Assembly (NCBI RefSeq): GCF_024734405.1
Contig: NZ_CP059556.1
Coordinates: 6,138,001 to 6,202,000 of the forward strand
From: Saccharopolyspora gregorii
GTDB taxonomy: Bacteria > Actinomycetota > Actinomycetes > Mycobacteriales > Pseudonocardiaceae
Direction: 5' to 3'
Length of the DNA stretch: 64,000 nt
The stretch's first letter is position 1. Each line of letters starts with the position of its first letter. The position numbers were made by a program, and so were the translations under genes. Under the pieces are notes generated by a model. That model did no database searches, was not told where the DNA came from, and saw only the letters and a program-made list of their open reading frames with translations. Below, piece by piece: positions 1 to 64,000 of this stretch.

Positions 1-248
1 AGCAGCCGCTGCGCGTGCGGGGCGTGGTCGAAGCCGTGCAGCGCCACCGCGGCCCCGAGGCGGCGCCGCTCCCGCACCCAGCTCACCGCGGGCCGGTCCG
101 GCCCCGGTGGCGCGGTGCCGTTCGGGCGCGGCGCCACCAGCAGCGTCAGCGGGACGCGGCGCAGATCCAGCTCGGCGGCGAACCCGGCGCAGTGCTCCAG
201 CGCCCGGTCTCCGAGCCCCGACAGGGAGACGACCAGCGGAAAGCCCAC
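1..248 (-). CDS. DUF2334-type polysaccharide-deacetylase-like protein, N-terminal part
   Basis: Only the first ~82 codons are present; the gene runs off the left edge of the window. The GTG at 248 is the first usable start because an in-frame TGA lies just upstream. The protein opens with a buried-strand-like segment (FPLVVSLSGLGD), followed by AAELDLRRVPLTLLVAPR and, near residue 75, the HGFDH motif. This pattern resembles the N-terminus of actinobacterial DUF2334 proteins, which are predicted carbohydrate-deacetylase folds. The family assignment is from memory of the motif pattern, so it is moderate. Substrate and role are unknown. No signal peptide is seen. Confidence 0.6.
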   Translation of the reverse strand, partial: MGFPLVVSLSGLGDRALEHCAGFAAELDLRRVPLTLLVAPRPNGTAPPGPDRPAVSWVRERRRLGAAVALHGFDHAPHAQRL

Positions 249-362
249 GGCTCACCATTGGGCCGCACCCGGGTGTCCCGGCCCTGACCGCCGGGTGACC
301 GAACGGCGCAGATCGGGCGAACGTCGCCCGGGCGATCAAGCGGGCCGGATGTCCGCGAGTCG

Positions 363-453
363 GCGTCCGCGGACCGGAGGCCCGCAGGCCGGGCGTTCGC
401 AAACCCGGAGGTCGTCGAGCCGGGCGTCCGCAGACCGGGGGTCGGCGAACCGG
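363..453. repeat. Three degenerate ~30-bp tandem repeat units
   Basis: In the non-coding stretch 249-522 the octamer GCGTCCGC, or GCGTTCGC in the middle copy, recurs at 363, 393 and 424. Each is followed by a similar run (purine-rich 'ACCGGAGG' or 'ACCGGGGG', then GTCG). The period is therefore 30-31 bp. The copies differ at several positions. The rest of the gap shows GC-rich sequence with no gene. Confidence 0.45.
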
Positions 454-522
454 CGGTCGACGGATCGGGTGATCAACGGGTCGATCGGCCGATCGGCGAA
501 CCAGCGGCAGGCGGGCCCGGGA

Positions 523-1410
523 TCAGGCGGGTGAGGGCCAGTCGGCGAGGTCGCGGCCGGTGATGCGCTCGTAGGCCTCGACGTAGCGGTCGCGGGTCGC
601 GGCCACCACCTCGTCCGGCAGCGACGGCGGCGGCACGTCGGAGGCCCGGTCCCAACCGGACTCCGGCGAGGTCAGCCAGTTCCGCACGTACTGCTTGTCG
701 AACGACGGCTGCACCCGGCCCGGCTCGTAGCCGTCGGCCGGCCAGAACCGGGAGGAGTCGGGGGTGAGCACCTCGTCGCCCAGCACGATGCCGTCGGCGT
801 CGAGGCCGAACTCGAACTTGGTGTCGGCGAGGACCACGCCGCGGCTCTCCGCGTGCTCGGCGGCCCGCGCGTACACCCGCAGCGTCAGCTCCCGCAGCTG
901 CTCGGCGCGCTCCCGGCCCACCTCGGCGGCCACGGCGTCGAAGCTGACGTTCTCGTCGTGCGAGCCGAGCTCCGCCTTCGTGGCCGGGGTGAAGATCGGC
1001 TCGGGCAGCCGGGACGCCTCGGTCAGCCCGTCCGGCAGCTCGACGCCGCACACCGCGCCGGTCGCCCGGTAGTCGACGAGGCCGGAACCGGTGAGGTAAC
1101 CGCGGGCCACGCACTCCACCGGCAGCATCTCCAGCCTGCGCACCAGCAGCGCGCGGCCGCGCACCTCGGCGGGGATGCGCGGGTCGTCGTGCGCGACGAC
1201 GTGGTTCGGCACCAGCTCGGCGAGCAGGTCGAACCAGAACACGCTCATCGCCGTCAGCACCCGGCCCTTGTCCGGGATGGGGGTGTCGAGCACGTGGTCG
1301 TAGGCCGAGATGCGGTCCGACGCGACCATCAGCAGGTGCTCGTCGTCCACGGCGTGCAGCTGGCGAACCTTGCCCGCGGCGATCAGCGGGTATGCCGAGA
1401 GTGCGACCAC
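523..1410 (-). CDS. purC: Phosphoribosylaminoimidazole-succinocarboxamide synthase (SAICAR synthetase)
   Basis: This cytoplasmic enzyme joins CAIR and aspartate using ATP to make SAICAR in de novo purine synthesis. The 295-residue product has the expected length for the single-domain enzyme. It begins with the ATP-site region [20 protein letters not shown] and then DRISAYD, and has the conserved [12 protein letters not shown] near residue 95 and DTKFEFGLD near residue 200. GTG 1410 was chosen because the product then starts ([14 protein letters not shown]) just before the conserved core. purB lies directly upstream on the same strand, but a strong hairpin (1474-1510) separates them, so purC is probably expressed from its own promoter or by read-through. 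Confidence 0.96.
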
Positions 1411-1473
1411 GCGGCGATTCTCCCCCACGCCGACCGCCGCCCGGCCGAGCGGCCCTCCGGAGGCTCCGGTGCA

Positions 1474-1510
1474 CGGCCCGTTCGCCCGGGTCGGCTGGGC
1501 GAACGGGCCG
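1474..1510 (-). terminator. Perfect 14-bp-stem hairpin between purB and purC
   Basis: Arms CGGCCCGTTCGCCC (1474-1487) and GGGCGAACGGGCCG (1497-1510) pair perfectly around a 9-nt loop, 13 nt after the purB stop codon. There is no clear U-tract, as is usual for actinobacterial terminators. Confidence 0.75.
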
Positions 1511-1523
1511 TCCACCTGCGGGA

Positions 1524-2954
1524 TCAGAGGATGGGGGACGGGGTGTACCGGGCCGCCTCGGGGTAGCGGGCGACGACCTCGTCCACCGCGGCGACGACGG
1601 CCGCGACCTGGGCGGAGGCCGCGCCGGTGAAGGACAGCCGGTCGGCGAGCAGCTCCTCCAGCGCCGCCTTGTCCAGCGGCAGCCGCTCGTCCGCGGCGAG
1701 CCGGTCCAGCAGGTCGTTGCGCTCGATCCCCTGCTCCCGCATGGCCAGCGCCACGGCGACCGCGTTCTCCTTGATCGCCTCGTGCGCGGTCTCCCGGCCG
1801 ACGCCGGCGCGCACCGCGGCCATCAGCACCTTCGTCGTCGCCAGGAACGGCAGGTAGCGGTCCAGCTCGCGGGCCACCACGGCCGGGTAGGCGCCGAACT
1901 CGTCGAGCACCGTCAGGAACGTCTCCAGCAGCCCGTCGAACGCGAAGAACGCGTCCGGCAGCGCGATGCGGCGCACCACCGAGCAGGACACGTCGCCCTC
2001 GTTCCACTGGTCCCCGGCCAGCTCGCCGCCCATCGACGCGTAACCGCGCAGCAGCACGGACAGGCCGTTGACCCGTTCGCAGGAGCGGGTGTTCATCTTG
2101 TGCGGCATGGCGCTGGAGCCGACCTGGCCGGGCTGGAAGCCCTCGGTGACGAGCTCGTGGCCCGCCATCAGCCGGATCGTCTTCGCCACCGAGGACGGCG
2201 CCGCGGCCAGCTGGGACAGCGCGGTGAGCACCTCGAAGTCCAGCGAGCGCGGGTACACCTGGCCGACGCTGGTGAGCACCTTCCCGAACCCGAGGTGCTC
2301 GGCGATGCGGCCTTCGAGGTCGGCGAGCTTCCCGGCGTCGCCGAGCAGGTCCAGCATGTCCTGCGAGGTGCCGACCGGGCCCTTGATGCCGCGCAGCGGG
2401 TAGCGGGCCAGCAGGTCCTCGACCCGGCCGAACGCGACGAGCAGCTCGTCGGCGGCCGTCGCGAACCGCTTGCCGAGCGTGGTGGCCTGCGCCGCCACGT
2501 TGTGCGACCGGCCCGCCACGACCAGCTCGCCGTGCTCGGCGGCCAGCCGCGCCAGCCGGGCCAGCACGGCGACCACGCGGTCGCGCACGTGCTCCAGGCT
2601 GCGGCGGACCTGCAGCTGCTCCACGTTCTCGGTGAGGTCGCGGGAGGTCATGCCCTTGTGCACGTGCTCGTGCCCGGCGAGGGCGTTGAACTCCTCGATG
2701 CGGGCCTTCACGTCGTGCCGGGTCTGGCGTTCGCGCTCGGCGATGGAGTCCAGGTCGACCTGGTCGACGACCCGCTCGTAGTCGGCGACCGCGCCCGCGG
2801 GCACGTCGACGCCGAGGTCGGCCTGGGCGCGCAGCACGGCCAGCCACAGCTGCCGTTCCAGCACGATCTTGTGCTGCGGGGACCACAGCTCGACCAGCTC
2901 CGGCGAGGCGTAGCGGTGGGCGAGCACGTTCGGGAGGTGGGGCTTGACCGTCAC
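1524..2954 (-). CDS. purB: Adenylosuccinate lyase
   Basis: This enzyme splits SAICAR to AICAR plus fumarate and adenylosuccinate to AMP plus fumarate. The 476-residue product carries the fumarase/aspartase superfamily signature [10 protein letters not shown] near residue 280, whose Ser lies in the catalytic loop. It also has a conserved N-terminal segment ([20 protein letters not shown]) and [11 protein letters not shown] near residue 105. GTG 2954 gives [15 protein letters not shown], a normal N-terminus. The reading frame continues further upstream, but that extension is not family-like. It acts immediately after PurC in the pathway, and purC lies downstream beyond a hairpin. Confidence 0.96.
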
Positions 2955-3056
2955 GGCTGGCCAGGATACTTCCCGGCCCCGGGCACCAGGACCGGGCAGG
3001 TCGGCGCGGGCGGAAAAGCGGTCGAGGGCGCGGTCGGTGCGGGCATCCTCAATTCT

Positions 3057-3070
3057 GGTACGGTCGTACC
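3057..3070. promoter_or_regulatory. Putative TetR operator before the SMR gene
   Basis: Inverted repeat GGTACG-GT-CGTACC lies 17 bp upstream of the ATG at 3088, so a bound repressor would block initiation of the exporter. The TetR gene directly downstream (3427) is the obvious candidate ligand. The link is inference from position. Confidence 0.5.
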
Positions 3071-3087
3071 GAAAACTGGAGGTAGTG

Positions 3088-3408
3088 ATGGCGTGGATCG
3101 TGCTGATGATCTCCGGCGTGTTCGAGGCGGGCTGGGCGATCTCGCTGAAGCTCTCCGACGGCTTCAGCAAGCTGTGGCCCAGCGTGTCGTTCCTGGTGCT
3201 GGCCGCGATCAGCTTCAGCGGCCTCGCCTGGGCCATGCGCACGCTGCCCGCAGGCCCCGCCTACGCGGTGTGGACCGGCATCGGCGCCGCGCTCACCGCC
3301 GTGATCGGCATGGTGTGGCTCGGCGACGCCGTGTCCGCGCTCAAGATCGTGTCGCTGGTGCTCATCGTCGCCGGGGTGATCGGGCTGAACCTCGTCGGAT
3401 CGCACTGA
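3088..3408 (+). CDS. sugE: Small multidrug resistance family exporter, SugE/Gdx type
   Basis: A 106-residue membrane protein with four predicted TM helices, the normal SMR size. The essential TM1 glutamate is at residue 13 (GVFEAGWA). The following ISLKLSDGFSKLWPS and the TM3 region PAGPAYAVWTGIGAA resemble the SugE/Gdx branch, which exports guanidinium and some quaternary ammonium ions in exchange for protons. A good ribosome site (GGAGG) precedes ATG 3088. No guanidine riboswitch is evident. Instead a palindromic operator lies just upstream and a tetR gene follows 18 bp downstream, suggesting drug- or cation-responsive control. SMR exporters of this kind usually act as dual-topology dimers. 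Confidence 0.88.
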   Translation: MAWIVLMISGVFEAGWAISLKLSDGFSKLWPSVSFLVLAAISFSGLAWAMRTLPAGPAYAVWTGIGAALTAVIGMVWLGDAVSALKIVSLVLIVAGVIGLNLVGSH

Positions 3409-3426
3409 CTCCTAGGATCGGGCGCC

Positions 3427-4008
3427 ATGACAGCCGCCACCCCCAAGGGCGAACGCCGCCGCCACGCACTCGTCGCGGCGGCGGCGGAACTGCTCGCCGA
3501 AGGCGGGCTCGAAGCGGTGCGGCACCGCGCCGTGGCGGAACGCGCCGGGCTGCCGCTCGCGTCCACCACCTACTACTTCACCTCGCTCGACGACCTCGTC
3601 GCCGCCGCCGTCGAGCACGAGGGCCGCGCGGAGCTCACCGCGGGCCGCGCCCGGCTCGACGGGCTCGCCGACGAGCTCCGCACCACCGAGGACGTCGTGG
3701 AACTGGTGCTGGACCTGCTGCTGGGCGCCGGATCCCGGATCGGCGGCACCGAGCCGGTGCTGCTGCGCTACGAACGGCTCGTCGGCTCGCCGCGGCGGCC
3801 GTACCTGGCGCCGCTGATGCGGGAGCTCACCGGGGAGCTGAAGGACCTGCTCGGCGAGATCCTCGCCCGCAGCGGCAGGCCCGTCGACCGCGAGCAGCTG
3901 GACGAGCTCATCGCGCTCGTCGACGGGACCGTGGTGAACGCGCTCATCGAGAGCGACCCCGAGCCGCGCCGCGCGGCCCGCCGAACCCTCCGCCGCAGGC
4001 TCGGCTGA
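3427..4008 (+). CDS. TetR family transcriptional regulator
   Basis: The 193-residue product has an N-terminal TetR helix-turn-helix at about residues 10-55 (RRHALVAAAAELLAEGG, then RAVAERAGLPLASTTYYF) and an all-helical C-terminal ligand domain. It lies 18 bp downstream of the SMR exporter gene on the same strand and was probably transcribed with it. It is a likely autoregulating repressor of that exporter acting at the palindrome 3057-3070. Ligand unknown. Confidence 0.88.
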   Translation: MTAATPKGERRRHALVAAAAELLAEGGLEAVRHRAVAERAGLPLASTTYYFTSLDDLVAAAVEHEGRAELTAGRARLDGLADELRTTEDVVELVLDLLLGAGSRIGGTEPVLLRYERLVGSPRRPYLAPLMRELTGELKDLLGEILARSGRPVDREQLDELIALVDGTVVNALIESDPEPRRAARRTLRRRLG

Positions 4009-4012
4009 CCGG

Positions 4013-4678
4013 TCAGAAGCGGGGCGCCAGGTCCGCCGCGATGCCGTCGAGGCGGTCGGCGAACGGCGCCGTCGGCGCGCCCATCGGCTCGCTGAGCACC
4101 GTCAACGTCCGGCCGCTGCGCGTCGGCACCTCCACCACCTCGGTGTGCGGCGCCCGGCCCTCCGCGGCCGCGGGTTTCGCGCCGGACGGGCTCAGCAGCA
4201 GCGCCACCTTCCCCGACACCGCGCCCTCCCGGACCGGGACCGCGGCGGTCCGCGACCCGATCGGGCAGGAACCGTCGGCACCCGTCGGCCGGGTGCTCCC
4301 CGCCTCCGGCAGCTGCTCGGCCAGCGCCGCGGCCAACGCCGAATCCGGTGCGCCGCACTCGGCGCCCGCCTTCGGGTCGCCCAAGGTGATCGGGCCGGAG
4401 CGCGGCGTCGCGGGCTCCTGCGGCAGCGCCATCGGCGCCTGCGTCGGCTCGGCCGGGGCCTGCGCCACCGGTTCCCCGGACTGGCCGAAGAACCCGGTGC
4501 CCACGCCGACCCCGCCGACCAGCACGGCCGCCGCGACCAGCGAGCCACCGGCGAACGCCGTGCGGCGGCGCGCCGTCACCCGGCGGGACCCGCGCAGCAC
4601 GTCCTGCTCGTCGAACGACGCCTCGGGCGCGTCGCGGGCCGCGTTGCGGAAGAGCTGTTCCAGCTCGGTCTCGTTCAC
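4013..4678 (-). CDS. Single-pass membrane protein, anti-sigma-like partner of the adjacent sigma factor
   Basis: The 221-residue product starts at GTG 4678, only 13 bp after the stop of the sigma factor gene, with a cytoplasmic N-terminus (VNETELEQLFRNAARDAP). One TM helix at about residues 41-64 follows, then a Pro/Ala-rich linker and an extracytoplasmic domain of ~150 residues with two cysteines. Position, topology and N-terminal acidic helix are typical of genes paired with SigE-type sigma factors, where the partner holds or tunes the sigma factor. No zinc-binding HxxxCxxC motif is seen, so an anti-sigma role is inference. It converges on the TetR gene, with stops 4 bp apart. Confidence 0.65.
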   Translation of the reverse strand: MNETELEQLFRNAARDAPEASFDEQDVLRGSRRVTARRRTAFAGGSLVAAAVLVGGVGVGTGFFGQSGEPVAQAPAEPTQAPMALPQEPATPRSGPITLGDPKAGAECGAPDSALAAALAEQLPEAGSTRPTGADGSCPIGSRTAAVPVREGAVSGKVALLLSPSGAKPAAAEGRAPHTEVVEVPTRSGRTLTVLSEPMGAPTAPFADRLDGIAADLAPRF

Positions 4679-4691
4679 TTGCCGCACCTCC

Positions 4692-5207
4692 TCACGACGT
4701 CGATCGAAGATCGTCGAGCTGGCCGCCCAAGGCCTCGCGCAGCGCCTCCAGCCCACGGGCCGACTGGCTCTTCACGGTGCCTTCGCTGCACTTCATCACC
4801 TCGGCGACCCCGGCGACGTCGAGCCCCTCCAGGAATCGGAGCACCAGCACGGCCCGCTGCTTCGGCGGCACCTGGCGCAGCCCGGCGACCAGCGTCTGCC
4901 GGGTCGCGATGCCGTCTTCGACCGAGCCGCCGGTGGGCCGGTCCGGGAGCACGTCGGTGAACTTCTCGCGGCGCCACGGCCGCCGGGACTCGTCGATCAC
5001 GGCGCGGCTGAGCGTGCGGCGGACGTACGCGTCCAGCGCGCCCTTGTCCCGCACCTTGCGCCAATGCCGGTGCAAGGAGATGAACGCGGTCTGGGCCAGG
5101 TCGTCCGCGCGGTGCCAGTCACCGCACATCATGTACGCCATCCGACGAACCGCCTCCCGCCGAGCCGCGAAATACTCCGCGAACTCCTGCTCCTCGCGCT
5201 GGTCCAC
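4692..5207 (-). CDS. SigE-family RNA polymerase sigma factor (sigma-70, small)
   Basis: The 171-residue product contains sigma region 2 (FAEYFAARREAVRRMAYMM to AQTAFISLHRHWRKV, residues ~8-55) and region 4 (PPKQRAVLVLRFLEG, then VAEVMKCSEGTVKSQSARG, residues ~115-165). It lacks regions 1 and 3, as in the actinobacterial SigE/SigM-like group. GTG 5207 follows GGAGAG at a good distance. The membrane gene directly downstream is probably its modulator. The ~260 bp to the divergent threonine aldolase gene hold both promoters; no clear autoregulatory motif could be recognised. Confidence 0.88.
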   Translation of the reverse strand: MDQREEQEFAEYFAARREAVRRMAYMMCGDWHRADDLAQTAFISLHRHWRKVRDKGALDAYVRRTLSRAVIDESRRPWRREKFTDVLPDRPTGGSVEDGIATRQTLVAGLRQVPPKQRAVLVLRFLEGLDVAGVAEVMKCSEGTVKSQSARGLEALREALGGQLDDLRSTS

Positions 5208-5484
5208 GCGGAACTCTCCGCTCGTCCGTGCTTGCACTGCTGGGACGGTGCGCCCGGCACCTGTGGTTGCACGCCGCCGCGAAAACGAGCGGTGCGCGTG
5301 CAGAACCTTAGTGAAGGCGGACCGCCCGGCCGAGCCGCCACCGGTGGAGTTCCGGGCCGCGCAGGTCAGCCGCGCGGGCACCCGCTGCGATCACCCGGAT
5401 GCGCGGCGCCACGGCCCCGAGCGGGCCGATCGGAATCCGCCGACCAGTTGCCTCGACCCCCCGCTGATGTGGTGTGATCGGTTC

Positions 5485-6540
5485 GTGACCCGAACGGCCC
5501 CCATCGACCTGCGTTCCGACACGGTCACGCGCCCCGACGAGCGGATGGCCGCGGCGATGGCCGACGCCGAAGTCGGCGACGACGTGCTCGACCACGACCC
5601 GACCATGCGCGCGCTGGAGGAGCGGGCCGCGCAGCTGCTCGGCACCGCCGCCGCGCTGTGGGTGCCCAGCGGCACGATGGGCAACCTGATCGCGCTGTCG
5701 GTGCACCTGCGCCGCGGGGACCGGTTCCTCGCGCCGCGCGGCGCCCACGTGCTGCACCACGAGCTGGGCTCCGCCGCGTGGCTCGCCGGGGGCATGCCGG
5801 AACCGCTGGAGTGGGATGCCGGCCCGGGGCGGCCCACCGCCGACTCGGTACGTGCGCACGCGAGCGGCGACCGGCGCTACGACGCGCTGCACACCACGCT
5901 GCTGTGCCTGGAGAACACGCACAACGCGGCGGGCGGCGCGGTCATCCCGCCGCACGAGCACGCCCAGCTCGCCGCGGCCGCCCGCGACCGCGGGCTGCAC
6001 GTGCACCTGGACGGCGCGCGGATCTGGAACGCCGCCACCGCACTCGGGTTGCCGCCCGCCGCGCTGACCGTCGGGGTCGACACGGTGCAGGCCTGCCTGA
6101 GCAAGGGGCTCGGCGCCCCCGTCGGATCGGTGGTGGCCGGGACCAGCGACTTCGTCGCCGAGGCGCGGCGGGTGCGCAAGATGCTCGGCGGCGGCGTCCG
6201 GCAGGGCGGGGTGCTCGCGGCGGCCGGGCTGGTCGCGCTGGACCGGATCGCGGACCTGGCGGCGGACCACCGGCACGCGGCGCTGCTCGCCGACGGGCTC
6301 ACCGAGCTCGGCTGGGACGTCACCGCCCCGCAGACCAACATCGTGCTGGCCGCGGTGCCGGACGTGCGGCTCACCCTGGACCGGCTGCGGGAGATCGGGG
6401 TGCTCGCGGTGCCGATGGACGGGAACGTGCGGTTCGTGACGCACCGGGACGTGGGCGAGCGGGACGTCCAGGAGGTGCTGCACCGGATCTCCCGCAGCGG
6501 CGGCGCGGACCGGCCGACCGGGATCCCGCAGGCGGGCTGA
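5485..6540 (+). CDS. ltaE: Low-specificity L-threonine aldolase (PLP enzyme)
   Basis: This enzyme cleaves L-threonine or allo-threonine to glycine and acetaldehyde using pyridoxal phosphate. The 351-residue product starts IDLRSDTVTRP, the family hallmark, with GTMGNLIAL near residue 70, HLDGARIWNA near 175, and the PLP lysine in QACLSKGLGAPVGS near residue 206. A possible -10 (TGTGAT, 5473-5478) lies 6 bp before GTG 5485, which would make the message leaderless. An in-frame ATG at 5467 is the alternative. The gene converges with quiC, with stops 7 bp apart and no visible terminator between them. Confidence 0.93.
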   Translation: MTRTAPIDLRSDTVTRPDERMAAAMADAEVGDDVLDHDPTMRALEERAAQLLGTAAALWVPSGTMGNLIALSVHLRRGDRFLAPRGAHVLHHELGSAAWLAGGMPEPLEWDAGPGRPTADSVRAHASGDRRYDALHTTLLCLENTHNAAGGAVIPPHEHAQLAAAARDRGLHVHLDGARIWNAATALGLPPAALTVGVDTVQACLSKGLGAPVGSVVAGTSDFVAEARRVRKMLGGGVRQGGVLAAAGLVALDRIADLAADHRHAALLADGLTELGWDVTAPQTNIVLAAVPDVRLTLDRLREIGVLAVPMDGNVRFVTHRDVGERDVQEVLHRISRSGGADRPTGIPQAG

Positions 6541-6547
6541 CCCGGGA

Positions 6548-8413
6548 TCAGCTCCCGGTGGCCAGCCTGCGCCTGCGGTGGGCGGCCATCCGGACCGGAG
6601 TGTTGTGCTCACCGCGGCCGCGGTAGCCGCCGACCCGCTGCACCACCTCGAAGAACACCCGCGAGCCCGGCACCGCCACCGAGAAGTGCAGGTACTCGCC
6701 GCGCGCGTCCCGGTCGTAGAGCACCGAGCACTCCCGCAGCCGCGCCGCGAGCCCCGGGTCCAGCTCCAGCCGGGCGTCCAGGTCGTCGTAGTAGTTGTCC
6801 GGGATCGCCACCACCGGCGCGCCCAGCTCCCGCACCGCGCGCGCGGTGGCGAACACGTCGTCGGTGCTCAGCGCCACGTGCTGCGGGTTCGGCACGGCGG
6901 GCGCCCACGAGCCGCGGCGCAGCACCGCCGAGTCCAGCGCCAGCCGCACCGTCCCGCCCGGGTCCAGCACCAGCCTGCTGCGCACCAGCCCGAACGGGGC
7001 GGCGAACTCCACCGGCGGCTCCGGGTCGAGGCCCAGCACCGAGCGGTAGAACAGGATCGCCTCGTCGAAGTGGTCGAACGGCTGGGTCATCGCGACGTGG
7101 TCGATGCCGGTGACGCCCGCGCCCGCGGTGCCGCCCGGCTCGGGGTCGAAGTCGCCGAGCCAGCTCGCGTCCCGGTCCGCACCGGTGCGGCAGAAGAACA
7201 GGGCGGTGCCGTCCGGTGCGGCCACCGAGGACAGGTCCGCCTCGTCGGGCCGGGCGGAGCGCGGCAGCACCGGCGCGAGCAGCCCTTCGGCGCGGCGGGT
7301 GGCGGCGCGCGGGTCGGCGCTGTGCACGCCGATCGCGGCGAGCGCCCCGCCGCCGCGGTGCTCGGGGCGGTCCGGCCCGGTGTTCACCAGGATCCGCGCG
7401 TCCCCCTGCTCCCAGAGGCGCACCGGTTTGGAGCGGTGCCGCCCGGCCGGCCGGAAGCCGAGCGCGGCCAGCGTCGAGCCCAGCCGCTCGCCCGCGCCGG
7501 CGTCGGCGCCGAGCTCCACGAACGCCGGTCCGGCCAGCTCGGGCGGTTCGGGCAGGCTCCGGCCGCCGACGACGGGCCCCGCCGGTACCGCGGCCTCCTC
7601 CAGCGCCAGCAGCGAGCGCATCGCGTCCACCGCGGCCGGGCCCGGATCGGCCTGCCGGAACACGTCGTTGAAGACCTCCAGGGACAGCGGCCCCGCGTAG
7701 CCTGCGGCGAGCACCGCGCCGAGGAAGCCCGCCAGGTCGAACTCGCCCTGGCCGGGGAACAGCCGGTGGTGCCTGCTCCACTGCAGCAGGTCCATGTTCA
7801 TCCGCGGGGCGTCGGCCAGCTGCAGGAAGAACAGCTTCTCGGCGGGGATGGTGCGGATCGTGGTGGGGTCGCCGCCGCGGGACAGGATGTGGAAGCTGTC
7901 CAGGCACACGCCCAGCGCGGGGTGGTCGGCGCGGCGCACGATCCGCCAGGCCCGCTCGTAGGTGTCCACGAACCGGCCCCAGGCGAGCGCTTCGTAGCAA
8001 ATCCGGATGCCGCGCCCGGCGGCGAGCTCGGCGAGGTCGTGCAGCTGCTCGGCGGCCAGGTCGTCGTCGTCCACGGCCTCCGGGGACACCGAGGAGCACA
8101 CCAGCGCCAGGTCTGCGCCGAGGCGCGCCATCAGGTCGAACTTGTGCTCGGCGCGGCGCAGGTTGGCGCGCAGCACGTCGCGCGGGACCGCTTCGAAGTC
8201 GCGGAACGGCTGGTACAGGTCGATGGCCAGGCCGAGGTCGGCGCACTGCGCGCGGATCCGCTCCGGGGTGGCGGCGGAGGCGATCAGGTCGTTCTCGAAG
8301 ATCTCCACCCCGTCGAAGCCGGCCGCGGACGCGGCGGTGAGCTTGTCCTCCAGCGACCCGGACAGGCAGACCGTGGCGATGGAGCGGGCGCGTTCAACGG
8401 GCGGCGTGGACAC
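6548..8413 (-). CDS. quiC: 3-dehydroshikimate dehydratase with C-terminal HPPD-like domain
   Basis: The 621-residue two-domain protein matches the QuiC1 architecture. An N-terminal xylose-isomerase-like TIM barrel (~1-270; ICYEALAWG, LEVFNDVF) converts 3-dehydroshikimate to protocatechuate. A C-terminal VOC/4-hydroxyphenylpyruvate-dioxygenase-like half (~285-600; GIDHVAMTQPFDHFDEAILF, EYLHFSVAV, FFEVVQR) follows. In characterised relatives the C-terminal half is not the dehydratase. GTG 8413 lies inside the end of aroE (20-bp overlap), so the two are translationally coupled. With aroE it would convert quinate or shikimate via dehydroshikimate to protocatechuate. No pca ring-cleavage genes are seen in the window. 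Confidence 0.88.
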   Translation of the reverse strand: MSTPPVERARSIATVCLSGSLEDKLTAASAAGFDGVEIFENDLIASAATPERIRAQCADLGLAIDLYQPFRDFEAVPRDVLRANLRRAEHKFDLMARLGADLALVCSSVSPEAVDDDDLAAEQLHDLAELAAGRGIRICYEALAWGRFVDTYERAWRIVRRADHPALGVCLDSFHILSRGGDPTTIRTIPAEKLFFLQLADAPRMNMDLLQWSRHHRLFPGQGEFDLAGFLGAVLAAGYAGPLSLEVFNDVFRQADPGPAAVDAMRSLLALEEAAVPAGPVVGGRSLPEPPELAGPAFVELGADAGAGERLGSTLAALGFRPAGRHRSKPVRLWEQGDARILVNTGPDRPEHRGGGALAAIGVHSADPRAATRRAEGLLAPVLPRSARPDEADLSSVAAPDGTALFFCRTGADRDASWLGDFDPEPGGTAGAGVTGIDHVAMTQPFDHFDEAILFYRSVLGLDPEPPVEFAAPFGLVRSRLVLDPGGTVRLALDSAVLRRGSWAPAVPNPQHVALSTDDVFATARAVRELGAPVVAIPDNYYDDLDARLELDPGLAARLRECSVLYDRDARGEYLHFSVAVPGSRVFFEVVQRVGGYRGRGEHNTPVRMAAHRRRRLATGS

Positions 8414-9290
8414 GGGGGCCTCCGGGTTCGGTCACGAGGGTCTCGAAGTGGCGCAGCATCCGCTCCGGGTCGGGTTCCCGCCCGGTGAACAGCCGGAACG
8501 CGTCGGCGGCCTGGAACACGGCCATGCCGCCGCCGTCGAGGACGCGGCAGCCGCGGGCGCGGGCGGTGCGGACGAGCTCGGTCTCCAGCGGCCGGTACAC
8601 CACGTCGGCGACCCACAGCCCGGGGTGCAGCACGTCGGCGGGCACCGGCAGCCCGGGGTGGGCGGCCATGCCGACCGGCGTGGCGTGCACCAGCCCGTCG
8701 GCGCCGGTGAGCGCGGCGGCGGGGTCGAAGCCGCCGGAGCTCGCGCGGTCCGGGCCGAACCGGCCGCGCAGCGCGGCGGCGAGCTCGGCGGCCCGGGCCT
8801 CGTCCAGGTCGAGCACGTGCAGCGAGCCGGTGCCGAGGGTGAGCAGCCCGTGCGCCACGGCGGCCCCGGCCCCGCCCGCCCCGAGCAGCACGACCCGGTC
8901 CACCGGCACGTCCGGCAGGCCGCGGCCGAAGCTGCGGGCGAACCCGGACCAGTCGGTGTTGTGCCCGACGGCGCCGTCCGCGGTGAACACGACGGTGTTC
9001 ACCGCCCCGAGGGCCGCCGCGTCCGGGGATAGCTCGTCGAGGTGGCCGAGGACCAGCTGCTTCGCCGGGTGGGTGATGTTGAGGCCGGTGAACCCGGTGA
9101 GCCGGGCCGCGCGCAGCAGCTCGCCGACGGCGGTGGCGGGCGGCCCGATCCGGTCCAGGTCGAGCCGCCGGTACAGGCAGCGCAGCCCGAGCTCGGCGGC
9201 TTCCCGCTCGTGCAGGGCCGGGCTGAGGGAGGGGCCGATGCCCGCACCGACCAGTCCGGTGAGGTATCCGTCGTCGCCGATGGCAGCCAC
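8394..9290 (-). CDS. aroE: Shikimate/quinate 5-dehydrogenase, probably catabolic
   Basis: NAD(P)-dependent oxidoreductase of 298 residues. The shikimate-binding signatures SLSPALHE (residue ~20) and NITHPAKQ (~73, catalytic Lys) and the VGHNTDWSGF motif (~107) are clear. The Rossmann loop GAGGAGAAVAHGL is near 130. The terminal motif GGGMAVFQAADAF is also present. Coupling to quiC and the divergent regulator argue for a role in quinate/shikimate catabolism rather than aromatic amino-acid synthesis; this is inference from context. Cofactor preference cannot be fixed by eye. A candidate operator lies 40 bp upstream of its ATG. Confidence 0.9.
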   Translation of the reverse strand: MAAIGDDGYLTGLVGAGIGPSLSPALHEREAAELGLRCLYRRLDLDRIGPPATAVGELLRAARLTGFTGLNITHPAKQLVLGHLDELSPDAAALGAVNTVVFTADGAVGHNTDWSGFARSFGRGLPDVPVDRVVLLGAGGAGAAVAHGLLTLGTGSLHVLDLDEARAAELAAALRGRFGPDRASSGGFDPAAALTGADGLVHATPVGMAAHPGLPVPADVLHPGLWVADVVYRPLETELVRTARARGCRVLDGGGMAVFQAADAFRLFTGREPDPERMLRHFETLVTEPGGPRVHAAR

Positions 9291-9329
9291 CTCCGTCCCG
9301 CGGGCCGCGGCCCGCAGCGCAATGAACGA

Positions 9330-9344
9330 ACTAGCTAGTACACA
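9330..9344. promoter_or_regulatory. Candidate operator 1 of the quinate/shikimate regulator
   Basis: ACTAGCTAGTACACA contains the perfect palindrome ACTAGCTAGT (9330-9339). It lies between the divergent aroE and tetR genes. It matches 11 of 15 positions of the sequence at 10330-10344 in front of the MFS gene, which suggests one regulator binding both. Confidence 0.45.
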
Positions 9345-9484
9345 GTAGCCCGGTGGCGCACCGCGGCCAAGGACCGCGGATTAGGCTGGGCGTGATCGAG
9401 CGGCCCGGACCGGCGGCTGACCAGCCGGAACCGGCGGAGCCCGGCTCCGGCGACCGCGCCCACGAGACGACGAGGGGAGCTCCC

Positions 9485-10174
9485 GTGGTGGCACCACCGC
9501 CCCCCGCGCCCGAACCAGGCGGCGCCCGGCCGGCGGACGAACCGCGCCAGCGCGACGCCGAGCGCACCCGCGCGGAACTGCTCGACGTGGCGCTCGCCGA
9601 GTTCGCCGACAAGGGCTACGCCGGAGCCAGGGTCGACGAGATCGCCGCCCGCACCAGCACCACCAAGCGGATGATCTACTACTACTTCGGCGGCAAGGAG
9701 CAGCTCTACATCGCCGCTCTGGAGCGCGCCTACGCCGCGATCCGCGGCGTGGAGCAGGGCCTCGACGTGGCCGACCTGGACCCGGTGGCCGCGATCCGCC
9801 GGGTCGCCGAATCGACCTTCGACCACCACGAGTCGCATCCGGCGTTCATCCGGCTGGTGTCCATCGAGAACATCGACCACGGCAGGCACCTGGCGAAGTC
9901 CGCGGAGCTGCCCGGGCTGGGCACGCCCGCGCTGGAGGTGCTGACCGGGATCCTGGAGCGCGGCCGCGCGGCGGGGCTGTTCCGGGCGGACGTGGACGCG
10001 CTGGACGTGCACCTGGCGATCAGCTCGTTCTGCGTGTTCCGCACCGCGAACCGGCACACCTTCCAGGCGATCTTCGGCCGGGACATGCTGGCGGCGGACC
10101 GCCGGGAGCACTACCGCCGGATGGTCGGCGACCTGGTCGTCAGCTACCTGACCGCGGCTCCCGAAGCCGGCTGA
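9485..10174 (+). CDS. TetR family regulator of the quinate/shikimate cluster (putative)
   Basis: The 229-residue product has a Pro-rich N-terminal tail (~20 residues). A TetR HTH follows at about residues 22-68 (FADKGYAGARVDEIAARTS, then KRMIYYYFGGKEQLY), and then a long helical domain of the kind found in AcrR/PcaV-like regulators. GTG 9485 follows GGGGAG at 5 nt; a longer in-frame extension from 9353 is unlikely. It is divergent from aroE-quiC and upstream of the MFS gene in the same direction. Similar short motifs before both targets support it as their local regulator. The inducer is probably a pathway metabolite, by inference. Confidence 0.85.
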   Translation: MVAPPPPAPEPGGARPADEPRQRDAERTRAELLDVALAEFADKGYAGARVDEIAARTSTTKRMIYYYFGGKEQLYIAALERAYAAIRGVEQGLDVADLDPVAAIRRVAESTFDHHESHPAFIRLVSIENIDHGRHLAKSAELPGLGTPALEVLTGILERGRAAGLFRADVDALDVHLAISSFCVFRTANRHTFQAIFGRDMLAADRREHYRRMVGDLVVSYLTAAPEAG

Positions 10175-10329
10175 GGCGCCTGCCGCCCGCCCGGACCTCG
10201 GCGCCCGGACCCTGCCGCCAGGATCCTGCCGAGCGGGGCGCCTGCGGACGCGGACCGCCTCGCGGGCCGGGCACCGGGACGCGATCGAGCCTTGACACGG
10301 GTGTGCCGCCACCGCACAGTTGCGGACTA

Positions 10330-10344
10330 ACCAGGTGGTACATA
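10330..10344. promoter_or_regulatory. Candidate operator 2, upstream of the MFS importer
   Basis: ACCAGGTGGTACATA holds the inverted repeat ACCA-GG-TGGT and aligns with the site at 9330-9344 (shared form ACYAGSTRGTACAYA). It lies ~53 bp before the GTG at 10397. Confidence 0.42.
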
Positions 10345-10396
10345 ACTGCTTCTCGCTGTTCCGAGCAACGGAGCAAGGACCGTCAGGAGCTACTCG

Positions 10397-11728
10397 GTGA
10401 CCGAGACCCGCACGCCCGCGACGCCGGGCGAACACCGCAAAGCCGCGTGGGCGGCCTGGATCGGCAGCGCGCTGGAGTACTACGACTTCTTCATCTACGG
10501 CACCGCCGCGGCGCTGGTGTTCAACAAGATCTTCTTCCCGGCCTCCTCGCCCGCCACCGGCACGCTGCTCGCGCTCGCCTCGTTCGGCGTCGGCTACCTG
10601 GCGCGGCCGGTCGGCGCGTTCGTGCTCGGCCACGTCGGCGACCGGTTCGGGCGCAAGCGGGTGCTGGTGCTCACCGTGCTGCTGATGGGGCTCGCCACCG
10701 TCGGCGTCGGCTGCCTGCCCACCTACGGGCAGATCGGCGTCGCCGCACCGATCACGCTCGTCGCGCTCCGGCTGCTGCAGGGGTTCTCCGCAGCCGGGGA
10801 GCAGTCCGGCGCCAGCTCCATGACCCTCGAACACGCGCCGGAGCACCGCCGCGGCTACTTCACCAGCTTCACGCTCAGCGGCACCCAAGCCGGGCAGATC
10901 CTCGCCACCGCGGTCTTCCTGCCGATCGCCGCGATGCCGCAGGAGCAGCTGCTCACCTGGGGCTGGCGGGTGCCGTTCTGGCTCAGCGGCGTCGTCGTCA
11001 TCGTCGCCCTCGTCATCCGGCGCACCCTCGACGAAACACCCGTGTTCCAGCGGGAATCCGCCAAGGAGGACCGCGAGCCGCCGATCGCCGCGCTGTTCCG
11101 CGAGCACCGGGCCGACGTGCTGCGCGTGGTGGTGGCCTCCACCGTCGCGGCCGTGAGCACCATCTTCACCGTGCACGCCCTGAGCTACGCGGTGAACACC
11201 GTCGGCCTGGAGCGCAGCCCGATGCTGTGGGTCGGGGTGCTGGCGAACGTGGTGGCGCTGGCGGCGATCCCGCTGTGCGCGCTGCTGTCCGACCGGATCG
11301 GGCGCAAACCCGTGTTCATCGGCGGGACCGCGGCCTGCGCGGTGCTCATGTTCGGCTACCTGTGGTCGATCTCCACCGGGCGGTACTCGCTGATCTTCCT
11401 GACCGGGATCCTGCTGTTCGGCATCGCCTACAGCGCCCCGAACGGGGTCTGGCCCGCGTTCTACGCCGAGATGTTCCCGCCGAAGGTGCGGCTGTCCGGG
11501 ATGGCCGTCGGCACCCAGATCGGGTTCGCCGTCGCCGGGTTCTCGCCCAGCATCGCCGAGGCCGTCGGGCCCGGGCGGGACGGCTGGTTCGCGGTGTCCG
11601 CGTTCATCGCCGCGCTCTGCGCCTGCAATATCGTCGCGGTGCTCACCGCGCGGGAGACGCACCGCGTGCCCACCGACGAACTCGGCAGGCGCGGCGGTCC
11701 GGCACCGGAACCGGTCGCGGCCGGGTGA
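10397..11728 (+). CDS. MFS metabolite:H+ symporter, shikimate/quinate-type importer (ShiA-like)
   Basis: The 443-residue protein has 12 predicted TM helices of the metabolite:H+ symporter group. Diagnostic segments are IGSALEYYDFFIYGTAAALVF in TM1, RPVGAFVLGHVGDRFGRKR (loop 2-3), LRLLQGFSAAGEQSGA, and the second-half repeat LSDRIGRKPVF near residue 300. ShiA and related carriers of shikimate, quinate, dicarboxylates and proline-betaine share this pattern. Location beside aroE-quiC and their regulator favours shikimate or quinate uptake. GTG 10397 follows AGGAGC. Confidence 0.85.
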   Translation: MTETRTPATPGEHRKAAWAAWIGSALEYYDFFIYGTAAALVFNKIFFPASSPATGTLLALASFGVGYLARPVGAFVLGHVGDRFGRKRVLVLTVLLMGLATVGVGCLPTYGQIGVAAPITLVALRLLQGFSAAGEQSGASSMTLEHAPEHRRGYFTSFTLSGTQAGQILATAVFLPIAAMPQEQLLTWGWRVPFWLSGVVVIVALVIRRTLDETPVFQRESAKEDREPPIAALFREHRADVLRVVVASTVAAVSTIFTVHALSYAVNTVGLERSPMLWVGVLANVVALAAIPLCALLSDRIGRKPVFIGGTAACAVLMFGYLWSISTGRYSLIFLTGILLFGIAYSAPNGVWPAFYAEMFPPKVRLSGMAVGTQIGFAVAGFSPSIAEAVGPGRDGWFAVSAFIAALCACNIVAVLTARETHRVPTDELGRRGGPAPEPVAAG

Positions 11729-11736
11729 GCGCGGGA

Positions 11737-11761
11737 GGCGGCGGGGCCGGGCCCCGCCGCC
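11737..11761. terminator. Bidirectional hairpin between the MFS gene and a small membrane gene
   Basis: Arms GGCGGCGGGGC (11737-11747) and GCCCCGCCGCC (11751-11761) pair perfectly with a 3-nt loop, lying between two convergent stop codons. Confidence 0.7.
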
Positions 11762-11767
11762 GGCGGC

Positions 11768-11953
11768 TCAGCGGGAGCCGAGCCGCTTCGTCTCCCCCAG
11801 CTTCTTCCGGTCCGACGCGTAGCCGATCACCGCGGTGGCGACGAACAGCACGCCGCCGAGCACGGCCAGCCAGAACAGACCCTTCAGCACGATCCCCGCG
11901 ACGCTGACCACCAGCCAGAGCAGCAGCAGGCCGCCGATCACCTTCCACACCAT
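11768..11953 (-). CDS. Small two-TM membrane protein, function unknown
   Basis: The 61-residue product is almost wholly two hydrophobic helices (IGGLLLLWLVVSVAGIVL and FWLAVLGGVLFVATAVIGYA) with a short basic tail ending RKKLGETKRLGSR. ATG 11953 gives a compact protein with a positively charged C-terminus, predicted cytoplasmic. A longer reading (111 residues from 12103) would add a basic, unstructured N-terminus and is less likely. I do not recognise the family. It lies alone between a terminator and the ~180 bp leading to the aminotransferase stop. Confidence 0.6.
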   Translation of the reverse strand: MVWKVIGGLLLLWLVVSVAGIVLKGLFWLAVLGGVLFVATAVIGYASDRKKLGETKRLGSR

Positions 11954-12137
11954 CCGGACCACCCCGTTCAGCAGAACTCCACCCCAGACTGCCAGAGCTC
12001 CGGCCGCCGGGGCCCCGGTTCGCCCTCGGAATCCGGGAGAACCCCGGGACCACCCCGAGGCCGATCGGCCGCCGAGCTCGCGCACGGCCACGATCCGCGA
12101 CACCGGTAGGAGGACTTCCGGGCGAAGCCGGGCCGCT

Positions 12138-13304
12138 TCAGCGCAGCCAGGTGGCGAGGCGGGCGACGGCCTCCGCGATGTCCTCGGTCGCCCCGGCGTA
12201 GGACATCCGCACGAACCGGCCGCCGCGCTCCGGGTCGAAGTCCACGCCCGGCACCACCGCCACGCCGGTCTCCTCCAGCAACCGGTGGCACCAGGCCGAG
12301 GAGTCGTCGGTGAGCTCGCCGATGTCGGCGTACGCGTAGAACGCGCCGTCGGCGGGCGCGACCCGCTTGATGCCCAGCTCCGCCAGCCCGGTCAGCAGCA
12401 GCTCCCGGTTCGTCTCGTACCGGCGGACGTGCTCGCCGACCTCCGCGTAGACCTCCGCGCCGAACGCGGCGACCGCGCCGTGCTGCGACACCGCGGGCGG
12501 GCACAGGGTGAAGTTGCCGGTCAGCGAGTCGACGGCGCGCCGCAGCCGCGGCGGCACCAGCATCCAGCCGAGCCGCCAGCCCGTCATGCACCACAGCTTC
12601 GAGAACGAGTTCACCACGATCGCCTCGGTGGAGAACTCGCGCGCCGAGTGCAGCCGCTCCCCGTACTCGATGCCGTGGTAGATCTCGTCGCTGATCAGCT
12701 GCACGCCCCGCCGATCGCACCAGGACGCCAGCTCCGCCAGCTCGTCCCCGGTGAGCACGGTGCCCGTCGGGTTCGCCGGGGACGCCACGATCAGGCCGCG
12801 CACCGGCTCGTCGAGCGCCTCCAGCATCGCCGTCGTCGGCTGGAACCGGGTGCTCTCGTCGCACGGCAGCTCCACGACCTCGCAGCCCAGCGCGGCCAGA
12901 ATGTTCCGGTAGGCCGGGTAGCCCGGCCGCGCCAGCGCCACCCGGTCACCCGGGTCGAAGGCGCTGAGGAACGCCAGCAGGAACGCACCGGAGGCACCGG
13001 TGGTCGCCACCACCTCCGCCGGGTCGGCGGGCAGCCCGTAGGTGCGGGCGCAGTGCCCGGCGATGGCCTCGCGCAGCTGCGGCAGCCCCAGCTGTTCGGT
13101 GTAGCCGAGCGGATGCCGCCGCAGCGCCTCGGCCGCCGCCTCGCGGACCGCCGCCGGAGCCGGGCTGGACGGCTGGCCCGCGGCGAGCGACACCACGTCC
13201 CCGCGCACCCGCTGGCGGGCGTTGGCGGCGGAGAGCACTTCCATGACCTGGAACGGCGGCACGTTCGCCCGCTGGGCGACGGACAGGGCGCTGGGCTCGA
13301 ACAT
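12138..13304 (-). CDS. Class I/II pyridoxal-phosphate aminotransferase
   Basis: The 388-residue product has the fold-type I aminotransferase pattern: SLAAGQPSSPAPAAV (~55), GYTEQLGLPQLREAIA (~85), ASPANPTGTVL (~170), SDEIYHGIEYG (~200) and the PLP lysine in NSFSKLWCMTGWRLGW near residue 237. Conserved Arg in RFVRMSYAG near 370 binds the substrate carboxylate. Substrate cannot be assigned. It resembles the broad aspartate/alanine-type group of actinobacteria. ATG 13304 was chosen; GTG 13310 is an alternative. It follows the ESX-type pair on the same strand after a 28-bp gap from the transglycosylase stop. Confidence 0.9.
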   Translation of the reverse strand: MFEPSALSVAQRANVPPFQVMEVLSAANARQRVRGDVVSLAAGQPSSPAPAAVREAAAEALRRHPLGYTEQLGLPQLREAIAGHCARTYGLPADPAEVVATTGASGAFLLAFLSAFDPGDRVALARPGYPAYRNILAALGCEVVELPCDESTRFQPTTAMLEALDEPVRGLIVASPANPTGTVLTGDELAELASWCDRRGVQLISDEIYHGIEYGERLHSAREFSTEAIVVNSFSKLWCMTGWRLGWMLVPPRLRRAVDSLTGNFTLCPPAVSQHGAVAAFGAEVYAEVGEHVRRYETNRELLLTGLAELGIKRVAPADGAFYAYADIGELTDDSSAWCHRLLEETGVAVVPGVDFDPERGGRFVRMSYAGATEDIAEAVARLATWLR

Positions 13305-13332
13305 GCCCACACCCTGCCACGCGCCCCGCTGC

Positions 13333-14562
13333 TCAGTAGCCCTGGTAGCCGCCGCCACCGGCCATCGACTTCAGGCCCGGGTGGCCCTCGAAACCGCCGT
13401 AGCGGTCGAAGGTGTAGCGGACCCCGGCGATGATGTTGTCCACCGGGTCGTAGATGTCATCGTGGCCGGGGAGCTTGTGCGCCTGGAACGTCGGGTCGAT
13501 GCACTGCATCAGGCCCTTCGACGGGGTGCCCTTGGCGGCGTTGGAGTCCCAGTCGTTGATGGCGTGCGGATCGCCGCCGGACTCCTTCTGGATGATCGTC
13601 CAGATCTTCTCGATGTCCGCCTCGGTGACCGGGATGCCGTTGGCCTGCAGGATCTCGATGGCCTCCCGGATCCACTGGTCCACGTTCCCGGGCGGCGGGC
13701 CGCTGCTGGGCGGGCCACCGCTGGAGCCGAGGTCGCCGGAACCACCGGAGCCGCCGGAACCGCCGGAACCGCTGGAACCGTCCGAGCCCCCCGCGGAACC
13801 GCCGGGCCCACCCGACCCGCTCGACGCGCCGGACCCGCCCAGCCCCGCGGCGGAGTCCCCGCCCGGGCCGGTGGCGCCGGCCTGGTCGGTGCTCGCCGGA
13901 CCGGCGGGCTCCTGGAACTCCCACTCGGTGTCGCGTCCCGGCGCGGGCGTGAAGCCCTGCTCGCCCGCCTTCGGGATCTTCGTGAACACGTCCGCCATGC
14001 CCTCGGCGGAGCCGGTGAGCTCGGACAGCGCCCCGTTCAGCGCCGCGTTCGCCTCGTCGACCTTGCCCCGGGCGTCGTCGGCGTGCGACTCCATCGCGCG
14101 GGTGATCGCGTCGTCGCGCACCCGGCGGGCCAGCTCCAGGGCGGCCGGGTCGTTCGGGTGCGCCAGCTCCGCCTGGCGGTAGGTGTCCTCGGCCTGCTTC
14201 GCGTCGGCCAGGGCGCGTTCGCCGATGCCGTTCACCGCGTCCTTCGCGGTGCGCACCGCCTCCGCCGCCCGGTCCAGCGCGCCCGCCGAGCTCTCCAGCG
14301 CCGACCCGGCCTGGTCGAAGCCGCCGCGCACCTGCCCCATGTAGCCGACGAACGCGTCCGCGGAAGCGCCCTGCCAGGCCCCGTCGAGCCCGGTGACGGC
14401 GTTGGTCACGTCCCCGGCGGCGTTCCCGGTGGTGCCGCTCGCCTCGCGCCAGCGGCGCGCGATCTCGGTGATCGACTCGGGTCGGCTGTCTTCCAGCTTC
14501 CGCACCTGCTCGGCGAGCGCCGCGCCGCCCGGCTTGCCCGCGATCTCCCCTGAAATGCCCAT
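13333..14562 (-). CDS. Lytic transglycosylase with WXG100-like N-terminal domain
   Basis: The 409-residue product has no Sec signal. Residues ~1-200 are helical with a WXG100-like core (GLDGAWQGASADAFVGYM, helix-WxG-helix). A long Gly/Ser/Pro low-complexity linker covers ~235-310. A C-terminal SLT goose-lysozyme-type domain follows, with the catalytic Glu in IIQKESGGDPHAIN (~325) and the GLMQCIDPTF and AGVRYTFDRYGG motifs. This architecture implies a cell-wall muramidase exported through an ESX/type VII route with the EspC-like protein encoded 19 bp upstream. ATG 14562 has GGGGGAC upstream. No ESX apparatus genes are in the window. Confidence 0.85.
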   Translation of the reverse strand: MGISGEIAGKPGGAALAEQVRKLEDSRPESITEIARRWREASGTTGNAAGDVTNAVTGLDGAWQGASADAFVGYMGQVRGGFDQAGSALESSAGALDRAAEAVRTAKDAVNGIGERALADAKQAEDTYRQAELAHPNDPAALELARRVRDDAITRAMESHADDARGKVDEANAALNGALSELTGSAEGMADVFTKIPKAGEQGFTPAPGRDTEWEFQEPAGPASTDQAGATGPGGDSAAGLGGSGASSGSGGPGGSAGGSDGSSGSGGSGGSGGSGDLGSSGGPPSSGPPPGNVDQWIREAIEILQANGIPVTEADIEKIWTIIQKESGGDPHAINDWDSNAAKGTPSKGLMQCIDPTFQAHKLPGHDDIYDPVDNIIAGVRYTFDRYGGFEGHPGLKSMAGGGGYQGY

Positions 14563-14581
14563 CTCGTCCCCCAGTACCGGC

Positions 14582-14884
14582 TCAGACCCGCATCGAGTCG
14601 GCGTTGTCCCGGTCGATGTCCTCGACGCTGGTGCGCACCGCGTCGAGCGCGCCGCTGACGCTGCGCAGCAGCTGCTCGGCGGCGTCGAACTGCTGCTTCG
14701 CGGTCTCGTCGAGCTTCGTGACCGCGTCGGCGAGCCCGGCCGCGGCGTCGAGCTCCCCGAAGGAGGCCGCCTCGACGTGCCGGCCCTCGAAGCCGTCGCC
14801 GATGGCGCCGACCGGGCCGGCCTTGCCCTCCAGCGCGGAGCGGCAGTCCTCCAAGGCCCCCATGTTGTAACCGGCGTCTGGCAC
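14582..14884 (-). CDS. EspC/WXG100-like type VII secretion-associated protein
   Basis: The 100-residue all-helical product (GTG 14884 after GAGGAGAGG) has two amphipathic helices around residues 10-45 and 50-90. It lacks a strict WXG motif but resembles EspC-like ESX secretion targets (FGELDAAAGLADAVTKLDETAKQQFDAAEQLL). Immediate linkage to a WXG100-bearing transglycosylase suggests the two form a helical heterodimer for export. The family call rests on size, helix pattern and neighbour. Confidence 0.65.
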   Translation of the reverse strand: MPDAGYNMGALEDCRSALEGKAGPVGAIGDGFEGRHVEAASFGELDAAAGLADAVTKLDETAKQQFDAAEQLLRSVSGALDAVRTSVEDIDRDNADSMRV

Positions 14885-15036
14885 GACCTCTCCTCGGATT
14901 CGCGGCCCGGATGTCCGACGTGGTCGACGCGCCGTCCGGGCGCGCCGTTCCACCGGATCACATGATTACCCCGAAGCGGGTGCGCACGGCGGTGCTTTCA
15001 CCGAAGAGCAGTCGAACGGCGAACGGGTCCGAACGC

Positions 15037-15075
15037 GACGAACCGCGCGCGGCCGTGGCTCGCGCGCGGTTCGTC
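15037..15075. terminator. 15-bp-stem hairpin downstream of purD
   Basis: Arms GACGAACCGCGCGCG (15037-15051) and CGCGCGCGGTTCGTC (15061-15075) pair perfectly with a 9-nt loop, 12 nt past the purD stop. Confidence 0.75.
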
Positions 15076-15087
15076 CGGAAGGTCCGA

Positions 15088-16347
15088 TCAGGCGGGCGGA
15101 GTGATCTCGCCGCGGGCGGCGCGCAGCGCGATGTCCACGCGGTGGTGCGAGCCGGGCAGGCGCACGGCGGCGACCCGCCGGTACACCTCGTCGCGGGCGG
15201 CGTCGAGGTCCGCGCCGGTCGCGACCACGGACAGCACCCGGCCACCCGCGGACAGCACCGCGCCGTCCTCGCGGCGCCGGGTGCCGGAGTGCAGCACGCC
15301 GATCGCGTCCCCGCCGGTGATCACGTCGTCCACCCGGGGCCGGCCCGGGTAGCCCTCGGCGGCCACGACGACCGTCACTGCGGCGCCGTCCTCCCACTCC
15401 AGCGCGGGGGCGGCGGCGAGCTCACCGCGGGCGACCGCGTCCAGCAGCCCCGCCAGCGGGGTGCGCAGCAGCGCCAGCACGGCCTGCGTCTCCGGGTCGC
15501 CGAACCGGCAGTTGAACTCGATGACCTGCGGCCCCGACGAGGTCAGCGCCAGGCCCGCGTACAGCAGGCCGGAGAACGGGGTGCCGCGTTCGGCGAGCTC
15601 GTCCACCACCGGCTGCACCACGGTGCGCACCACGTCCTCGGTGAAGCCCTCCGGCGCCCACGGCAGCGGCGCGTAGGCGCCCATGCCGCCGGTGTTCGGG
15701 CCCGCGTCGTCGTCGCCGACGCGCTTGAAGTCCTGCGCGGGCAGCAGCGGGACCACCGTGGTGCCGTCGACCAGGCAGAACAGCGAGGCCTCCGGACCGT
15801 CCAGGAAGGACTCCAGCAGCACCGGGTGCCCGTCGTCGAGCAGCGTCAGCGCGTGCGCGCGCGCCGCGTCGAAGTCGCCGGTGACCAGCACGCCCTTGCC
15901 GCCGGCGAGCCCGTCGTCCTTGACCACCCAGGTGGGGCCGAAGCGGGCCAGCGCGGCGTCCAGCTTCGCCGGGTTGTCCACCGTCTCGCTGTGCGCGGTG
16001 GGAACCCCGGCGGAGATCATGACGTCCTTCGCGAACGCCTTGGAACCCTCGATGCGGGCGGCGCCCTTCGACGGCCCGAAGCAGGGGATCCCGGCGGCGC
16101 GGACGGCGTCGGCGGCACCGGCGACCAGCGGGGTCTCCGGGCCGAACACGACCAGGTCCGCCTTCCAGCCGGTGGCGAGCTCGGTCACCGCCGCCGGGTC
16201 GGCGACGTCCACCGGGTAGGGCTCGGCGAGCGCGGCGGTGCCCGCGTTGCCGGGAGCGCAGGCCAAGGCGGTCACCGACGGGTCCTTCGACAGCGCCAGC
16301 ACGATCGCGTGCTCACGGCCGCCTGCCCCGATCACCAGGATTCGCAC
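15088..16347 (-). CDS. purD: Phosphoribosylamine-glycine ligase (GAR synthetase)
   Basis: ATP-grasp enzyme joining phosphoribosylamine and glycine, the second step of purine synthesis. The 419-residue product starts [15 protein letters not shown], the canonical N-domain. It has [18 protein letters not shown] near residue 90, [16 protein letters not shown] (ATP-binding loop) near 135, [13 protein letters not shown] near 215, and [16 protein letters not shown] near 285. GTG 16347 is the start. It is transcribed alone toward a strong hairpin. The 266-bp gap upstream, divergent from the phosphodiesterase gene, shows no recognised operator. Confidence 0.96.
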
Positions 16348-16613
16348 GAGCGGAAGCGTAGAGCGTCCCGCGCGCCGCCGACTGCGGCCCCCCGGCGCGG
16401 TGTGGTGAACCGGACATGGACCGCCGGTGACCGGCGGAGATCGTCTCGGTGCGCTCCGGCCGGCCACCCCGCGCGGCGCTCAGCGCCGACCGGAGGTGTG
16501 TCGCCGTTCCTTCACCCGCCCGTCGGATGTTCTTGTCCGGTTGGTCGCCCGCCACCGCGAAGGTCGGGCCGGGCGCGCGGCCCTTCCCGCGCGACGAACT
16601 CGTTGGAGGACAG

Positions 16614-17717
16614 ATGTCGATCCGGGTGCGCCTGGGGGCGCTCGCCGTGACCACGGCCGCCGTGCTGGGCGCCATCGCCCAGCTGCCCGCCGCCGCGGCG
16701 CCCGCCGCGACCGCCGATCCGGAGGCCGGCCGCGTGGAGGTGTTCGGGCACCGGGGCGCCTCCGGCTACCGCCCGGAGCACACGCTGGCCTCCTACGAGC
16801 TGGCGGCGCGGATGGGCGCCGACTTCATCGAACCGGACCTGGTGCCCACCAAGGACGGGGTGCTGGTGTCCCGGCACGAGAACGAGATCAGCGGCACCAC
16901 CGACGTCGCCGACCACCCCGAGTTCGCCGACCGCAAGACGACGAAGACCATCGACGGCGTCGAGCTGACCGGCTGGTTCACCGAGGACTTCACCCTCGCC
17001 GAGCTGAAGTCGCTGCGCGCGGAGGAACGCATCCCGCAGCTGCGGCCGAACAACACGATCTACGACGGCCGCTACGAGGTGCCGACGTTCCAGGAGGTCG
17101 TGGACCTCGCCCGCCGGTTGTCCGCGGAGCTCGGCCGCGAGATCGGCGTCGCCCCGGAGACCAAGCACCCGAGCTACTTCCAGCGCATCGGCCTGCCGCT
17201 GGAGCCGCGCGTGGTGCGGGCGCTGGACGAGAACGGCCTGAACCGGCCGGACGCGAAGGTCGTGGTGCAGTCCTTCGAGGTCGCCAACCTGCGGGAGCTG
17301 GACCGCTCGCTGCGGGTGCGGCTGGTGCAGCTGATCTCCGACAGCGGGGCGCCGCAGGACTTCGTGGAGTCCGGCGACCCGCGCACCTACGCGGACCTGG
17401 TGACGCCGGAGGGGCTGCGCGGCATCGCGGACTACGCCGACGTGATCGGCCCGGACACGAAGGTGCTGCTGCCGGTCGACGACTCGGGGCACCTCACCGG
17501 GCCGACCCCGGTGACCGCGGACGCGCACGCGGCGGGCCTGCAGGTCGTGCCGTACACGGTGCGCGCGGAGAACGAGTTCCTGCCCGCGGACTTCCGCTCC
17601 TCCGAGGTGCCGTCCGAGCTCGGCGACGTGTTCGGCTTCTTCGACGCGCTGTTCGCGCAAGGCATCGACGGCATCTTCAGCGACTTCCCGGACATCGCGG
17701 TCGAAGCCCGCGGCTGA
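16614..17717 (+). CDS. glpQ: Secreted glycerophosphodiester phosphodiesterase
   Basis: This enzyme hydrolyses glycerophosphodiesters to glycerol-3-phosphate and an alcohol outside the membrane. The 367-residue precursor has a Sec signal peptide (~1-30, ending LPAAAAPAATA). The GDPD core begins with GHRGASGYRPEHTLASYELA (catalytic His), FIEPDLVPTKDGVLVSRHEN (metal Glu/Asp and second His) and APETKHPSYF. The length and the insert with NEISGTTDVADHPEFADRKTT are typical of the GlpQ periplasmic branch. ATG 16614 follows GGAGGA. It converges on ssuD without a strong hairpin. Confidence 0.93.
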   Translation: MSIRVRLGALAVTTAAVLGAIAQLPAAAAPAATADPEAGRVEVFGHRGASGYRPEHTLASYELAARMGADFIEPDLVPTKDGVLVSRHENEISGTTDVADHPEFADRKTTKTIDGVELTGWFTEDFTLAELKSLRAEERIPQLRPNNTIYDGRYEVPTFQEVVDLARRLSAELGREIGVAPETKHPSYFQRIGLPLEPRVVRALDENGLNRPDAKVVVQSFEVANLRELDRSLRVRLVQLISDSGAPQDFVESGDPRTYADLVTPEGLRGIADYADVIGPDTKVLLPVDDSGHLTGPTPVTADAHAAGLQVVPYTVRAENEFLPADFRSSEVPSELGDVFGFFDALFAQGIDGIFSDFPDIAVEARG

Positions 17718-17768
17718 CGGGAAAGGAGCCACACCCGCCGGGCAGGTCGAAGGCGCTCGTCCCGCCGG

Positions 17769-18917
17769 TCAGGACGCGGCGACCGGGCGGGGTGCGGGGG
17801 TCGCGGCGGGCTCGGAACCGGCGAGGAGGCCGCGGCGGGCGAGGACCGGGCGGACGCCCTCGCCGAACCAGTACGCCTCCTCCAGGTGCGGGTAGCCGGA
17901 GAACACGAACTCCTCCACGCCGACGTCGTGGTACTCGGACATGAGGTCGGCGACCTCCTCGTGGCTGCCGACGAGCGCGGTGCCCGCACCGCCGCGCAGC
18001 AGCCCGACCCCGGACCACAGGCCCGGGTGCACTTCGAGCTTCCGCGCGTCCGCGTGCAGCACCCCGCCGTGCAGCTCCGCCATCCGCCGCTGCGCGGTCG
18101 ATTCGGTGACCGCGAACTTCGCCTGCGAAGCGGCCACGTCCGCCGGGTCCATCTGGTCCAGGAAGCGCTGGGCCGTCGCCCACGCCTCGGCGGAGGTGTC
18201 CCGGGTGATGGTGTGGGCGCGCAGCCCGAACCGCAGCGTGCGGCCTTCGGCGGCGGCCAGCTCCCGCAGCCGGGCGATCCGCGCACCGACCTGCGCGGGC
18301 GGTTCGCCCCAGGTCAGGTGCACGTCGGCGCGGCGGGCGGCGACCGGCAGCGCCGCGGGGGACGAGCCGCCGAAGTACAGCGGTGGCACCGGGTCCGGCA
18401 CGTCGTAGGCGGTGGCGCCGCGCAGCCGGTAGTGCTCGCCGTCGAAGTCGGCGGGTTCCCCGGACCAGATGGCGCGCATCGCGGCGAGGAACTCGTCGGT
18501 GCGCTCGTAGCGGCGGTCGTGGTCCAGCCAGTCGCCGTAGCGGCGCTGCTCGGTGGACTCGCCGCCGGTGACGATGTTGAGCAGCAGCCTGCCGCCGGAG
18601 ACCTGCTGGTAGGTGGTGGCCATCTGCGCGGCCAGCGTCGGGGTGAGCGAACCGGGCCGGAACGCGACGAGGAACTTGATCCGCTTGGTGCGGCCGAGCA
18701 GCGCCGCCGTGGTCACCCACGCGTCCTGGCACCAGCTGCCGGTGGGGGTGAGCATGCCGGTGAACCCGAGGTGCTCGACGGCCTGCGCGACCTGCGCCAG
18801 GTAGTCGATGTCGGGTTCGCGGGGCGTGCTGGCCGCGGCGGCCGTCACGTGCGGTCTGTCCACGATGGACCGACCGTCGCCGTGGGTGGGCAGGAACCAG
18901 TGCACCGTGATGCTCAT
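17769..18917 (-). CDS. ssuD: FMNH2-dependent alkanesulfonate monooxygenase
   Basis: Uses reduced flavin and oxygen to release sulfite from alkanesulfonates, providing sulfur. The 382-residue product shows bacterial-luciferase-fold signatures of SsuD: VHWFLPTHGD at the start, GFTGMLTPTGSWCQDAWV (~50; SsuD has the conserved Cys here), LVAFRPGSLTPTLAAQM (~85), RLLLNIVTGG (~110) and LYFGGSSPAALPVA (~183). ATG 18917 has AGGAGGAG upstream. It sits 14 bp behind the ssuA-like gene, so they form one transcript. No flavin reductase gene (ssuE) is seen nearby. Confidence 0.9.
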   Translation of the reverse strand: MSITVHWFLPTHGDGRSIVDRPHVTAAAASTPREPDIDYLAQVAQAVEHLGFTGMLTPTGSWCQDAWVTTAALLGRTKRIKFLVAFRPGSLTPTLAAQMATTYQQVSGGRLLLNIVTGGESTEQRRYGDWLDHDRRYERTDEFLAAMRAIWSGEPADFDGEHYRLRGATAYDVPDPVPPLYFGGSSPAALPVAARRADVHLTWGEPPAQVGARIARLRELAAAEGRTLRFGLRAHTITRDTSAEAWATAQRFLDQMDPADVAASQAKFAVTESTAQRRMAELHGGVLHADARKLEVHPGLWSGVGLLRGGAGTALVGSHEEVADLMSEYHDVGVEEFVFSGYPHLEEAYWFGEGVRPVLARRGLLAGSEPAATPAPRPVAAS

Positions 18918-18931
18918 GCGTCTCCTCCTGG

Positions 18932-19944
18932 TCAGCGGACGGCGGCGAGCCGCTGCGCGAAGCGGGTGTCGACGAAGTCGGCGAAGTCGAACTTCCGCGG
19001 GATCTCCCGGGCCTGCACGAACGCGCGTCGGCGAGCTCCTGCGAGGAGCGGACCACCGACTCGTCCAGCGGGATCGGCAGGTTCGGCCCGGCGTCGGTGG
19101 CGCGGCGGGTCACCTCGATGGGCAGCCCGGTGTCCTCGGCCCACGCCCGCGCGCGCTCCTCGCGGTGCGAGTCGGAGTACAGCTGCGCCTGCGCGACGCG
19201 GACCACGTAGTCGGCGAGCGCGGTGTTCTTCGCCGCGTCGGCGAGCGCCGCGTCGCTCGCCACCTGGAAGTCGAGGCCGTTGGCCACGCCGGTGCCGTCG
19301 GTGAGCACCTTCGCGCCGGTCTCCAGCTGGACCTGCGCGAAGTACGGGTCCCAGATCGCCCAGGCGTCCACCTCGCCGCCGTTGAACGCGCCGAGCGCGT
19401 CGGCCGGTTGCAGGATCACCAGCTGCACGTCGTCCGGGGTGAGCCCGACCTTCCGCAGGCTCAGCAGCACCTGCCCGTGCGCCGAGCTGCCGCGGGCCAG
19501 CGCGATCTTCTTCCCGCGCAGGTCCTCCACCCGCCGCAGCGGCGAGTCCCGCGGGACGATCAGCGCATCGCTGGTCACGTTGCCCTTCGACGCGGACACG
19601 ACCTTCACGTTGCGCTTCGCGGCGGCCGCGAACAGCGGGGGCGTGTTGCCGACGCCGCCGATGTCGACGGCTCCGGCGGACGCGGCCTCCAGCAGCGGCG
19701 GGCCGGAGGTGAACGTGGCCCACTCGATCGCGTAAGGCGCCCGGTCCAGCCCGGCGGAGCGCAGCAGGGACTGCGAGTTGCGCTTCTGGTCCCCGACGCG
19801 CAGCCGCACCCGGCGCAGCTCGTCGTCGCCGACCGGCGGCGGGACGGGCGCGGTGGCCGCGTCGGTGCCACGACCGCACGCGGCGAGCAGCCCGGCGGTC
19901 GTGGTGGTCAGGGCGAGGGCGGCGAGGAATTCCCGACGGTGCAC
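18932..19944 (-). pseudogene. ssuA: Sulfonate ABC transporter substrate-binding lipoprotein, frameshifted near the 3' end
   Basis: From GTG 19944 the product starts RREFLAALALTTTTAGLLAACG, a Tat/Sec-type signal with lipobox LAAC. It continues as an SsuA/NrtA-like binding protein (VDIGGVGNTPPLFAAAAKRN, FNGGEVDAWAIWDPYFAQVQ). After ELADA, around 19020-19034, the frame breaks. The expected tail (FVQAREIPRKFDFADFVD, then RFAQRLAAVR and stop at 18932) continues in another frame, as if 2 bases were added or 1 lost in a CGCGCG run. Without correction, translation would run on through ssuD out of frame. Either a genuine disrupted gene or a sequencing indel in a GC run. Neighbouring ssuB/ssuC genes are absent. 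Confidence 0.8.
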
Positions 19945-20053
19945 GGTGTCATCGCTTTCGCTGAGCAGAGCGGAACCCGGGCCGCACAGCAGCGCCCGGA
20001 AGAACACGACCACCCGTCTTCGAACCAGCCCAGCGGAGTTCGGCGGTGTCCCG

Positions 20054-20200
20054 TCAGCGGCGGAGCCGCTGAGCAAACCACCTGAGCAGCGGAACCACCC
20101 GCGGGTTCTCAGCGGGATTCTCGCGAGGACAGCTTTTTCCCTCGTGGCGGAGCCACTCGGGAAAAAGGTCCCGCAGCGAGAATCCCGCTGAGGTTCCGCC
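20054..20200. repeat. Dispersed hairpin element, copy A
   Basis: A small hairpin TCAGCGGC-GGA-GCCGCTGA (20054-20072) is followed by a long one. Outer arms CTCAGCGGGATTCTCGC (20108-20124) and GCGAGAATCCCGCTGAG (20176-20192) pair at 17/17. An internal GAGGACAG/GTCCCGCA loop follows, then inner arms CTTTTTCCC/GGGAAAAAG, and a tip GTGGC-GGA-GCCAC. Related copies are at 36060 and 45054. This copy sits between the leader peptide and ssuA. Confidence 0.75.
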
Positions 20201-20248
20201 ACGCGAGCACGACGCGGAAAGAGTTCGAAGACAGGCCGGCGAGGACTC

Positions 20249-20329
20249 TCAGCGGGGGCGACAGATGGCGCTGGCCTGCCGCCGCAGATCGACGTGCAGG
20301 CGCCCGGTCAGTGCGGTGCGCGCGGTCAT
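20249..20329 (-). CDS. Putative 26-residue sulfur-gene leader peptide (uORF)
   Basis: ATG 20329 to TGA 20249 encodes MTARTALTGRLHVDLRRQAS followed by AICRPR. The core RLHVDLRRQASAICR matches the pattern of short actinobacterial 'putative leader peptides' (R-R/L-HVDL-xRxxSAICR) seen upstream of sulfur-assimilation and sulfonate operons, recalled from family knowledge. It is on the same strand as ssuA-ssuD, ~305 nt upstream of ssuA. The lone cysteine codon near the end would let ribosome stalling report cysteine supply. The hairpin element copy A lies between it and ssuA. A -35-like TTGACC lies ~35 nt upstream. No strong ribosome site is seen. Confidence 0.65.
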   Translation of the reverse strand: MTARTALTGRLHVDLRRQASAICRPR

Positions 20330-20408
20330 GCCCAGCAGGTTCGCACCGCCGCGATCTCCCGGTCAACGCCCGCCGGCCCGCGTCCCACCAGGTGGCACCG
20401 CAGCGGAA

Positions 20409-20439
20409 CGCCCCGCTCACCGAGGAGGTGAGCGGGGCG
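20409..20439 (-). terminator. 13-bp-stem hairpin downstream of the secreted nuclease gene
   Basis: Arms CGCCCCGCTCACC (20409-20421) and GGTGAGCGGGGCG (20427-20439) pair perfectly with a 5-nt loop, 15 nt past the stop codon. Confidence 0.75.
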
Positions 20440-20454
20440 CGGCGTCGACGACGA

Positions 20455-21093
20455 TCAGCAGCCGGCGAGGGCGTCCTTGAGGGCCGTCTTCTCGGCCTCG
20501 GTGACGGTCAGCTCGTACTTGTGCTTGGAACCGACCCACATCGACGCGTAGGTGCAGTGGTAGCCGGCTTCCGGCGGCATCCACTGGTCCGGGGTCTTGT
20601 CGCTCTTGGACTGGTTGACGCTGTCGGTGACGGCGATCAGCTGCGGGCCTTCGAGGTCGTTGGCGAACGCCTCGCGCTGCTCGTCGGTCCACTCGGAGGC
20701 CCCGGAGCGCCACGCGGCGGCCAGCGGCACCACGTGGTCGATGTCCACATCGGACGGCTTGGTCCAGGATCCGCCGTCGTACGGGCTGTTCCAGGTACCC
20801 GCGGTCGGGTAGCAGTCCGACCCGACCTCGACGCCCTCCCCGTCGCGCTTGAGCACCGACTCGCGGGTGTTGCAGCCGTCGGGGCCTTCGATCCAGTGCG
20901 GGAACCGGTCGCGGTCGTAGCCGTCGAGGGAACCTTCGGGGGCGACCTGCAGCTCGTCGAGCTGGGTCTGGGCGGTCGACGGGTCGGGGATGCCGGGCGG
21001 TTCCGCCCCGGCGGGCACGGCCAGGCCCAGCGACAGGGCGCCGGCCAGGGGCAGAGCGGTCAGTGCTGCGCGAAGCGAACGGGTCGGCGTCAT
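20455..21093 (-). CDS. Secreted HNH-family nuclease (GmrSD/DUF1524-like)
   Basis: The 212-residue precursor has a signal peptide (~1-30, LPLAGALSLGLAVPAGA). The C-terminal HNH-like fold contains DVDIDHVVPLAAAWRSGA (~120) followed by LIAVTDSVNQSKSDKTPDQW (~160), the arrangement seen in exported DUF1524/HNH nucleases of actinomycetes. Four cysteines may form disulfides. ATG 21093 follows GGAGG at 5 nt. It is a single-gene unit with its own terminator. Likely role is extracellular nucleic-acid degradation; no immunity gene is visible. Confidence 0.82.
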   Translation of the reverse strand: MTPTRSLRAALTALPLAGALSLGLAVPAGAEPPGIPDPSTAQTQLDELQVAPEGSLDGYDRDRFPHWIEGPDGCNTRESVLKRDGEGVEVGSDCYPTAGTWNSPYDGGSWTKPSDVDIDHVVPLAAAWRSGASEWTDEQREAFANDLEGPQLIAVTDSVNQSKSDKTPDQWMPPEAGYHCTYASMWVGSKHKYELTVTEAEKTALKDALAGC

Positions 21094-21260
21094 GGGGACC
21101 TCCGCTGGGCTGATCTCGCCGATGTCGATCCTGACCTTCATCGAGCGAGGTGGCCATGGCAATGCCCCGAACTGACTAGGCGGTGACCTGTCGTGAAACC
21201 GCCACCCGATCCCCGCCGGGTCTGGGAAAACCGTGTGTGCGCAGGGATTTCCACCGCCGA

Positions 21261-21968
21261 TCAGGGCCGCACGAGCAGCAGGTCCTCGGTGTGGCGGTAC
21301 CAGGCCCACTTGGTCACCGGCCGCGGGTGCGGCACGCCGTCGCGCAGCACGGTGGCCGCGCGGAACCCGGCCTGCACGGCGCGGCCGCGGGTGGTGTCCC
21401 GGCGGGCGCGCAGCAGGCCGCGGCGCACCGCGGTGACCCGCAGGCCGTCCGCGGCCGGATCGAGGTTCGCCGACATCGGGTCGGAGGTCGGGTCCGGCAG
21501 CGGTTCCGCCGCCGGATCGGGGGTGATCTCCAGGCTCCGCGCCGGGCCGTGCAGCACCCGCTGGTCGTCGCAGTACACCTGGCCGGTGATCGGTTCCACC
21601 CGGCCGGAGGCGATCAGCAGTCCGCCGTTGTCGTCGCGCACCAGCGCCGACGGCCGGGCCGCCCCCTCGAACGCGAGCGGCTCGGCGTCCGGGCCCACCG
21701 GGATCCCCCACAACCGGGTCGCGGGCGACTCCGCCACCGGCACGTAGCCGACGGCGAGGTCGGCGATGCGGTTCTTGCGCAGCAGCCGCAGCACCACCGC
21801 CGCCAGGTCGGCATCGGTACCCTGGACGACGACTCGCCCGGGGCCGTCGGGCAGCAGCGCATCGACCTCGGCCTTCCCGGGAGCGGGCGAAACCCGGTGC
21901 CACTCCGCGTGACCACCCGGACGCGTGGTGTGGTCGCCGTTTGTGCAGGACAGTGCAGTCGTACTCAC
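21261..21968 (-). CDS. Conserved hypothetical actinobacterial protein
   Basis: The 235-residue product from GTG 21968 has no signal peptide or TM helix. A recognisable stretch is GRVVVQGTDADLAAVVLRLL, then IADLAVGYVPVAESPATRLW (~48-92), which looks like an alpha/beta nucleotide- or lipid-kinase-like segment, but I cannot assign a family. The remainder (PITGQVYCDDQRVLHGPARS, then a Pro/Asp-rich loop) looks beta-rich. It is divergent from purA with 95 bp between the starts. Function unknown. Confidence 0.7.
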   Translation of the reverse strand: MSTTALSCTNGDHTTRPGGHAEWHRVSPAPGKAEVDALLPDGPGRVVVQGTDADLAAVVLRLLRKNRIADLAVGYVPVAESPATRLWGIPVGPDAEPLAFEGAARPSALVRDDNGGLLIASGRVEPITGQVYCDDQRVLHGPARSLEITPDPAAEPLPDPTSDPMSANLDPAADGLRVTAVRRGLLRARRDTTRGRAVQAGFRAATVLRDGVPHPRPVTKWAWYRHTEDLLLVRP

Positions 21969-21991
21969 GTTTCGCTCCTGGTTTACCCTGA

Positions 21992-23350
<1,359 letters not shown>

Positions 23351-23363
23351 CCCTGCCGCCGGG

Positions 23364-23388
23364 CCGGGCGGCGGTGCGCGCCGCCCGG
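23364..23388. terminator. Bidirectional hairpin between purA and the FUSC gene
   Basis: Arms CCGGGCGGCG (23364-23373) and CGCCGCCCGG (23379-23388) with a 5-nt loop lie between convergent stops. Confidence 0.65.
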
Positions 23389-23389
23389 T

Positions 23390-24490
23390 TCAGCTGTGGT
23401 CGTCGCCGCGGCGGGGGTGCAGGGGCGGCAGAGCCGCGATGGCCTCGGTGCGGGTGAGGCCGGTGGCCTGCAGCAGGTCGACCGCGATCGAGCGGACCTG
23501 CAGCACCACCACCTGCATCGAGAAGTCGCCCTCGCCGAGCAGTTCCACCGAGGACTTCCGCGCCACCGCGCGCGCCGCCTCCCGCGCCTGCAGCGGCTCG
23601 TTCCCGCCCGCGAGCTCGTCGCGCAGCAGCACCACCGACCCGGCCAGCTCCTCCAGCAGGCCCGGCAGCGGGCGCGGCACCGGCTCGTCGTCGCGCAGCG
23701 CCGACATGGCGCGCCGGGCCAGCACCCGGGTGTTGCGCAGCGCCCGGTCGATGGGCGTGGCCGCGGCCTCGTAGCGCTTCAGGTCGCCGCGGCGGCGCCA
23801 GCGGATCGGCGCGATCTTCGCGATCTCCCCGCCCGCGTCCAGCGCGGTCCGGAACTCGTCCACCAGCTCCTGGCTCTTGCGCACCTTCGCCAACGTGTCC
23901 GAGGCGACGTCGGTGTCCCGCCGCGACACCGCCCACGCCACGCCCCGCAGACCGTCGGTGAGCGCCCCCAGCACCAGCCTGCCGTTGCGGTGCGCCACCG
24001 CCAGCGGGTTCGCGGGCAGCAGCGCCGCCACCGCGAACCCGATCAGCCCGCCGACCGCCGCGTCGATCATGCGGGTCAGGCCGCCCGCCGAAGCCGGCGG
24101 TAGCAGCGTCGCCACCAGCACCGACGACGACGCGGCCTGCAGCACGATGATCGCCCCGCTGTCCGCGAGCACCGCCGTGCTCATCGCCAGCGCCACCACC
24201 AGCGCGATCTGCCACGGGCCGGTGCCGATCGCCGAGATCAGGATGTCGCCGACCCCGATGCCGATGCTCACGCCGACGACGAGCTCCAGCGCCCGCCGCA
24301 GCCGCTGCCCCAGCGACACGCCCAGCGACACCACCGCCGCGATCGGCGCGAAGAACGGCGCCGGGTGCCCCACCAGGCTCTTCGCCACCGCCCACGCCAA
24401 CCCGGCGGCGACGGCGCACTGCACGATCGGCACGCCCGACCGGAACAACCGCCGCAACCGCCGACTCAACTCCTGCCGAACCCGATGCAC
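23390..24490 (-). CDS. FUSC/aromatic-acid-exporter-like integral membrane protein
   Basis: The 366-residue product starts at GTG 24490 (GGAG upstream). Five to six TM helices lie in residues ~18-165: VPIVQCAVAAGLAWAVA, FFAPIAAVVSLGVSLGQRLR, VGVSIGIGVGDILISAIG. A cytoplasmic helical domain of ~190 residues follows. The PAPFFAPIAAVVSLGVSLGQR-type segment is characteristic of FUSC/ArAE-like half-size proteins, which are putative exporters of aromatic acids. Substrate unknown. It converges on purA. Confidence 0.78.
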   Translation of the reverse strand: MHRVRQELSRRLRRLFRSGVPIVQCAVAAGLAWAVAKSLVGHPAPFFAPIAAVVSLGVSLGQRLRRALELVVGVSIGIGVGDILISAIGTGPWQIALVVALAMSTAVLADSGAIIVLQAASSSVLVATLLPPASAGGLTRMIDAAVGGLIGFAVAALLPANPLAVAHRNGRLVLGALTDGLRGVAWAVSRRDTDVASDTLAKVRKSQELVDEFRTALDAGGEIAKIAPIRWRRRGDLKRYEAAATPIDRALRNTRVLARRAMSALRDDEPVPRPLPGLLEELAGSVVLLRDELAGGNEPLQAREAARAVARKSSVELLGEGDFSMQVVVLQVRSIAVDLLQATGLTRTEAIAALPPLHPRRGDDHS

Positions 24491-24729
24491 GCGCCCATTC
24501 TCCGCCACGACGATCGTGCAGCGGCAGCGGTGGGCCACGACGGCCGCCGGTTCGGGTCGATCGAGACCGGCCCGGTCCGGGCCGGTGCGGCGCACCGCGG
24601 GAACACCGAGGTAGCGGGTGGCCCAGGGGCGAGTTCGGGCGGTTCCGGGGGCCTGCGAGGAGCCCACGCCTTCGAGGCCGGCAGCGCCGCGCGGGAGGTC
24701 CCGGTTCCCCGGCCCTCCCGCGCGCGACG

Positions 24730-25137
24730 TCACGCCAGGCCGGTGGCTTCCACCGAGGCCGGGTCGCTGTCGAGCAGCAGCTGGCGGCAGCGGTCGAACT
24801 CGTCGGTCTCGCCGATCGCGCCCGCGGCCTTCGCCAGCACGGCCACGGCGCGCAGCACGCCCTGGTTGGGGCGGTGCCGCCACGGCACCGGGCCGAAGCC
24901 CTTCCAACCGGACCGGCGCAGCGCGTCCAGGCCCCGGTGGTAGCCGGTGCGGGCGTAGGCGTAGGCGGCGATGGTCTCGCCGCGCTCCAGCGCGGCCTCG
25001 CCGAGCTGAGCCCACGCGGCGCTGAAGGTGGGGTGCTCGGCGGCCACCAGGGCCGGGTCGGTGCCCGCGTCCAGCGCGGCCTGCGCGGCCTCGTTCTCGG
25101 GCAGCAGCGTTTCCGGTGGCTCCAGCAGGTTCGTCAT
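24730..25137 (-). CDS. DUF3151 domain protein
   Basis: The 135-residue soluble protein (ATG 25137) has MTNLLEPPETLLPE at the start and the conserved WAQLGEAAL, AYAYARTGYHRGLDALRRSGW and PVPWRHRPNQGVLRAVAVLAKAA blocks of DUF3151. The family is widespread in actinobacteria, often beside the fructose-bisphosphate aldolase gene, as here. Its helical TPR-like look suggests a binding protein, but no function is known. A hairpin separates it from fba upstream. Confidence 0.85.
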   Translation of the reverse strand: MTNLLEPPETLLPENEAAQAALDAGTDPALVAAEHPTFSAAWAQLGEAALERGETIAAYAYARTGYHRGLDALRRSGWKGFGPVPWRHRPNQGVLRAVAVLAKAAGAIGETDEFDRCRQLLLDSDPASVEATGLA

Positions 25138-25161
25138 GGCGCCATCTTGTCACCGGACGCG

Positions 25162-25194
25162 CGAACGCCACCCCGGTGGCCGGGGTGGCGTTCG
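25162..25194 (-). terminator. 14-bp-stem hairpin after fba
   Basis: Arms CGAACGCCACCCCG (25162-25175) and CGGGGTGGCGTTCG (25181-25194) pair perfectly with a 5-nt loop, 16 nt past the fba stop. Confidence 0.75.
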
Positions 25195-25210
25195 GCGATC
25201 GGTGCTGCGG

Positions 25211-26245
<1,035 letters not shown>

Positions 26246-26451
26246 CGGTCGTCCTCCTCGGGGGATGGAGTCGTTCTTGGCAGCGGGGAGCCGCGCCGAA
26301 TCCTACGAGGGCGCGCGAGGTCCGCGCGGGCCTGTGTCGGTCAGCGCTACCCGTTCGCGTCATAGGGAAAACCACTGGATCGGTGCGGATCGGCACCGCT
26401 GTCGGAATCCTCACACCTTCGGGGTGCGGGGTCGCCTGGACGGGTCAGCGC

Positions 26452-26733
26452 TCAGGAAACCCAGGAGCCGGTGATCGCGTGCCACTCACGGATCGTGGTC
26501 GACGCGAGCACCCCCTGCTGGAGGTACGGATCGGCGTCGAGCAGGCGCTGCACCGCCGCCTCGTCCTCGGCCTCGTACACCAGCTGCGCACCGAGGCCGT
26601 CCGCGTACGGGCCGCCGGCGAGCAGCACGCCCTGCTCGGCCAACGACTTCGCGTACACCCGGTGCTCCGGGCGCACCGCCAGCCGCCGTTCCTCGTCATC
26701 GCCGTAGACCATTTCGACCACGAACTTCGCCAT
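26452..26733 (-). CDS. YciI-like (dimeric alpha-beta barrel) protein
   Basis: A 93-residue ferredoxin-like protein with the YciI pattern: FVVEMVYGDDEERRLAVRPE, HRVYAKSLAEQGVLLAGGPY (conserved RxxH...GPY region) and ADPYLQQGVLASTTIREW. Such proteins are small possible enzymes or stress-linked proteins of unclear role. ATG 26733 follows GGAGG. It stands alone, divergent from the sigma factor gene 62 bp away. Confidence 0.8.
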   Translation of the reverse strand: MAKFVVEMVYGDDEERRLAVRPEHRVYAKSLAEQGVLLAGGPYADGLGAQLVYEAEDEAAVQRLLDADPYLQQGVLASTTIREWHAITGSWVS

Positions 26734-26794
26734 TTCGGACCTCCTCGATCACGGACCTCGCGCGGACGCTACCCGGCCGGGGGACAGCCGCCGG

Positions 26795-27391
26795 GTGAGC
26801 CGGTACTTTCAGATCATGTTCGGGGATTCCTCATCGGGGGTCGAGCGCAGCGTCGAGCAGACGCTGGGCCACCTCCGCGCCATCGACACCGCGTCCACGC
26901 CCAACGACCAGCCGCTCACGCTCGAAGACCTGTACCGCCAGCAGCGGATGCGCATGGTCCGGTTGGCGATCCTGCTGGTCGACGAGCCGGCGACCGCGGA
27001 GGACGTGGTGCAGGAGGCGTTCACCGGGCTCTACCGCAACTGGTCCGGGCTGCGGGACGCGAAGGCGGCGATCGGCTACCTGCGCACCGCCGTGGTGAAC
27101 GGCAGCCGTTCGGTGCTGCGCCGCCGCAAGACGGCTCGCGAGTACCAGCCGCCGCACCAGGCCGACGCGCGCTCCGCCGAGTCGCTGGCGATGCTGACCG
27201 CCGAGCACCAGGCGGTGGTGGCGGCGCTGGGCGAGCTGCCGCCGCGGCAGCGCGAGGTGCTGGTGCTGCGCTACTACGGCAACCTCACCGAAGCGGAGAT
27301 CGCGGAGGCCACCGGCGTGTCCAAGGGCACCGTGAAGTCCACGGCCAGCCGCGGCCTGGAGGCCCTGCAGAAGGTCATGCGCTCGCACTGA
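26795..27391 (+). CDS. SigE-family RNA polymerase sigma factor (second copy)
   Basis: The 198-residue product has sigma region 2 at ~45-105 (TLEDLYRQQRMRMVRLAILL, AEDVVQEAFTGLYRNW) and region 4 at ~140-195 (LPPRQREVLVLRYYGN, IAEATGVSKGTVKSTASRG). It also has a 40-residue N-terminal extension. GTG 26795 has GGGGGA upstream; ATG 26816 is an in-frame alternative. Unlike the sigma factor at 4.7-5.2 kb, no membrane anti-sigma gene is adjacent. The next gene (nagA) is ~380 bp away, so control must come from elsewhere. Confidence 0.87.
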   Translation: MSRYFQIMFGDSSSGVERSVEQTLGHLRAIDTASTPNDQPLTLEDLYRQQRMRMVRLAILLVDEPATAEDVVQEAFTGLYRNWSGLRDAKAAIGYLRTAVVNGSRSVLRRRKTAREYQPPHQADARSAESLAMLTAEHQAVVAALGELPPRQREVLVLRYYGNLTEAEIAEATGVSKGTVKSTASRGLEALQKVMRSH

Positions 27392-27773
27392 CCGCCCGTC
27401 CGCACCGATCACCGGTCACCCACCGCCGTGCGACCGCTGATCAGGTGAGCCGAGTGCGGACCGCGAGCAGCGGGCGCTCCCGCGCCGCGGTCACCGCACC
27501 GCCACCGCCATCGACGCGGAACCGGCGCCCGGCCGAGCCGGCGACCATCGAGATCACCCGATCCGCACCGGCCTTTCACCCGGATGCCGTCGCGTCCGCT
27601 CCACCGCGCGCCGCTCCGGGTGAAGACCACACCGAACTGGTGTAGACCACCGGAGGCCGGTACCGGAGGATGGGCGCCGGACGTCGACCACCGCACCCGA
27701 GCGCCGCCCGCCGCGCGGCGCAGCCCACCCCGCGGACCGCGGGACGAGGGCCGAACGAAAGTGGGGACCCCCC
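27392..27773. other. 382-bp gap with a DasR-type operator
   Basis: The gap between the sigma factor and nagA shows no supportable gene. Its one recognisable element is the dre-like site at 27636-27651; the rest is GC-rich sequence without a strong hairpin. Confidence 0.5.
27636..27651. promoter_or_regulatory. DasR-responsive element (dre) upstream of nagA
   Basis: ACTGGTGTAGACCACC matches the Streptomyces dre consensus ACTGGTCTAGACCACT at 14 of 16 positions and keeps the dyad. DasR is the GntR-type repressor of N-acetylglucosamine and chitin genes, released by phosphorylated aminosugars. The site is ~120 bp before the nagA start. Confidence 0.75.
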
Positions 27774-28922
27774 GTGAGCAGCGCGCACGACACCGGCGCC
27801 GGCACCCTCACCGCGAGCCGCATCGTCACCCCGGACGGCGTGCTGGCGGACGGCTGGATCCGGCTGTCCGGCAGCACCATCGCCGAGATCGGCACCGGCC
27901 CGGCCCCGGCGGACGCCACCGACCTCGGCGACGGCTGGCTGGTGCCCGGCTTCGTCGACGTGCACTGCCACGGCGGAGGCGGCGGCGCCTTCACCGGCCG
28001 CGACCTCGAACAGACGCAGGCCGCGCTGGCCGCGCACCGCTCGCACGGCACCACCACCATGCTCGCCAGCCTCGTCACCGCCCCCGTCCCCGACCTGGCC
28101 GACCAGGTCAGCGCGCTGCGCGACCTCGTGGTGGACGGCCTGATCGACGGCATCCACCTCGAAGGCCCCTTCCTGTCCGAGGCGCGCTGCGGCGCCCACG
28201 ACCCGGCGCTGCTGCGGGCCCCGGACCAGAGCTCGGTGCGCGCGCTGCTCGACGCGGGGCGCGGCTCGATCCGGATGGTGACGCTCGCCCCCGAGCTCGA
28301 CGGCGCGGTCGACGCGGTCCGCACCCTCACCGAGCACGGCGCCATCGCCGCCCTCGGCCACACCGACGCCGTCCGCGAGCAGGTGCTGCCCGCCGTCGAC
28401 GCGGGCGCCACCGTCGCCACCCACCTGTTCAACGGGATGCGCCCGCTGCACCACCGCGAACCCGGGCCGGTCGGCACCCTGCTGGACGACGACCGCGTCA
28501 CCGTCGAGCTCATCTGCGACCTGGTGCACCTGCACCCCGCCGTGGTGGCGTTCGCCGCGCGGCACGCGGGCACCGGGCGGACCGTGCTGATCACCGACGC
28601 GATCAGCGCCACCGGAGCCGGGGACGGGACCTACGAGCTGGGGAAGCTGCCGGTCACCGTGGTGGACGGGGAACCGCGGCTCGCGGACGGGTCGCTGGCG
28701 GGCAGCACGCTCACCATGGACGTCGCGTTCCGCAACCTCGTCACCGGAGCCGGGCTGCCCGTGACCGACGCCGTGCACGCCGCTTCGACCCGACCCGCCG
28801 AGCTGCTCGGCGCCGCGGACCGGGTCGGCTCGCTGCGCCCCGGCCTGGCCGCCGACCTGGTGCTGCTGGACGACGACCTGCGGCTGCGCCGCGTCATGAA
28901 GTCCGGAGCCTGGGTGGCCTGA
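27774..28922 (+). CDS. nagA: N-acetylglucosamine-6-phosphate deacetylase
   Basis: Converts GlcNAc-6-phosphate to glucosamine-6-phosphate and acetate in aminosugar use and cell-wall recycling. The 382-residue amidohydrolase has the metal motif VDVHCHGGGGG (~60), GIHLEGPFLSEARCGAHDP (~130, metal Glu), AALGHTDA (~197), HLFNGMRPLHHREPG (~220) and the catalytic Asp in LITDAISATG (~270). GTG 27774 is the start. nagB and PTS genes are not nearby. The dre site upstream supports DasR control. Confidence 0.94.
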   Translation: MSSAHDTGAGTLTASRIVTPDGVLADGWIRLSGSTIAEIGTGPAPADATDLGDGWLVPGFVDVHCHGGGGGAFTGRDLEQTQAALAAHRSHGTTTMLASLVTAPVPDLADQVSALRDLVVDGLIDGIHLEGPFLSEARCGAHDPALLRAPDQSSVRALLDAGRGSIRMVTLAPELDGAVDAVRTLTEHGAIAALGHTDAVREQVLPAVDAGATVATHLFNGMRPLHHREPGPVGTLLDDDRVTVELICDLVHLHPAVVAFAARHAGTGRTVLITDAISATGAGDGTYELGKLPVTVVDGEPRLADGSLAGSTLTMDVAFRNLVTGAGLPVTDAVHAASTRPAELLGAADRVGSLRPGLAADLVLLDDDLRLRRVMKSGAWVA

Positions 28923-28993
28923 CGCCCCCGGCACCCGCCCCGCCTCGCCCGACGCGTTCGGCGCCGGGCCGGGCGGTGGCTACCCTGGCTGGC

Positions 28994-29227
28994 ATGGAGA
29001 GCTCGCGGGACACCCCGGAAAACCTGTTGTCCGCCGCGCTGCGCGCGCAGGCGGTGGGCGGGCAGGCCGGGAACGCCGCCCCGACTCCGCCGCCGTTCCC
29101 GCCGCAGGCACCCCTCCCGCCGCCAGCGCCCGCGCGGCGCAGGCTGCCCGTCGGGCAGGTGCTGCTGTTCGCGGTGCTGCTGGGCGTCGCGGCGGGTGGC
29201 GTCGTCGGCGTGCTCACCCTCAGCTGA
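28994..29227 (+). CDS. Small proline-rich single-TM protein, function unknown
   Basis: The 77-residue product from ATG 28994 has a hydrophilic N-terminus (MESSRDTPENLLSAALRAQA), a Pro-rich stretch at ~30-48 and one C-terminal TM helix (VGQVLLFAVLLGVAAGGVVG). A tail-anchored topology with a cytoplasmic N-terminus is likely. It is not recognised as any named family. It lies between nagA and the DedA gene in the same direction. Confidence 0.65.
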   Translation: MESSRDTPENLLSAALRAQAVGGQAGNAAPTPPPFPPQAPLPPPAPARRRLPVGQVLLFAVLLGVAAGGVVGVLTLS

Positions 29228-29386
29228 TCCACCGCCACCACCTGCGCTTCCGGACGAACGGGACATCCCGTTCCGCCGCCGCGACGGCCGATCCGGCGGC
29301 CTCCGGCGTGGCGGCTTGCGCTGGGGCGGACGGCCGAGGTCGGGCTGGCCGCCCGCGCTCAGCGGGCACCGGTACCGTTGGCGAGC

Positions 29387-30070
29387 GTGACGACCGAATT
29401 CCCCGCGATGCTCAACGCCGCCGGAACGTCCACGCTCGCCCTGCTGCCGTCCTGGCTGGATCCGGAGAACATCGTCAGCTCGCTCGGCCCGTTCGCGCTG
29501 ATCGGCGTCTGCCTGATCATCTTCGCGGAGTGCGGCCTGCTGATCGGGTTCTTCCTCCCCGGCGACTCGCTGCTGTTCGTGACCGGCCTGTTCGTGGCGA
29601 CCGGGGCGATCTCCACGCCGCTCTGGCTGACCTGCCTGCTGCTGGCGGTGTGCGCGTTCGTCGGCAACGTGACCGGGTACTGGATCGGCCGCAAGGTCGG
29701 GCCGACCCTGTTCAACAAGCCCGACTCGAAGCTGTTCAAGGCCGAGCACGTGGACAAGACCCACGAGTTCTTCGAGCGCTACGGTGCGCGGGCGATCATC
29801 CTGGCGCGCTTCGTGCCGATCGTGCGCACGTTCATCACCGCCGTCGCCGGCGTCGGGCAGATGGACCAGCGGAAGTTCTTCGCCTACTCGGCCGTGGGCG
29901 CGGTGCTGTGGGCCGCGGGCATGACCGTGCTCGGGTTCTTCCTCGGGAACATCCCGATCATCAAGGAGAACCTGGAGGCGATGGCGATCCTGATCGTCTT
30001 CATCTCGATCGTGCCGATCATCGTCGAGTACGTGCGCGGACGCCGGACGAAGGCCAAGGACGCGGCCTGA
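29387..30070 (+). CDS. DedA family integral membrane protein
   Basis: The 227-residue product shows the DedA/SNARE-associated pattern: FAECGLLIGFFLPGDSLLFVTG (~45-66), VGNVTGYWIGRKVG (~97), HEFFERYGARAIILARFVPIVRTF (~127, with the conserved Arg residues) and VLWAAGMTVLGFFLG. DedA proteins are linked to undecaprenyl-phosphate or phospholipid recycling and membrane homeostasis. GTG 29387 was chosen; a -10-like TACCGT ends 9 bp upstream, so the transcript may be leaderless. TTG 29378 is an alternative. A strong terminator follows. Confidence 0.88.
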   Translation: MTTEFPAMLNAAGTSTLALLPSWLDPENIVSSLGPFALIGVCLIIFAECGLLIGFFLPGDSLLFVTGLFVATGAISTPLWLTCLLLAVCAFVGNVTGYWIGRKVGPTLFNKPDSKLFKAEHVDKTHEFFERYGARAIILARFVPIVRTFITAVAGVGQMDQRKFFAYSAVGAVLWAAGMTVLGFFLGNIPIIKENLEAMAILIVFISIVPIIVEYVRGRRTKAKDAA

Positions 30071-30086
30071 GCCACCGACCACCCCG

Positions 30087-30117
30087 AAGGCCCGGCCGCA
30101 CCCCGGCCGGGCCTTTT
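30087..30117 (+). terminator. Classic terminator after the DedA gene
   Basis: Arms AAGGCCCGGCC (30087-30097) and GGCCGGGCCTT (30105-30115) are followed by TTTT on the + strand; the spacing fits the 17 nt past the DedA stop. Confidence 0.85.
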
Positions 30118-30124
30118 CACGTCC

Positions 30125-30961
30125 TCACCAGGCGCGGGACGGGTCCGCGTGCTGCGCGACCCAGGCGTGCATCGCGATGCCCGCGGCGACCCCGGCGTTG
30201 ATGGAGCGGGTCGAACCGAACTGGGCGATGGACACCACCAGGTCGGCGGTGCCCCGCGAGTCGGTGCCGAGCCCCGGGCCCTCCTGGCCGAACAGCAGCA
30301 CGCAGCGCTCCGGCAGCGCGGTGCGCTCCAGGGGCGTCGCGCCGGGGGTGTTGTCCACGGCGACGATCGCGAGCCCCTGCTCGGCGGCGAACTCGCGCAG
30401 CGACACCAGGTCCGGGTGGTGGTGCACGTGCTGGTACCGGTCGGTGACCATCGCGCCGCGCCGGTTCCAGCGGCGGCGGCCCACGATGTGCACGGCGCGC
30501 GCGGCGAACGCGTTCGCGGTCCGCACCACGGTGCCGATGTTGTGGTCGTGCTGGAAGTTTTCGATGGCGACGTGGAAGTCGTGCCGCCGGGTGTCCAGAT
30601 CGGCGACGACGGCGTCGCGGCGCCAGTACCGGTAGTGGTCGACGACGTTGCGGCGGTCGCCGTTCGCGAGCAGCTCCGGGTCGTAGCGCTCGTCGTCCGG
30701 CCACGGGCCGGGCCACGGGCCGACGCCGACCTCGGGACCCCACTCGGTGGGGCCGGGTTCGCCGGCGGCCCGTTCCTCGGTCACCGGCTCTGCGCCGGTC
30801 GGTCCTCCGGGCACCGGTTCTGCGGCCACCGGTTCCTCGCCGGCCGGTCCTCCGGCCACCGGCTCTGCGCCGGCCGGTCCTCCGGCCACCGGCTCTGCGC
30901 CGGTGGGTCCTCCGGCCACCGGTTCCCCGGTGCGCTCCGGCGCTCCCACGTCCTGGTTCAT
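30125..30961 (-). CDS. SpoU/TrmH-family RNA 2'-O-methyltransferase with repetitive N-terminal extension
   Basis: SAM-dependent 2'-O-methylation of tRNA or rRNA is expected. The catalytic SPOUT domain (~115-275) has VAIENFQHDHNIGTVVRTANAF (conserved Asn/Arg), CVLLFGQEGPGLG and the knot motif VVSIAQFGSTRSINAGVAAG. The first ~70 residues are a low-complexity region of decapeptide repeats (AEPVAGGPAG) unlike the enzyme core. ATG 30961 overlaps the stop of the upstream membrane gene by 4 bp (ATGA), implying coupled translation. It converges with the DedA gene. Confidence 0.88.
   Translation of the reverse strand: MNQDVGAPERTGEPVAGGPTGAEPVAGGPAGAEPVAGGPAGEEPVAAEPVPGGPTGAEPVTEERAAGEPGPTEWGPEVGVGPWPGPWPDDERYDPELLANGDRRNVVDHYRYWRRDAVVADLDTRRHDFHVAIENFQHDHNIGTVVRTANAFAARAVHIVGRRRWNRRGAMVTDRYQHVHHHPDLVSLREFAAEQGLAIVAVDNTPGATPLERTALPERCVLLFGQEGPGLGTDSRGTADLVVSIAQFGSTRSINAGVAAGIAMHAWVAQHADPSRAW
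30782..30930. repeat. 30-bp tandem repeats in the methyltransferase gene
   Basis: About four and a half units of 30 bp, each opening CACCGG and containing CCGGTCCTCCGG, encode the decapeptide AEPVAGGPAG or close variants. One unit is shortened to 15 bp. Confidence 0.75.
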
Positions 30962-31617
30962 CGTCCGGCCGGCCCCTCCCACGGCACGGCGCCGTGCAGG
31001 TCGACCAGCAGGTCCAGCATCGGCAGCACCGACTCCGGGGTCGCGGCCCCGGCGCGGAACGCGACCAGGTGCTCCGGGGCGAACTCCAGCACCACGCCGG
31101 CGGTCCGCTCGTCGGCGAGCAGCGAACGAGCCGTCGCGGCCGGCAGCGCGCGGCGGGCGAACTCGGCGTCCGTCGAGGTCAGCAGGTAGGTGCGGTCGAA
31201 CTCCGCGTCGCCCAGCTCGACCCGCAGGTCCTGGCCGAGCGCGCCGAACGCGCCGGACCGGGCCAGCCGCAGCTCCGGACCGGGCACCGGACGGGGCAGC
31301 GCCACCGCCACCCCGAAGGTGAACACCCGCTGTCCGAAGCCCGGCGGGCGCCGCAGCTGCACAGCCTCGAAGGGCAGTCCGCGGTGCCGGCCGGCCAGGT
31401 GGAAGTGGTCCTGCAGCCCGCGGGAGCTCGCGAACTCGCGCAACGCCCGCACCCGCTTCCACAGGTCGTCCGCGGGCACCTGCCGCCAGTCCGCGCCCGC
31501 GCGCAGCAGCCGCTGGTAGTTCCGGACGGAGCGCTTGCGGCCGAGCACGGCCACCGCGACACCGCCCGCCAGGACCAGGACGATCAGCAGGAACGCGAGC
31601 GGGACGATCGCACCCAC
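30958..31617 (-). CDS. Single-TM hypothetical protein with cytoplasmic domain
   Basis: The 219-residue product from GTG 31617 opens with one TM helix (IVPLAFLLIVLVLAGGVAVAV, ~4-25). A soluble domain of ~190 residues follows (DDLWKRVRALREFASSRGLQ, VFTFGVAVALPRPVPGPELR, DRTYLLTSTDAEFARRAL). The pattern recalls membrane-anchored hypothetical proteins of mycobacteria and relatives, but no family is assigned. It is between pyrE (2-4 bp upstream) and the trmH-like gene (4-bp overlap), so the three are co-transcribed. Confidence 0.7.
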   Translation of the reverse strand: MGAIVPLAFLLIVLVLAGGVAVAVLGRKRSVRNYQRLLRAGADWRQVPADDLWKRVRALREFASSRGLQDHFHLAGRHRGLPFEAVQLRRPPGFGQRVFTFGVAVALPRPVPGPELRLARSGAFGALGQDLRVELGDAEFDRTYLLTSTDAEFARRALPAATARSLLADERTAGVVLEFAPEHLVAFRAGAATPESVLPMLDLLVDLHGAVPWEGPAGR

Positions 31618-31621
31618 GGGA

Positions 31622-32170
31622 TCAGCTCAACCCGAGGTCGGACAGGTCCAGCAGCGAGCGGTAGGTCAGCCCGGCGGCCTCGATGGCCTCCTTGGCTCCG
31701 GTGCCCCGGTCCACCACGGTCACCACGCCGACGATGTCGGCGCCCTCCTCCCGCAGCACCTCCACCGCGGTGAGCACGCTGCCGCCGGTGGTGGAGGTGT
31801 CCTCCACCGCGAGCACCTTGCGGCCCGCCACGTCGGGCCCTTCGATGCGGCGCTGCATGCCGTGGGACTTGGCGTTCTTGCGCACCACGAAGGAGTCCAG
31901 CGGGCGGCCGGACGCGTGCATCATGGCGGTCGCGACCGGGTCGGCGCCCAGGGTCAGCCCGCCGACGGCGTCGTGCTCCCAGTCCGCGGTGAGCTGCCGC
32001 AGCAGGGTGCCGATGAGGGGGGCGGCGGCGTGGTGCAACGTCGCCCGGCGCAGGTCGACGTAGTAGTCGGCCTCCTTCCCGGAGGACAGCGTCACCTTGC
32101 CGTGCACGACGGCGATCTCGGTGACGAGCCGGGCGAGTTCGGCGCGTTGTTGCTGGTCGACCTGAGTCAC
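31622..32170 (-). CDS. pyrE: Orotate phosphoribosyltransferase
   Basis: Makes OMP from orotate and PRPP in pyrimidine synthesis. The 182-residue product carries the PRPP-binding signature VLAVEDTSTTGGSVLTAVE (~117), LTLGADPVATAM (~72), VRKNAKSHGMQRRIEG (~95, catalytic Lys loop) and KVTLSSGKEADYYVDLRRAT near the N-terminus. GTG 32170 is the start. It heads a tight three-gene unit with the single-TM protein and the SpoU methyltransferase. Confidence 0.95.
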   Translation of the reverse strand: MTQVDQQQRAELARLVTEIAVVHGKVTLSSGKEADYYVDLRRATLHHAAAPLIGTLLRQLTADWEHDAVGGLTLGADPVATAMMHASGRPLDSFVVRKNAKSHGMQRRIEGPDVAGRKVLAVEDTSTTGGSVLTAVEVLREEGADIVGVVTVVDRGTGAKEAIEAAGLTYRSLLDLSDLGLS

Positions 32171-32205
32171 GAGCCCCGATCCTACTGCCGCCCCACCGCG
32201 CCGGA

Positions 32206-32979
32206 TCAGGTGCGGCCGGGAACGGTGCGGTGGACGACGGCGCGCTGCACCCGGTGCGGGATGAGCCGCCCGACGGTGACCAGGGCCTTGTACTGCGGGC
32301 TGGGGATGGACACCGAGCGGCCGCGGCGCAGGTCGGTGAGGCCTTCGTGCACCACGTCGTCGGCCCGCAGCCAGAACGCCTTCGGCAACCGGCTCATGGA
32401 CAGCCCGGCGCGCTGGTGGAACTCGGTGCGGGTGAACCCGGGGCACAGCGCCATCACCCGCACGCCGGTGCCGGTCAGCGCGGAGGCGAGCCCCTCGGAG
32501 AACGTCGTCACCCACGACTTGGTGGCCGCGTAGGTCGATCCGGCCACCGAGAAGAACCCGGCCACGCTGGACAGGTTGATCACGTCGCCGCCACCGCGGG
32601 CCCGCATGCCGGGCACCGCGGCGTGGGTCAACCGCAGGACGGCCGCCACGTTGAGGTCGAGCTGCTTGCGCAGCGTCGCCGCCTCGGTGTCCCAGAAGGC
32701 GCCGCCGGTGCCGAACCCGGCGTTGTTGACCAGCAGGTCCACCGGCCGCCGCTCGTCCGCGACGCGCCGCTCCACCTCGGCGAGCTGGGCGTCGTCGGCG
32801 AGGTCGGCGACGAGCACTTCGACGGTGACCCCGTGCCGGTCGCGCAGCGCCGCGGCGAGCGCTTCCAGCCGCGCGGCGTCGCGGGCGACGAGCACCAGGT
32901 CGTGCCCCTCGGCGGCCAGCCTGCGGGCGAAGGCGTTGCCGATTCCGGAGGTCGGGCCGGTGACGAGTGCGGTAGGCAT
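32206..32979 (-). CDS. Short-chain dehydrogenase/reductase
   Basis: Classical SDR of 257 residues: cofactor loop [17 protein letters not shown] (~7), NNAGFGTGG (~86), active-site [20 protein letters not shown] (Ser-Tyr-Lys, ~137-157) and PGFTRTEFH after it. The [23 protein letters not shown]-type segment is like the mycobacterial oxidoreductases often annotated as ketoacyl reductases. Substrate unknown. ATG 32979. It is in the same direction as pyrE, with a 35-bp gap from its stop to the pyrE start. Confidence 0.88.
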
Positions 32980-33014
32980 GGTGCGCACCGTATCGCCTCG
33001 CCGACCGGAACCGG

Positions 33015-33788
33015 TCAGGCCTGGTTCTCGGAGTGCTCGGCCCGATCCACGCGGACGGTGTCGTTGGTGTCCGCCGGGGAGGCGGCCCCGGTGGCGCCCT
33101 TGAGCTGCCGGGTCGGTTCCTCGGCGGCGGGCTCGGGCTCGTTCGGGTCGGTCTCGAACGGGTCGATGATGTCGGCGAGTTCGCCGAGTGCCCGCAGCAG
33201 GCGTTCCAGGCGGGCCGGGTCGGCGCTGTCGGGTTCGATCGCGGCGAGCACCCAGTCCCGCTCCAGCCACACCACGGTCACGTCGGGCCCGACCTCCTCG
33301 GCCGCATCGACGAGCGACGGGGTGACGAGCGGGCGGGCCGCGGCGACCTCGGTGACGAAGGCGTAGCGGGACCCGACCGGGCCGAGCAGGTCCAGCCCGG
33401 AGTCCTGCGGCACCGGCACGTCCGGCTGCCACAGCTCCAGGGTGGTGCCGACGCTGCGGCGGCAGCGGACCCCGGCGAGCACGGTGGCGACCTTGCCGTT
33501 GGTGGTGAGGTCGAGGACGTAGACCTGGCGCCGTCCGTCGGCGGTGAACGTGGAGCCCGCGACGACGTCGGTGGCGGTGCCGCCGGCGTGCTGCGCGAGG
33601 GCGCCGCGCTCCCAGCGCGTCGGCAGCACTTGGTCGACCTCCGCGAACTGCCAGCCGCGCAGCGCCGCCCACCGCCGCCGCTCCCGGTTGTTCGGGGCGC
33701 GTCGTGTGCGGTCGGCGATCAGCAGCGCGATGCCCGCGGCGATCGCGAGGACGGCGACGAGGAACCAGACCCAGGCAGGGATACCCAC
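33015..33788 (-). CDS. Single-TM hypothetical protein
   Basis: The 257-residue product from GTG 33788 starts with a TM helix ([21 protein letters not shown], ~6-27). A basic stretch ([20 protein letters not shown]) and a soluble, beta-rich domain follow ([40 protein letters not shown]). The N-terminal part recalls membrane-anchored hypothetical proteins of actinobacteria with an intracellular domain. The last ~50 residues are acidic and probably disordered. No function can be proposed. Confidence 0.7.
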
Positions 33789-34096
33789 ACCGCGCAGGGT
33801 AGTCCCGTCCGCATCCTCCGCGAAGATCGCCGGGGTCCCCGTCCCGGAATTGCGCCATCCGTGCGAGCTGCGCTGCACGGATGGTCCGCGGCGGGTGCGC
33901 GCTGCGAAGGCGGCCGGGTTCGGAGCGTCCGTTTCGCCCGGCCCGGTCGGCGATGGGGTGATCACCCGGTCGTCCCGGGGCCGGACGCGAAGAAGGACGG
34001 GTGCGGTGGCCCGCGCCCGTCCTCGTTGCTTCTTCCATCGGCCCGTCTGATCGACTTCTGGAGCGGTCGAACGGGTGAACATCGGCCGGAATCCGC

Positions 34097-34726
34097 TCAG
34101 GCCGGGTCGGCGCGGCGCATGGCGTGGACCTCGGGCCAGTCGGGTGCCGCGCCCGGCAACGGGTCCCGGTCCCCGGCGCGGAGCCCTTCGACGACGGCGG
34201 CGAGGTAGCGGGCGCGCAGCTCGGCGCGGCGCGGTTCAGCGACCGGCAGCGCCGGGTTGAGGTGCTTGAACAGCAGCACCACGTCGGCGGCGGTGAAGTC
34301 GGAGCGCAGCTCGCCCGCGTCGTGCGCGGCCCGCACCACCTCGTCCACGGATGCGGCCATGTCGCGGCGGGCGGCGAGGTAGTCGGCGCTGTGCGCGACG
34401 CCCGGCTCGTCCGGGGGCAGCACGGTGCCGACCCCGCTGCCTTCGGCGAGGCAGCGGCGCAGGAAGCCGGTGAACGCCCGCCACGGGTCGGGTTCTCCGG
34501 CGCGGGCCGCGTCGGCTTCGGCGACGATGCGGCGCAGGCAGCTGATCCGCACCTGCTCGGCGAGGTCGGTCTTGCTGGGCCAGCGGCGGTAGATGCTGGC
34601 GACGCCGACTCCGGCGCGGTGCGCGACGTCCGCGATGGGCGCGTCGAAGCCCTGCTCGGCGAACACTTCGCGAGCCGCGGCGATGACGCGCTCTGCGTAG
34701 CCGGCGGAGCGCTGCGCTGTGGTCAT
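34097..34726 (-). CDS. TetR family regulator of the divergent MFS exporter (putative)
   Basis: The 209-residue product from ATG 34726 has an HTH at ~8-55 ([20 protein letters not shown], then [19 protein letters not shown]) and a helical ligand domain. It is divergent from the MFS gene with 86 bp between starts. That gap carries two inverted repeats built on CGGAA/TTCCG (34747-34758 and 34783-34799). The arrangement strongly suggests it represses the exporter and itself. Confidence 0.86.
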
Positions 34727-34746
34727 GACCACAGGATACGCGGCAG

Positions 34747-34799
34747 CGGAATGTTCCGGTCCGGTCCCGGGTTGCTGCGGAGCGGAATCGTCCGTTCCG
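34747..34799. promoter_or_regulatory. Paired CGGAA/TTCCG inverted repeats between tetR and MFS genes
   Basis: CGGAA-TG-TTCCG at 34747-34758 and CGGAA-TCGTCCG-TTCCG at 34783-34799 share the same half-sites with different spacers. They are candidate operators for the divergent TetR. Confidence 0.5.
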
Positions 34800-34812
34800 C
34801 ACGAGGAGAGCC

Positions 34813-36039
34813 ATGACCACCCCGGAGCTCGCACTCGACCGCCCGCTGCGCGCGGGCACCGCCCGGCCGGAGATGACCCGGCGCGGCGCCTTCTGGTTCG
34901 CCGGCGCGCTGCTGGCCCTGTTCCTGATGGCCTCCACCGCGCCGTCCCCGATGTACGCGATCTACCAGCAGCGCTGGGGTTTCTCCGCGACGGTGCTGAC
35001 CGAGGTGTTCAGCGCCTACATGGTCGGCATCCTCGCCGCGCTGCTGCTGGTGGGCGCGCTGTCGGACCGGGTGGGACGGCGGCCGGTGCTGCTGGCCGCG
35101 CTCGGGCTGGAGATCGTCGCGGTGCTGTTGCTGGCGTTCGCGCCGGGCGTGGGCTGGTTGTTCGCCGGGCGCGCGCTGCAGGGCATCGCGACCGGCGCGG
35201 CGACGGGGGCGATCAGTGGTTCGCTGCTGGACTTCCAGCCGCCCGGCACCAGCCGCGGCGCCACCTTGAACGGGGTCTCCGCCGGGGCCGGGATGGCGCT
35301 GGGGTCGGGCCTGGCCGGAGCCCTGGTGCAGTTCGCGCCGGCGCCGACGGTGCTGGCCTACCTGCTGCTGGTCGCCGGGTTCGCGGTGGCGGTACCGCTG
35401 GTGTGGCTGATGCCGGAGCCGGTGCGCGGCAGCAGGCTCCCGCTGCGCGTGGCGCTGCGCCCGCAGCGGCCCGGGGTGCCCGCGGGGCGCGGCAGGGCGT
35501 TCGCGCTGCTGGCGACCACGATGCTCGCGGCCTGGACGGTCGGCGGCATGTTCATGTCGCTGGGCCCTTCGGTGGCGAAGAGCCTGGTCGACGGCTCGCC
35601 GTACCTGGTGGGCGGGCTCTCGGTCGTCGCGGTGGCTGGGGTGGGTGCGGTCGCGCAGCTGCTGCTGTCCGGGTGGCTGGGCCAGCGGGCCGTCCGGGTC
35701 GCGGCACCGGTGCTGATCGCCGGGCTGGCCGTGGTGGCCGGGTCGGTGCTCGGCGGGAGCGCCGTCGGTTTCTTCGCCGGGTCGGCGGTGGTCGGGGCCG
35801 GCTGGGGGATGATGTTCATGGGCGGGTTCCGGCTGCTCACCGGGCTGGCCGACCCGGAGAACCGGGCGGCGACCTCCTCGATGATCTACATCGTGGCGTA
35901 CCTGTCGGCGACGGTGCCGAGCATGCTGCTCGGCATCCTCACCACGTACGCGGGCCTGACCACGACGACCGTCGTCTTCGCCGCCGTGGCCGCCCTCTTC
36001 GCCGCCGTGGCCTGGCTCAGCACCTACGCCCGCCACTGA
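34813..36039 (+). CDS. MFS drug-efflux-type transporter (DHA1-like, 12 TM)
   Basis: The 408-residue protein has 12 predicted TM helices. Its loop 2-3 motif is LSDRVGRRPVLLAALGLE (~78), and the TM5 efflux-family motif region GVSAGAGMALGSGLAGALVQ is near 160. The TM1 region MASTAPSPMYAIYQQRWGFSA is typical of actinobacterial DHA1 exporters. Substrate unknown; regulation by the divergent TetR is likely. ATG 34813 follows GAGGAG. The hairpin element copy B lies ~20 bp past its stop. Confidence 0.86.
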   Translation: MTTPELALDRPLRAGTARPEMTRRGAFWFAGALLALFLMASTAPSPMYAIYQQRWGFSATVLTEVFSAYMVGILAALLLVGALSDRVGRRPVLLAALGLEIVAVLLLAFAPGVGWLFAGRALQGIATGAATGAISGSLLDFQPPGTSRGATLNGVSAGAGMALGSGLAGALVQFAPAPTVLAYLLLVAGFAVAVPLVWLMPEPVRGSRLPLRVALRPQRPGVPAGRGRAFALLATTMLAAWTVGGMFMSLGPSVAKSLVDGSPYLVGGLSVVAVAGVGAVAQLLLSGWLGQRAVRVAAPVLIAGLAVVAGSVLGGSAVGFFAGSAVVGAGWGMMFMGGFRLLTGLADPENRAATSSMIYIVAYLSATVPSMLLGILTTYAGLTTTTVVFAAVAALFAAVAWLSTYARH

Positions 36040-36059
36040 CCCGAGTCGTCCTCCCTGCC

Positions 36060-36210
36060 AGCGACGGAGCCGCTGAGCGGAGACCACGCACGCAGCAGGA
36101 CCCTCCGCGGGTTCTCAGCGATTCCCTCGCGAGGACAGCGATTTCCCCTAGAGCCACCGGTGAAATCGGTCCCGCAGCGAGGGAACCGCTGAGGTTCCGG
36201 CACCCGCCCC
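36060..36210. repeat. Dispersed hairpin element, copy B
   Basis: 5' hairpin AGCGAC-GGA-GCCGCT (36060-36074, one mismatch). Outer arms CTCAGCGATTCCCTCGC (36114-36130) and GCGAGGGAACCGCTGAG (36177-36193) pair at 16/17. The GAGGACAG and GGTCCCGCA internal-loop sequences match copies A and C, and inner arms CGATTTC/GAAATCG pair. The tip is shortened. It lies between the convergent MFS and clpB genes and could also act as a terminator. Confidence 0.72.
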
Positions 36211-36231
36211 CCGATCAGGCCGAGAAGACGG

Positions 36232-38814
<2,583 letters not shown>

Positions 38815-39115
38815 TCCTCCACCTCGCCGGGGCGTCGCGCGCGAGCCTCCATGCTCGCGCCGAGCGCCCGCCGTGCAACACCGGCGGAGGCCCCGGCGCG
38901 GCGGGCGAAACGGAACCTCCGCATGAAAGTTGAGTCCGTTGCGCTCAACCATACACCCGTCGCGGCCGACTGGGCATCCCTTCGGCCGTCCGCCCCGTTC
39001 CGCTCACCCGTTCGACGGGTTGCCGATCACCGCGGGTCACAAAACGGGGGCGAATTCACCCACTGGTCACCGAAAAGCATTGAGTCCCAATTGTCGCCTT
39101 GGTCCACTACCCGCC
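38815..39115. other. 301-bp divergent promoter region between clpB and the symporter gene
   Basis: It holds a HAIR operator (38930-38948) and otherwise no gene or strong hairpin. It is noticeably less GC-rich toward 39050-39110. Confidence 0.5.
38930..38948. promoter_or_regulatory. HAIR operator (HspR site) upstream of clpB
   Basis: Read on the clpB strand the site is TTGAGC-GCAACGG-ACTCAA, fitting the HspR inverted repeat CTTGAGT-N7-ACTCAAG at 11 of the 12 recognised arm positions present. Confidence 0.8.
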
Positions 39116-40705
39116 ATGCCCGACACATCCGGCCCGCCACCGGCGAGCCCGCTCCCGCACACCGAGGTGCTCGCCGCCGGGGACGGCGCGCTCTCCGCGG
39201 TCGAGAACACCATCAACACCGTCTTCGAGCCGATCTCCGACTGGTTCTCGAACCTCGTGTTCGGCGAACTCACGCTGTTCGGCGTCACGTTCCCCTGGAT
39301 CGTGGCCTGGCTGGTGATCGCCGCCGCCACGTTCACCGTCGCGTTCGGCTTCATCCAGTTCCGCTCGCTGGGCCTGTCGCTGGCGCTGGTCCGCGGGAAG
39401 TACTCCCGCCCGGACGACCCCGGCGAGATCACCCACTTCCAAGCGCTCTCCTCCGCGGTCTCCGCGACGGTCGGCCTCGGCAACATCGCCGGTGTCGGGG
39501 TCGCCGTCACCGTCGGCGGCCCCGGCGCGACCTTCTGGATGATCGTGTGCGGCCTGCTGGGCATGTGCACCAAGTTCGTCGAATGCACCCTCGGCGTGAA
39601 GTACCGCGACATCCACGAGGACGGCACCGTCTCCGGCGGCCCCATGCAGTACCTGCGCAAGGGCATCGCCGAACGGTTCCCCGGCGGCTTCGGCGCCCGG
39701 CTCGGCAAGGTGCTGGCCGTGCTCGCCGCGATCATGATCCTGTTCTTCGGCATCGCCGGGGGCAACATGTTCCAGGCGAACCAGACCTTCGCCCAGCTGC
39801 GCAACGTCACCGGCGGCGAGCAGGGCTGGCTGGGCGGGGACGGCGCCGCGCTCGTCTTCGGGCTGGTGCTGGCCGCGCTGGTCGGCGCCGTCATCATCGG
39901 CGGCATCAAGTCCATCGGCGCCGTCACCAGCAAGCTGGTGCCGACGATGGCGATCATCTACGTGGTGGCCTGCCTGATCGTGATCGGCGTGAACATCACC
40001 TCGGTGCCCGCCGCCCTCGGCGAGATCGTGCGCGGCGCGTTCACCCCGGCCGCCGGGTTCGGCGGGGCGATCGGCGTGCTGATCATCGGGTTCCAGCGGG
40101 CCGCGTTCTCCAACGAGGCGGGGCTCGGCTCGGCGCCGATCGCGCACTCCGCGGTCAAGACCCGGCACCCGGTGAGCGAGGGCTTCGTCGCGCTGCTCGA
40201 ACCGTTCGTGGACACCGTGATCATCTGCACCATGACGGCGCTGACCATCGTCATCGCCCGCACCGAGTTCTGGCTCGACGCGCAGCGGCAGGTGCTCGGC
40301 GGCGGGGAGACCCCGGACGGGGTCACCGTCACCTCCGAGGCGTTCGCGACCGTGCTGCCGTGGTTCCCGTACGTGCTGACGCTCGCGGTGGCCCTGTTCG
40401 CCATCTCCACGATCATCACCTGGGGCTACTACGGGCAGCGGGCGTGGCTGTTCCTGTTCGGCAAGTCCAAGGCGAAGGAGACCGCCTACAACGTGCTGTT
40501 CTGCGCGTGCACCGTGATCGGCTCGGTGCTGACGCTGACCAGCGTGCTCGACTTCGCGGACGCGGTGCTGTTCGCGCTCGCCCTGTTCAACATCATCGGG
40601 CTGTACCTGCTGCTGCCCGTGGTCAAGCGCGAGCTCCGGAGCTTCCGCGAGAAGCTGCGCACCGGGGAGGTGGCCCCGGTCGAACCGCCGGAGAAGGTGG
40701 GCTGA
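39116..40705 (+). CDS. Sodium:alanine/glycine symporter family (AGCS) transporter
   Basis: The 529-residue protein has ~10-11 TM helices. Family hallmarks are SAVSATVGLGNIAGVGVAVT (~113, the conserved amino-acid/Na+ site), GGPMQYLRKGIAERF (~170), FQRAAFSNEAGLGSAPIAHS (~325) and the ITWGYYGQRAWLFLFG segment near 435. It imports alanine or glycine with sodium. It is longer than the ~450-490 usual residues, mainly through a 50-residue N-terminal extension. ATG 39116 is the likely start; the 38-bp AT-richer sequence before it may hold the promoter. It is divergent from clpB. Confidence 0.92.
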   Translation: MPDTSGPPPASPLPHTEVLAAGDGALSAVENTINTVFEPISDWFSNLVFGELTLFGVTFPWIVAWLVIAAATFTVAFGFIQFRSLGLSLALVRGKYSRPDDPGEITHFQALSSAVSATVGLGNIAGVGVAVTVGGPGATFWMIVCGLLGMCTKFVECTLGVKYRDIHEDGTVSGGPMQYLRKGIAERFPGGFGARLGKVLAVLAAIMILFFGIAGGNMFQANQTFAQLRNVTGGEQGWLGGDGAALVFGLVLAALVGAVIIGGIKSIGAVTSKLVPTMAIIYVVACLIVIGVNITSVPAALGEIVRGAFTPAAGFGGAIGVLIIGFQRAAFSNEAGLGSAPIAHSAVKTRHPVSEGFVALLEPFVDTVIICTMTALTIVIARTEFWLDAQRQVLGGGETPDGVTVTSEAFATVLPWFPYVLTLAVALFAISTIITWGYYGQRAWLFLFGKSKAKETAYNVLFCACTVIGSVLTLTSVLDFADAVLFALALFNIIGLYLLLPVVKRELRSFREKLRTGEVAPVEPPEKVG

Positions 40706-40760
40706 CCACCCCCGACGTGCGAGAGGGGCGCTCGCCCCCGGCGAACGCCCCTGCTCACGT

Positions 40761-40788
40761 GTTCCGCCCGCCCCCGTGCGGGCGGAAC
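40761..40788. terminator. 10-bp-stem hairpin after the symporter gene
   Basis: Arms GTTCCGCCCG (40761-40770) and CGGGCGGAAC (40779-40788) lie between the convergent symporter and YceI genes. A weaker imperfect hairpin precedes it at ~40715-40760. Confidence 0.65.
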
Positions 40789-40849
40789 CTCCGCGCGGCC
40801 GCTCCGGCCCGGCCCCGTCCGGGATCCGGAGCGCCGCGAGGTCTCCGGC

Positions 40850-41698
40850 TCAGTCCTGTCGCACCGCCTGCACGTCGATGTCCACCCGCAGGGTGGTGCC
40901 GATCGCGGCGATGCCGGTGCGTAGCGCCTGGTTGAAGGTGATCGCGAAGTCCTCGCGCCGCAGCTCCGCGGTGGCCGACGCGGACGCCCGCGAACCGCCC
41001 CACGGGTCCGGCCCGACGCCCGCGTAGTGCGTGTCCAGCACCACCGGCCGCGTGACGCCGCACAGCGTCAGCTCACCGGCGAGTTCCCAGCGCTCACCGC
41101 CCGCGGGCCGCAGCCCGGTCGCGGTGAACGTGATCTCCGGGTGCTGCTCCACGTCGAGGAAGTCGGCGGTGCGCAGGTGCGCGTCCCGCTGCTCGTTGGC
41201 GGTGTCCACGCTGGCCGCGGTGATCCGCACCGCCACGCCCGTGGACTCGATCGGGTCGCCGACCCGGACCTCCCCGCTGAACTCGGTGAAGCGCCCGTGG
41301 ATGCTGGTGATGCCGAGGTGGCGGGCGCTGACCCGGATCGACGAGTGCGCCGGATCGATCACCCAGGTCCCCGGCGCGGGCAGCTCGTTGCCGCCCGCCC
41401 GGCTCAGCTCCAGCACGCCCAGCGCCGCCTCCTGCCCGTCCCGGACCAGCGTGGTCCGGGCCAGCGGCTCGTAGCCGAGGTTGGTGACGATCGCCGTGTA
41501 CGTGCCGGGTGCGAGCCCGCCGGCGACGGCGGCGCCGTCCTCCGCGGTCTGCACCCGCGCGGCCTGCGCGCCCGCCCCGTCGATGAGGGTCAACGCCGCT
41601 CCCGGCACCGGCCACCCGTCCCCGGTGCGCACCTGCGCCGTCACCGATCCGGCTCCGCTCACCTGCGTACCGCTCCTTCCGCTCCGCACCGCGGTCAT
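40850..41698 (-). CDS. YceI-family protein with N-terminal carboxypeptidase-regulatory-like domain
   Basis: The 282-residue product has two domains. Residues ~16-98 form a CarboxypepD_reg-like beta-sandwich (AQVRTGDGWPVPGAALTLID, AGGLAPGTYTAIVTNLGYEP), and ~105-280 a YceI lipocalin-like barrel (GTWVIDPAHSSIRVSARHLG, HLRTADFLDVEQHPEITFTA). YceI proteins bind isoprenoid lipids. There is no signal peptide, so it should be cytoplasmic. ATG 41698 is 2 bp after the MFS fusion gene's stop. The upstream protein ends with three domains of the same kind as this N-terminus. Confidence 0.85.
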   Translation of the reverse strand: MTAVRSGRSGTQVSGAGSVTAQVRTGDGWPVPGAALTLIDGAGAQAARVQTAEDGAAVAGGLAPGTYTAIVTNLGYEPLARTTLVRDGQEAALGVLELSRAGGNELPAPGTWVIDPAHSSIRVSARHLGITSIHGRFTEFSGEVRVGDPIESTGVAVRITAASVDTANEQRDAHLRTADFLDVEQHPEITFTATGLRPAGGERWELAGELTLCGVTRPVVLDTHYAGVGPDPWGGSRASASATAELRREDFAITFNQALRTGIAAIGTTLRVDIDVQAVRQD

Positions 41699-41700
41699 GC

Positions 41701-44337
41701 TCAGTGCCCCAATTCGACGTCGTGCGTGGTGCGCGCCCCGGCGAGCCGCAGCGGTGCCGCGACCGGCGGGTAGCCGGTGGCGATGACCGTGTAGTCCCCG
41801 TCGGGCAGGTCGGTGAACGCGTAGCCGCCCTCGGCGTCGGTGGTGACGGCGCTGACGACCTCACCGGCGGCGTCGAGCAGGGTGACCCGGGCGTCCGGGA
41901 CCGGCAGCCCCAGGTTCGCCGACCGCACCACGCCGGTCAGCGCGGCCCCCGCTTCCAGCTCCACGTCCAGCGCGACCCGCTCGCCGTCCGCGACGGCCAC
42001 CGGGGTGGCGACCGGGCGGAAGCCCTCGGCGGTGGCGGTCAGCGCGTAGGAGCCGCCGACGAGGTCGGTGAACGCGTAGCTCCCGTCCGGCCCGCTCGCC
42101 AGGGAGCCGACGACCTCGCCGCGCAGGTCGGTCAGCACCACGGTGGCCCCGGAGATCTCGCGGTCGCCGCAGTGCACGACGCCGCCGACCCCGCCGGACC
42201 CGAACATCCGCACGTCGTGGCGGACCGGCTTGTCGCTGACCACGACCATCGAGGCGGTCGGCTGGTACGTCCCGGCGGCCGCGATCAGCACGTAGGTGCC
42301 GCCGCGGGGGACGTCGAGCCGGTAGCCGCCGTCGGCGTCGGTGCGGGCGCGCTCGACCTGCCTGCCGAGCGAGTCGGTGAGGGTCAGCACCACCCCGGCG
42401 ACCGGGTTGCCGGTGGAGTCCTGCGCGGACCCCTGCACGTACAGCCCGCCGCCGCTCGTGCCGGCTCCGGCGAGATCGCCGGCCAGGTGCCGCCCGTTCC
42501 CGTTGCTCCCGGCGCTCGCTTGCGTCGTTGACCAGGAACGGGAGTGGTTGCCCACAGAGTTGTCCACAGGCTCGCCGAAGTGCGGTGCCGCCGCGTGCGA
42601 CCCCCCTGCAAGCTGCGCGGAACCACTCTGGCGGGTGAGCGGCGTCGTCTCCGCGCCGACCGAGTTGTCCACAGGAAGCGGTTGGTTATCCACAGTTTCC
42701 GCCCGGACTTCGTCTTGGGATTCGATGGTCCGCCGCAGCGGGACCTCCTTGATGAACACCACCGCCAGCAGCGTGATCACCGAGATGCAGGCGGAGACCA
42801 GGAAGATGTCACCGATCGCGTCGCCGTAGGCGGAGCGCACGATCTCCTGCATCGGGCCGGGCAGCGCGTCCACGTTCAGCGAACCGCCGCCCGCTCCGCC
42901 CGCGCCGACCGGGATGCCCATCCGCGCCAGGCCGTCGTTGACGTAGTCGGTGACCCGCGAGGCCAGCACCGCGCCCAGCACCGACACCCCGGCGGAACCG
43001 CCGAGCGTCCGGAAGAACGTGACGACCGAGGTCACCGAACCGACGTTCTTGCCGGTGGTGACGTTCTGCACCGTCAGCACCAGGTTCTGCATCAGCGAGC
43101 CGACGCCGATGCCCATCAGCGCCAGGTAGAACCCGATCAGCACGAGGTTCGTGGTGTGGTCCATGGTCGCCAGCAGGCCCATGCCGACCACGAGCACGAT
43201 CGAACCGAAGATCAGGAACGGCTTCACCTTGCCGCTGCCCCGGGAGATGATCTGCCCGGAGATGGTGGAGGACAGGAACAGCCCGAGCACCATCGGCAGC
43301 GTCATCAACCCGGCGTGCGTGGGGCTGAAGCTGCGGGCGATCTGGAAGTACTGCCCGAGGAACACCGACCCGCCGAACATGGCGGTGCCGACCGCGACGG
43401 TGCCGATGGTCGCCAGCGTCACCGTGGGGTTGCGGAACATGCTCAACGGCACGATCGGTTCCGGGAACCGCGATTCGATGATCATCGCGATGATCAGCGC
43501 GACCACGCCACCACCGACGTAGGCGGCGGTCTCCGGCGAGGCCCAGTCGAACTGCTTGCCCGCCATCGAGACCCACACCAGCAGCAGGCTCACGCCGCCG
43601 ACGAGGAACAGCGCGCCGAACCAGTCGATGCGCACCGGCCGCTTGATGACCGGCAGCTTCAGCGTGCGGCCGAGGACGATGAACGCGATCACCGCGATCG
43701 GCACGGTCACCCAGAAGCACCAGCGCCAGCCGAGCCACGAGGTGTCCACGATGAGTCCGCCGACGAGCGGCCCGCTGACCGTGGCGACCGCGAAGGTGGC
43801 GCCGATGTAACCGCTGTAGCGACCGCGTTCCCGCGGCGAGACCATCGCGGCGATCACGACCTGGATCAGGGCCTGCAACCCGCCCATGCCGATGCCCTGC
43901 ACGGCGCGGAACGCGATGAGCTGCGGCATCGTCTGGGCGAACCCGCCGAGCACCGAGCCGAGGGTGAACACGGTGATCGCGATCTGGTACAGCAGCTTCT
44001 TGCTGAACAGGTCGGAGAGCTTGCCCCAGATCGGGGTGGAGGCGGTGGAGGTCAGCAGCATCGCCGTGACCACCCAGGTGTACTGGCTCTGGCTGCCGCC
44101 GAGGTCGGACAGGATGCGCGGCAGGGCGTTGGACACGATCGTCGAGCTGAGGATCGCGACCAGCAGCGCGAGCATCAGCCCGGACATCGCTTCCAGGATC
44201 TGGCGGTGCGTCATGGGCGAGTCGGCGGCGACCTGGTGGCGGCCGCCGTCCCGGTGCGCGGCGGACTCGCCGTCAGCGGGCCGGCCGGTCGGCGGCGAGC
44301 TCGTCGACGGGGCTTCGCCGATGGTCGAGCGGGTCAT
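41701..44337 (-). CDS. DHA2-type MFS exporter fused to three carboxypeptidase-regulatory-like domains
   Basis: The 878-residue protein has a cytoplasmic tail (~1-45) and a 14-TM DHA2/EmrB transporter (~46-520; ALLVAILSSTIVSNALPRIL, GKLSDLFSKKLLYQIAITVF, YIGATFAVATVSGPLVGGLI). A hydrophilic linker (~530-625) follows, then three tandem CarboxypepD_reg-like sandwiches (~626-705, ~706-790, ~791-878), each with a GxYxFxDLxxGxYxLxATAxGY pattern. Ordinary relatives end after the TM bundle. With 14 helices the tail should be cytoplasmic. ATG 44337 overlaps the MarR stop by 4 bp. Four DnaA-box sequences lie in the linker-coding DNA. Substrate unknown. Confidence 0.87.
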   Translation of the reverse strand: MTRSTIGEAPSTSSPPTGRPADGESAAHRDGGRHQVAADSPMTHRQILEAMSGLMLALLVAILSSTIVSNALPRILSDLGGSQSQYTWVVTAMLLTSTASTPIWGKLSDLFSKKLLYQIAITVFTLGSVLGGFAQTMPQLIAFRAVQGIGMGGLQALIQVVIAAMVSPRERGRYSGYIGATFAVATVSGPLVGGLIVDTSWLGWRWCFWVTVPIAVIAFIVLGRTLKLPVIKRPVRIDWFGALFLVGGVSLLLVWVSMAGKQFDWASPETAAYVGGGVVALIIAMIIESRFPEPIVPLSMFRNPTVTLATIGTVAVGTAMFGGSVFLGQYFQIARSFSPTHAGLMTLPMVLGLFLSSTISGQIISRGSGKVKPFLIFGSIVLVVGMGLLATMDHTTNLVLIGFYLALMGIGVGSLMQNLVLTVQNVTTGKNVGSVTSVVTFFRTLGGSAGVSVLGAVLASRVTDYVNDGLARMGIPVGAGGAGGGSLNVDALPGPMQEIVRSAYGDAIGDIFLVSACISVITLLAVVFIKEVPLRRTIESQDEVRAETVDNQPLPVDNSVGAETTPLTRQSGSAQLAGGSHAAAPHFGEPVDNSVGNHSRSWSTTQASAGSNGNGRHLAGDLAGAGTSGGGLYVQGSAQDSTGNPVAGVVLTLTDSLGRQVERARTDADGGYRLDVPRGGTYVLIAAAGTYQPTASMVVVSDKPVRHDVRMFGSGGVGGVVHCGDREISGATVVLTDLRGEVVGSLASGPDGSYAFTDLVGGSYALTATAEGFRPVATPVAVADGERVALDVELEAGAALTGVVRSANLGLPVPDARVTLLDAAGEVVSAVTTDAEGGYAFTDLPDGDYTVIATGYPPVAAPLRLAGARTTHDVELGH
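42548..42694 (+). promoter_or_regulatory. Cluster of four DnaA-box sequences inside the MFS fusion gene
   Basis: Same-orientation nonamers TTGCCCACA (42548), TTGTCCACA (42560), TTGTCCACA (42665) and TTATCCACA (42686). TTGTCCACA is the actinobacterial consensus and TTATCCACA the E. coli consensus. They encode VDN/VGN tripeptides on the opposite strand and use codons rare here (CCT, ACT, GAT, CTT). A DnaA-titration or timing locus is possible; this is inference. Confidence 0.6.
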
Positions 44338-44885
44338 CGAGTTCCTTCCTGGGACGACGCGGCGGGGCGTCGGTCGTCGGCGGGCACCTGCGGCTGGGCC
44401 GGGTGCGAGGTTCCTTCGTGGGCCGCGAGGTGCTCGGGGAGCACGGCGCGGCGGAGGTCGGCGGCGGCGGTGTCGAGCAGTTCGGCCAGGTCGCGCACGC
44501 GGGAGTCGTCCCAGTCGCTGAGCGCGTGGCTGAGCCATTCGGCGCGGTGCCGCTCGATGCGGGCCAGCGCCTGCTCGCCTTCCTCGGTGGCGCGCAACAG
44601 GGACACCCGGCGGTCCTGCGGGTCGGCGCGGCGGGTGATCAGCCCGGCGCTTTCGAGCTGGGACACCTGCCTGCTGACCACGGACGCGTCGACGAAGCGG
44701 TGCGCGGCGAGCTCGGAGGCCCGCGATTCCCCGCAGTGCACGAGCTCGCCGAGGAGTCCGCTGGCCGCGTACGGCAGGTCGGTCCGGGCTTGCTGGTTGA
44801 GGATCTGCACCGCGGTCTGCTTGAGCCCCATCAACGCGCGGAGGGGCCGCAGCAGTTCGCTGCACGTTTCCGGTGTCGGTCCCAC
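44334..44885 (-). CDS. MarR family regulator of the MFS-YceI operon
   Basis: The 183-residue winged-helix protein has the MarR pattern: helix 1-2 dimer region, then ASVVSRQVSQLESAGLITRR (recognition helix and wing, ~68-88) and DRRVSLLRATEEGEQALARI. GTG 44885 was chosen because AAAGGAG sits 6 nt before it; an upstream GTG at 44909 overlaps the promoter. The stop overlaps the MFS start (ATGA). Two copies of AGTTGC-N5-GCAACT overlap its promoter, so it probably represses its own operon and is released by the exported compound. Confidence 0.87.
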   Translation of the reverse strand: MGPTPETCSELLRPLRALMGLKQTAVQILNQQARTDLPYAASGLLGELVHCGESRASELAAHRFVDASVVSRQVSQLESAGLITRRADPQDRRVSLLRATEEGEQALARIERHRAEWLSHALSDWDDSRVRDLAELLDTAAADLRRAVLPEHLAAHEGTSHPAQPQVPADDRRPAASSQEGTR

Positions 44886-44897
44886 GAGCCACTCCTT

Positions 44898-44944
44898 TAG
44901 TTGCTGCACGCAACTATAAAGAGGTTAGTTGCAGAAGGCAACTT
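44898..44944 (-). promoter_or_regulatory. MarR-type operators overlapping a sigma-70 promoter
   Basis: On the minus strand, TTGCCT (44941-44936), a 17-bp spacer and TATAGT (44918-44913) form a strong promoter. Inverted repeats TAGTTGC-N5-GCAACTA (44898-44916) and AGTTGC-N5-GCAACT (44927-44943) cover the -10 and the -35 respectively. Identical half-sites and spacing point to one dimeric regulator. Confidence 0.75.
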
Positions 44945-45053
44945 ATCCAGAAGTGGGACGCCCCACGCCGCCGCCGGGAATACCGCAGCCGGACGCCGAG
45001 CCGCGAGGGCTGCCTGCCTGGGAACCCGCCCGGCAGGTCATGTCCGTTGCCTG

Positions 45054-45235
45054 TCAGCGGCGAAGCCGCTGAGCAGAAAACACGCACGCAGCAGGACCAC
45101 TCGCGGGTTCTCAGCTGGTTCCTCGCGAGGACAGCGATTTCTCCTGTGGCGGAGCCACCGGTGAAATCGATCCCGCAGCGAGGAAGCAGCTGAGGTTCCG
45201 CCACCCGACCACCACGCAAAACGAGCCCGAAGAGA
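45054..45235. repeat. Dispersed hairpin element, copy C
   Basis: 5' hairpin TCAGCGGC-GAA-GCCGCTGA (45054-45072). Outer arms CTCAGCTGGTTCCTCGC (45110-45126) and GCGAGGAAGCAGCTGAG (45178-45194) pair at 16/17. Inner arms CGATTTC/GAAATCG and tip GTGGC-GGA-GCCAC also pair. The 3' flank (GAGGTTCCGCCAC and about 40 nt more) resembles copy A. It lies between two marR genes, in the otherwise gene-free stretch 44886-45242. Confidence 0.75.
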
Positions 45236-45242
45236 CGATCAG

Positions 45243-45734
45243 TCAGAACATGCGGTTGAGTTTTGCCAGGAGGCGGGAGAGGTCCTGCAGGTCCTCGGTG
45301 CTCCAGTGCGCGAACTCGCCGTGCAGGTGCTTGCGCCGCTGCTTGCGGACCTGCGCCAGCCGGGACCGGCCCGACGCGGACAGCTGGATGCGGCGCGCCC
45401 GGCCGTCGTCCGGATCCGGCACCCGCTCCAGCAGGTCCAGCTCGACGAGCGTCGCGATCTGCCTGCTGACCGTCGACTTGTCCAGCCCGGTCCGGTCGGC
45501 GACGTCCATGCCGCGCAGCGAACCCGCGTCGTCCACCATCAGCAGCAGGCTGTAGGACGCCGGGTCGAGGTCCGGGTGGACCTGCGAGGCCACGGTCATC
45601 GAGAAGTTGCGGGCGCGCCGGAACATCATGACGAGTTCGCGCTCGACCGCTTCGGCCGCGCCCCTGCGCTCCCGGTCCGGCGCGCCCGCACCGGTGGCCG
45701 GGCCGTTCGCCGGCGTTTCGATCCGCTCGATCAC
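45243..45734 (-). CDS. MarR family transcriptional regulator
   Basis: The 163-residue product from GTG 45734 has a ~30-residue polar N-terminus, then a MarR winged helix: DVADRTGLDKSTVSRQIATL (recognition helix, ~77-97), LDLLERVPDPDDGRARRIQL (wing) and a C-terminal dimerisation helix. It is downstream of, and same-strand with, the PNPOx-like gene, with a 115-bp gap that may hold its own promoter. It resembles the MarR at 44.3-44.9 kb only at family level. Target unknown. Confidence 0.85.
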   Translation of the reverse strand: MIERIETPANGPATGAGAPDRERRGAAEAVERELVMMFRRARNFSMTVASQVHPDLDPASYSLLLMVDDAGSLRGMDVADRTGLDKSTVSRQIATLVELDLLERVPDPDDGRARRIQLSASGRSRLAQVRKQRRKHLHGEFAHWSTEDLQDLSRLLAKLNRMF

Positions 45735-45849
45735 GGCTGTGTTCTCCGCCCGCCGTCCTGCACTGGCGCGTCGCTCCGCGCGGCACCAGTGTCCCTTTCG
45801 CCCAGTGTCCTCCCACTGCAGGGGTGGTCGCGGCCCGCTCCGCCGGCGC

Positions 45850-46584
45850 TCAGTCGGTGAAGTAGCTGCCGCCCTTGCGCTTCGCGTCGTCGGTCCCCCA
45901 GCTGCGCTTGCGCAACATCGGGACCATGCGCGGGATGTGCTTGCGGCAGTGGATGTAGGCCTCCTCCACCTCGACGACCACCCAGCGCTCCGGAGTGCGA
46001 CCGCGGTCGAACTCGACGGGCAGCTCGGGGTGCCGGGCGCGCAGGTCGGAGTCCTCGACGATCTCCGCGGTGCCGTTGACGTGCAGGCCGATCAGGTCCT
46101 CGGTGAAGTCGACCATCAGCATGCCGAGGTGCGGGTTCTCGCTGATGTTGCCGAGGCTGGCCATCACGCCGTTGCCGCGGTACTCGGGGTAGGCGAGGTG
46201 GTGGTCGTCGAGGACCTCGATGAAGCCGGGCGGACCCGCGCGGAGGCTGGCGTCGCACTCGCCGCCGCCGTCGGCGGTCGCCACGAACGCCATCTCCATC
46301 CGCGCGATGAACTCGCGCATCCGGGTGTTGAGGTGGTCGAGGACCTGGTCGTCGTAGAACCGCCGGGCCCGCTTCTCGGTGCCGTGGGCCTCCTGCAGCA
46401 GGTGCTCGCCGGTGGAGCCGGGCAGTTCCGCCGCGGGGCGCTCGTCGACCTCGGTGCTCCGGCGCGATCGGCGAGGCGTGTCGGGGCCGGGCGCGGTGCT
46501 CGGCGCGGTCGGCCGCCGGTTCGCGTGGTCGGCGCGGCCGCCGCTGGTGGGCTCGGCGGTCTGAGTTTCGGGACGCACGCGCAC
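45850..46584 (-). CDS. Pyridoxamine-phosphate-oxidase-like FMN-binding protein
   Basis: The 244-residue product (GTG 46584; 46578 or 46617 possible) has a disordered N-terminus (~1-60) and a split-barrel domain (~65-240). Signatures are RMREFIARMEMAFVATADGG, CDASLRAGPPGFIEVLDDHH, YRGNGVMASLGNISENPHLG and WVVVEVEEAYIHCRKHIPRM, as in flavin-binding PNPOx relatives of the HugZ-like/general-stress type. It is not the vitamin B6 enzyme. It is divergent from the flavohemoglobin gene, and the pair may serve redox or nitric-oxide stress; this is inferred from position. Confidence 0.8.
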   Translation of the reverse strand: MRVRPETQTAEPTSGGRADHANRRPTAPSTAPGPDTPRRSRRSTEVDERPAAELPGSTGEHLLQEAHGTEKRARRFYDDQVLDHLNTRMREFIARMEMAFVATADGGGECDASLRAGPPGFIEVLDDHHLAYPEYRGNGVMASLGNISENPHLGMLMVDFTEDLIGLHVNGTAEIVEDSDLRARHPELPVEFDRGRTPERWVVVEVEEAYIHCRKHIPRMVPMLRKRSWGTDDAKRKGGSYFTD

Positions 46585-46748
46585 AGAGTGACATGCGACC
46601 GACACGACCCACACCATCAGACGCAGGTTTCCCCGCTACATATCCGACTTCCTCGACGTTGAGTAGTCGAAACGCCCTCAAACGTGGCATCAATAGTGTG
46701 AGGACACGACGAAGCGTTATGGTCCTCGACGTCGGGGGACATCACGCA

Positions 46749-47978
46749 ATGCAGCAGTGTGCACCTGACCCGGATGCCCACCGACTTCGTGGAGACCGCG
46801 ACCGAACCATGTCAGCGAACGCCGTACTGAGCCCGGGCCCCCGTCCGAACCGGCCGACACCGGAACGCGCGAGCCAGATGGTCCACCTGATCCGGGAGAG
46901 CTGGGCCGGCATCGACGCTCGTTCCGACGAAGTCGCCAGGTTCTTCTACGCCATGCTGTTCAGCATCGCGCCGAACACCCGCGAACTGTTCTCCGCCAAC
47001 ATGGAGACCGTCCGCGACCGGCTGATGCGGGCGCTCGTGCACATCATCCAGATGATCGACCGGCCCGACGACCTGCTGCCGTTCCTGCACCAGCTCGGCA
47101 GGGACCACCGGAAGTTCGGCGTCGTCTCCCAGCACTACGAAGCCGTCGGCACCGCGCTGCTCGCCGCCATCAAGAAGCACTCCGGGCCCGCCTGGACCCA
47201 GGAGGTCGAACGCGCCTGGGCCGAGGCGTACACCGTGATGGCCACCGCCATGATCAGCGCGGCGAACGAGGACGACGGGCCCGCCTGGTACGACGGCGAA
47301 GTCATCGGCCACACCCGCCTCAACCGCGAACTCGCGGTGATCCGGGTCGAGACCGATCACCCGGTGCCCTACCACCCCGGCCAGTACGTCAGCGTCGAAG
47401 TCCCGCAGCGGCCGCGGCTGTGGCGGTACCTGAGCCCGGCCAACATGCCCGGCGAGGACGGCGTCCTCGAATTCCACGTCCGCGCCGTCGACGGCGGCTG
47501 GGTCAGCCGCGCGCTCGTCGGCCACGCCCAGCGCGGCGACCGGTGGCGGATCGGCTCACCGATGGGCCAGCTGCACGTGGACCGGGAGAACCCGCGGGAC
47601 GTGCTGATGATCGCGGGTGGCACCGGGCTCGCCCCGATGCGCGCCATCGTGGAGGACCTCGCCCAGTACGGCGAGAACCCGCAGGTCCGGCTGTACTACG
47701 GGGGCCGCACCCGCGAAGACCTCTACGACCTGGCGAACCTGCAGCGGGTGGCGATGACCAACCCGTGGTTCACCGTCGTCCCGGTCCTGGAGCAGGACCC
47801 GAGCGCGACCGGCGCCGAGCAGGGATCGCTGGCCGACGCCGTCGCCCGCCACGACTGGTCGCAGCGGGAAGTGCTGATCAGCGGCTCCCCGGCGATGGTC
47901 CGCGCCACGGTGTCGAAGCTGCTGGTCACGGGAGTCCCGCTGGACCAGATCCACTACGACCCGTTCTCCTTGGACTGA
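46749..47978 (+). CDS. Flavohemoglobin-like globin/FAD/NAD oxidoreductase
   Basis: Likely nitric oxide dioxygenase or related globin reductase. The globin domain (~35-165) shows RFFYAMLFSIAPNTRELFSA (B10 Tyr) and LGRDHRKFGVVSQHYE (proximal His). The FAD domain (~175-275) has YHPGQYVSVEVPQRPRLWRY with RYLSPAN. The NAD domain (~280-405) has MIAGGTGLAPMRAIVEDL and VLISGSPAMVRAT. ATG 46749 is preceded by GGGGGA at 9 nt; ATG 46809 (389 residues) is a plausible shorter start. Divergent from the PNPOx-like gene. Confidence 0.9.
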   Translation: MQQCAPDPDAHRLRGDRDRTMSANAVLSPGPRPNRPTPERASQMVHLIRESWAGIDARSDEVARFFYAMLFSIAPNTRELFSANMETVRDRLMRALVHIIQMIDRPDDLLPFLHQLGRDHRKFGVVSQHYEAVGTALLAAIKKHSGPAWTQEVERAWAEAYTVMATAMISAANEDDGPAWYDGEVIGHTRLNRELAVIRVETDHPVPYHPGQYVSVEVPQRPRLWRYLSPANMPGEDGVLEFHVRAVDGGWVSRALVGHAQRGDRWRIGSPMGQLHVDRENPRDVLMIAGGTGLAPMRAIVEDLAQYGENPQVRLYYGGRTREDLYDLANLQRVAMTNPWFTVVPVLEQDPSATGAEQGSLADAVARHDWSQREVLISGSPAMVRATVSKLLVTGVPLDQIHYDPFSLD

Positions 47979-48060
47979 TCTCCGCGCGCCCGCGTCGGGT
48001 CGCGCAGAGGTCGCCGGGGTTCCGCCGTCCGAGCTCGTCGCGGCGGGACCGGGCGGACGA

Positions 48061-48522
48061 TCAGCGGCGGGAGTCCGGTTTCCAGACGACCAGGGCGGTC
48101 TCCTGGTGCACGGGCACGAGGTCCCGGCGGTAGGAGGCGTGCACCCGCGCCGCGGTCTGCTCGGCCGCGGCGTGCGCGGCGGTGAGCTCCTCCAGCAGGC
48201 CCTGCACCTTGTCGCGCAGGGCGTCCACCTCGTTCTCCAGCTCGATGATCCGCTTCACGCCGGCGAGGTTGACGCCTTCCTCCTGGGAGAGCCGCTGCAC
48301 CTCGCGCAGCAGCGCGATGTCCCGCGCCGAGTAGCGCCGCCCGCCGGCCGGGGTGCGCCCCGGCGAGACCAGCCCGAGCCGGTCGTAGCTGCGCAGCGTC
48401 TGGGCGTGCAGCCCGGAGAGCTCCGCGGCCACCGAGATCACGAACATCGGCGTGTCCTCGTTGGCCCCCGGCGGGAATCCGATCGTGACGTTCAGCCGCG
48501 AGCTTCGTGGACCGTCACCCAT
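48061..48522 (-). CDS. hspR: MerR-family heat-shock repressor HspR
   Basis: Represses heat-shock genes by binding HAIR repeats, with DnaK as co-repressor in characterised actinobacteria. The 153-residue product has the MerR-type HTH at ~27-95 (MFVISVAAELSGLHAQTLRS, YDRLGLVSPGRTPAGGRRYS, DIALLREVQRLSQEEGVNLA) and a C-terminal coiled coil (ELENEVDALRDKVQGLLEEL). ATG 48522 follows GGGAGG and is 2 bp after the dnaJ stop, making it the last gene of the dnaK operon. HAIR sites before dnaK and clpB complete the feedback loop. Confidence 0.95.
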   Translation of the reverse strand: MGDGPRSSRLNVTIGFPPGANEDTPMFVISVAAELSGLHAQTLRSYDRLGLVSPGRTPAGGRRYSARDIALLREVQRLSQEEGVNLAGVKRIIELENEVDALRDKVQGLLEELTAAHAAAEQTAARVHASYRRDLVPVHQETALVVWKPDSRR

Positions 48523-48524
48523 GA

Positions 48525-49733
48525 CTACCTCCCGAGCAGCTCGTCCCACTCCGCACGCGGATCGTGGTCCGCCGTGGCCTCCGCGTAGGACCGCAGCGCC
48601 TCCGCCGCCGCGTCGTCCAACTTGGACGGCACCGCGACCTGCAGCGTGACCAGCAGGTCACCGCTGCCACCCGCCTTCCGGCCGACGCCCTTGCCGCGCA
48701 CCCGCAGCGTCCGGCCGCTCGCGGTGCCCGGCTGCACCTTCAGCGAGACCTTCCCGTCGAGCGTCGGCACGGTCAACGTAGTGCCCAGCGCCAGCTCGGG
48801 GAAGGTCACCGGACAGGTGACGGTGAGATCATCACCGGATCGTCCGAACACCCGGTGCGGGTTGACGTGGACGACCACGAACAGGTCACCCGCCGCCGCG
48901 CCGTTGCGCCCGGGTTCGCCCTGACCGGCCAGCCGGATCCGCTGCCCGTCGTTGACCCCGGACGGGATCCGCACGGTCAACGTGCGGGTGCGGGTCGCGA
49001 CTCCCTCGCCCCGGCAGTCCGGGCACGGGTCGTCGATGATCTGCCCGCGGCCGCGGCAGTCCGGGCAGGGCTCGCTGAACGCGAACGCGCCCTGGTTCCG
49101 GGTCACCAGGCCCGCACCGGAGCAGGTGCTGCAGGTGCGCGCCCGGGTTCCCGGCTTCGAGCCGGACCCGTGGCAGGTCAGGCAGGTGGCCGGGCTGGAC
49201 AGCCGCAGCGGCACGGTCGCACCGCGGACCGCCTCGGCGAAGTCGATGCGGACCTCGGTCTCCACGTCGGAGCCGCGCTGCGGCCTGCTCGCGCCGGCGG
49301 TACCGCCGCGGCGACCGGCGCCACCGCCGCCGAACAACCCGCCGAACAGGTCGCCGAGCCCGCCGGCGCCCCCGCCGCCGGGTCGCGGCCCGGCGCCACC
49401 GCCGAACAGGTCGCCCAGGTCGAACCCGCCCGCGCCACCGGTGCCCGCGCCGCCGCCGAAACCGCCGAAGCCGCCCTGGCCACCGCCGAAACCGCTGCCG
49501 AACAGCCGGCGCGCCTCGTCGTACTGCTTGCGCTTCTCCGGGTCGGAGAGCACGCCGTAGGCCTCGGAGACCGCTTTGAACTTGGATTCGGCGGCGCTGT
49601 TGCCGGGGTTGGCGTCGGGGTGGTTCTCCCGCGCCAGCTTCCGGTACGCCTTCTTGATCTCGTCAGCGCTCGCGTCGGACGAGACGCCCAGCTCGCCGTA
49701 GAAGTCCTTGTCGAGCCATTCCCTGGCACTCAC
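48525..49733 (-). CDS. dnaJ: Molecular chaperone DnaJ
   Basis: Hsp40 co-chaperone that stimulates DnaK ATPase and delivers clients. The 402-residue product has a J domain (~8-75) with HPD in [13 protein letters not shown], and a long Gly/Phe-rich region (~78-150). Four zinc-finger repeats follow ([42 protein letters not shown]; ~180-245), then the C-terminal peptide-binding domains. GTG 49733 is the start. It sits between grpE and hspR in the dnaK operon. Confidence 0.97.
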
Positions 49734-49902
49734 CGGGCGCCCCTCCTTCCGCTTCGCTGTCGCACTGCACCGGCCTCGGCCGGCATGGTCGTCGCCGTCG
49801 GCGCGAACCCGACCCCGCCCGGCCGCGATGGCCAGGCGAGGCCACGCGGGACGCGGCCTCCCGTATCGGTCGTGCCGCGTTCCGCCGAGCGGGGTCGTGA
49901 TC

Positions 49903-50612
49903 TCACTGTGCCGTGTCCTCGCCGGTCTCGGCACCGCTCTCCGGTGGTGCCGCCGCTTCCGGCTCGTGATCGGTGACGGCGACCATGGCGGGCCGCAGCA
50001 CCCGGTCGCCGAACCGGTAGCCACGCCGCATGACGGTCGTGACGGTCGGTCCGGACACCTCCGAGGAGGTCGTGTGCTGCACGGCCTCGTGCACCGACGG
50101 GTCGAACTCGTCGCCCTCGGCGCCGAAGGCCACCAGGCCCGCGTTGTTCAGCGAACCGACGAGCTTGTCGGCCACCGCCTTGAACGCGCCGGTGAGGTCA
50201 CCGTGCGAATCGGCCCGCTCCAGGTCGTCGAGCACGGTGAGCAGGTCACCGGCCACCGACGCCTTGGCCGCGTTGGCGACCGATTCGCGGTCCCGCTCGG
50301 TGCGCCTGCGGTAGTTCGCGTACTCGGCGGTGACCCGCTTGAGGTCCTCGGTGAGCTCGTCGACCTGCTTGCGCAGCTCGGCGTCCGCACCGTCCTCGGC
50401 CTCGGGCGCCTCCTCGGCGGCGGCGCCTTCACCGACCTTGGCGAGTTCCTCGTCCAGCGTGCCGGACATGCTCTCCGCCACCTGCCCCTGCTCGGTGGCG
50501 GCCCGGGGTTCACCGGTCTGCGGATCGATCCGCCTGCGGTCCCGGACCACCACCGGCTCCTGTTCGTCCTGCGGCGACTGCTGCCGGTCGGAGTCGCCTG
50601 AGCTCTCGGTGG

Positions 50613-50616
<4 letters not shown>
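49903..50616 (-). CDS. grpE: Nucleotide exchange factor GrpE
   Basis: Exchanges ADP for ATP on DnaK. The 237-residue product has an acidic, disordered N-terminus (~1-75), a long coiled coil ([40 protein letters not shown]) and the C-terminal beta wing ([40 protein letters not shown]). GTG 50616 overlaps the dnaK stop by 4 bp (GTGA), giving coupled translation. A 169-bp spacer precedes dnaJ downstream. Confidence 0.96.
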
Positions 50617-52496
<1,880 letters not shown>

Positions 52497-52546
52497 GGAT
52501 GGTTCCTCCTGCTTCCCTGATCTTGCGCCCCGGACCGGGTAGTCCG

Positions 52547-52566
52547 TTGAGCCTTGCCGACTCAAG
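52547..52566. promoter_or_regulatory. HAIR operator 1 (HspR site) upstream of dnaK
   Basis: TTGAGC-CTTGCCG-ACTCAAG, a near-perfect match to CTTGAGT-N7-ACTCAAG, ~50 bp before the dnaK start. Confidence 0.85.
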
Positions 52567-52600
52567 TTTTACCCCCGGCCCGCTCCGGTCGTCAAACCGG

Positions 52601-52621
52601 GTTGAGCGCACTTCGCTCAAC
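52601..52621. promoter_or_regulatory. HAIR operator 2 upstream of dnaK
   Basis: GTTGAGC-GCACTTC-GCTCAAC keeps the TTGAG...CTCAA dyad with N7 spacing counted inside the 6-bp arms. It lies 54 bp upstream of operator 1. Confidence 0.72.
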
Positions 52622-52705
52622 GTTTCTGCCTGGACAACGCCTGAGCTGCGGCGGAAGTTCCCGGGAAGCCGTCGAGATCCGGGTCACGCACCCGGCGCGC
52701 GGCCG

Positions 52706-53545
52706 TCAGGCGGCGGAGACGCGGACCGAACCGGTCCCGGTCCGCAGGTCGAGCCGTCGCGGCGAGCCCGGATCGGTGGCCACCTCGACGTCCTGCGAGC
52801 CGAGGCCCGCCGCCGCGTCCACCCGGTACGCGCCGTCGGGCACGACGACCGCGACGGTGCCCGTTCCGGTCTCGGCCCGCACGCTGCGCGGCGCGGTGAG
52901 CTCCAGGTCGATGGAGCCGGTGCGCGCCTCGGCCACGACGTTCGCGCCGGCGAGCCCTTCGCCGTCGATCCGGCCGGTCCCGGTGGACACCGCCACGTCG
53001 CCGCCGAGCTCGCGCAGCTCGACGCCGCCCGCGCCGCTGCGCACCCGCACCGGCCCGGCGACCTCGGAGATCCGCACCTCGCCCGCGCCCGCTTCGAGCC
53101 GGGCGGAGGCCATGCCGTCGACCTCCAGGGCTCCCGCGGCGCCGCCGCCCTCGACCGGGACCGCGGCGGGCAGGTCCACCTCGTAGTCCGCCGAGCAGTC
53201 GTCCGGGCAGCCGGGCAGCACGAGCACGCCACCTTCGACGCGGTGCAGCGCCGCCGCGTCCGGCGGCCGGTCGCGGGCCCGTTCGCGCACCTCGCCGCGC
53301 GCGCCCGGCACGTGCCGGACCACCACGTCCCCGTCGGTGCGGTCGAGGCGCACCGAGCTGATGCCGGGCAGCTCCGCGATGACCTCGGACCGCTCGCCCC
53401 GGTCCGCGCGACCGCCGCCCCAGCGCACCTCGCCGCCGTTCCAGCCCCAGCCGACCTCGTCGCGCTCGGCCCGGTCGCACCCGATGACCAGCCCGGCCAC
53501 CAGCAGGCAGGCCGCACCCGCGGCCGCGAGTCCCGTTCGCACCAC
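52706..53545 (-). CDS. DUF4097-type beta-repeat lipoprotein
   Basis: The 279-residue precursor starts MVRTGLAAAGAACLLVAGLV followed by lipobox LVIGC (~19-23), so it should be anchored outside the membrane. The mature part is a string of short beta-strand repeats (VRLDRTDGDVVVRHV, ASARLEAGAGEVRISEV, VRVRSGAGGVELREL, VVAEARTGSIDLELTA, SVRAETGTGTVAVVVP, LDLRTGTGSVRV), the right-handed beta-roll style of DUF4097. Function unknown; such proteins are often surface adhesin-like. GTG 53545. It stands alone between the dnaK promoter and a tetR gene. Confidence 0.8.
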   Translation of the reverse strand: MVRTGLAAAGAACLLVAGLVIGCDRAERDEVGWGWNGGEVRWGGGRADRGERSEVIAELPGISSVRLDRTDGDVVVRHVPGARGEVRERARDRPPDAAALHRVEGGVLVLPGCPDDCSADYEVDLPAAVPVEGGGAAGALEVDGMASARLEAGAGEVRISEVAGPVRVRSGAGGVELRELGGDVAVSTGTGRIDGEGLAGANVVAEARTGSIDLELTAPRSVRAETGTGTVAVVVPDGAYRVDAAAGLGSQDVEVATDPGSPRRLDLRTGTGSVRVSAA

Positions 53546-53624
53546 GCACCTCCAGCTCGGCCCGCACGGTAACGACCGCGAGCCGCCCCCGGCCGGAGGA
53601 TCGCGGGTGCGTCGCCCGACCGGG

Positions 53625-54209
53625 TCAGCCGACCTCGGCGCCCAGCGGCCGGAGCAGGAAGCGCAGCACCGGCTCGAAGTCCGCGGCGCCGGGCGGTTCG
53701 TCGGCGATCAGCGCCTGCATCAGCAGCCCGTCCACCGCGGCGAAGAAGGCGGTGACCACCTCGGGGGGCACGTCGAGCCCGCGGTCCACCTGCCCCGCGG
53801 CGACCTCGATCCACCGGCGGGCGGCCGGGCGCAGCGCGGGCCTGCGGGCGGCCAGCAGGTACAGCTCGTACTCGGCGATGGTCCGCGCCCGCCTGCCGTC
53901 GACGAGCAGCGCGAGGTTCTCCGCGATGGTCCGCGCCCACGCGCCCGCGTCCGCCGGGGTGCGGGCGCGCATCCGCCCGATGTCGGCGACGAGCAGGTCG
54001 ACGCTCTCCAGCAGCGTCGCGACCAGCAGCTCGTCGATCCCGGTGAAGTAGTAGGAGATCGACGCGGCGGGCACGCCCGCCTCGCGGGCGATGGCGCGAT
54101 GGCTGGTCCCGGCGATGCCGTCGCGCTCGACGACGCGGAGGGTGGCGTCGAGGATCGCGCGCCTGCGGCGTTCGCCCTTGGCGCGGCGGCCGTCGGTCCC
54201 GGCGGTCAA
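53625..54209 (-). CDS. TetR family regulator paired with an SMR exporter
   Basis: The 194-residue product has its HTH at ~12-60 (RRAILDATLRVVERDGIAGT, then SHRAIAREAGVPAASISYYF) and resembles the TetR at 3.4 kb in layout. Start is TTG 54209, whose sequence overlaps the SMR gene's stop by 4 bp (TTGA), so translation is coupled. It is the second TetR-SMR pair in the window. It probably represses its own exporter operon. Confidence 0.84.
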   Translation of the reverse strand: MTAGTDGRRAKGERRRRAILDATLRVVERDGIAGTSHRAIAREAGVPAASISYYFTGIDELLVATLLESVDLLVADIGRMRARTPADAGAWARTIAENLALLVDGRRARTIAEYELYLLAARRPALRPAARRWIEVAAGQVDRGLDVPPEVVTAFFAAVDGLLMQALIADEPPGAADFEPVLRFLLRPLGAEVG

Positions 54210-54529
54210 TGCGCGCCGCCCAGCTCCAGCGCCACCACACCGCCGATGATCAGCGCGAGTCCGCCGAGCTGCACCGCGGTGATGCTCTCGCCGAGGAAGG
54301 CGACGCCGATGAGCGCGATCAGCGCGACGCCGGCCCCGGACCAGATCGCGTACACCACGCCGACCGGCAGCCCGGCCTTGAGCACCAGCCCGAGCGCGGC
54401 GAACGCGGCGCCGTAGCCGAGCACGACCAGCACCGAGGGGAGCGGCCGGCTGAACCCCTCGGAGAGCTTCAGCGAGACGGTGCCGACCACCTCGGAGCAG
54501 ATCGCCATCGCCAGCAGCAGGTACGCCAC
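54206..54529 (-). CDS. Small multidrug resistance (EmrE/QacE-type) exporter
   Basis: A 107-residue protein with four TM helices. The essential TM1 Glu is at residue 13 (AMAICSEVVGTVSLKLSEGF), and TM3 has LPVGVVYAIWSGAGVALIAL. This is the Qac/Mmr branch, proton-coupled efflux of lipophilic cations, rather than SugE. GTG 54529. Inverted repeat GGAGAAAG...CTTTCTCC (54543-54577) directly upstream is a candidate operator for the coupled TetR. Confidence 0.88.
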   Translation of the reverse strand: MAYLLLAMAICSEVVGTVSLKLSEGFSRPLPSVLVVLGYGAAFAALGLVLKAGLPVGVVYAIWSGAGVALIALIGVAFLGESITAVQLGGLALIIGGVVALELGGAH

Positions 54530-54542
54530 CCGGTCCCCCCTC

Positions 54543-54577
54543 GGAGAAAGTTGAACAGTCGCCCTAGTTCTTTCTCC
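54543..54577. promoter_or_regulatory. Inverted repeat upstream of the SMR-tetR operon
   Basis: Arms GGAGAAAG (54543-54550) and CTTTCTCC (54570-54577) flank 19 bp that contains AAC...GTT. It starts 14 bp before the GTG start. Confidence 0.5.
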
Positions 54578-54617
54578 CGAAGGTTACGCCTGCTCCCGGC
54601 GGGCGGGGCAGGACCGG

Positions 54618-55082
54618 TCAGCGCTCCAGCCGGCGCGCAGCCGGCTCGCCGTCCCCGTTCTCGTCGTCCCCGGAGCCGTCGGAGTCGCCGTGCCCGAACA
54701 GCGCTTGCGAGACGAGCACCACGGCCCAGATGCCCAGCGGGAAGATCGGGAAGAAGAAGATCGGGCCGCCGCCGGCCAACGAGATCACCGCCCAGATCCC
54801 GACCAGCAGGAACCCGGTCTGCGCCCAGTCCCGCCACTCCTTGCGGATCCGGGGCGCGCGGGACCGCTTCGCGGGCGGTGCGGCGGCCTCCGCGGCGGCG
54901 GGCAGGTCCGCGGTGAGCGGCACCAGGTCGGCCCGGGTGACGGCCGCGTAGGCGTCGCGGACCCGCTCGTCGTACTCGGCCAGGCCCAGCCGGCCTTCGC
55001 CGAAGGCCGCCCGCAGCCGCTCGGCGACCTGCTCGCGGTCGGCGTCGGAGGCGCGCACGGCGGGCTGCTCGGCGTCGTCCAT
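54618..55082 (-). CDS. DUF1707 membrane protein
   Basis: The 154-residue product (ATG 55082 after GGGGGAAAG) has the DUF1707 N-terminal domain: VRASDADREQVAERLRAAFG, EGRLGLAEYDERVRDAYAAV, then TRADLVPLTADLP (~10-65). A basic linker and two TM helices follow (TGFLLVGIWAVISLAGGG and FFFPIFPLGIWAVVLVSQAL), ending in an acidic tail. The family is common in actinobacteria and lacks a settled function. It lies downstream of a 424-bp gene-free region. Confidence 0.85.
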   Translation of the reverse strand: MDDAEQPAVRASDADREQVAERLRAAFGEGRLGLAEYDERVRDAYAAVTRADLVPLTADLPAAAEAAAPPAKRSRAPRIRKEWRDWAQTGFLLVGIWAVISLAGGGPIFFFPIFPLGIWAVVLVSQALFGHGDSDGSGDDENGDGEPAARRLER

Positions 55083-55506
55083 CGTCTTTCCCCCATGATC
55101 TCGATGACGTCGCGACCAGGGCGGTCGCCGCTCATCCGAGAGACATCCAGGATACGCCGCGGCACCTCCGCGGGTGGCCGCGTCGATCAGGTTGCGGCCG
55201 GTGCGGGCGATAAGTGGCGAACGTCGCACCCGCCCGCGCCGGGCGGCGCACGGCGGGGTCGGCCGCCCGGCGGTGGCGCGGAGCGGGCCGGGACGTCGCG
55301 CCCAGCAGCGAGAACGCGGCACTCGGTGCCACTGCGCGGTGGCCGCCACCACGGCGAACATCCCCCCACGCGCAAAGCTGCACGATCGCCCAACTAGTTT
55401 TTCGGCAGGGCGTTGCGCAGAATCACCCCGTTCCCACCACGCCGGAGCCCCGCTGGTTACCGATCGGTAATAAGGCGTACGCTCCTCAAACGGACAACCC
55501 CCGAAC
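55083..55506. other. 424-bp divergent intergenic region upstream of etfD
   Basis: No coding sequence could be supported. The only clear element is the 14-bp palindrome at 55457-55470 near the etfD start. Confidence 0.5.
55457..55470. promoter_or_regulatory. Perfect 14-bp palindrome before etfD (TetR-type operator)
   Basis: TTACCGATCGGTAA is self-complementary and lies 36 bp upstream of the etfD ATG. This form (TTACCG-N2-CGGTAA) resembles operators of TetR repressors of fatty-acid catabolism in actinobacteria; the exact regulator is not identified. Confidence 0.6.
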
Positions 55507-57858
55507 ATGGAGGCCGCGAGCATGGGTGCTCTGCAGCTGGTCCTGGGCCTGATCTGCCTGGCCGTGACGGCCGTCGCGGTGGTCATGGTCGTCAGGACCG
55601 TGCGGCGGATGATCTCGTCCATCCGCCTCGGACAACCCGACCCGACCAGGCGCGGCCCGTTCGGGGCGAGGTTCGGCAACATGGTCAAGGAGATCTTGGG
55701 CCACACCAAGATGCTCAAGTTCGGCCACGTCGGCGTCGCGCACTGGTTCGTGATGGTCGGTTTCGGCGGCCTGAGCCTGAGCGTGCTGGAGGCCTACTTC
55801 GAGGTCTTCGTGCCGACCTTCGAGACCCCGCTGCTGAGCTGGTTCGGCCCGTGGAACCTGATCGTCGAACTGCTGGGCATCACCACGGTGCTCGGCGGGT
55901 TCTGGCTGATCGGGGTGCGCCAGCTGAACCACCCGCGCCGCGCGGATCGGGTGTCCCGGTTCGAGGGCTCGAACTTCGGCCAGGCGTACTTCGTCGAGGC
56001 CGTCGTGGTCCTCGAAGGCTTCGGGATCATGGGCCTGCGGGCGTTCAAGCAGGCCTCCGGGCTGTTCGAGGCGCCGTTCTGGTCCTCGCCGCTGACCTAC
56101 GCGCTGGGCGGCATCCTCCCGTCGAGCACCGCCGCCATCTCGATCTTCGCCGGGTTCAAGATCCTGTCCGCGATGATCTGGGTGATCGTGATCGCCTCGA
56201 ACATCACGATGGGCGTGGCCTGGCACCGCTTCACCGCGTTCTTCAACATCTACTTCAAGCGCGAGGCCGGCGACGGCCGGGCGCTGGGCGCGCTGCAGCC
56301 GATGATGTCCGGCGGCAAGGAGCTCGACTTCGAAGAGGCCGACCCGGACGAGGACGTCTTCGGCGTCGGCAAGGTCGAGGACTTCAAGTGGAAGGGCTGG
56401 CTGGACTTCACGACCTGCACCGAGTGCGGTCGCTGCCAGTCCCAGTGCCCCGCCTGGAACACCGCGAAGCCGCTGTCGCCGAAGCTGCTGATCACCTCGC
56501 TGCGCGACCACGCCTACGCCAAGGCCCCGTACCTGCTCGCCGGTGGCAGCAAGGACATGGCAGGCGACGAGGTCGGCATCACCGGTGAGGGCGCCGAGGA
56601 GAAGCTCGCGGGCATCAACGCGCTGGCGCTGGCCGAAGCGGAGCGCCCGCTGGTCGGCGGCCCCGACGAGATGGGCGTCATCGACCCCGAGGTGCTGTGG
56701 GCCTGCACCTCCTGCGGCGCCTGCGTCGAGCAGTGCCCGGTGGACATCGAGCACGTCGACCACATCGTCGACATGCGCCGCTACCAGGTGCTGATCGAGT
56801 CGAACTTCCCGACCGAGCTCGGCGGGATGTTCAAGAACCTGGAGAACAAGGGCAACCCGTGGGGCCAGAACGCCAAGGACCGGCTGAACTGGACCGAGGA
56901 CCTGGACTTCGAGGTCCCCGTCTTCGACGGTGAGCTCGAAGACGACACCGAGTACGTGTTCTGGGTCGGCTGCGCGGGCGCCTTCGAGGACCGCGCCAAG
57001 AAGACCACCCGCGCCGTCGCGGAACTGCTGCACATGGCCGGGGTCAAGTACACCGTGCTCGGCGGCGAGGAGACCTGCACCGGCGACCCGGCGCGGCGCG
57101 CGGGCAACGAGTTCCTGTTCCAGATGCTCGCCCAGCAGAACGTCGAGGTGCTGAACTCGGTGTTCGAGGGCCGCGAGCCCGGCAAGCGCAAGATCGTCGC
57201 GACCTGCGCGCACTGCTTCAACAGCCTCGCCAACGAGTACTCGCAGCTCGGCGGGAACTTCGAGGTCGTGCACCACACCCAGCTGCTGAACAAGCTGGTG
57301 CGGGAGAAGCGCCTCGTCCCGGTCGCCCCGATCGCCGAGGACGTCACCTACCACGACCCCTGCTACCTGGGCCGCCACAACAAGGTCTACACGCCGCCGC
57401 GCGACCTGGTCGGCGCCTCCGGCGCGAACTTCCGCGAGATGCCGCGGCACGGCGACCGCTCCATGTGCTGCGGCGCCGGCGGCGCCCGGATGTGGATGGA
57501 GGAGCGCACCGGCAAGCGCATCAACGTGGAGCGCGTGGACGAGGCGCTGGGCACCGCGCCCCAGAAGATCGCGACCGGCTGCCCGTTCTGCCGCGTGATG
57601 CTCAACGACGGCCTCACCGCCCGCCAGAACGAAGGGGCGGCTTCGGAGAGCGTCGAGATCGTCGACGTCGCGCAGCTGCTGCTGTCCTCGGTCAAGCGCG
57701 GTGGCGACGGCGCCTCCGCCCCGGTCGCCGACGGCTCCGCGGAGACCGGCGGTGCTGAGACCGGTGGCGAGGCCGAAGCCAACGGCAAGGCCGACGTCCC
57801 CACCGACGCCGAGCCGACCGGCACCCCCCTCCCGGACCAGGACAAGTCCGAGAACTGA
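55507..57858 (+). CDS. etfD: Membrane heterodisulfide-reductase-like Fe-S oxidoreductase, EtfD type
   Basis: Proposed to pass electrons from electron-transfer flavoprotein (beta-oxidation) to menaquinone. The 783-residue protein has N-terminal TM helices (~1-260) of the nitrate-reductase-gamma type, two 4Fe-4S clusters (CTECGRCQSQCP ~304, CTSCGACVEQCP ~400), and two CCG domains (CAHCFNSLANEY ~560; YHDPCYLGRHN and MCCGAGGARMW ~620-660). The acidic low-complexity tail (~735-783) is unusual in length. ATG 55507 was chosen; ATG 55522 is in frame. The palindrome upstream suggests control with fatty-acid genes. Confidence 0.9.
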   Translation: MEAASMGALQLVLGLICLAVTAVAVVMVVRTVRRMISSIRLGQPDPTRRGPFGARFGNMVKEILGHTKMLKFGHVGVAHWFVMVGFGGLSLSVLEAYFEVFVPTFETPLLSWFGPWNLIVELLGITTVLGGFWLIGVRQLNHPRRADRVSRFEGSNFGQAYFVEAVVVLEGFGIMGLRAFKQASGLFEAPFWSSPLTYALGGILPSSTAAISIFAGFKILSAMIWVIVIASNITMGVAWHRFTAFFNIYFKREAGDGRALGALQPMMSGGKELDFEEADPDEDVFGVGKVEDFKWKGWLDFTTCTECGRCQSQCPAWNTAKPLSPKLLITSLRDHAYAKAPYLLAGGSKDMAGDEVGITGEGAEEKLAGINALALAEAERPLVGGPDEMGVIDPEVLWACTSCGACVEQCPVDIEHVDHIVDMRRYQVLIESNFPTELGGMFKNLENKGNPWGQNAKDRLNWTEDLDFEVPVFDGELEDDTEYVFWVGCAGAFEDRAKKTTRAVAELLHMAGVKYTVLGGEETCTGDPARRAGNEFLFQMLAQQNVEVLNSVFEGREPGKRKIVATCAHCFNSLANEYSQLGGNFEVVHHTQLLNKLVREKRLVPVAPIAEDVTYHDPCYLGRHNKVYTPPRDLVGASGANFREMPRHGDRSMCCGAGGARMWMEERTGKRINVERVDEALGTAPQKIATGCPFCRVMLNDGLTARQNEGAASESVEIVDVAQLLLSSVKRGGDGASAPVADGSAETGGAETGGEAEANGKADVPTDAEPTGTPLPDQDKSEN

Positions 57859-57872
57859 TCCGCACCGAACGA

Positions 57873-57906
57873 AGAAGGGGCAGGCCCGCGCGGGCCTGCC
57901 CCTTCT
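57873..57906 (+). terminator. Perfect palindromic terminator after etfD
   Basis: A 34-bp palindrome with half AGAAGGGGCAGGCCCGC (57873-57889) is 14 nt past the etfD stop. A near copy is at 58818-58852. Confidence 0.85.
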
Positions 57907-57927
57907 CGTTTCAGCACCGCCCGAAGC

Positions 57928-58260
57928 TCACATCGCCTGCAACGCGGCCGTCGATTCCACCAGCCCGTCGCGCCCCAACACGTGCCGGTCGTCCGGATCC
58001 GGCAGATCGAGCACGTCGATCAGCGGCTCGTAGCCTTTGACCAGGCAGTCCCGCACCGCCCTCAGCATCAGCTCGCGCGTGCGATCGAGGTTCCGCGGAT
58101 CGAGGTCCGGGCGGTTCCGCTGCGTGTTCCGGAACGTCTCGTCCAGGATCTGATCCGTCCACTTGGCCTGCACGAGCCCCGCCTGCGCGAGCCTGATCAG
58201 CAAGTCCCGCAGCGTGCTCGGGTACAGGACATCGGCGTCGTAGACGACGGTGAACGCCAC
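57928..58260 (-). pseudogene. PIN-domain toxin remnant, truncated at the C-terminus
   Basis: Starts like a VapC-type PIN RNase (FTVVYDADVLYPSTLRDLLI, catalytic Asp residues ~8-10; ILDETFRNTQRNRPDLDP). It reaches the DPDDRHVL motif near residue 93, then departs to GRDGLVESTAALQAM and stops at residue 110. Full PIN proteins of this group continue 60-80 residues with AAIRAGAQVIVTFNLKDFP-like sequence containing the last acidic residues. These are missing, and the terminator palindrome follows almost at once. GTG 58260 is 2 bp after the antitoxin stop. Probably inactive as a nuclease. Confidence 0.72.
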
Positions 58261-58262
58261 GG

Positions 58263-58721
58263 TCAGTCGAGTCCCATCTCCTGGGTGAGCCGGGTCAGCT
58301 CGTCGGCGGCCTCGCGGCGACGCTTGTCGTCCTCGCGCAAGTAGGCGAGGACCGACTCAGCCCGGACTCGGCGATGCGTGCCGACCTTCCGATGGTCGAT
58401 CTCCCCGGCTTCCAGCAGCCCGACCAGGAACGGACGCGACACGTTGAGCATCTCCGCCGCCTGCTGAGTGGTCAGCTCGGCATGGGACGGCACGACGGAC
58501 ACGCCGGTACCCGCTGCCATGTGGGCGAGCACGCGGGCCAGCAGTTCGACAGCGCCACGGGGGACGACCAACGTTTCGCACCCGTCGTCCTCCACGACGA
58601 GCGGAATGCGGCGCTGATCTTGATGCCTGCCGAGGTAGCCCTTGATCCGTTGCAGCGCTTCGTCAGCGACGGCCGCATCGGCCCCGTCAGGTTGGATCGG
58701 GTCGAGCGCGAGCGAGTTCAT
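58263..58721 (-). CDS. Excisionase/MerR-type HTH protein, likely antitoxin of the PIN remnant
   Basis: The 152-residue product (ATG 58721 after GAGGGA) has a helical N-terminus and an HTH_17-type DNA-binding domain at ~78-130 (ELTTQQAAEMLNVSRPFLVG, EAGEIDHRKVGTHRRVRAES). It sits directly before, and 2 bp from, the PIN gene, the usual antitoxin-toxin order. Base composition is slightly lower in GC than neighbours. Direct repeats ACAAACGAAACAAACG at ~58785-58800 upstream could be its operator. It may persist as an orphan repressor. Confidence 0.82.
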   Translation of the reverse strand: MNSLALDPIQPDGADAAVADEALQRIKGYLGRHQDQRRIPLVVEDDGCETLVVPRGAVELLARVLAHMAAGTGVSVVPSHAELTTQQAAEMLNVSRPFLVGLLEAGEIDHRKVGTHRRVRAESVLAYLREDDKRRREAADELTRLTQEMGLD

Positions 58722-58817
58722 GCCGAATCCCTCCTGTACGACGGCTGGAACCGAACCATCTCCAGACCACATGCAGTATCCGCAACAAACGAAACAAACG
58801 TAATACTCGCACCGAGA

Positions 58818-58852
58818 AGGAGGGGCAGGCCCGCGGTGGGCCTGCCCCTCCT
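58818..58852. terminator. Second copy of the etfD-type terminator hairpin
   Basis: AGGAGGGGCAGGCCC, a 5-nt loop and GGGCCTGCCCCTCCT closely match the palindrome at 57873-57906. The flanking bases (CGAGAAGG...CGTTC) also match it. It lies upstream of the antitoxin gene and downstream of the small secreted protein region. Confidence 0.72.
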
Positions 58853-58914
58853 CCGTTCGGTCCGACCCCGGTGAGGTGGCGGGGTTCGCGACCGGGTCGC
58901 GCGGTGCGCGTTCG

Positions 58915-59154
58915 TCAGCCGGCGATCTTCCCGGCGACGAAGTCGCTCACCGGCATGCCCTTGTGCCAACCGGCCTTGCTGTTGCCGTTGCCGACGCCGT
59001 TGCCGTTCACCCCGCTCTGGTGCACGCCCACGTTGGTGCCGTCCTGGTTGTTGGTGACGTACCCGTCGGCGAGCGCCGCGGGGGCGGCGAGGGCGCTCAG
59101 GCCGAGCATGATTCCGGCGGTGGCTGCGGTCTTCGCGAACTTCGAGAGCTGCAT
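58915..59154 (-). CDS. Small secreted Gly/Asn-rich protein
   Basis: The 79-residue precursor has a clear signal peptide (MQLSKFAKTAATAGIMLGLS, cleavage after ALAAPAALA, ~29). The ~50-residue mature part contains TNNQDGTNVGVHQSGVNGNG and ends KGMPVSDFVAGKIAG. Its size and Asn/Gly content recall surface-active or chaplin-like peptides, but the chaplin core and cysteines are absent, so no function is assigned. ATG 59154 follows GGAGAGG. Confidence 0.75.
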   Translation of the reverse strand: MQLSKFAKTAATAGIMLGLSALAAPAALADGYVTNNQDGTNVGVHQSGVNGNGVGNGNSKAGWHKGMPVSDFVAGKIAG

Positions 59155-59457
59155 GACTACCTCTCCGTCGTCCTGTGGGTGTGGCGCCGAGCTGTGTCGA
59201 TCGCCGAATCCAGTCCTACGGGGTGAAGGTCGACTCAGCGCGCTCCACGTCGATCTGCCACCCGTCCCGGTGGTCCTAATCGCGAGAACGGGGGGACTTC
59301 GACACCACTGGCCACGAGCGGTGATCAGCCCCCGGGCCGGGTGGCCGCGACCGCGATCGACCTGAGCGCACCGCGGCGCGGAGCGGCGGACACCGCACGC
59401 GCGAAGGCGCCCCGGGGGGTGCCCGGGGCGCCTTCGAGACGGGTGGAGGGGGAGCGG
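59155..59457. other. 303-bp gap with a strong terminator
   Basis: Apart from the hairpin at 59402-59436, no gene or other element was recognised. Confidence 0.5.
59402..59436 (-). terminator. 15-bp-stem hairpin after the sugar porter gene
   Basis: Arms CGAAGGCGCCCCGGG (59402-59416) and CCCGGGGCGCCTTCG (59422-59436) pair perfectly with a 5-nt loop, 22 nt past the stop. Confidence 0.8.
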
Positions 59458-60864
59458 TCAGCTGCCCATCTCCTCCAGGGAACGGCCGTTGGTCTCCTTG
59501 AGGTAGCGGAGCACGAACACCAGCGAGATCAGCGCGAACGCCGCGTACATGAAGTACGTCGCGGGCAGGTTCCAGTCCCGCAGGCTCGGGAAGCTGACCG
59601 TGACCAGCCAGTTCGCCACCCAGTTCGTCATGGTGCCGACGGCCAGCGCCGCGGCGCGGATGCGCGGCGGGAACATCTCGCCGAGCAGCACCCACAGCAC
59701 CACGCCCCACGAGGCGGCGAAGAACAGCACGAACGCGCTCGCCGAGATCAGCGCGACCACGCCCCAGTTCGGTGGCAGCACCGCGTCCTCGCCGACGACC
59801 TCCGCGAAGCTGAACGCCCAACCGGTGACCGCCAGCGAGACGGCCATGCCGATCGAACCGATCACCAGCAGCGGCTTCCGCCCGATCTTGTCGACCAGCG
59901 CGATCGCGATAAACGTGCCGACGATGTTCACGATCGAGGTGAACAGGCTCAGCAGCAGCGAGCTGCTCTCCTCGATGCCGACGGACTGCCACAGCGAGGA
60001 CGAGTAGTAGAAGATCACGTTGATGCCGACGAACTGCTGCAGCGCGGCGATGGCCATGCCGACCCAGACGATCGGCAGCACGCCGAACCCGCCGCGCAGG
60101 TCCGAGAACCGCGGCTTGCGCTCGCCGAGCACCCGCCGGATCTCGGCGATCTTGCCGTCCACGTCGCCCGGCTCGATCCCGCTGAGGACCTCGCGGGCCT
60201 TGTCGTCCCGGCCGGCGGCCACCAGGTAGCGCGGCGACTCCGGGATCATCGAGGCCAGCACCAGGTACACCAGCGCGGGCACCGCCGCGACGCCGAGCAT
60301 CCACTGCCAGGCCTGCAGCGGCCCCAGCTCGTTGGAGGCGCTGCCGCCCGCGGCCTCGGCCAGCCCGTAGTTGACCAGCTGGGACAGCGCGATGCCGAGC
60401 ACGATCGCCAGCTGCTGCAACGAGGTCAACCGGCCGCGGTACGCGGCGGGCGCGACCTCCGCGATGTAGGCGGGCGCGATCACCGACGCGATGCCGATGG
60501 CGATGCCGCCGACGATGCGCCAGATCGCCAGGTCCCAGATGGCGAACGGGACGGCGGAGGCGATCGCGCTGATCACGAACAGCACCGCGGCGATCTGCAT
60601 GACCCGGATCCGGCCGATCCGGTCGGCCAGTCCACCGGCGATGCCGGCACCGACCGCCGACCCCAGCAGCGCCGAGGAGACGACCAGCCCCGTCATCGCG
60701 GAACCGACCTGGAAGTAGCTCTGGATGGCGTCGACCCCACCGTTGATCACCGAGGTGTCGTAGCCGAAGAGGAAACCGCCGAGCGCCGCCGCGCTCGCGA
60801 TCATCACGACGTGCCCCAGGTGCCCGGTCGAGGCACCGGGGTCGCGCGACTGCGTAACCGACAT
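59458..60864 (-). CDS. Sugar porter family MFS transporter
   Basis: The 468-residue protein has 12 TM helices and sugar-porter motifs: GGFLFGYDTSVINGGVDAIQ (TM1), GGLADRIGRIRVMQIAAVLF (loop 2-3), IAPAYIAEVAPAAYRGRLTS, LQQLAIVLGIALSQLVNYGL, PESPRYLVAAGRDDKA (~222), AALQQFVGINVIFYYSSSLW (~280) and the terminal KETNGRSLEEM. It probably carries glucose or another hexose with protons. ATG 60864 was chosen. No sugar kinase or regulator lies beside it. The 270 bp upstream are shared with the dcd terminator. Confidence 0.9.
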   Translation of the reverse strand: MSVTQSRDPGASTGHLGHVVMIASAAALGGFLFGYDTSVINGGVDAIQSYFQVGSAMTGLVVSSALLGSAVGAGIAGGLADRIGRIRVMQIAAVLFVISAIASAVPFAIWDLAIWRIVGGIAIGIASVIAPAYIAEVAPAAYRGRLTSLQQLAIVLGIALSQLVNYGLAEAAGGSASNELGPLQAWQWMLGVAAVPALVYLVLASMIPESPRYLVAAGRDDKAREVLSGIEPGDVDGKIAEIRRVLGERKPRFSDLRGGFGVLPIVWVGMAIAALQQFVGINVIFYYSSSLWQSVGIEESSSLLLSLFTSIVNIVGTFIAIALVDKIGRKPLLVIGSIGMAVSLAVTGWAFSFAEVVGEDAVLPPNWGVVALISASAFVLFFAASWGVVLWVLLGEMFPPRIRAAALAVGTMTNWVANWLVTVSFPSLRDWNLPATYFMYAAFALISLVFVLRYLKETNGRSLEEMGS

Positions 60865-61075
60865 CGAGTTCTCCTGTGCCCGCTCGCCGGTCTGCCTCGC
60901 TGCACACCTGGGGAGAGCGCCGGGCTCTGGGGACTTTAGGGTCTGAACCACCTCTTTTCTTCCTCGATTCAGGGTGAGGATGCTCACCGTGGCGACTGAA
61001 TCGGTCACGTGGTAGTCGCGTGCGCACGCAACGTTGCCGCACGAGCCCTCCTGCCTGCGAGAACAGGACATTCCA

Positions 61076-61116
61076 CGCCGAGGGCGGGCCGTTCGGCGAA
61101 CGGCCCGCCCTCGGCG
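61076..61116 (-). terminator. 19-bp-stem hairpin after dcd
   Basis: Perfect arms 61076-61094 (CGCCGAGGGCGGGCCGTTC) and 61098-61116 with a GGC loop, 19 nt past the dcd stop. Confidence 0.85.
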
Positions 61117-61134
61117 GCACGGCGTGCGGAGGCG

Positions 61135-61719
61135 TCAGTCGCGGCGGGTGTCGACCCGCTGGAAGTTCAGGTGCGCGCGCGACGGCGTGGGCCCGCGCTG
61201 GCCCTGGTACCGGGAACCCGCGCGGGTAGTGCCGTACGGGTGCTCCGCGGGGCTGGAGAGCCGGAACAGGCACAGCTGCCCGATCTTCATGCCCGGCCAC
61301 AGCGTGATCGGCAGGTTCGCCACGTTCGACAGTTCGAGGGTGATGTGCCCGGTGAACCCGGGGTCGATGAACCCGGCGGTGGAGTGCGTGAGCAACCCGA
61401 GCCGGCCCAGCGAGGACTTGCCCTCCAGCCGCCCGGCCAGGTCGTCCGGCAGCCGCACCGCTTCGAAGGTGGAGCCGAGCACGAACTCGCCGGGGTGCAG
61501 CACGAACGGATCTTCGCCGGTGACCTCCACGGGCGAGGTCAGCTCGTCCTGCTGCTGCGAAGGATCGATGTGGGTGTACTTCGAGTTGTCGAAGACCCGG
61601 AAGAAGCGGTCCAACCGGACGTCGATGCTGGACGGCTGGATCATGGCGACGTCGAACGGTTCGAGTTCGAGTCGTCCTTGGTCCAGCTCTGCACGCAGGT
61701 CCCGGTCGCTCAGCAGCAC
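61135..61719 (-). CDS. dcd: dCTP deaminase
   Basis: Converts dCTP to dUTP, feeding thymidylate synthesis; actinobacterial enzymes can also release dUMP. The 194-residue product has [20 protein letters not shown] at the start, [19 protein letters not shown] (~27), [20 protein letters not shown] (~75), [20 protein letters not shown] (catalytic region with Glu, ~96-120) and [18 protein letters not shown] 61719. Single-gene unit ending in a strong hairpin, divergent from the tRNA gene 81 bp away. Confidence 0.95.
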
Positions 61720-61800
61720 GTGGGCAAGCGTATCCGGAGGCCCCCTGGCGATCTTCGGCCGCCTGCCGTGCTAGAGTTGGCCGCGCCGGGAACGGCGAGT

Positions 61801-61871
61801 GCGGATGTAGTTCAATGGTAGAACATCAGCTTCCCAAGCTGAATACGCGGGTTCGATTCCCGTCATCCGCT
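61801..61871 (+). tRNA. tRNA-Gly (anticodon CCC)
   Basis: A 71-nt cloverleaf: acceptor arms GCGGATG and CATCCGC, D-arm TAGTTCAATGGTA, anticodon stem/loop TCAGC-TTCCCAA-GCTGA with anticodon CCC, T-loop GTTCGATTC, discriminator T. CCA is not encoded. Its 3' 18 bases recur at 63106. Confidence 0.95.
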
Positions 61872-61872
61872 C
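61855..61872 (+). repeat. tRNA 3'-end direct repeat, left copy (att-like)
   Basis: GATTCCCGTCATCCGCTC at the end of tRNA-Gly is identical to 63106-63123. The upstream ACGCGG is also shared. Confidence 0.7.
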
Positions 61873-61877
61873 AGAAC

Positions 61878-61928
61878 ACGAAGGCCCAGGTCATCGGCAG
61901 GATTTCCCCGCCGAGCCTGGGCCTTCGT
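61878..61928. terminator. Terminator after tRNA-Gly
   Basis: Arms ACGAAGGCCCAGG (61878-61890) and CCTGGGCCTTCGT (61916-61928), loop 25 nt. A variant of the same hairpin follows the right-hand repeat at 63132-63176. Confidence 0.75.
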
Positions 61929-61948
61929 CGTTTCCCGGAGACGGGACC

Positions 61949-62236
61949 TCAGCGCCCCTCCTGATCCGCGCGGCCGGCGGGTTCCGGGGCGAGGACCTGG
62001 CGCCAGTACCCGGTGACGCTGCGGCGCACCTGATCGACGTCGACGCCACCCGGGTCCAGCAGCAGTTGCAGGGCGATCCCGCGCAGCTGTCCGACGATGG
62101 CGACCGCGACATCGTCGGGATCGAGGCCGGGATCGACGACACCGCCCGCGATGCCGGCCTCGACGTCGGCGCGCAGGTCGGCGCGGAAGGCGGCGTCGCG
62201 CTCGCGGAAGATCGGGGCCAAGTCGGGTTGAGAGGT
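61949..62236 (-). pseudogene. C-terminal fragment of a TetR regulator
   Basis: About 95 residues (PDLAPIFRERDAAFRADLRA, VVDPGLDPDDVAVAIVGQLR, GIALQLLLDPGGVDVDQVRR) read as the ligand domain of a TetR protein. The frame continues upstream but runs antisense to the hydrolase gene, and no HTH is found. The DNA-binding half has therefore been lost and the fragment abuts the hydrolase start at 62243. Confidence 0.6.
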
Positions 62237-62242
62237 GGCTTC

Positions 62243-63019
62243 GTGCCGCGCACTCCGCTCGTCCTCGTCCACGGCAACCCCGAGACGGCGACCATCTGGG
62301 GACCGCTCATCGGGGAACTCGATCGGACCGACGCGGTGGTCCTGTCCCCGCCCGGGTTCGGCGTCCCCGCGCCCCGCAGCTTCGACTCGTCGATGACGGC
62401 CTATCGAGGCTGGCTGGCGTCCCAGCTGGAGCTGTTCCGCGCCCCGGTGGACCTGGTGGGTCACGACTGGGGCGGAATCCACGTCGCGGCCCTGGCGATG
62501 AGCCGTCCGGACTTGATCCGCAGCTGGGCCTCCGATGCGCTCGGCGTGTTCGCGCCCGACTACGAATGGCATCCGCGGGCGCAGGTGTGGCAGCAGGAGG
62601 GGCCGGGGGAAGCCTCGGTGCGGGAGTTGTGGGGCGGCGATCTGGAGCAGCGCCTCGCGGTCGCGTCGGCCCTCGGCATGACCGGCCGCATGGCGGAGCG
62701 GGTCGCGGCGGGCATGGATCCCGAGATGGGTCGCGCCGCCCTCAAGCTGTTGCGGTCGGCACGACAGCCCGCGATGTCCGAAGCAGGGCGGCTGCTGCCG
62801 AGCGCCGCGGAACGTCCGGGGCTCGCCCTCATCGCCGTCGACGACTTCGAGCGAGCCAGCGGGACGCTGGTGCAGCACGAGTGGGCGGCGCGGCGAGCAG
62901 GCGCGCGAACAGCGCATCTCGAAGGCGTGGGCCACTGGTGGCCCGAGGAGACGCCGGCGCCGGTCGCCGAGGCCCTGACGAACTTCTGGGCAGAGCTGCC
63001 GGACCCCGAACAGATCTAG
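62243..63019 (+). CDS. Alpha/beta hydrolase of the epoxide hydrolase/haloalkane dehalogenase type
   Basis: The 258-residue product from GTG 62243 (GAGAGGTGG upstream) opens TPLVLVHGNPETATIWGPLI (oxyanion HGNP). The nucleophile elbow is VGHDWGGIHV (~74, Asp nucleophile) and the catalytic His is in GVGHWWPEE (~240). An Asp nucleophile points to dehalogenase/epoxide-hydrolase chemistry rather than esterase. The cap domain is typical. Its start abuts the truncated TetR fragment on the other strand. Both lie between the two tRNA-end repeats. Confidence 0.85.
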   Translation: MPRTPLVLVHGNPETATIWGPLIGELDRTDAVVLSPPGFGVPAPRSFDSSMTAYRGWLASQLELFRAPVDLVGHDWGGIHVAALAMSRPDLIRSWASDALGVFAPDYEWHPRAQVWQQEGPGEASVRELWGGDLEQRLAVASALGMTGRMAERVAAGMDPEMGRAALKLLRSARQPAMSEAGRLLPSAAERPGLALIAVDDFERASGTLVQHEWAARRAGARTAHLEGVGHWWPEETPAPVAEALTNFWAELPDPEQI

Positions 63020-63105
63020 TTCGACAGCGCCCCGGGCCGGACGCGACGAACGGCGACGCCGCGCGCCGCGCCCGGATCCTCCGCTCAGCACCCGGAACGC
63101 GGACT

Positions 63106-63123
63106 GATTCCCGTCATCCGCTC
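63106..63123 (+). repeat. tRNA 3'-end direct repeat, right copy (att-like)
   Basis: 18 bp identical to the end of tRNA-Gly, preceded by ACGCGG at nearly the same distance, but without the rest of a tRNA. Confidence 0.7.
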
Positions 63124-63131
63124 CCACGATG

Positions 63132-63176
63132 CGAAGGCCCAGCTCGCACGATGTCCACATCGGAGCTGGGCCTTCG
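63132..63176. terminator. Hairpin after the right-hand repeat
   Basis: Arms CGAAGGCCCAGCTC (63132-63145) and GAGCTGGGCCTTCG (63163-63176), with an inner CGATGT/ACATCG stem. It serves the convergent hydrolase and flavoprotein genes. Confidence 0.8.
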
Positions 63177-63198
63177 TCGTACCTGCGGTCGTCCCGGT

Positions 63199-63762
63199 TC
63201 AGCGGGGCGGCACGAGGCGGTCGAGCTCGTCGAGGACGCGGCGCCACGGGATCTGCTGGCCGAGCCCGCTGCGCGGTTCGTGCGCGGCCCACCACCGCTC
63301 GCCGGTCAGCAGGTGCACGCCCGCGTCCTGCAGCGCCGAGGTGTGCCACTTCCACGCCGGGTGGCGGTGGTGCGCGGCGTTGACCGTGGGGAACACGACC
63401 ACCGGCGCCGTGCCCGCGCCGACCGCTTCGACCGCGGTGGTCAGCGCTTGGCTGTCGCCGAGGCCGAGCGCGAGCTTGCTGACCGTGTTCGCCGTCGCCG
63501 GGCACACCAGGTAGCAGTCGATCGGCGGGTGCGGGCTGGGTTCGGACGGCATCCGCGACGCCACCCGGCACGGCAGGCCGGTGAGCTCCGCGATCCGGTC
63601 GAGTTCCCCGGAAGCCGCGAGCCACGCGCCCGCGGTCGGGGTGAGCGTCACCGCGACCCGCCAGCCGCGGGACAGCGCGGGTTCGACCAGCTCGGCGCGG
63701 ATGTGCTCCACCCCGCCCGCGGCCGAGCCGATCAGGGCCAAGGTGCGCGTCGTGTCGATCAT
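63199..63762 (-). CDS. Flavoprotein (HFCD/PPC-decarboxylase-like)
   Basis: The 187-residue product has the flavoprotein fold: TRTLALIGSAAGGVEHIRAE at the N-terminus and RVAVTLTPTAGAWLAASGEL. The conserved FMN region is CYLVCPATANTVSKLALGLG (~82-101), followed by APVVVFPTVNAAHHRHPAWK (~120). This is the pattern of HFCD proteins (CoaC, EpiD, UbiX group), which decarboxylate cysteine-containing or aromatic substrates. Specific substrate unknown. ATG 63762. It is 42 bp downstream of the DJ-1-like gene on the same strand. Confidence 0.8.
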   Translation of the reverse strand: MIDTTRTLALIGSAAGGVEHIRAELVEPALSRGWRVAVTLTPTAGAWLAASGELDRIAELTGLPCRVASRMPSEPSPHPPIDCYLVCPATANTVSKLALGLGDSQALTTAVEAVGAGTAPVVVFPTVNAAHHRHPAWKWHTSALQDAGVHLLTGERWWAAHEPRSGLGQQIPWRRVLDELDRLVPPR

Positions 63763-63804
63763 GCCGCCATCATCGCCGACGCCGCCGCCCCGCGCGCCGG
63801 TCCG

Positions 63805-64000
63805 ATCAGATCGGCGGCCGCGGGTCGTACTGGATGCCGCGGCGCACCTCGCGGGCCCGCTCCACCCCGGCGAGCCGGGACACCAGGTGCAGCGCCAGGT
63901 CGATGCCCGCCGAGATCCCCGCCGCGGTGACCAGGTCGCCGTCGTCGACGAAGCGGTCGTCCGGGCGCACCCGCGCGGTCGGCTCCAGTTCCGCCAGCAG
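63805..64000 (-). CDS. DJ-1/PfpI family protein, C-terminal part
   Basis: Only the last ~65 residues are in the window: RFVDDGDLVTAAGISAGIDL, ALHLVSRLAGVERAREV, and RRGIQYDPRPPI before the stop. The V-T-A-A-G-I-S-A-G-I-D motif is the conserved turn of the DJ-1/PfpI/ThiJ superfamily (isonitrile-hydratase or GlxA-like subgroup). The nucleophilic Cys region lies outside the window. The gene continues past the right edge. Confidence 0.8.

Follow-up and report, generated by a model that had tools for sequence, protein, structure and literature searches.

A family of hairpin elements placed beside stop codons in Saccharopolyspora and related genomes, probably consisting of mobile DNA

Three copies of a two-hairpin element in the window

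The window, by which we mean the whole stretch of 64,000 nucleotides that was analyzed (positions 6138001-6202000 of the source genome, G000, a single contig of 6,344,421 bp), contains three copies of a hairpin element, all on the forward strand. Copy 1 lies at 20051..20208 (small hairpin 20054-20072, big hairpin 20101-20199), copy 2 at 36055..36209 (small hairpin ~36059-36075, big hairpin ~36107-36200), and copy 3 at 45051..45210 (small hairpin 45054-45072, big hairpin 45103-45201). A first-pass annotation had reported copies at these three positions, and a covariance model used for scoring, built from 32 copies including the window's own three, confirmed them with 177.1, 128.6, and 178.7 bits, respectively. 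Beyond these, the next model match in the window had an E value of 0.071, once matches to the complementary strands of these palindromes were set aside. The sole Rfam match at gathering score in the window was a tRNA gene at 61801-61871 (+ strand). The element itself had no Rfam match at gathering score, in agreement with the annotation, which knew of no named match; three sub-threshold hits were obtained in three loci. A literature search returned no description recognizable as this hairpin repeat family.

Copy 2 is flanked on both sides by stops, as the neighboring genes are convergent. One of these stops, about 20 bp away, ends a reverse-strand ORF (36232..38952) that by eye looks like ClpB. 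About 35 bp from copy 3 is the stop of another reverse-strand ORF (45243..45734), presumably a MarR-type regulator from its appearance by eye. The rule of stop-codon proximity described below does not hold for copy 1: the mechanically called reverse-strand ORF on its 3' side (20455..22002), whose start is provisional and whose last part looks by eye like an HNH-type nuclease, has its stop about 249 bp away.

Read in the orientation of the annotation, the element has a small hairpin with a GNA loop, followed by a linker and then by a long hairpin. The ends of the long hairpin are conserved (GGGTTCTCAG...CTGAGGTTCC) and are succeeded by six positions that are variable, yet paired; further inside, an asymmetric loop (GAGGACAG / ATCCCGCA) is conserved, the inner stem is variable, and the tip follows. 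The conserved asymmetric loops suggest that the element is recognized. When copy 1 was folded and compared with shuffled sequences, the z score was -7.4 and none of 200 shuffles folded as well. The annotation had described the small hairpin and the tip as present in each copy, which is accurate for copies 1 and 3; in copy 2, the small hairpin contains one mismatch and half of the tip is missing (TAGAGCCAC in place of GTGGCGGAGCCAC).

The element extends beyond the outline first drawn for it. Copy 1 carries candidate terminal inverted repeats (about GTCTTCGAAC), located by pattern search at 20016-20026 and 20221-20232, that is, ~30 bp beyond the small hairpin and 20-30 bp beyond the big one. 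By eye, the terminal inverted repeats are imperfect and about 12-20 bp long. A pattern allowing 2-3 mismatches recovered the left repeat in 14, the right repeat in 19, and both repeats in 5 of 98 copies. The whole unit measures about 190-235 bp. At three loci in two other genomes of the genus (L234, L254, and L257, in G004 and G003), arrays of short GCTTCGC-type hairpins stand in place of the element's tail, and from these exchanges the make-up of the family looks modular.

Copy number and distribution

The three window copies belong to a dispersed family. A core pattern (up to 3 mismatches) matched the 6.34-Mb source genome 125 times, whereas the reversed pattern gave no match at the same mismatch limit. 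The single orientation that had been noted applies to the three window copies but not genome-wide, where 66 copies are forward and 59 reverse. All six genomes of the genus carry the element, with 125, 38, 32, 353, 286, and 184 core-pattern copies (G000 included), and across the family it was present in 73 of 297 genomes, representing 16 of the 46 genera sampled. Among the matches listed, the carriers were mainly Saccharopolyspora species, together with Amycolatopsis bartoniae and Labedaea rhizosphaerae. Searches of plasmids and phages with copy 1 as query, and of viral contigs with an exact pattern, gave no match. Copies occasionally occur close together: among the matches listed, S. rosea has tandem copies 185 bp apart (L052, L068, and L091), and G000 has an inverted pair 171 bp apart (4180332- and 4180503+; L191).

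Placement beside stop codons

The position of the element relative to genes was examined for the 98 of 125 source-genome copies that had been retrieved with flanks, using genes called by our own script. None of the 98 lay inside a called gene, as the annotation had stated for its three intergenic copies. The gene at the element's 3' end points toward the element in 83 of the 98 (56 convergent and 27 tandem arrangements); the remaining arrangements account for 12 and 3 copies, the last being divergent gaps. In 71 of the 83 stop-facing copies, the stop codon is located 15-45 bp from the element, while uniform placement within the same gaps put a mean of 23.5 and a maximum of 40 copies in that interval over 5000 runs. 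Convergent gaps made up 55 of 97 gaps with an element, compared with 31 of 246 without. This placement behind stop codons is a new point that the annotation had missed.

Given that the stop faces the element, the natural reading is on the reverse strand, with the stop codon first and the element after it. Scanned in this direction, 79 of 97 copies had an in-frame stop within 140 nt, and in 64 of 97 the stop preceded a fixed point in the element by 33-49 nt, a range picked after inspecting the histogram; 38 of these 64 fell at 40-44. The stop was TGA in 75 of the 79 called cases. A similar placement was seen in other genomes. In G003, 34 of 44 copies with both neighbors called face a stop. In G001, a stop was called for 25 of 37 copies, 10 of them at an offset of 40-42, corresponding to the junction seen at locus L282 when its empty site was read. 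Among the matches listed, stops at 33-49 were found in 24 of 43 copies of G003, 12 of 23 of NFXS83, 3 of 3 of Amycolatopsis bartoniae, and 1 of 2 of S. soli, with weaker placement in S. rosea (6 of 20); copies without the anchor point were left out of these counts (6, 3, 0, 1, and 19, respectively), and no copy from Labedaea or S. spinosa was usable.

Two explanations for the crowding at stops have to be weighed. It is quite possible, if short of probable, that the element inserts at random at TRA-like triplets and that copies at all other places have been selected away. The predominance of TGA among the called stops and the rarity of the element in divergent gaps (3 of 98 copies, compared with 78 of 246 element-free gaps being divergent) speak for this. 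However, in element-free gaps, only 203 of 956 TGA triplets (21%) and 136 of 400 YTGA sequences (34%) are stop codons, compared with 66% of the copies, and within their own gaps the copies crowd at the stop beyond what uniform placement gives. We tentatively entertain, as the other explanation, transposition that homes to stop codons, either through the enzyme itself or through a link with replication or with transcription-unit ends. Such homing, if true, would amount to a general safe-harbor strategy that leaves proteins unbroken, used by a family of elements that occurs in 16 of the 46 genera sampled from one bacterial family. Insertion aimed at stops would let a parasite build up hundreds of copies among densely packed genes while doing little damage, and the enzyme behind it would have a target rule that could be put to use.

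Class C group II introns are likewise found in fixed orientation at the ends of transcription units. The element resembles them in this respect and differs in that no intron domains were recognized in it and in that it stands before the apparent terminator. At several sites, by eye, the element is located between the stop codon and a seemingly native terminator-like hairpin downstream.

Pairing of the arms

The pairing of the arms covaries strongly. Outer-arm pairing of 17/17, 16/17, and 16/17 had been given for the three window copies, and reading the sequences bore this out. The signal persisted with more copies: in the 32-copy alignment, standard pairs occupied 99.0% of pair cells, and 94 cells were changed on both sides, compared to 27.8 +/- 5.6 in shuffles (0 of 500 shuffles as high). 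Pairs with a change on both sides numbered 10, against 7.6 in shuffles (2/500). The count of further pair types was within the range of the shuffles (129/500), while the other four of the five measures beat nearly all of them.

We also compiled an alignment of 109 copies from several genomes, drawn from 88 loci, by aligning the best 150 of 198 matches and removing 39 overlapping opposite-strand rows and 2 duplicates. Many positions in it show three or four Watson-Crick types. Its 4864 pair cells comprise 4361 Watson-Crick, 292 G-T, 46 A-C, and 165 other combinations, counts that lean toward structure because the alignment was fitted to the model. Two fixed pairs hold 204 of the 292 G-T cells, and the remaining 88 include 31 at one pair. 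This scarcity of G-T and A-C intermediates argues, short of proof, for a DNA palindrome, perhaps one in which one arm is copied from the other, rather than for an RNA. Copying of one palindrome arm from the other is a known mechanism. The pairing data fit such copying as well as they fit stepwise selection, and the annotation's statement that compensating changes imply selection on the structure was therefore too strong.

Occupied and empty sites

The element comes and goes between related genomes; gain and loss look alike at an empty site. The flanks of all 38 copies in G001 were found in G002 at 95-100% identity. By core pattern and pairing by hand, 29 copies were shared and 9 were not matched, while 3 copies were found by pattern only in G002. 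Two of the 9 are clean empty sites, corresponding to inserts of 195 and 194 bp, and three more lack the element but have altered or unusual junctions. Another three are internal deletions, one of which removed almost exactly the long hairpin, and in the last case the element is present but diverged. In the locus pairs L277/L296 and L268/L300, approximately the whole long hairpin has been deleted between near-identical strains, with the small hairpin left behind.

For a comparison with two congeners, we sampled every third of the 69 source-genome sites whose stop-facing gene exceeds 450 bp, which gave 23 sites. In both G003 and G004, flanks were read for 20 of the 23; of the other three, one gave no match by its flanks and two were outside the fetched DNA. 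In a profile search, the element was absent from both congeners at 14 of the 20 sites, although at one of these (site 13) G004 retains an end-only remnant (L230). The element was present at 4 of 20 sites in G004 and at 4 of 20 in G003, where one copy is partial and three of the four are in the opposite orientation. The stop codon was at the same place at 18 of 20 sites in each congener, indicating that the stop either was there before the element or persists after the element is lost. Where the window has copy 2, nothing but a plain GC hairpin stands in G003; the element in G004 has different arms, and in G005 a diverged element-like sequence lies in the opposite orientation.

These comparisons bear on the two identities that the annotation had offered, of which the repeat family stands, with its 125 copies, empty sites, and mostly unshared locations, and the structured RNA is not favored. 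A structured 3'-UTR RNA maintained by selection, which would end, stabilize, or stall at the messenger of the abutting gene, would agree with stop-proximal placement on one strand, with the strong pairing, and with the enrichment at ends of transcription units in convergent gaps; by eye, a T run also follows the long hairpin in some G004 copies. We nevertheless consider this RNA improbable, and have set it aside as the main reading because most sampled sites are not common to the congeners and there was no Rfam match at gathering score. The internal hairpin deletions in three copies of a 99% relative, the terminator-like hairpin downstream at several sites, and the rarity of G-U outside the two fixed pairs also speak against it. 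The narrower idea of an intrinsic terminator was provisionally set aside: by eye, the G000 consensus has no T run behind the hairpin, though some G004 copies have one, and terminator-like hairpins lie further downstream at several sites. The family adds a long hairpin to the 3' ends of a great many messengers in bacteria among which are antibiotic producers, and this may matter for expression.

Our preferred reading is that the element is probably non-autonomous mobile DNA, MITE- or REP-like, that is inserted just 3' of a stop-like triplet and moved in trans. A putative enzyme would move the ~190-235 bp unit and insert it just 3' of a TGA/TAG/TAA-like triplet, usually a gene's stop, with one fixed end toward the gene. 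Insertion there would spare the protein and, at several sites, the native terminator downstream. The enzyme may recognize the palindrome once it extrudes at the replication fork, where the DNA is single-stranded, with the stop-like triplet itself serving as target, and the pairing of the arms may be kept in part by arm-from-arm copying.

Replication strand

Seven parS-like sites (up to 2 mismatches) are clustered at 6337775-6340992 in G000, near the contig end, and their position at 6.338-6.341 Mb places the origin near the contig ends; the terminus was assumed to be at the midpoint. On this basis, the sense strand was co-directional with the fork for 72 of 98 copies, compared to 301 of 504 called genes, so part of the co-directionality is due to gene orientation. 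In convergent pairs, where a stop is available on either strand, one replication strand was still favored (39 of 56, p = 0.0046). This strand bias could stem from higher expression of leading-strand genes.

Candidate movers and related systems

The element shares with REP/BIME sequences and their TnpA-REP (RAYT) transposases the character of a high-copy intergenic palindrome. ORFs that flank GTAG REPs often take their stop codon from the end of the REP (PMC3733652). The element is longer than a REP, at about 190-235 bp, and consists of one big and one small hairpin with candidate terminal inverted repeats; the REP definition, a palindrome of 20-40 bp with GTAG or CGTC at one end, does not describe it. 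Membership in the RAYT/REP system was rejected, as no REP-type transposase (REP_Tyr_transpos, NF047646) was found in any of the six genus genomes. We conclude that this is a real, large, and mobile hairpin family of the REP/MITE kind, unusual in that it occupies sites directly after stop codons with no known REP transposase in the genus genomes searched.

With some reserve, we put forward HUH chemistry on single strands, as in IS200/IS605 or REP systems, as a candidate mode of movement; it would entail a fixed motif on the 5' flank, subterminal hairpins, preference for the lagging strand, and no duplication of the target. The ends of IS200/IS605 elements bear subterminal hairpins and have a short target flank, and the lagging strand is used (PMC6006769). 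The element is similar in its subterminal hairpins and in its preference for one replication strand in convergent pairs, and by eye its 3' end is often CTAG, whatever the 5' flank. It also carries GNA triloops on the element strand; such triloops are stable in DNA. Carriage was somewhat commoner in genomes with a Y1_Tnp (PF01797) domain, which was detected in 61 of 297 family genomes (21 of 61 with the domain and 52 of 236 without it, counted by hand). However, Y1_Tnp was absent from G000, G003, G004, and G005, the four genus genomes with the most copies (125 to 353), and there was one in G001 and two in G002. In addition, none of the 30 Y1_Tnp loci that were fetched and examined had an end-only match, and a duplication of 3-6 bp would likewise fit the two clean empty sites.

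Bacterial MITEs such as ERIC, RUP, Correia, and NEMIS provide the other comparison. The element is similarly short, non-coding, and dispersed, with candidate imperfect terminal repeats and occupied and empty sites, but it differs in that one fixed end faces stop codons and in its long, variable but paired arms; furthermore, no parent IS was found among the families searched (Y1, REP-type, and IS630). Derivation from a DDE insertion sequence of the classical sort, perhaps IS5-like, that has a CTAG-like target and makes a 3-4 bp duplication is possible, though less likely than not. The target of IS5 is of the CTAG type, and the imperfect terminal inverted repeats seen by eye and the TAG on both sides of several G001 copies agree with such a parent. 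Against it, DDE_3 (IS630), the DDE family covered by the search, was found in G005 only and in none of the other five genus genomes, and no autonomous copy was recognized in 2.1 Mb of fetched DNA. When 363 sequences were searched with end models, there were 42 end-only matches, but the transposase loci L312, L315, and L333-L362 held none of them. IS630 with a TA target, suggested by the first junctions, was set aside on the same absence of DDE_3 from five of six genomes.

The junctions themselves permit more than one reading of the target. A k-mer test for target duplication gave values within the range of shuffled pairs. CCTAGG and CCTA are shared at the two clean empty sites. The 3'-end triplet was readable in 6 copies, and in 5 of the 6 the same triplet also occurs within the 14 nt scanned at the 5' junction; others differ by eye. 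At two contig ends of G001 (L267 and L270), the same foreign sequence is joined to the element arm at the identical base. This junction was not found in the two G002 stretches examined, and the joins look as if an insertion sequence had used the hairpin as its target.
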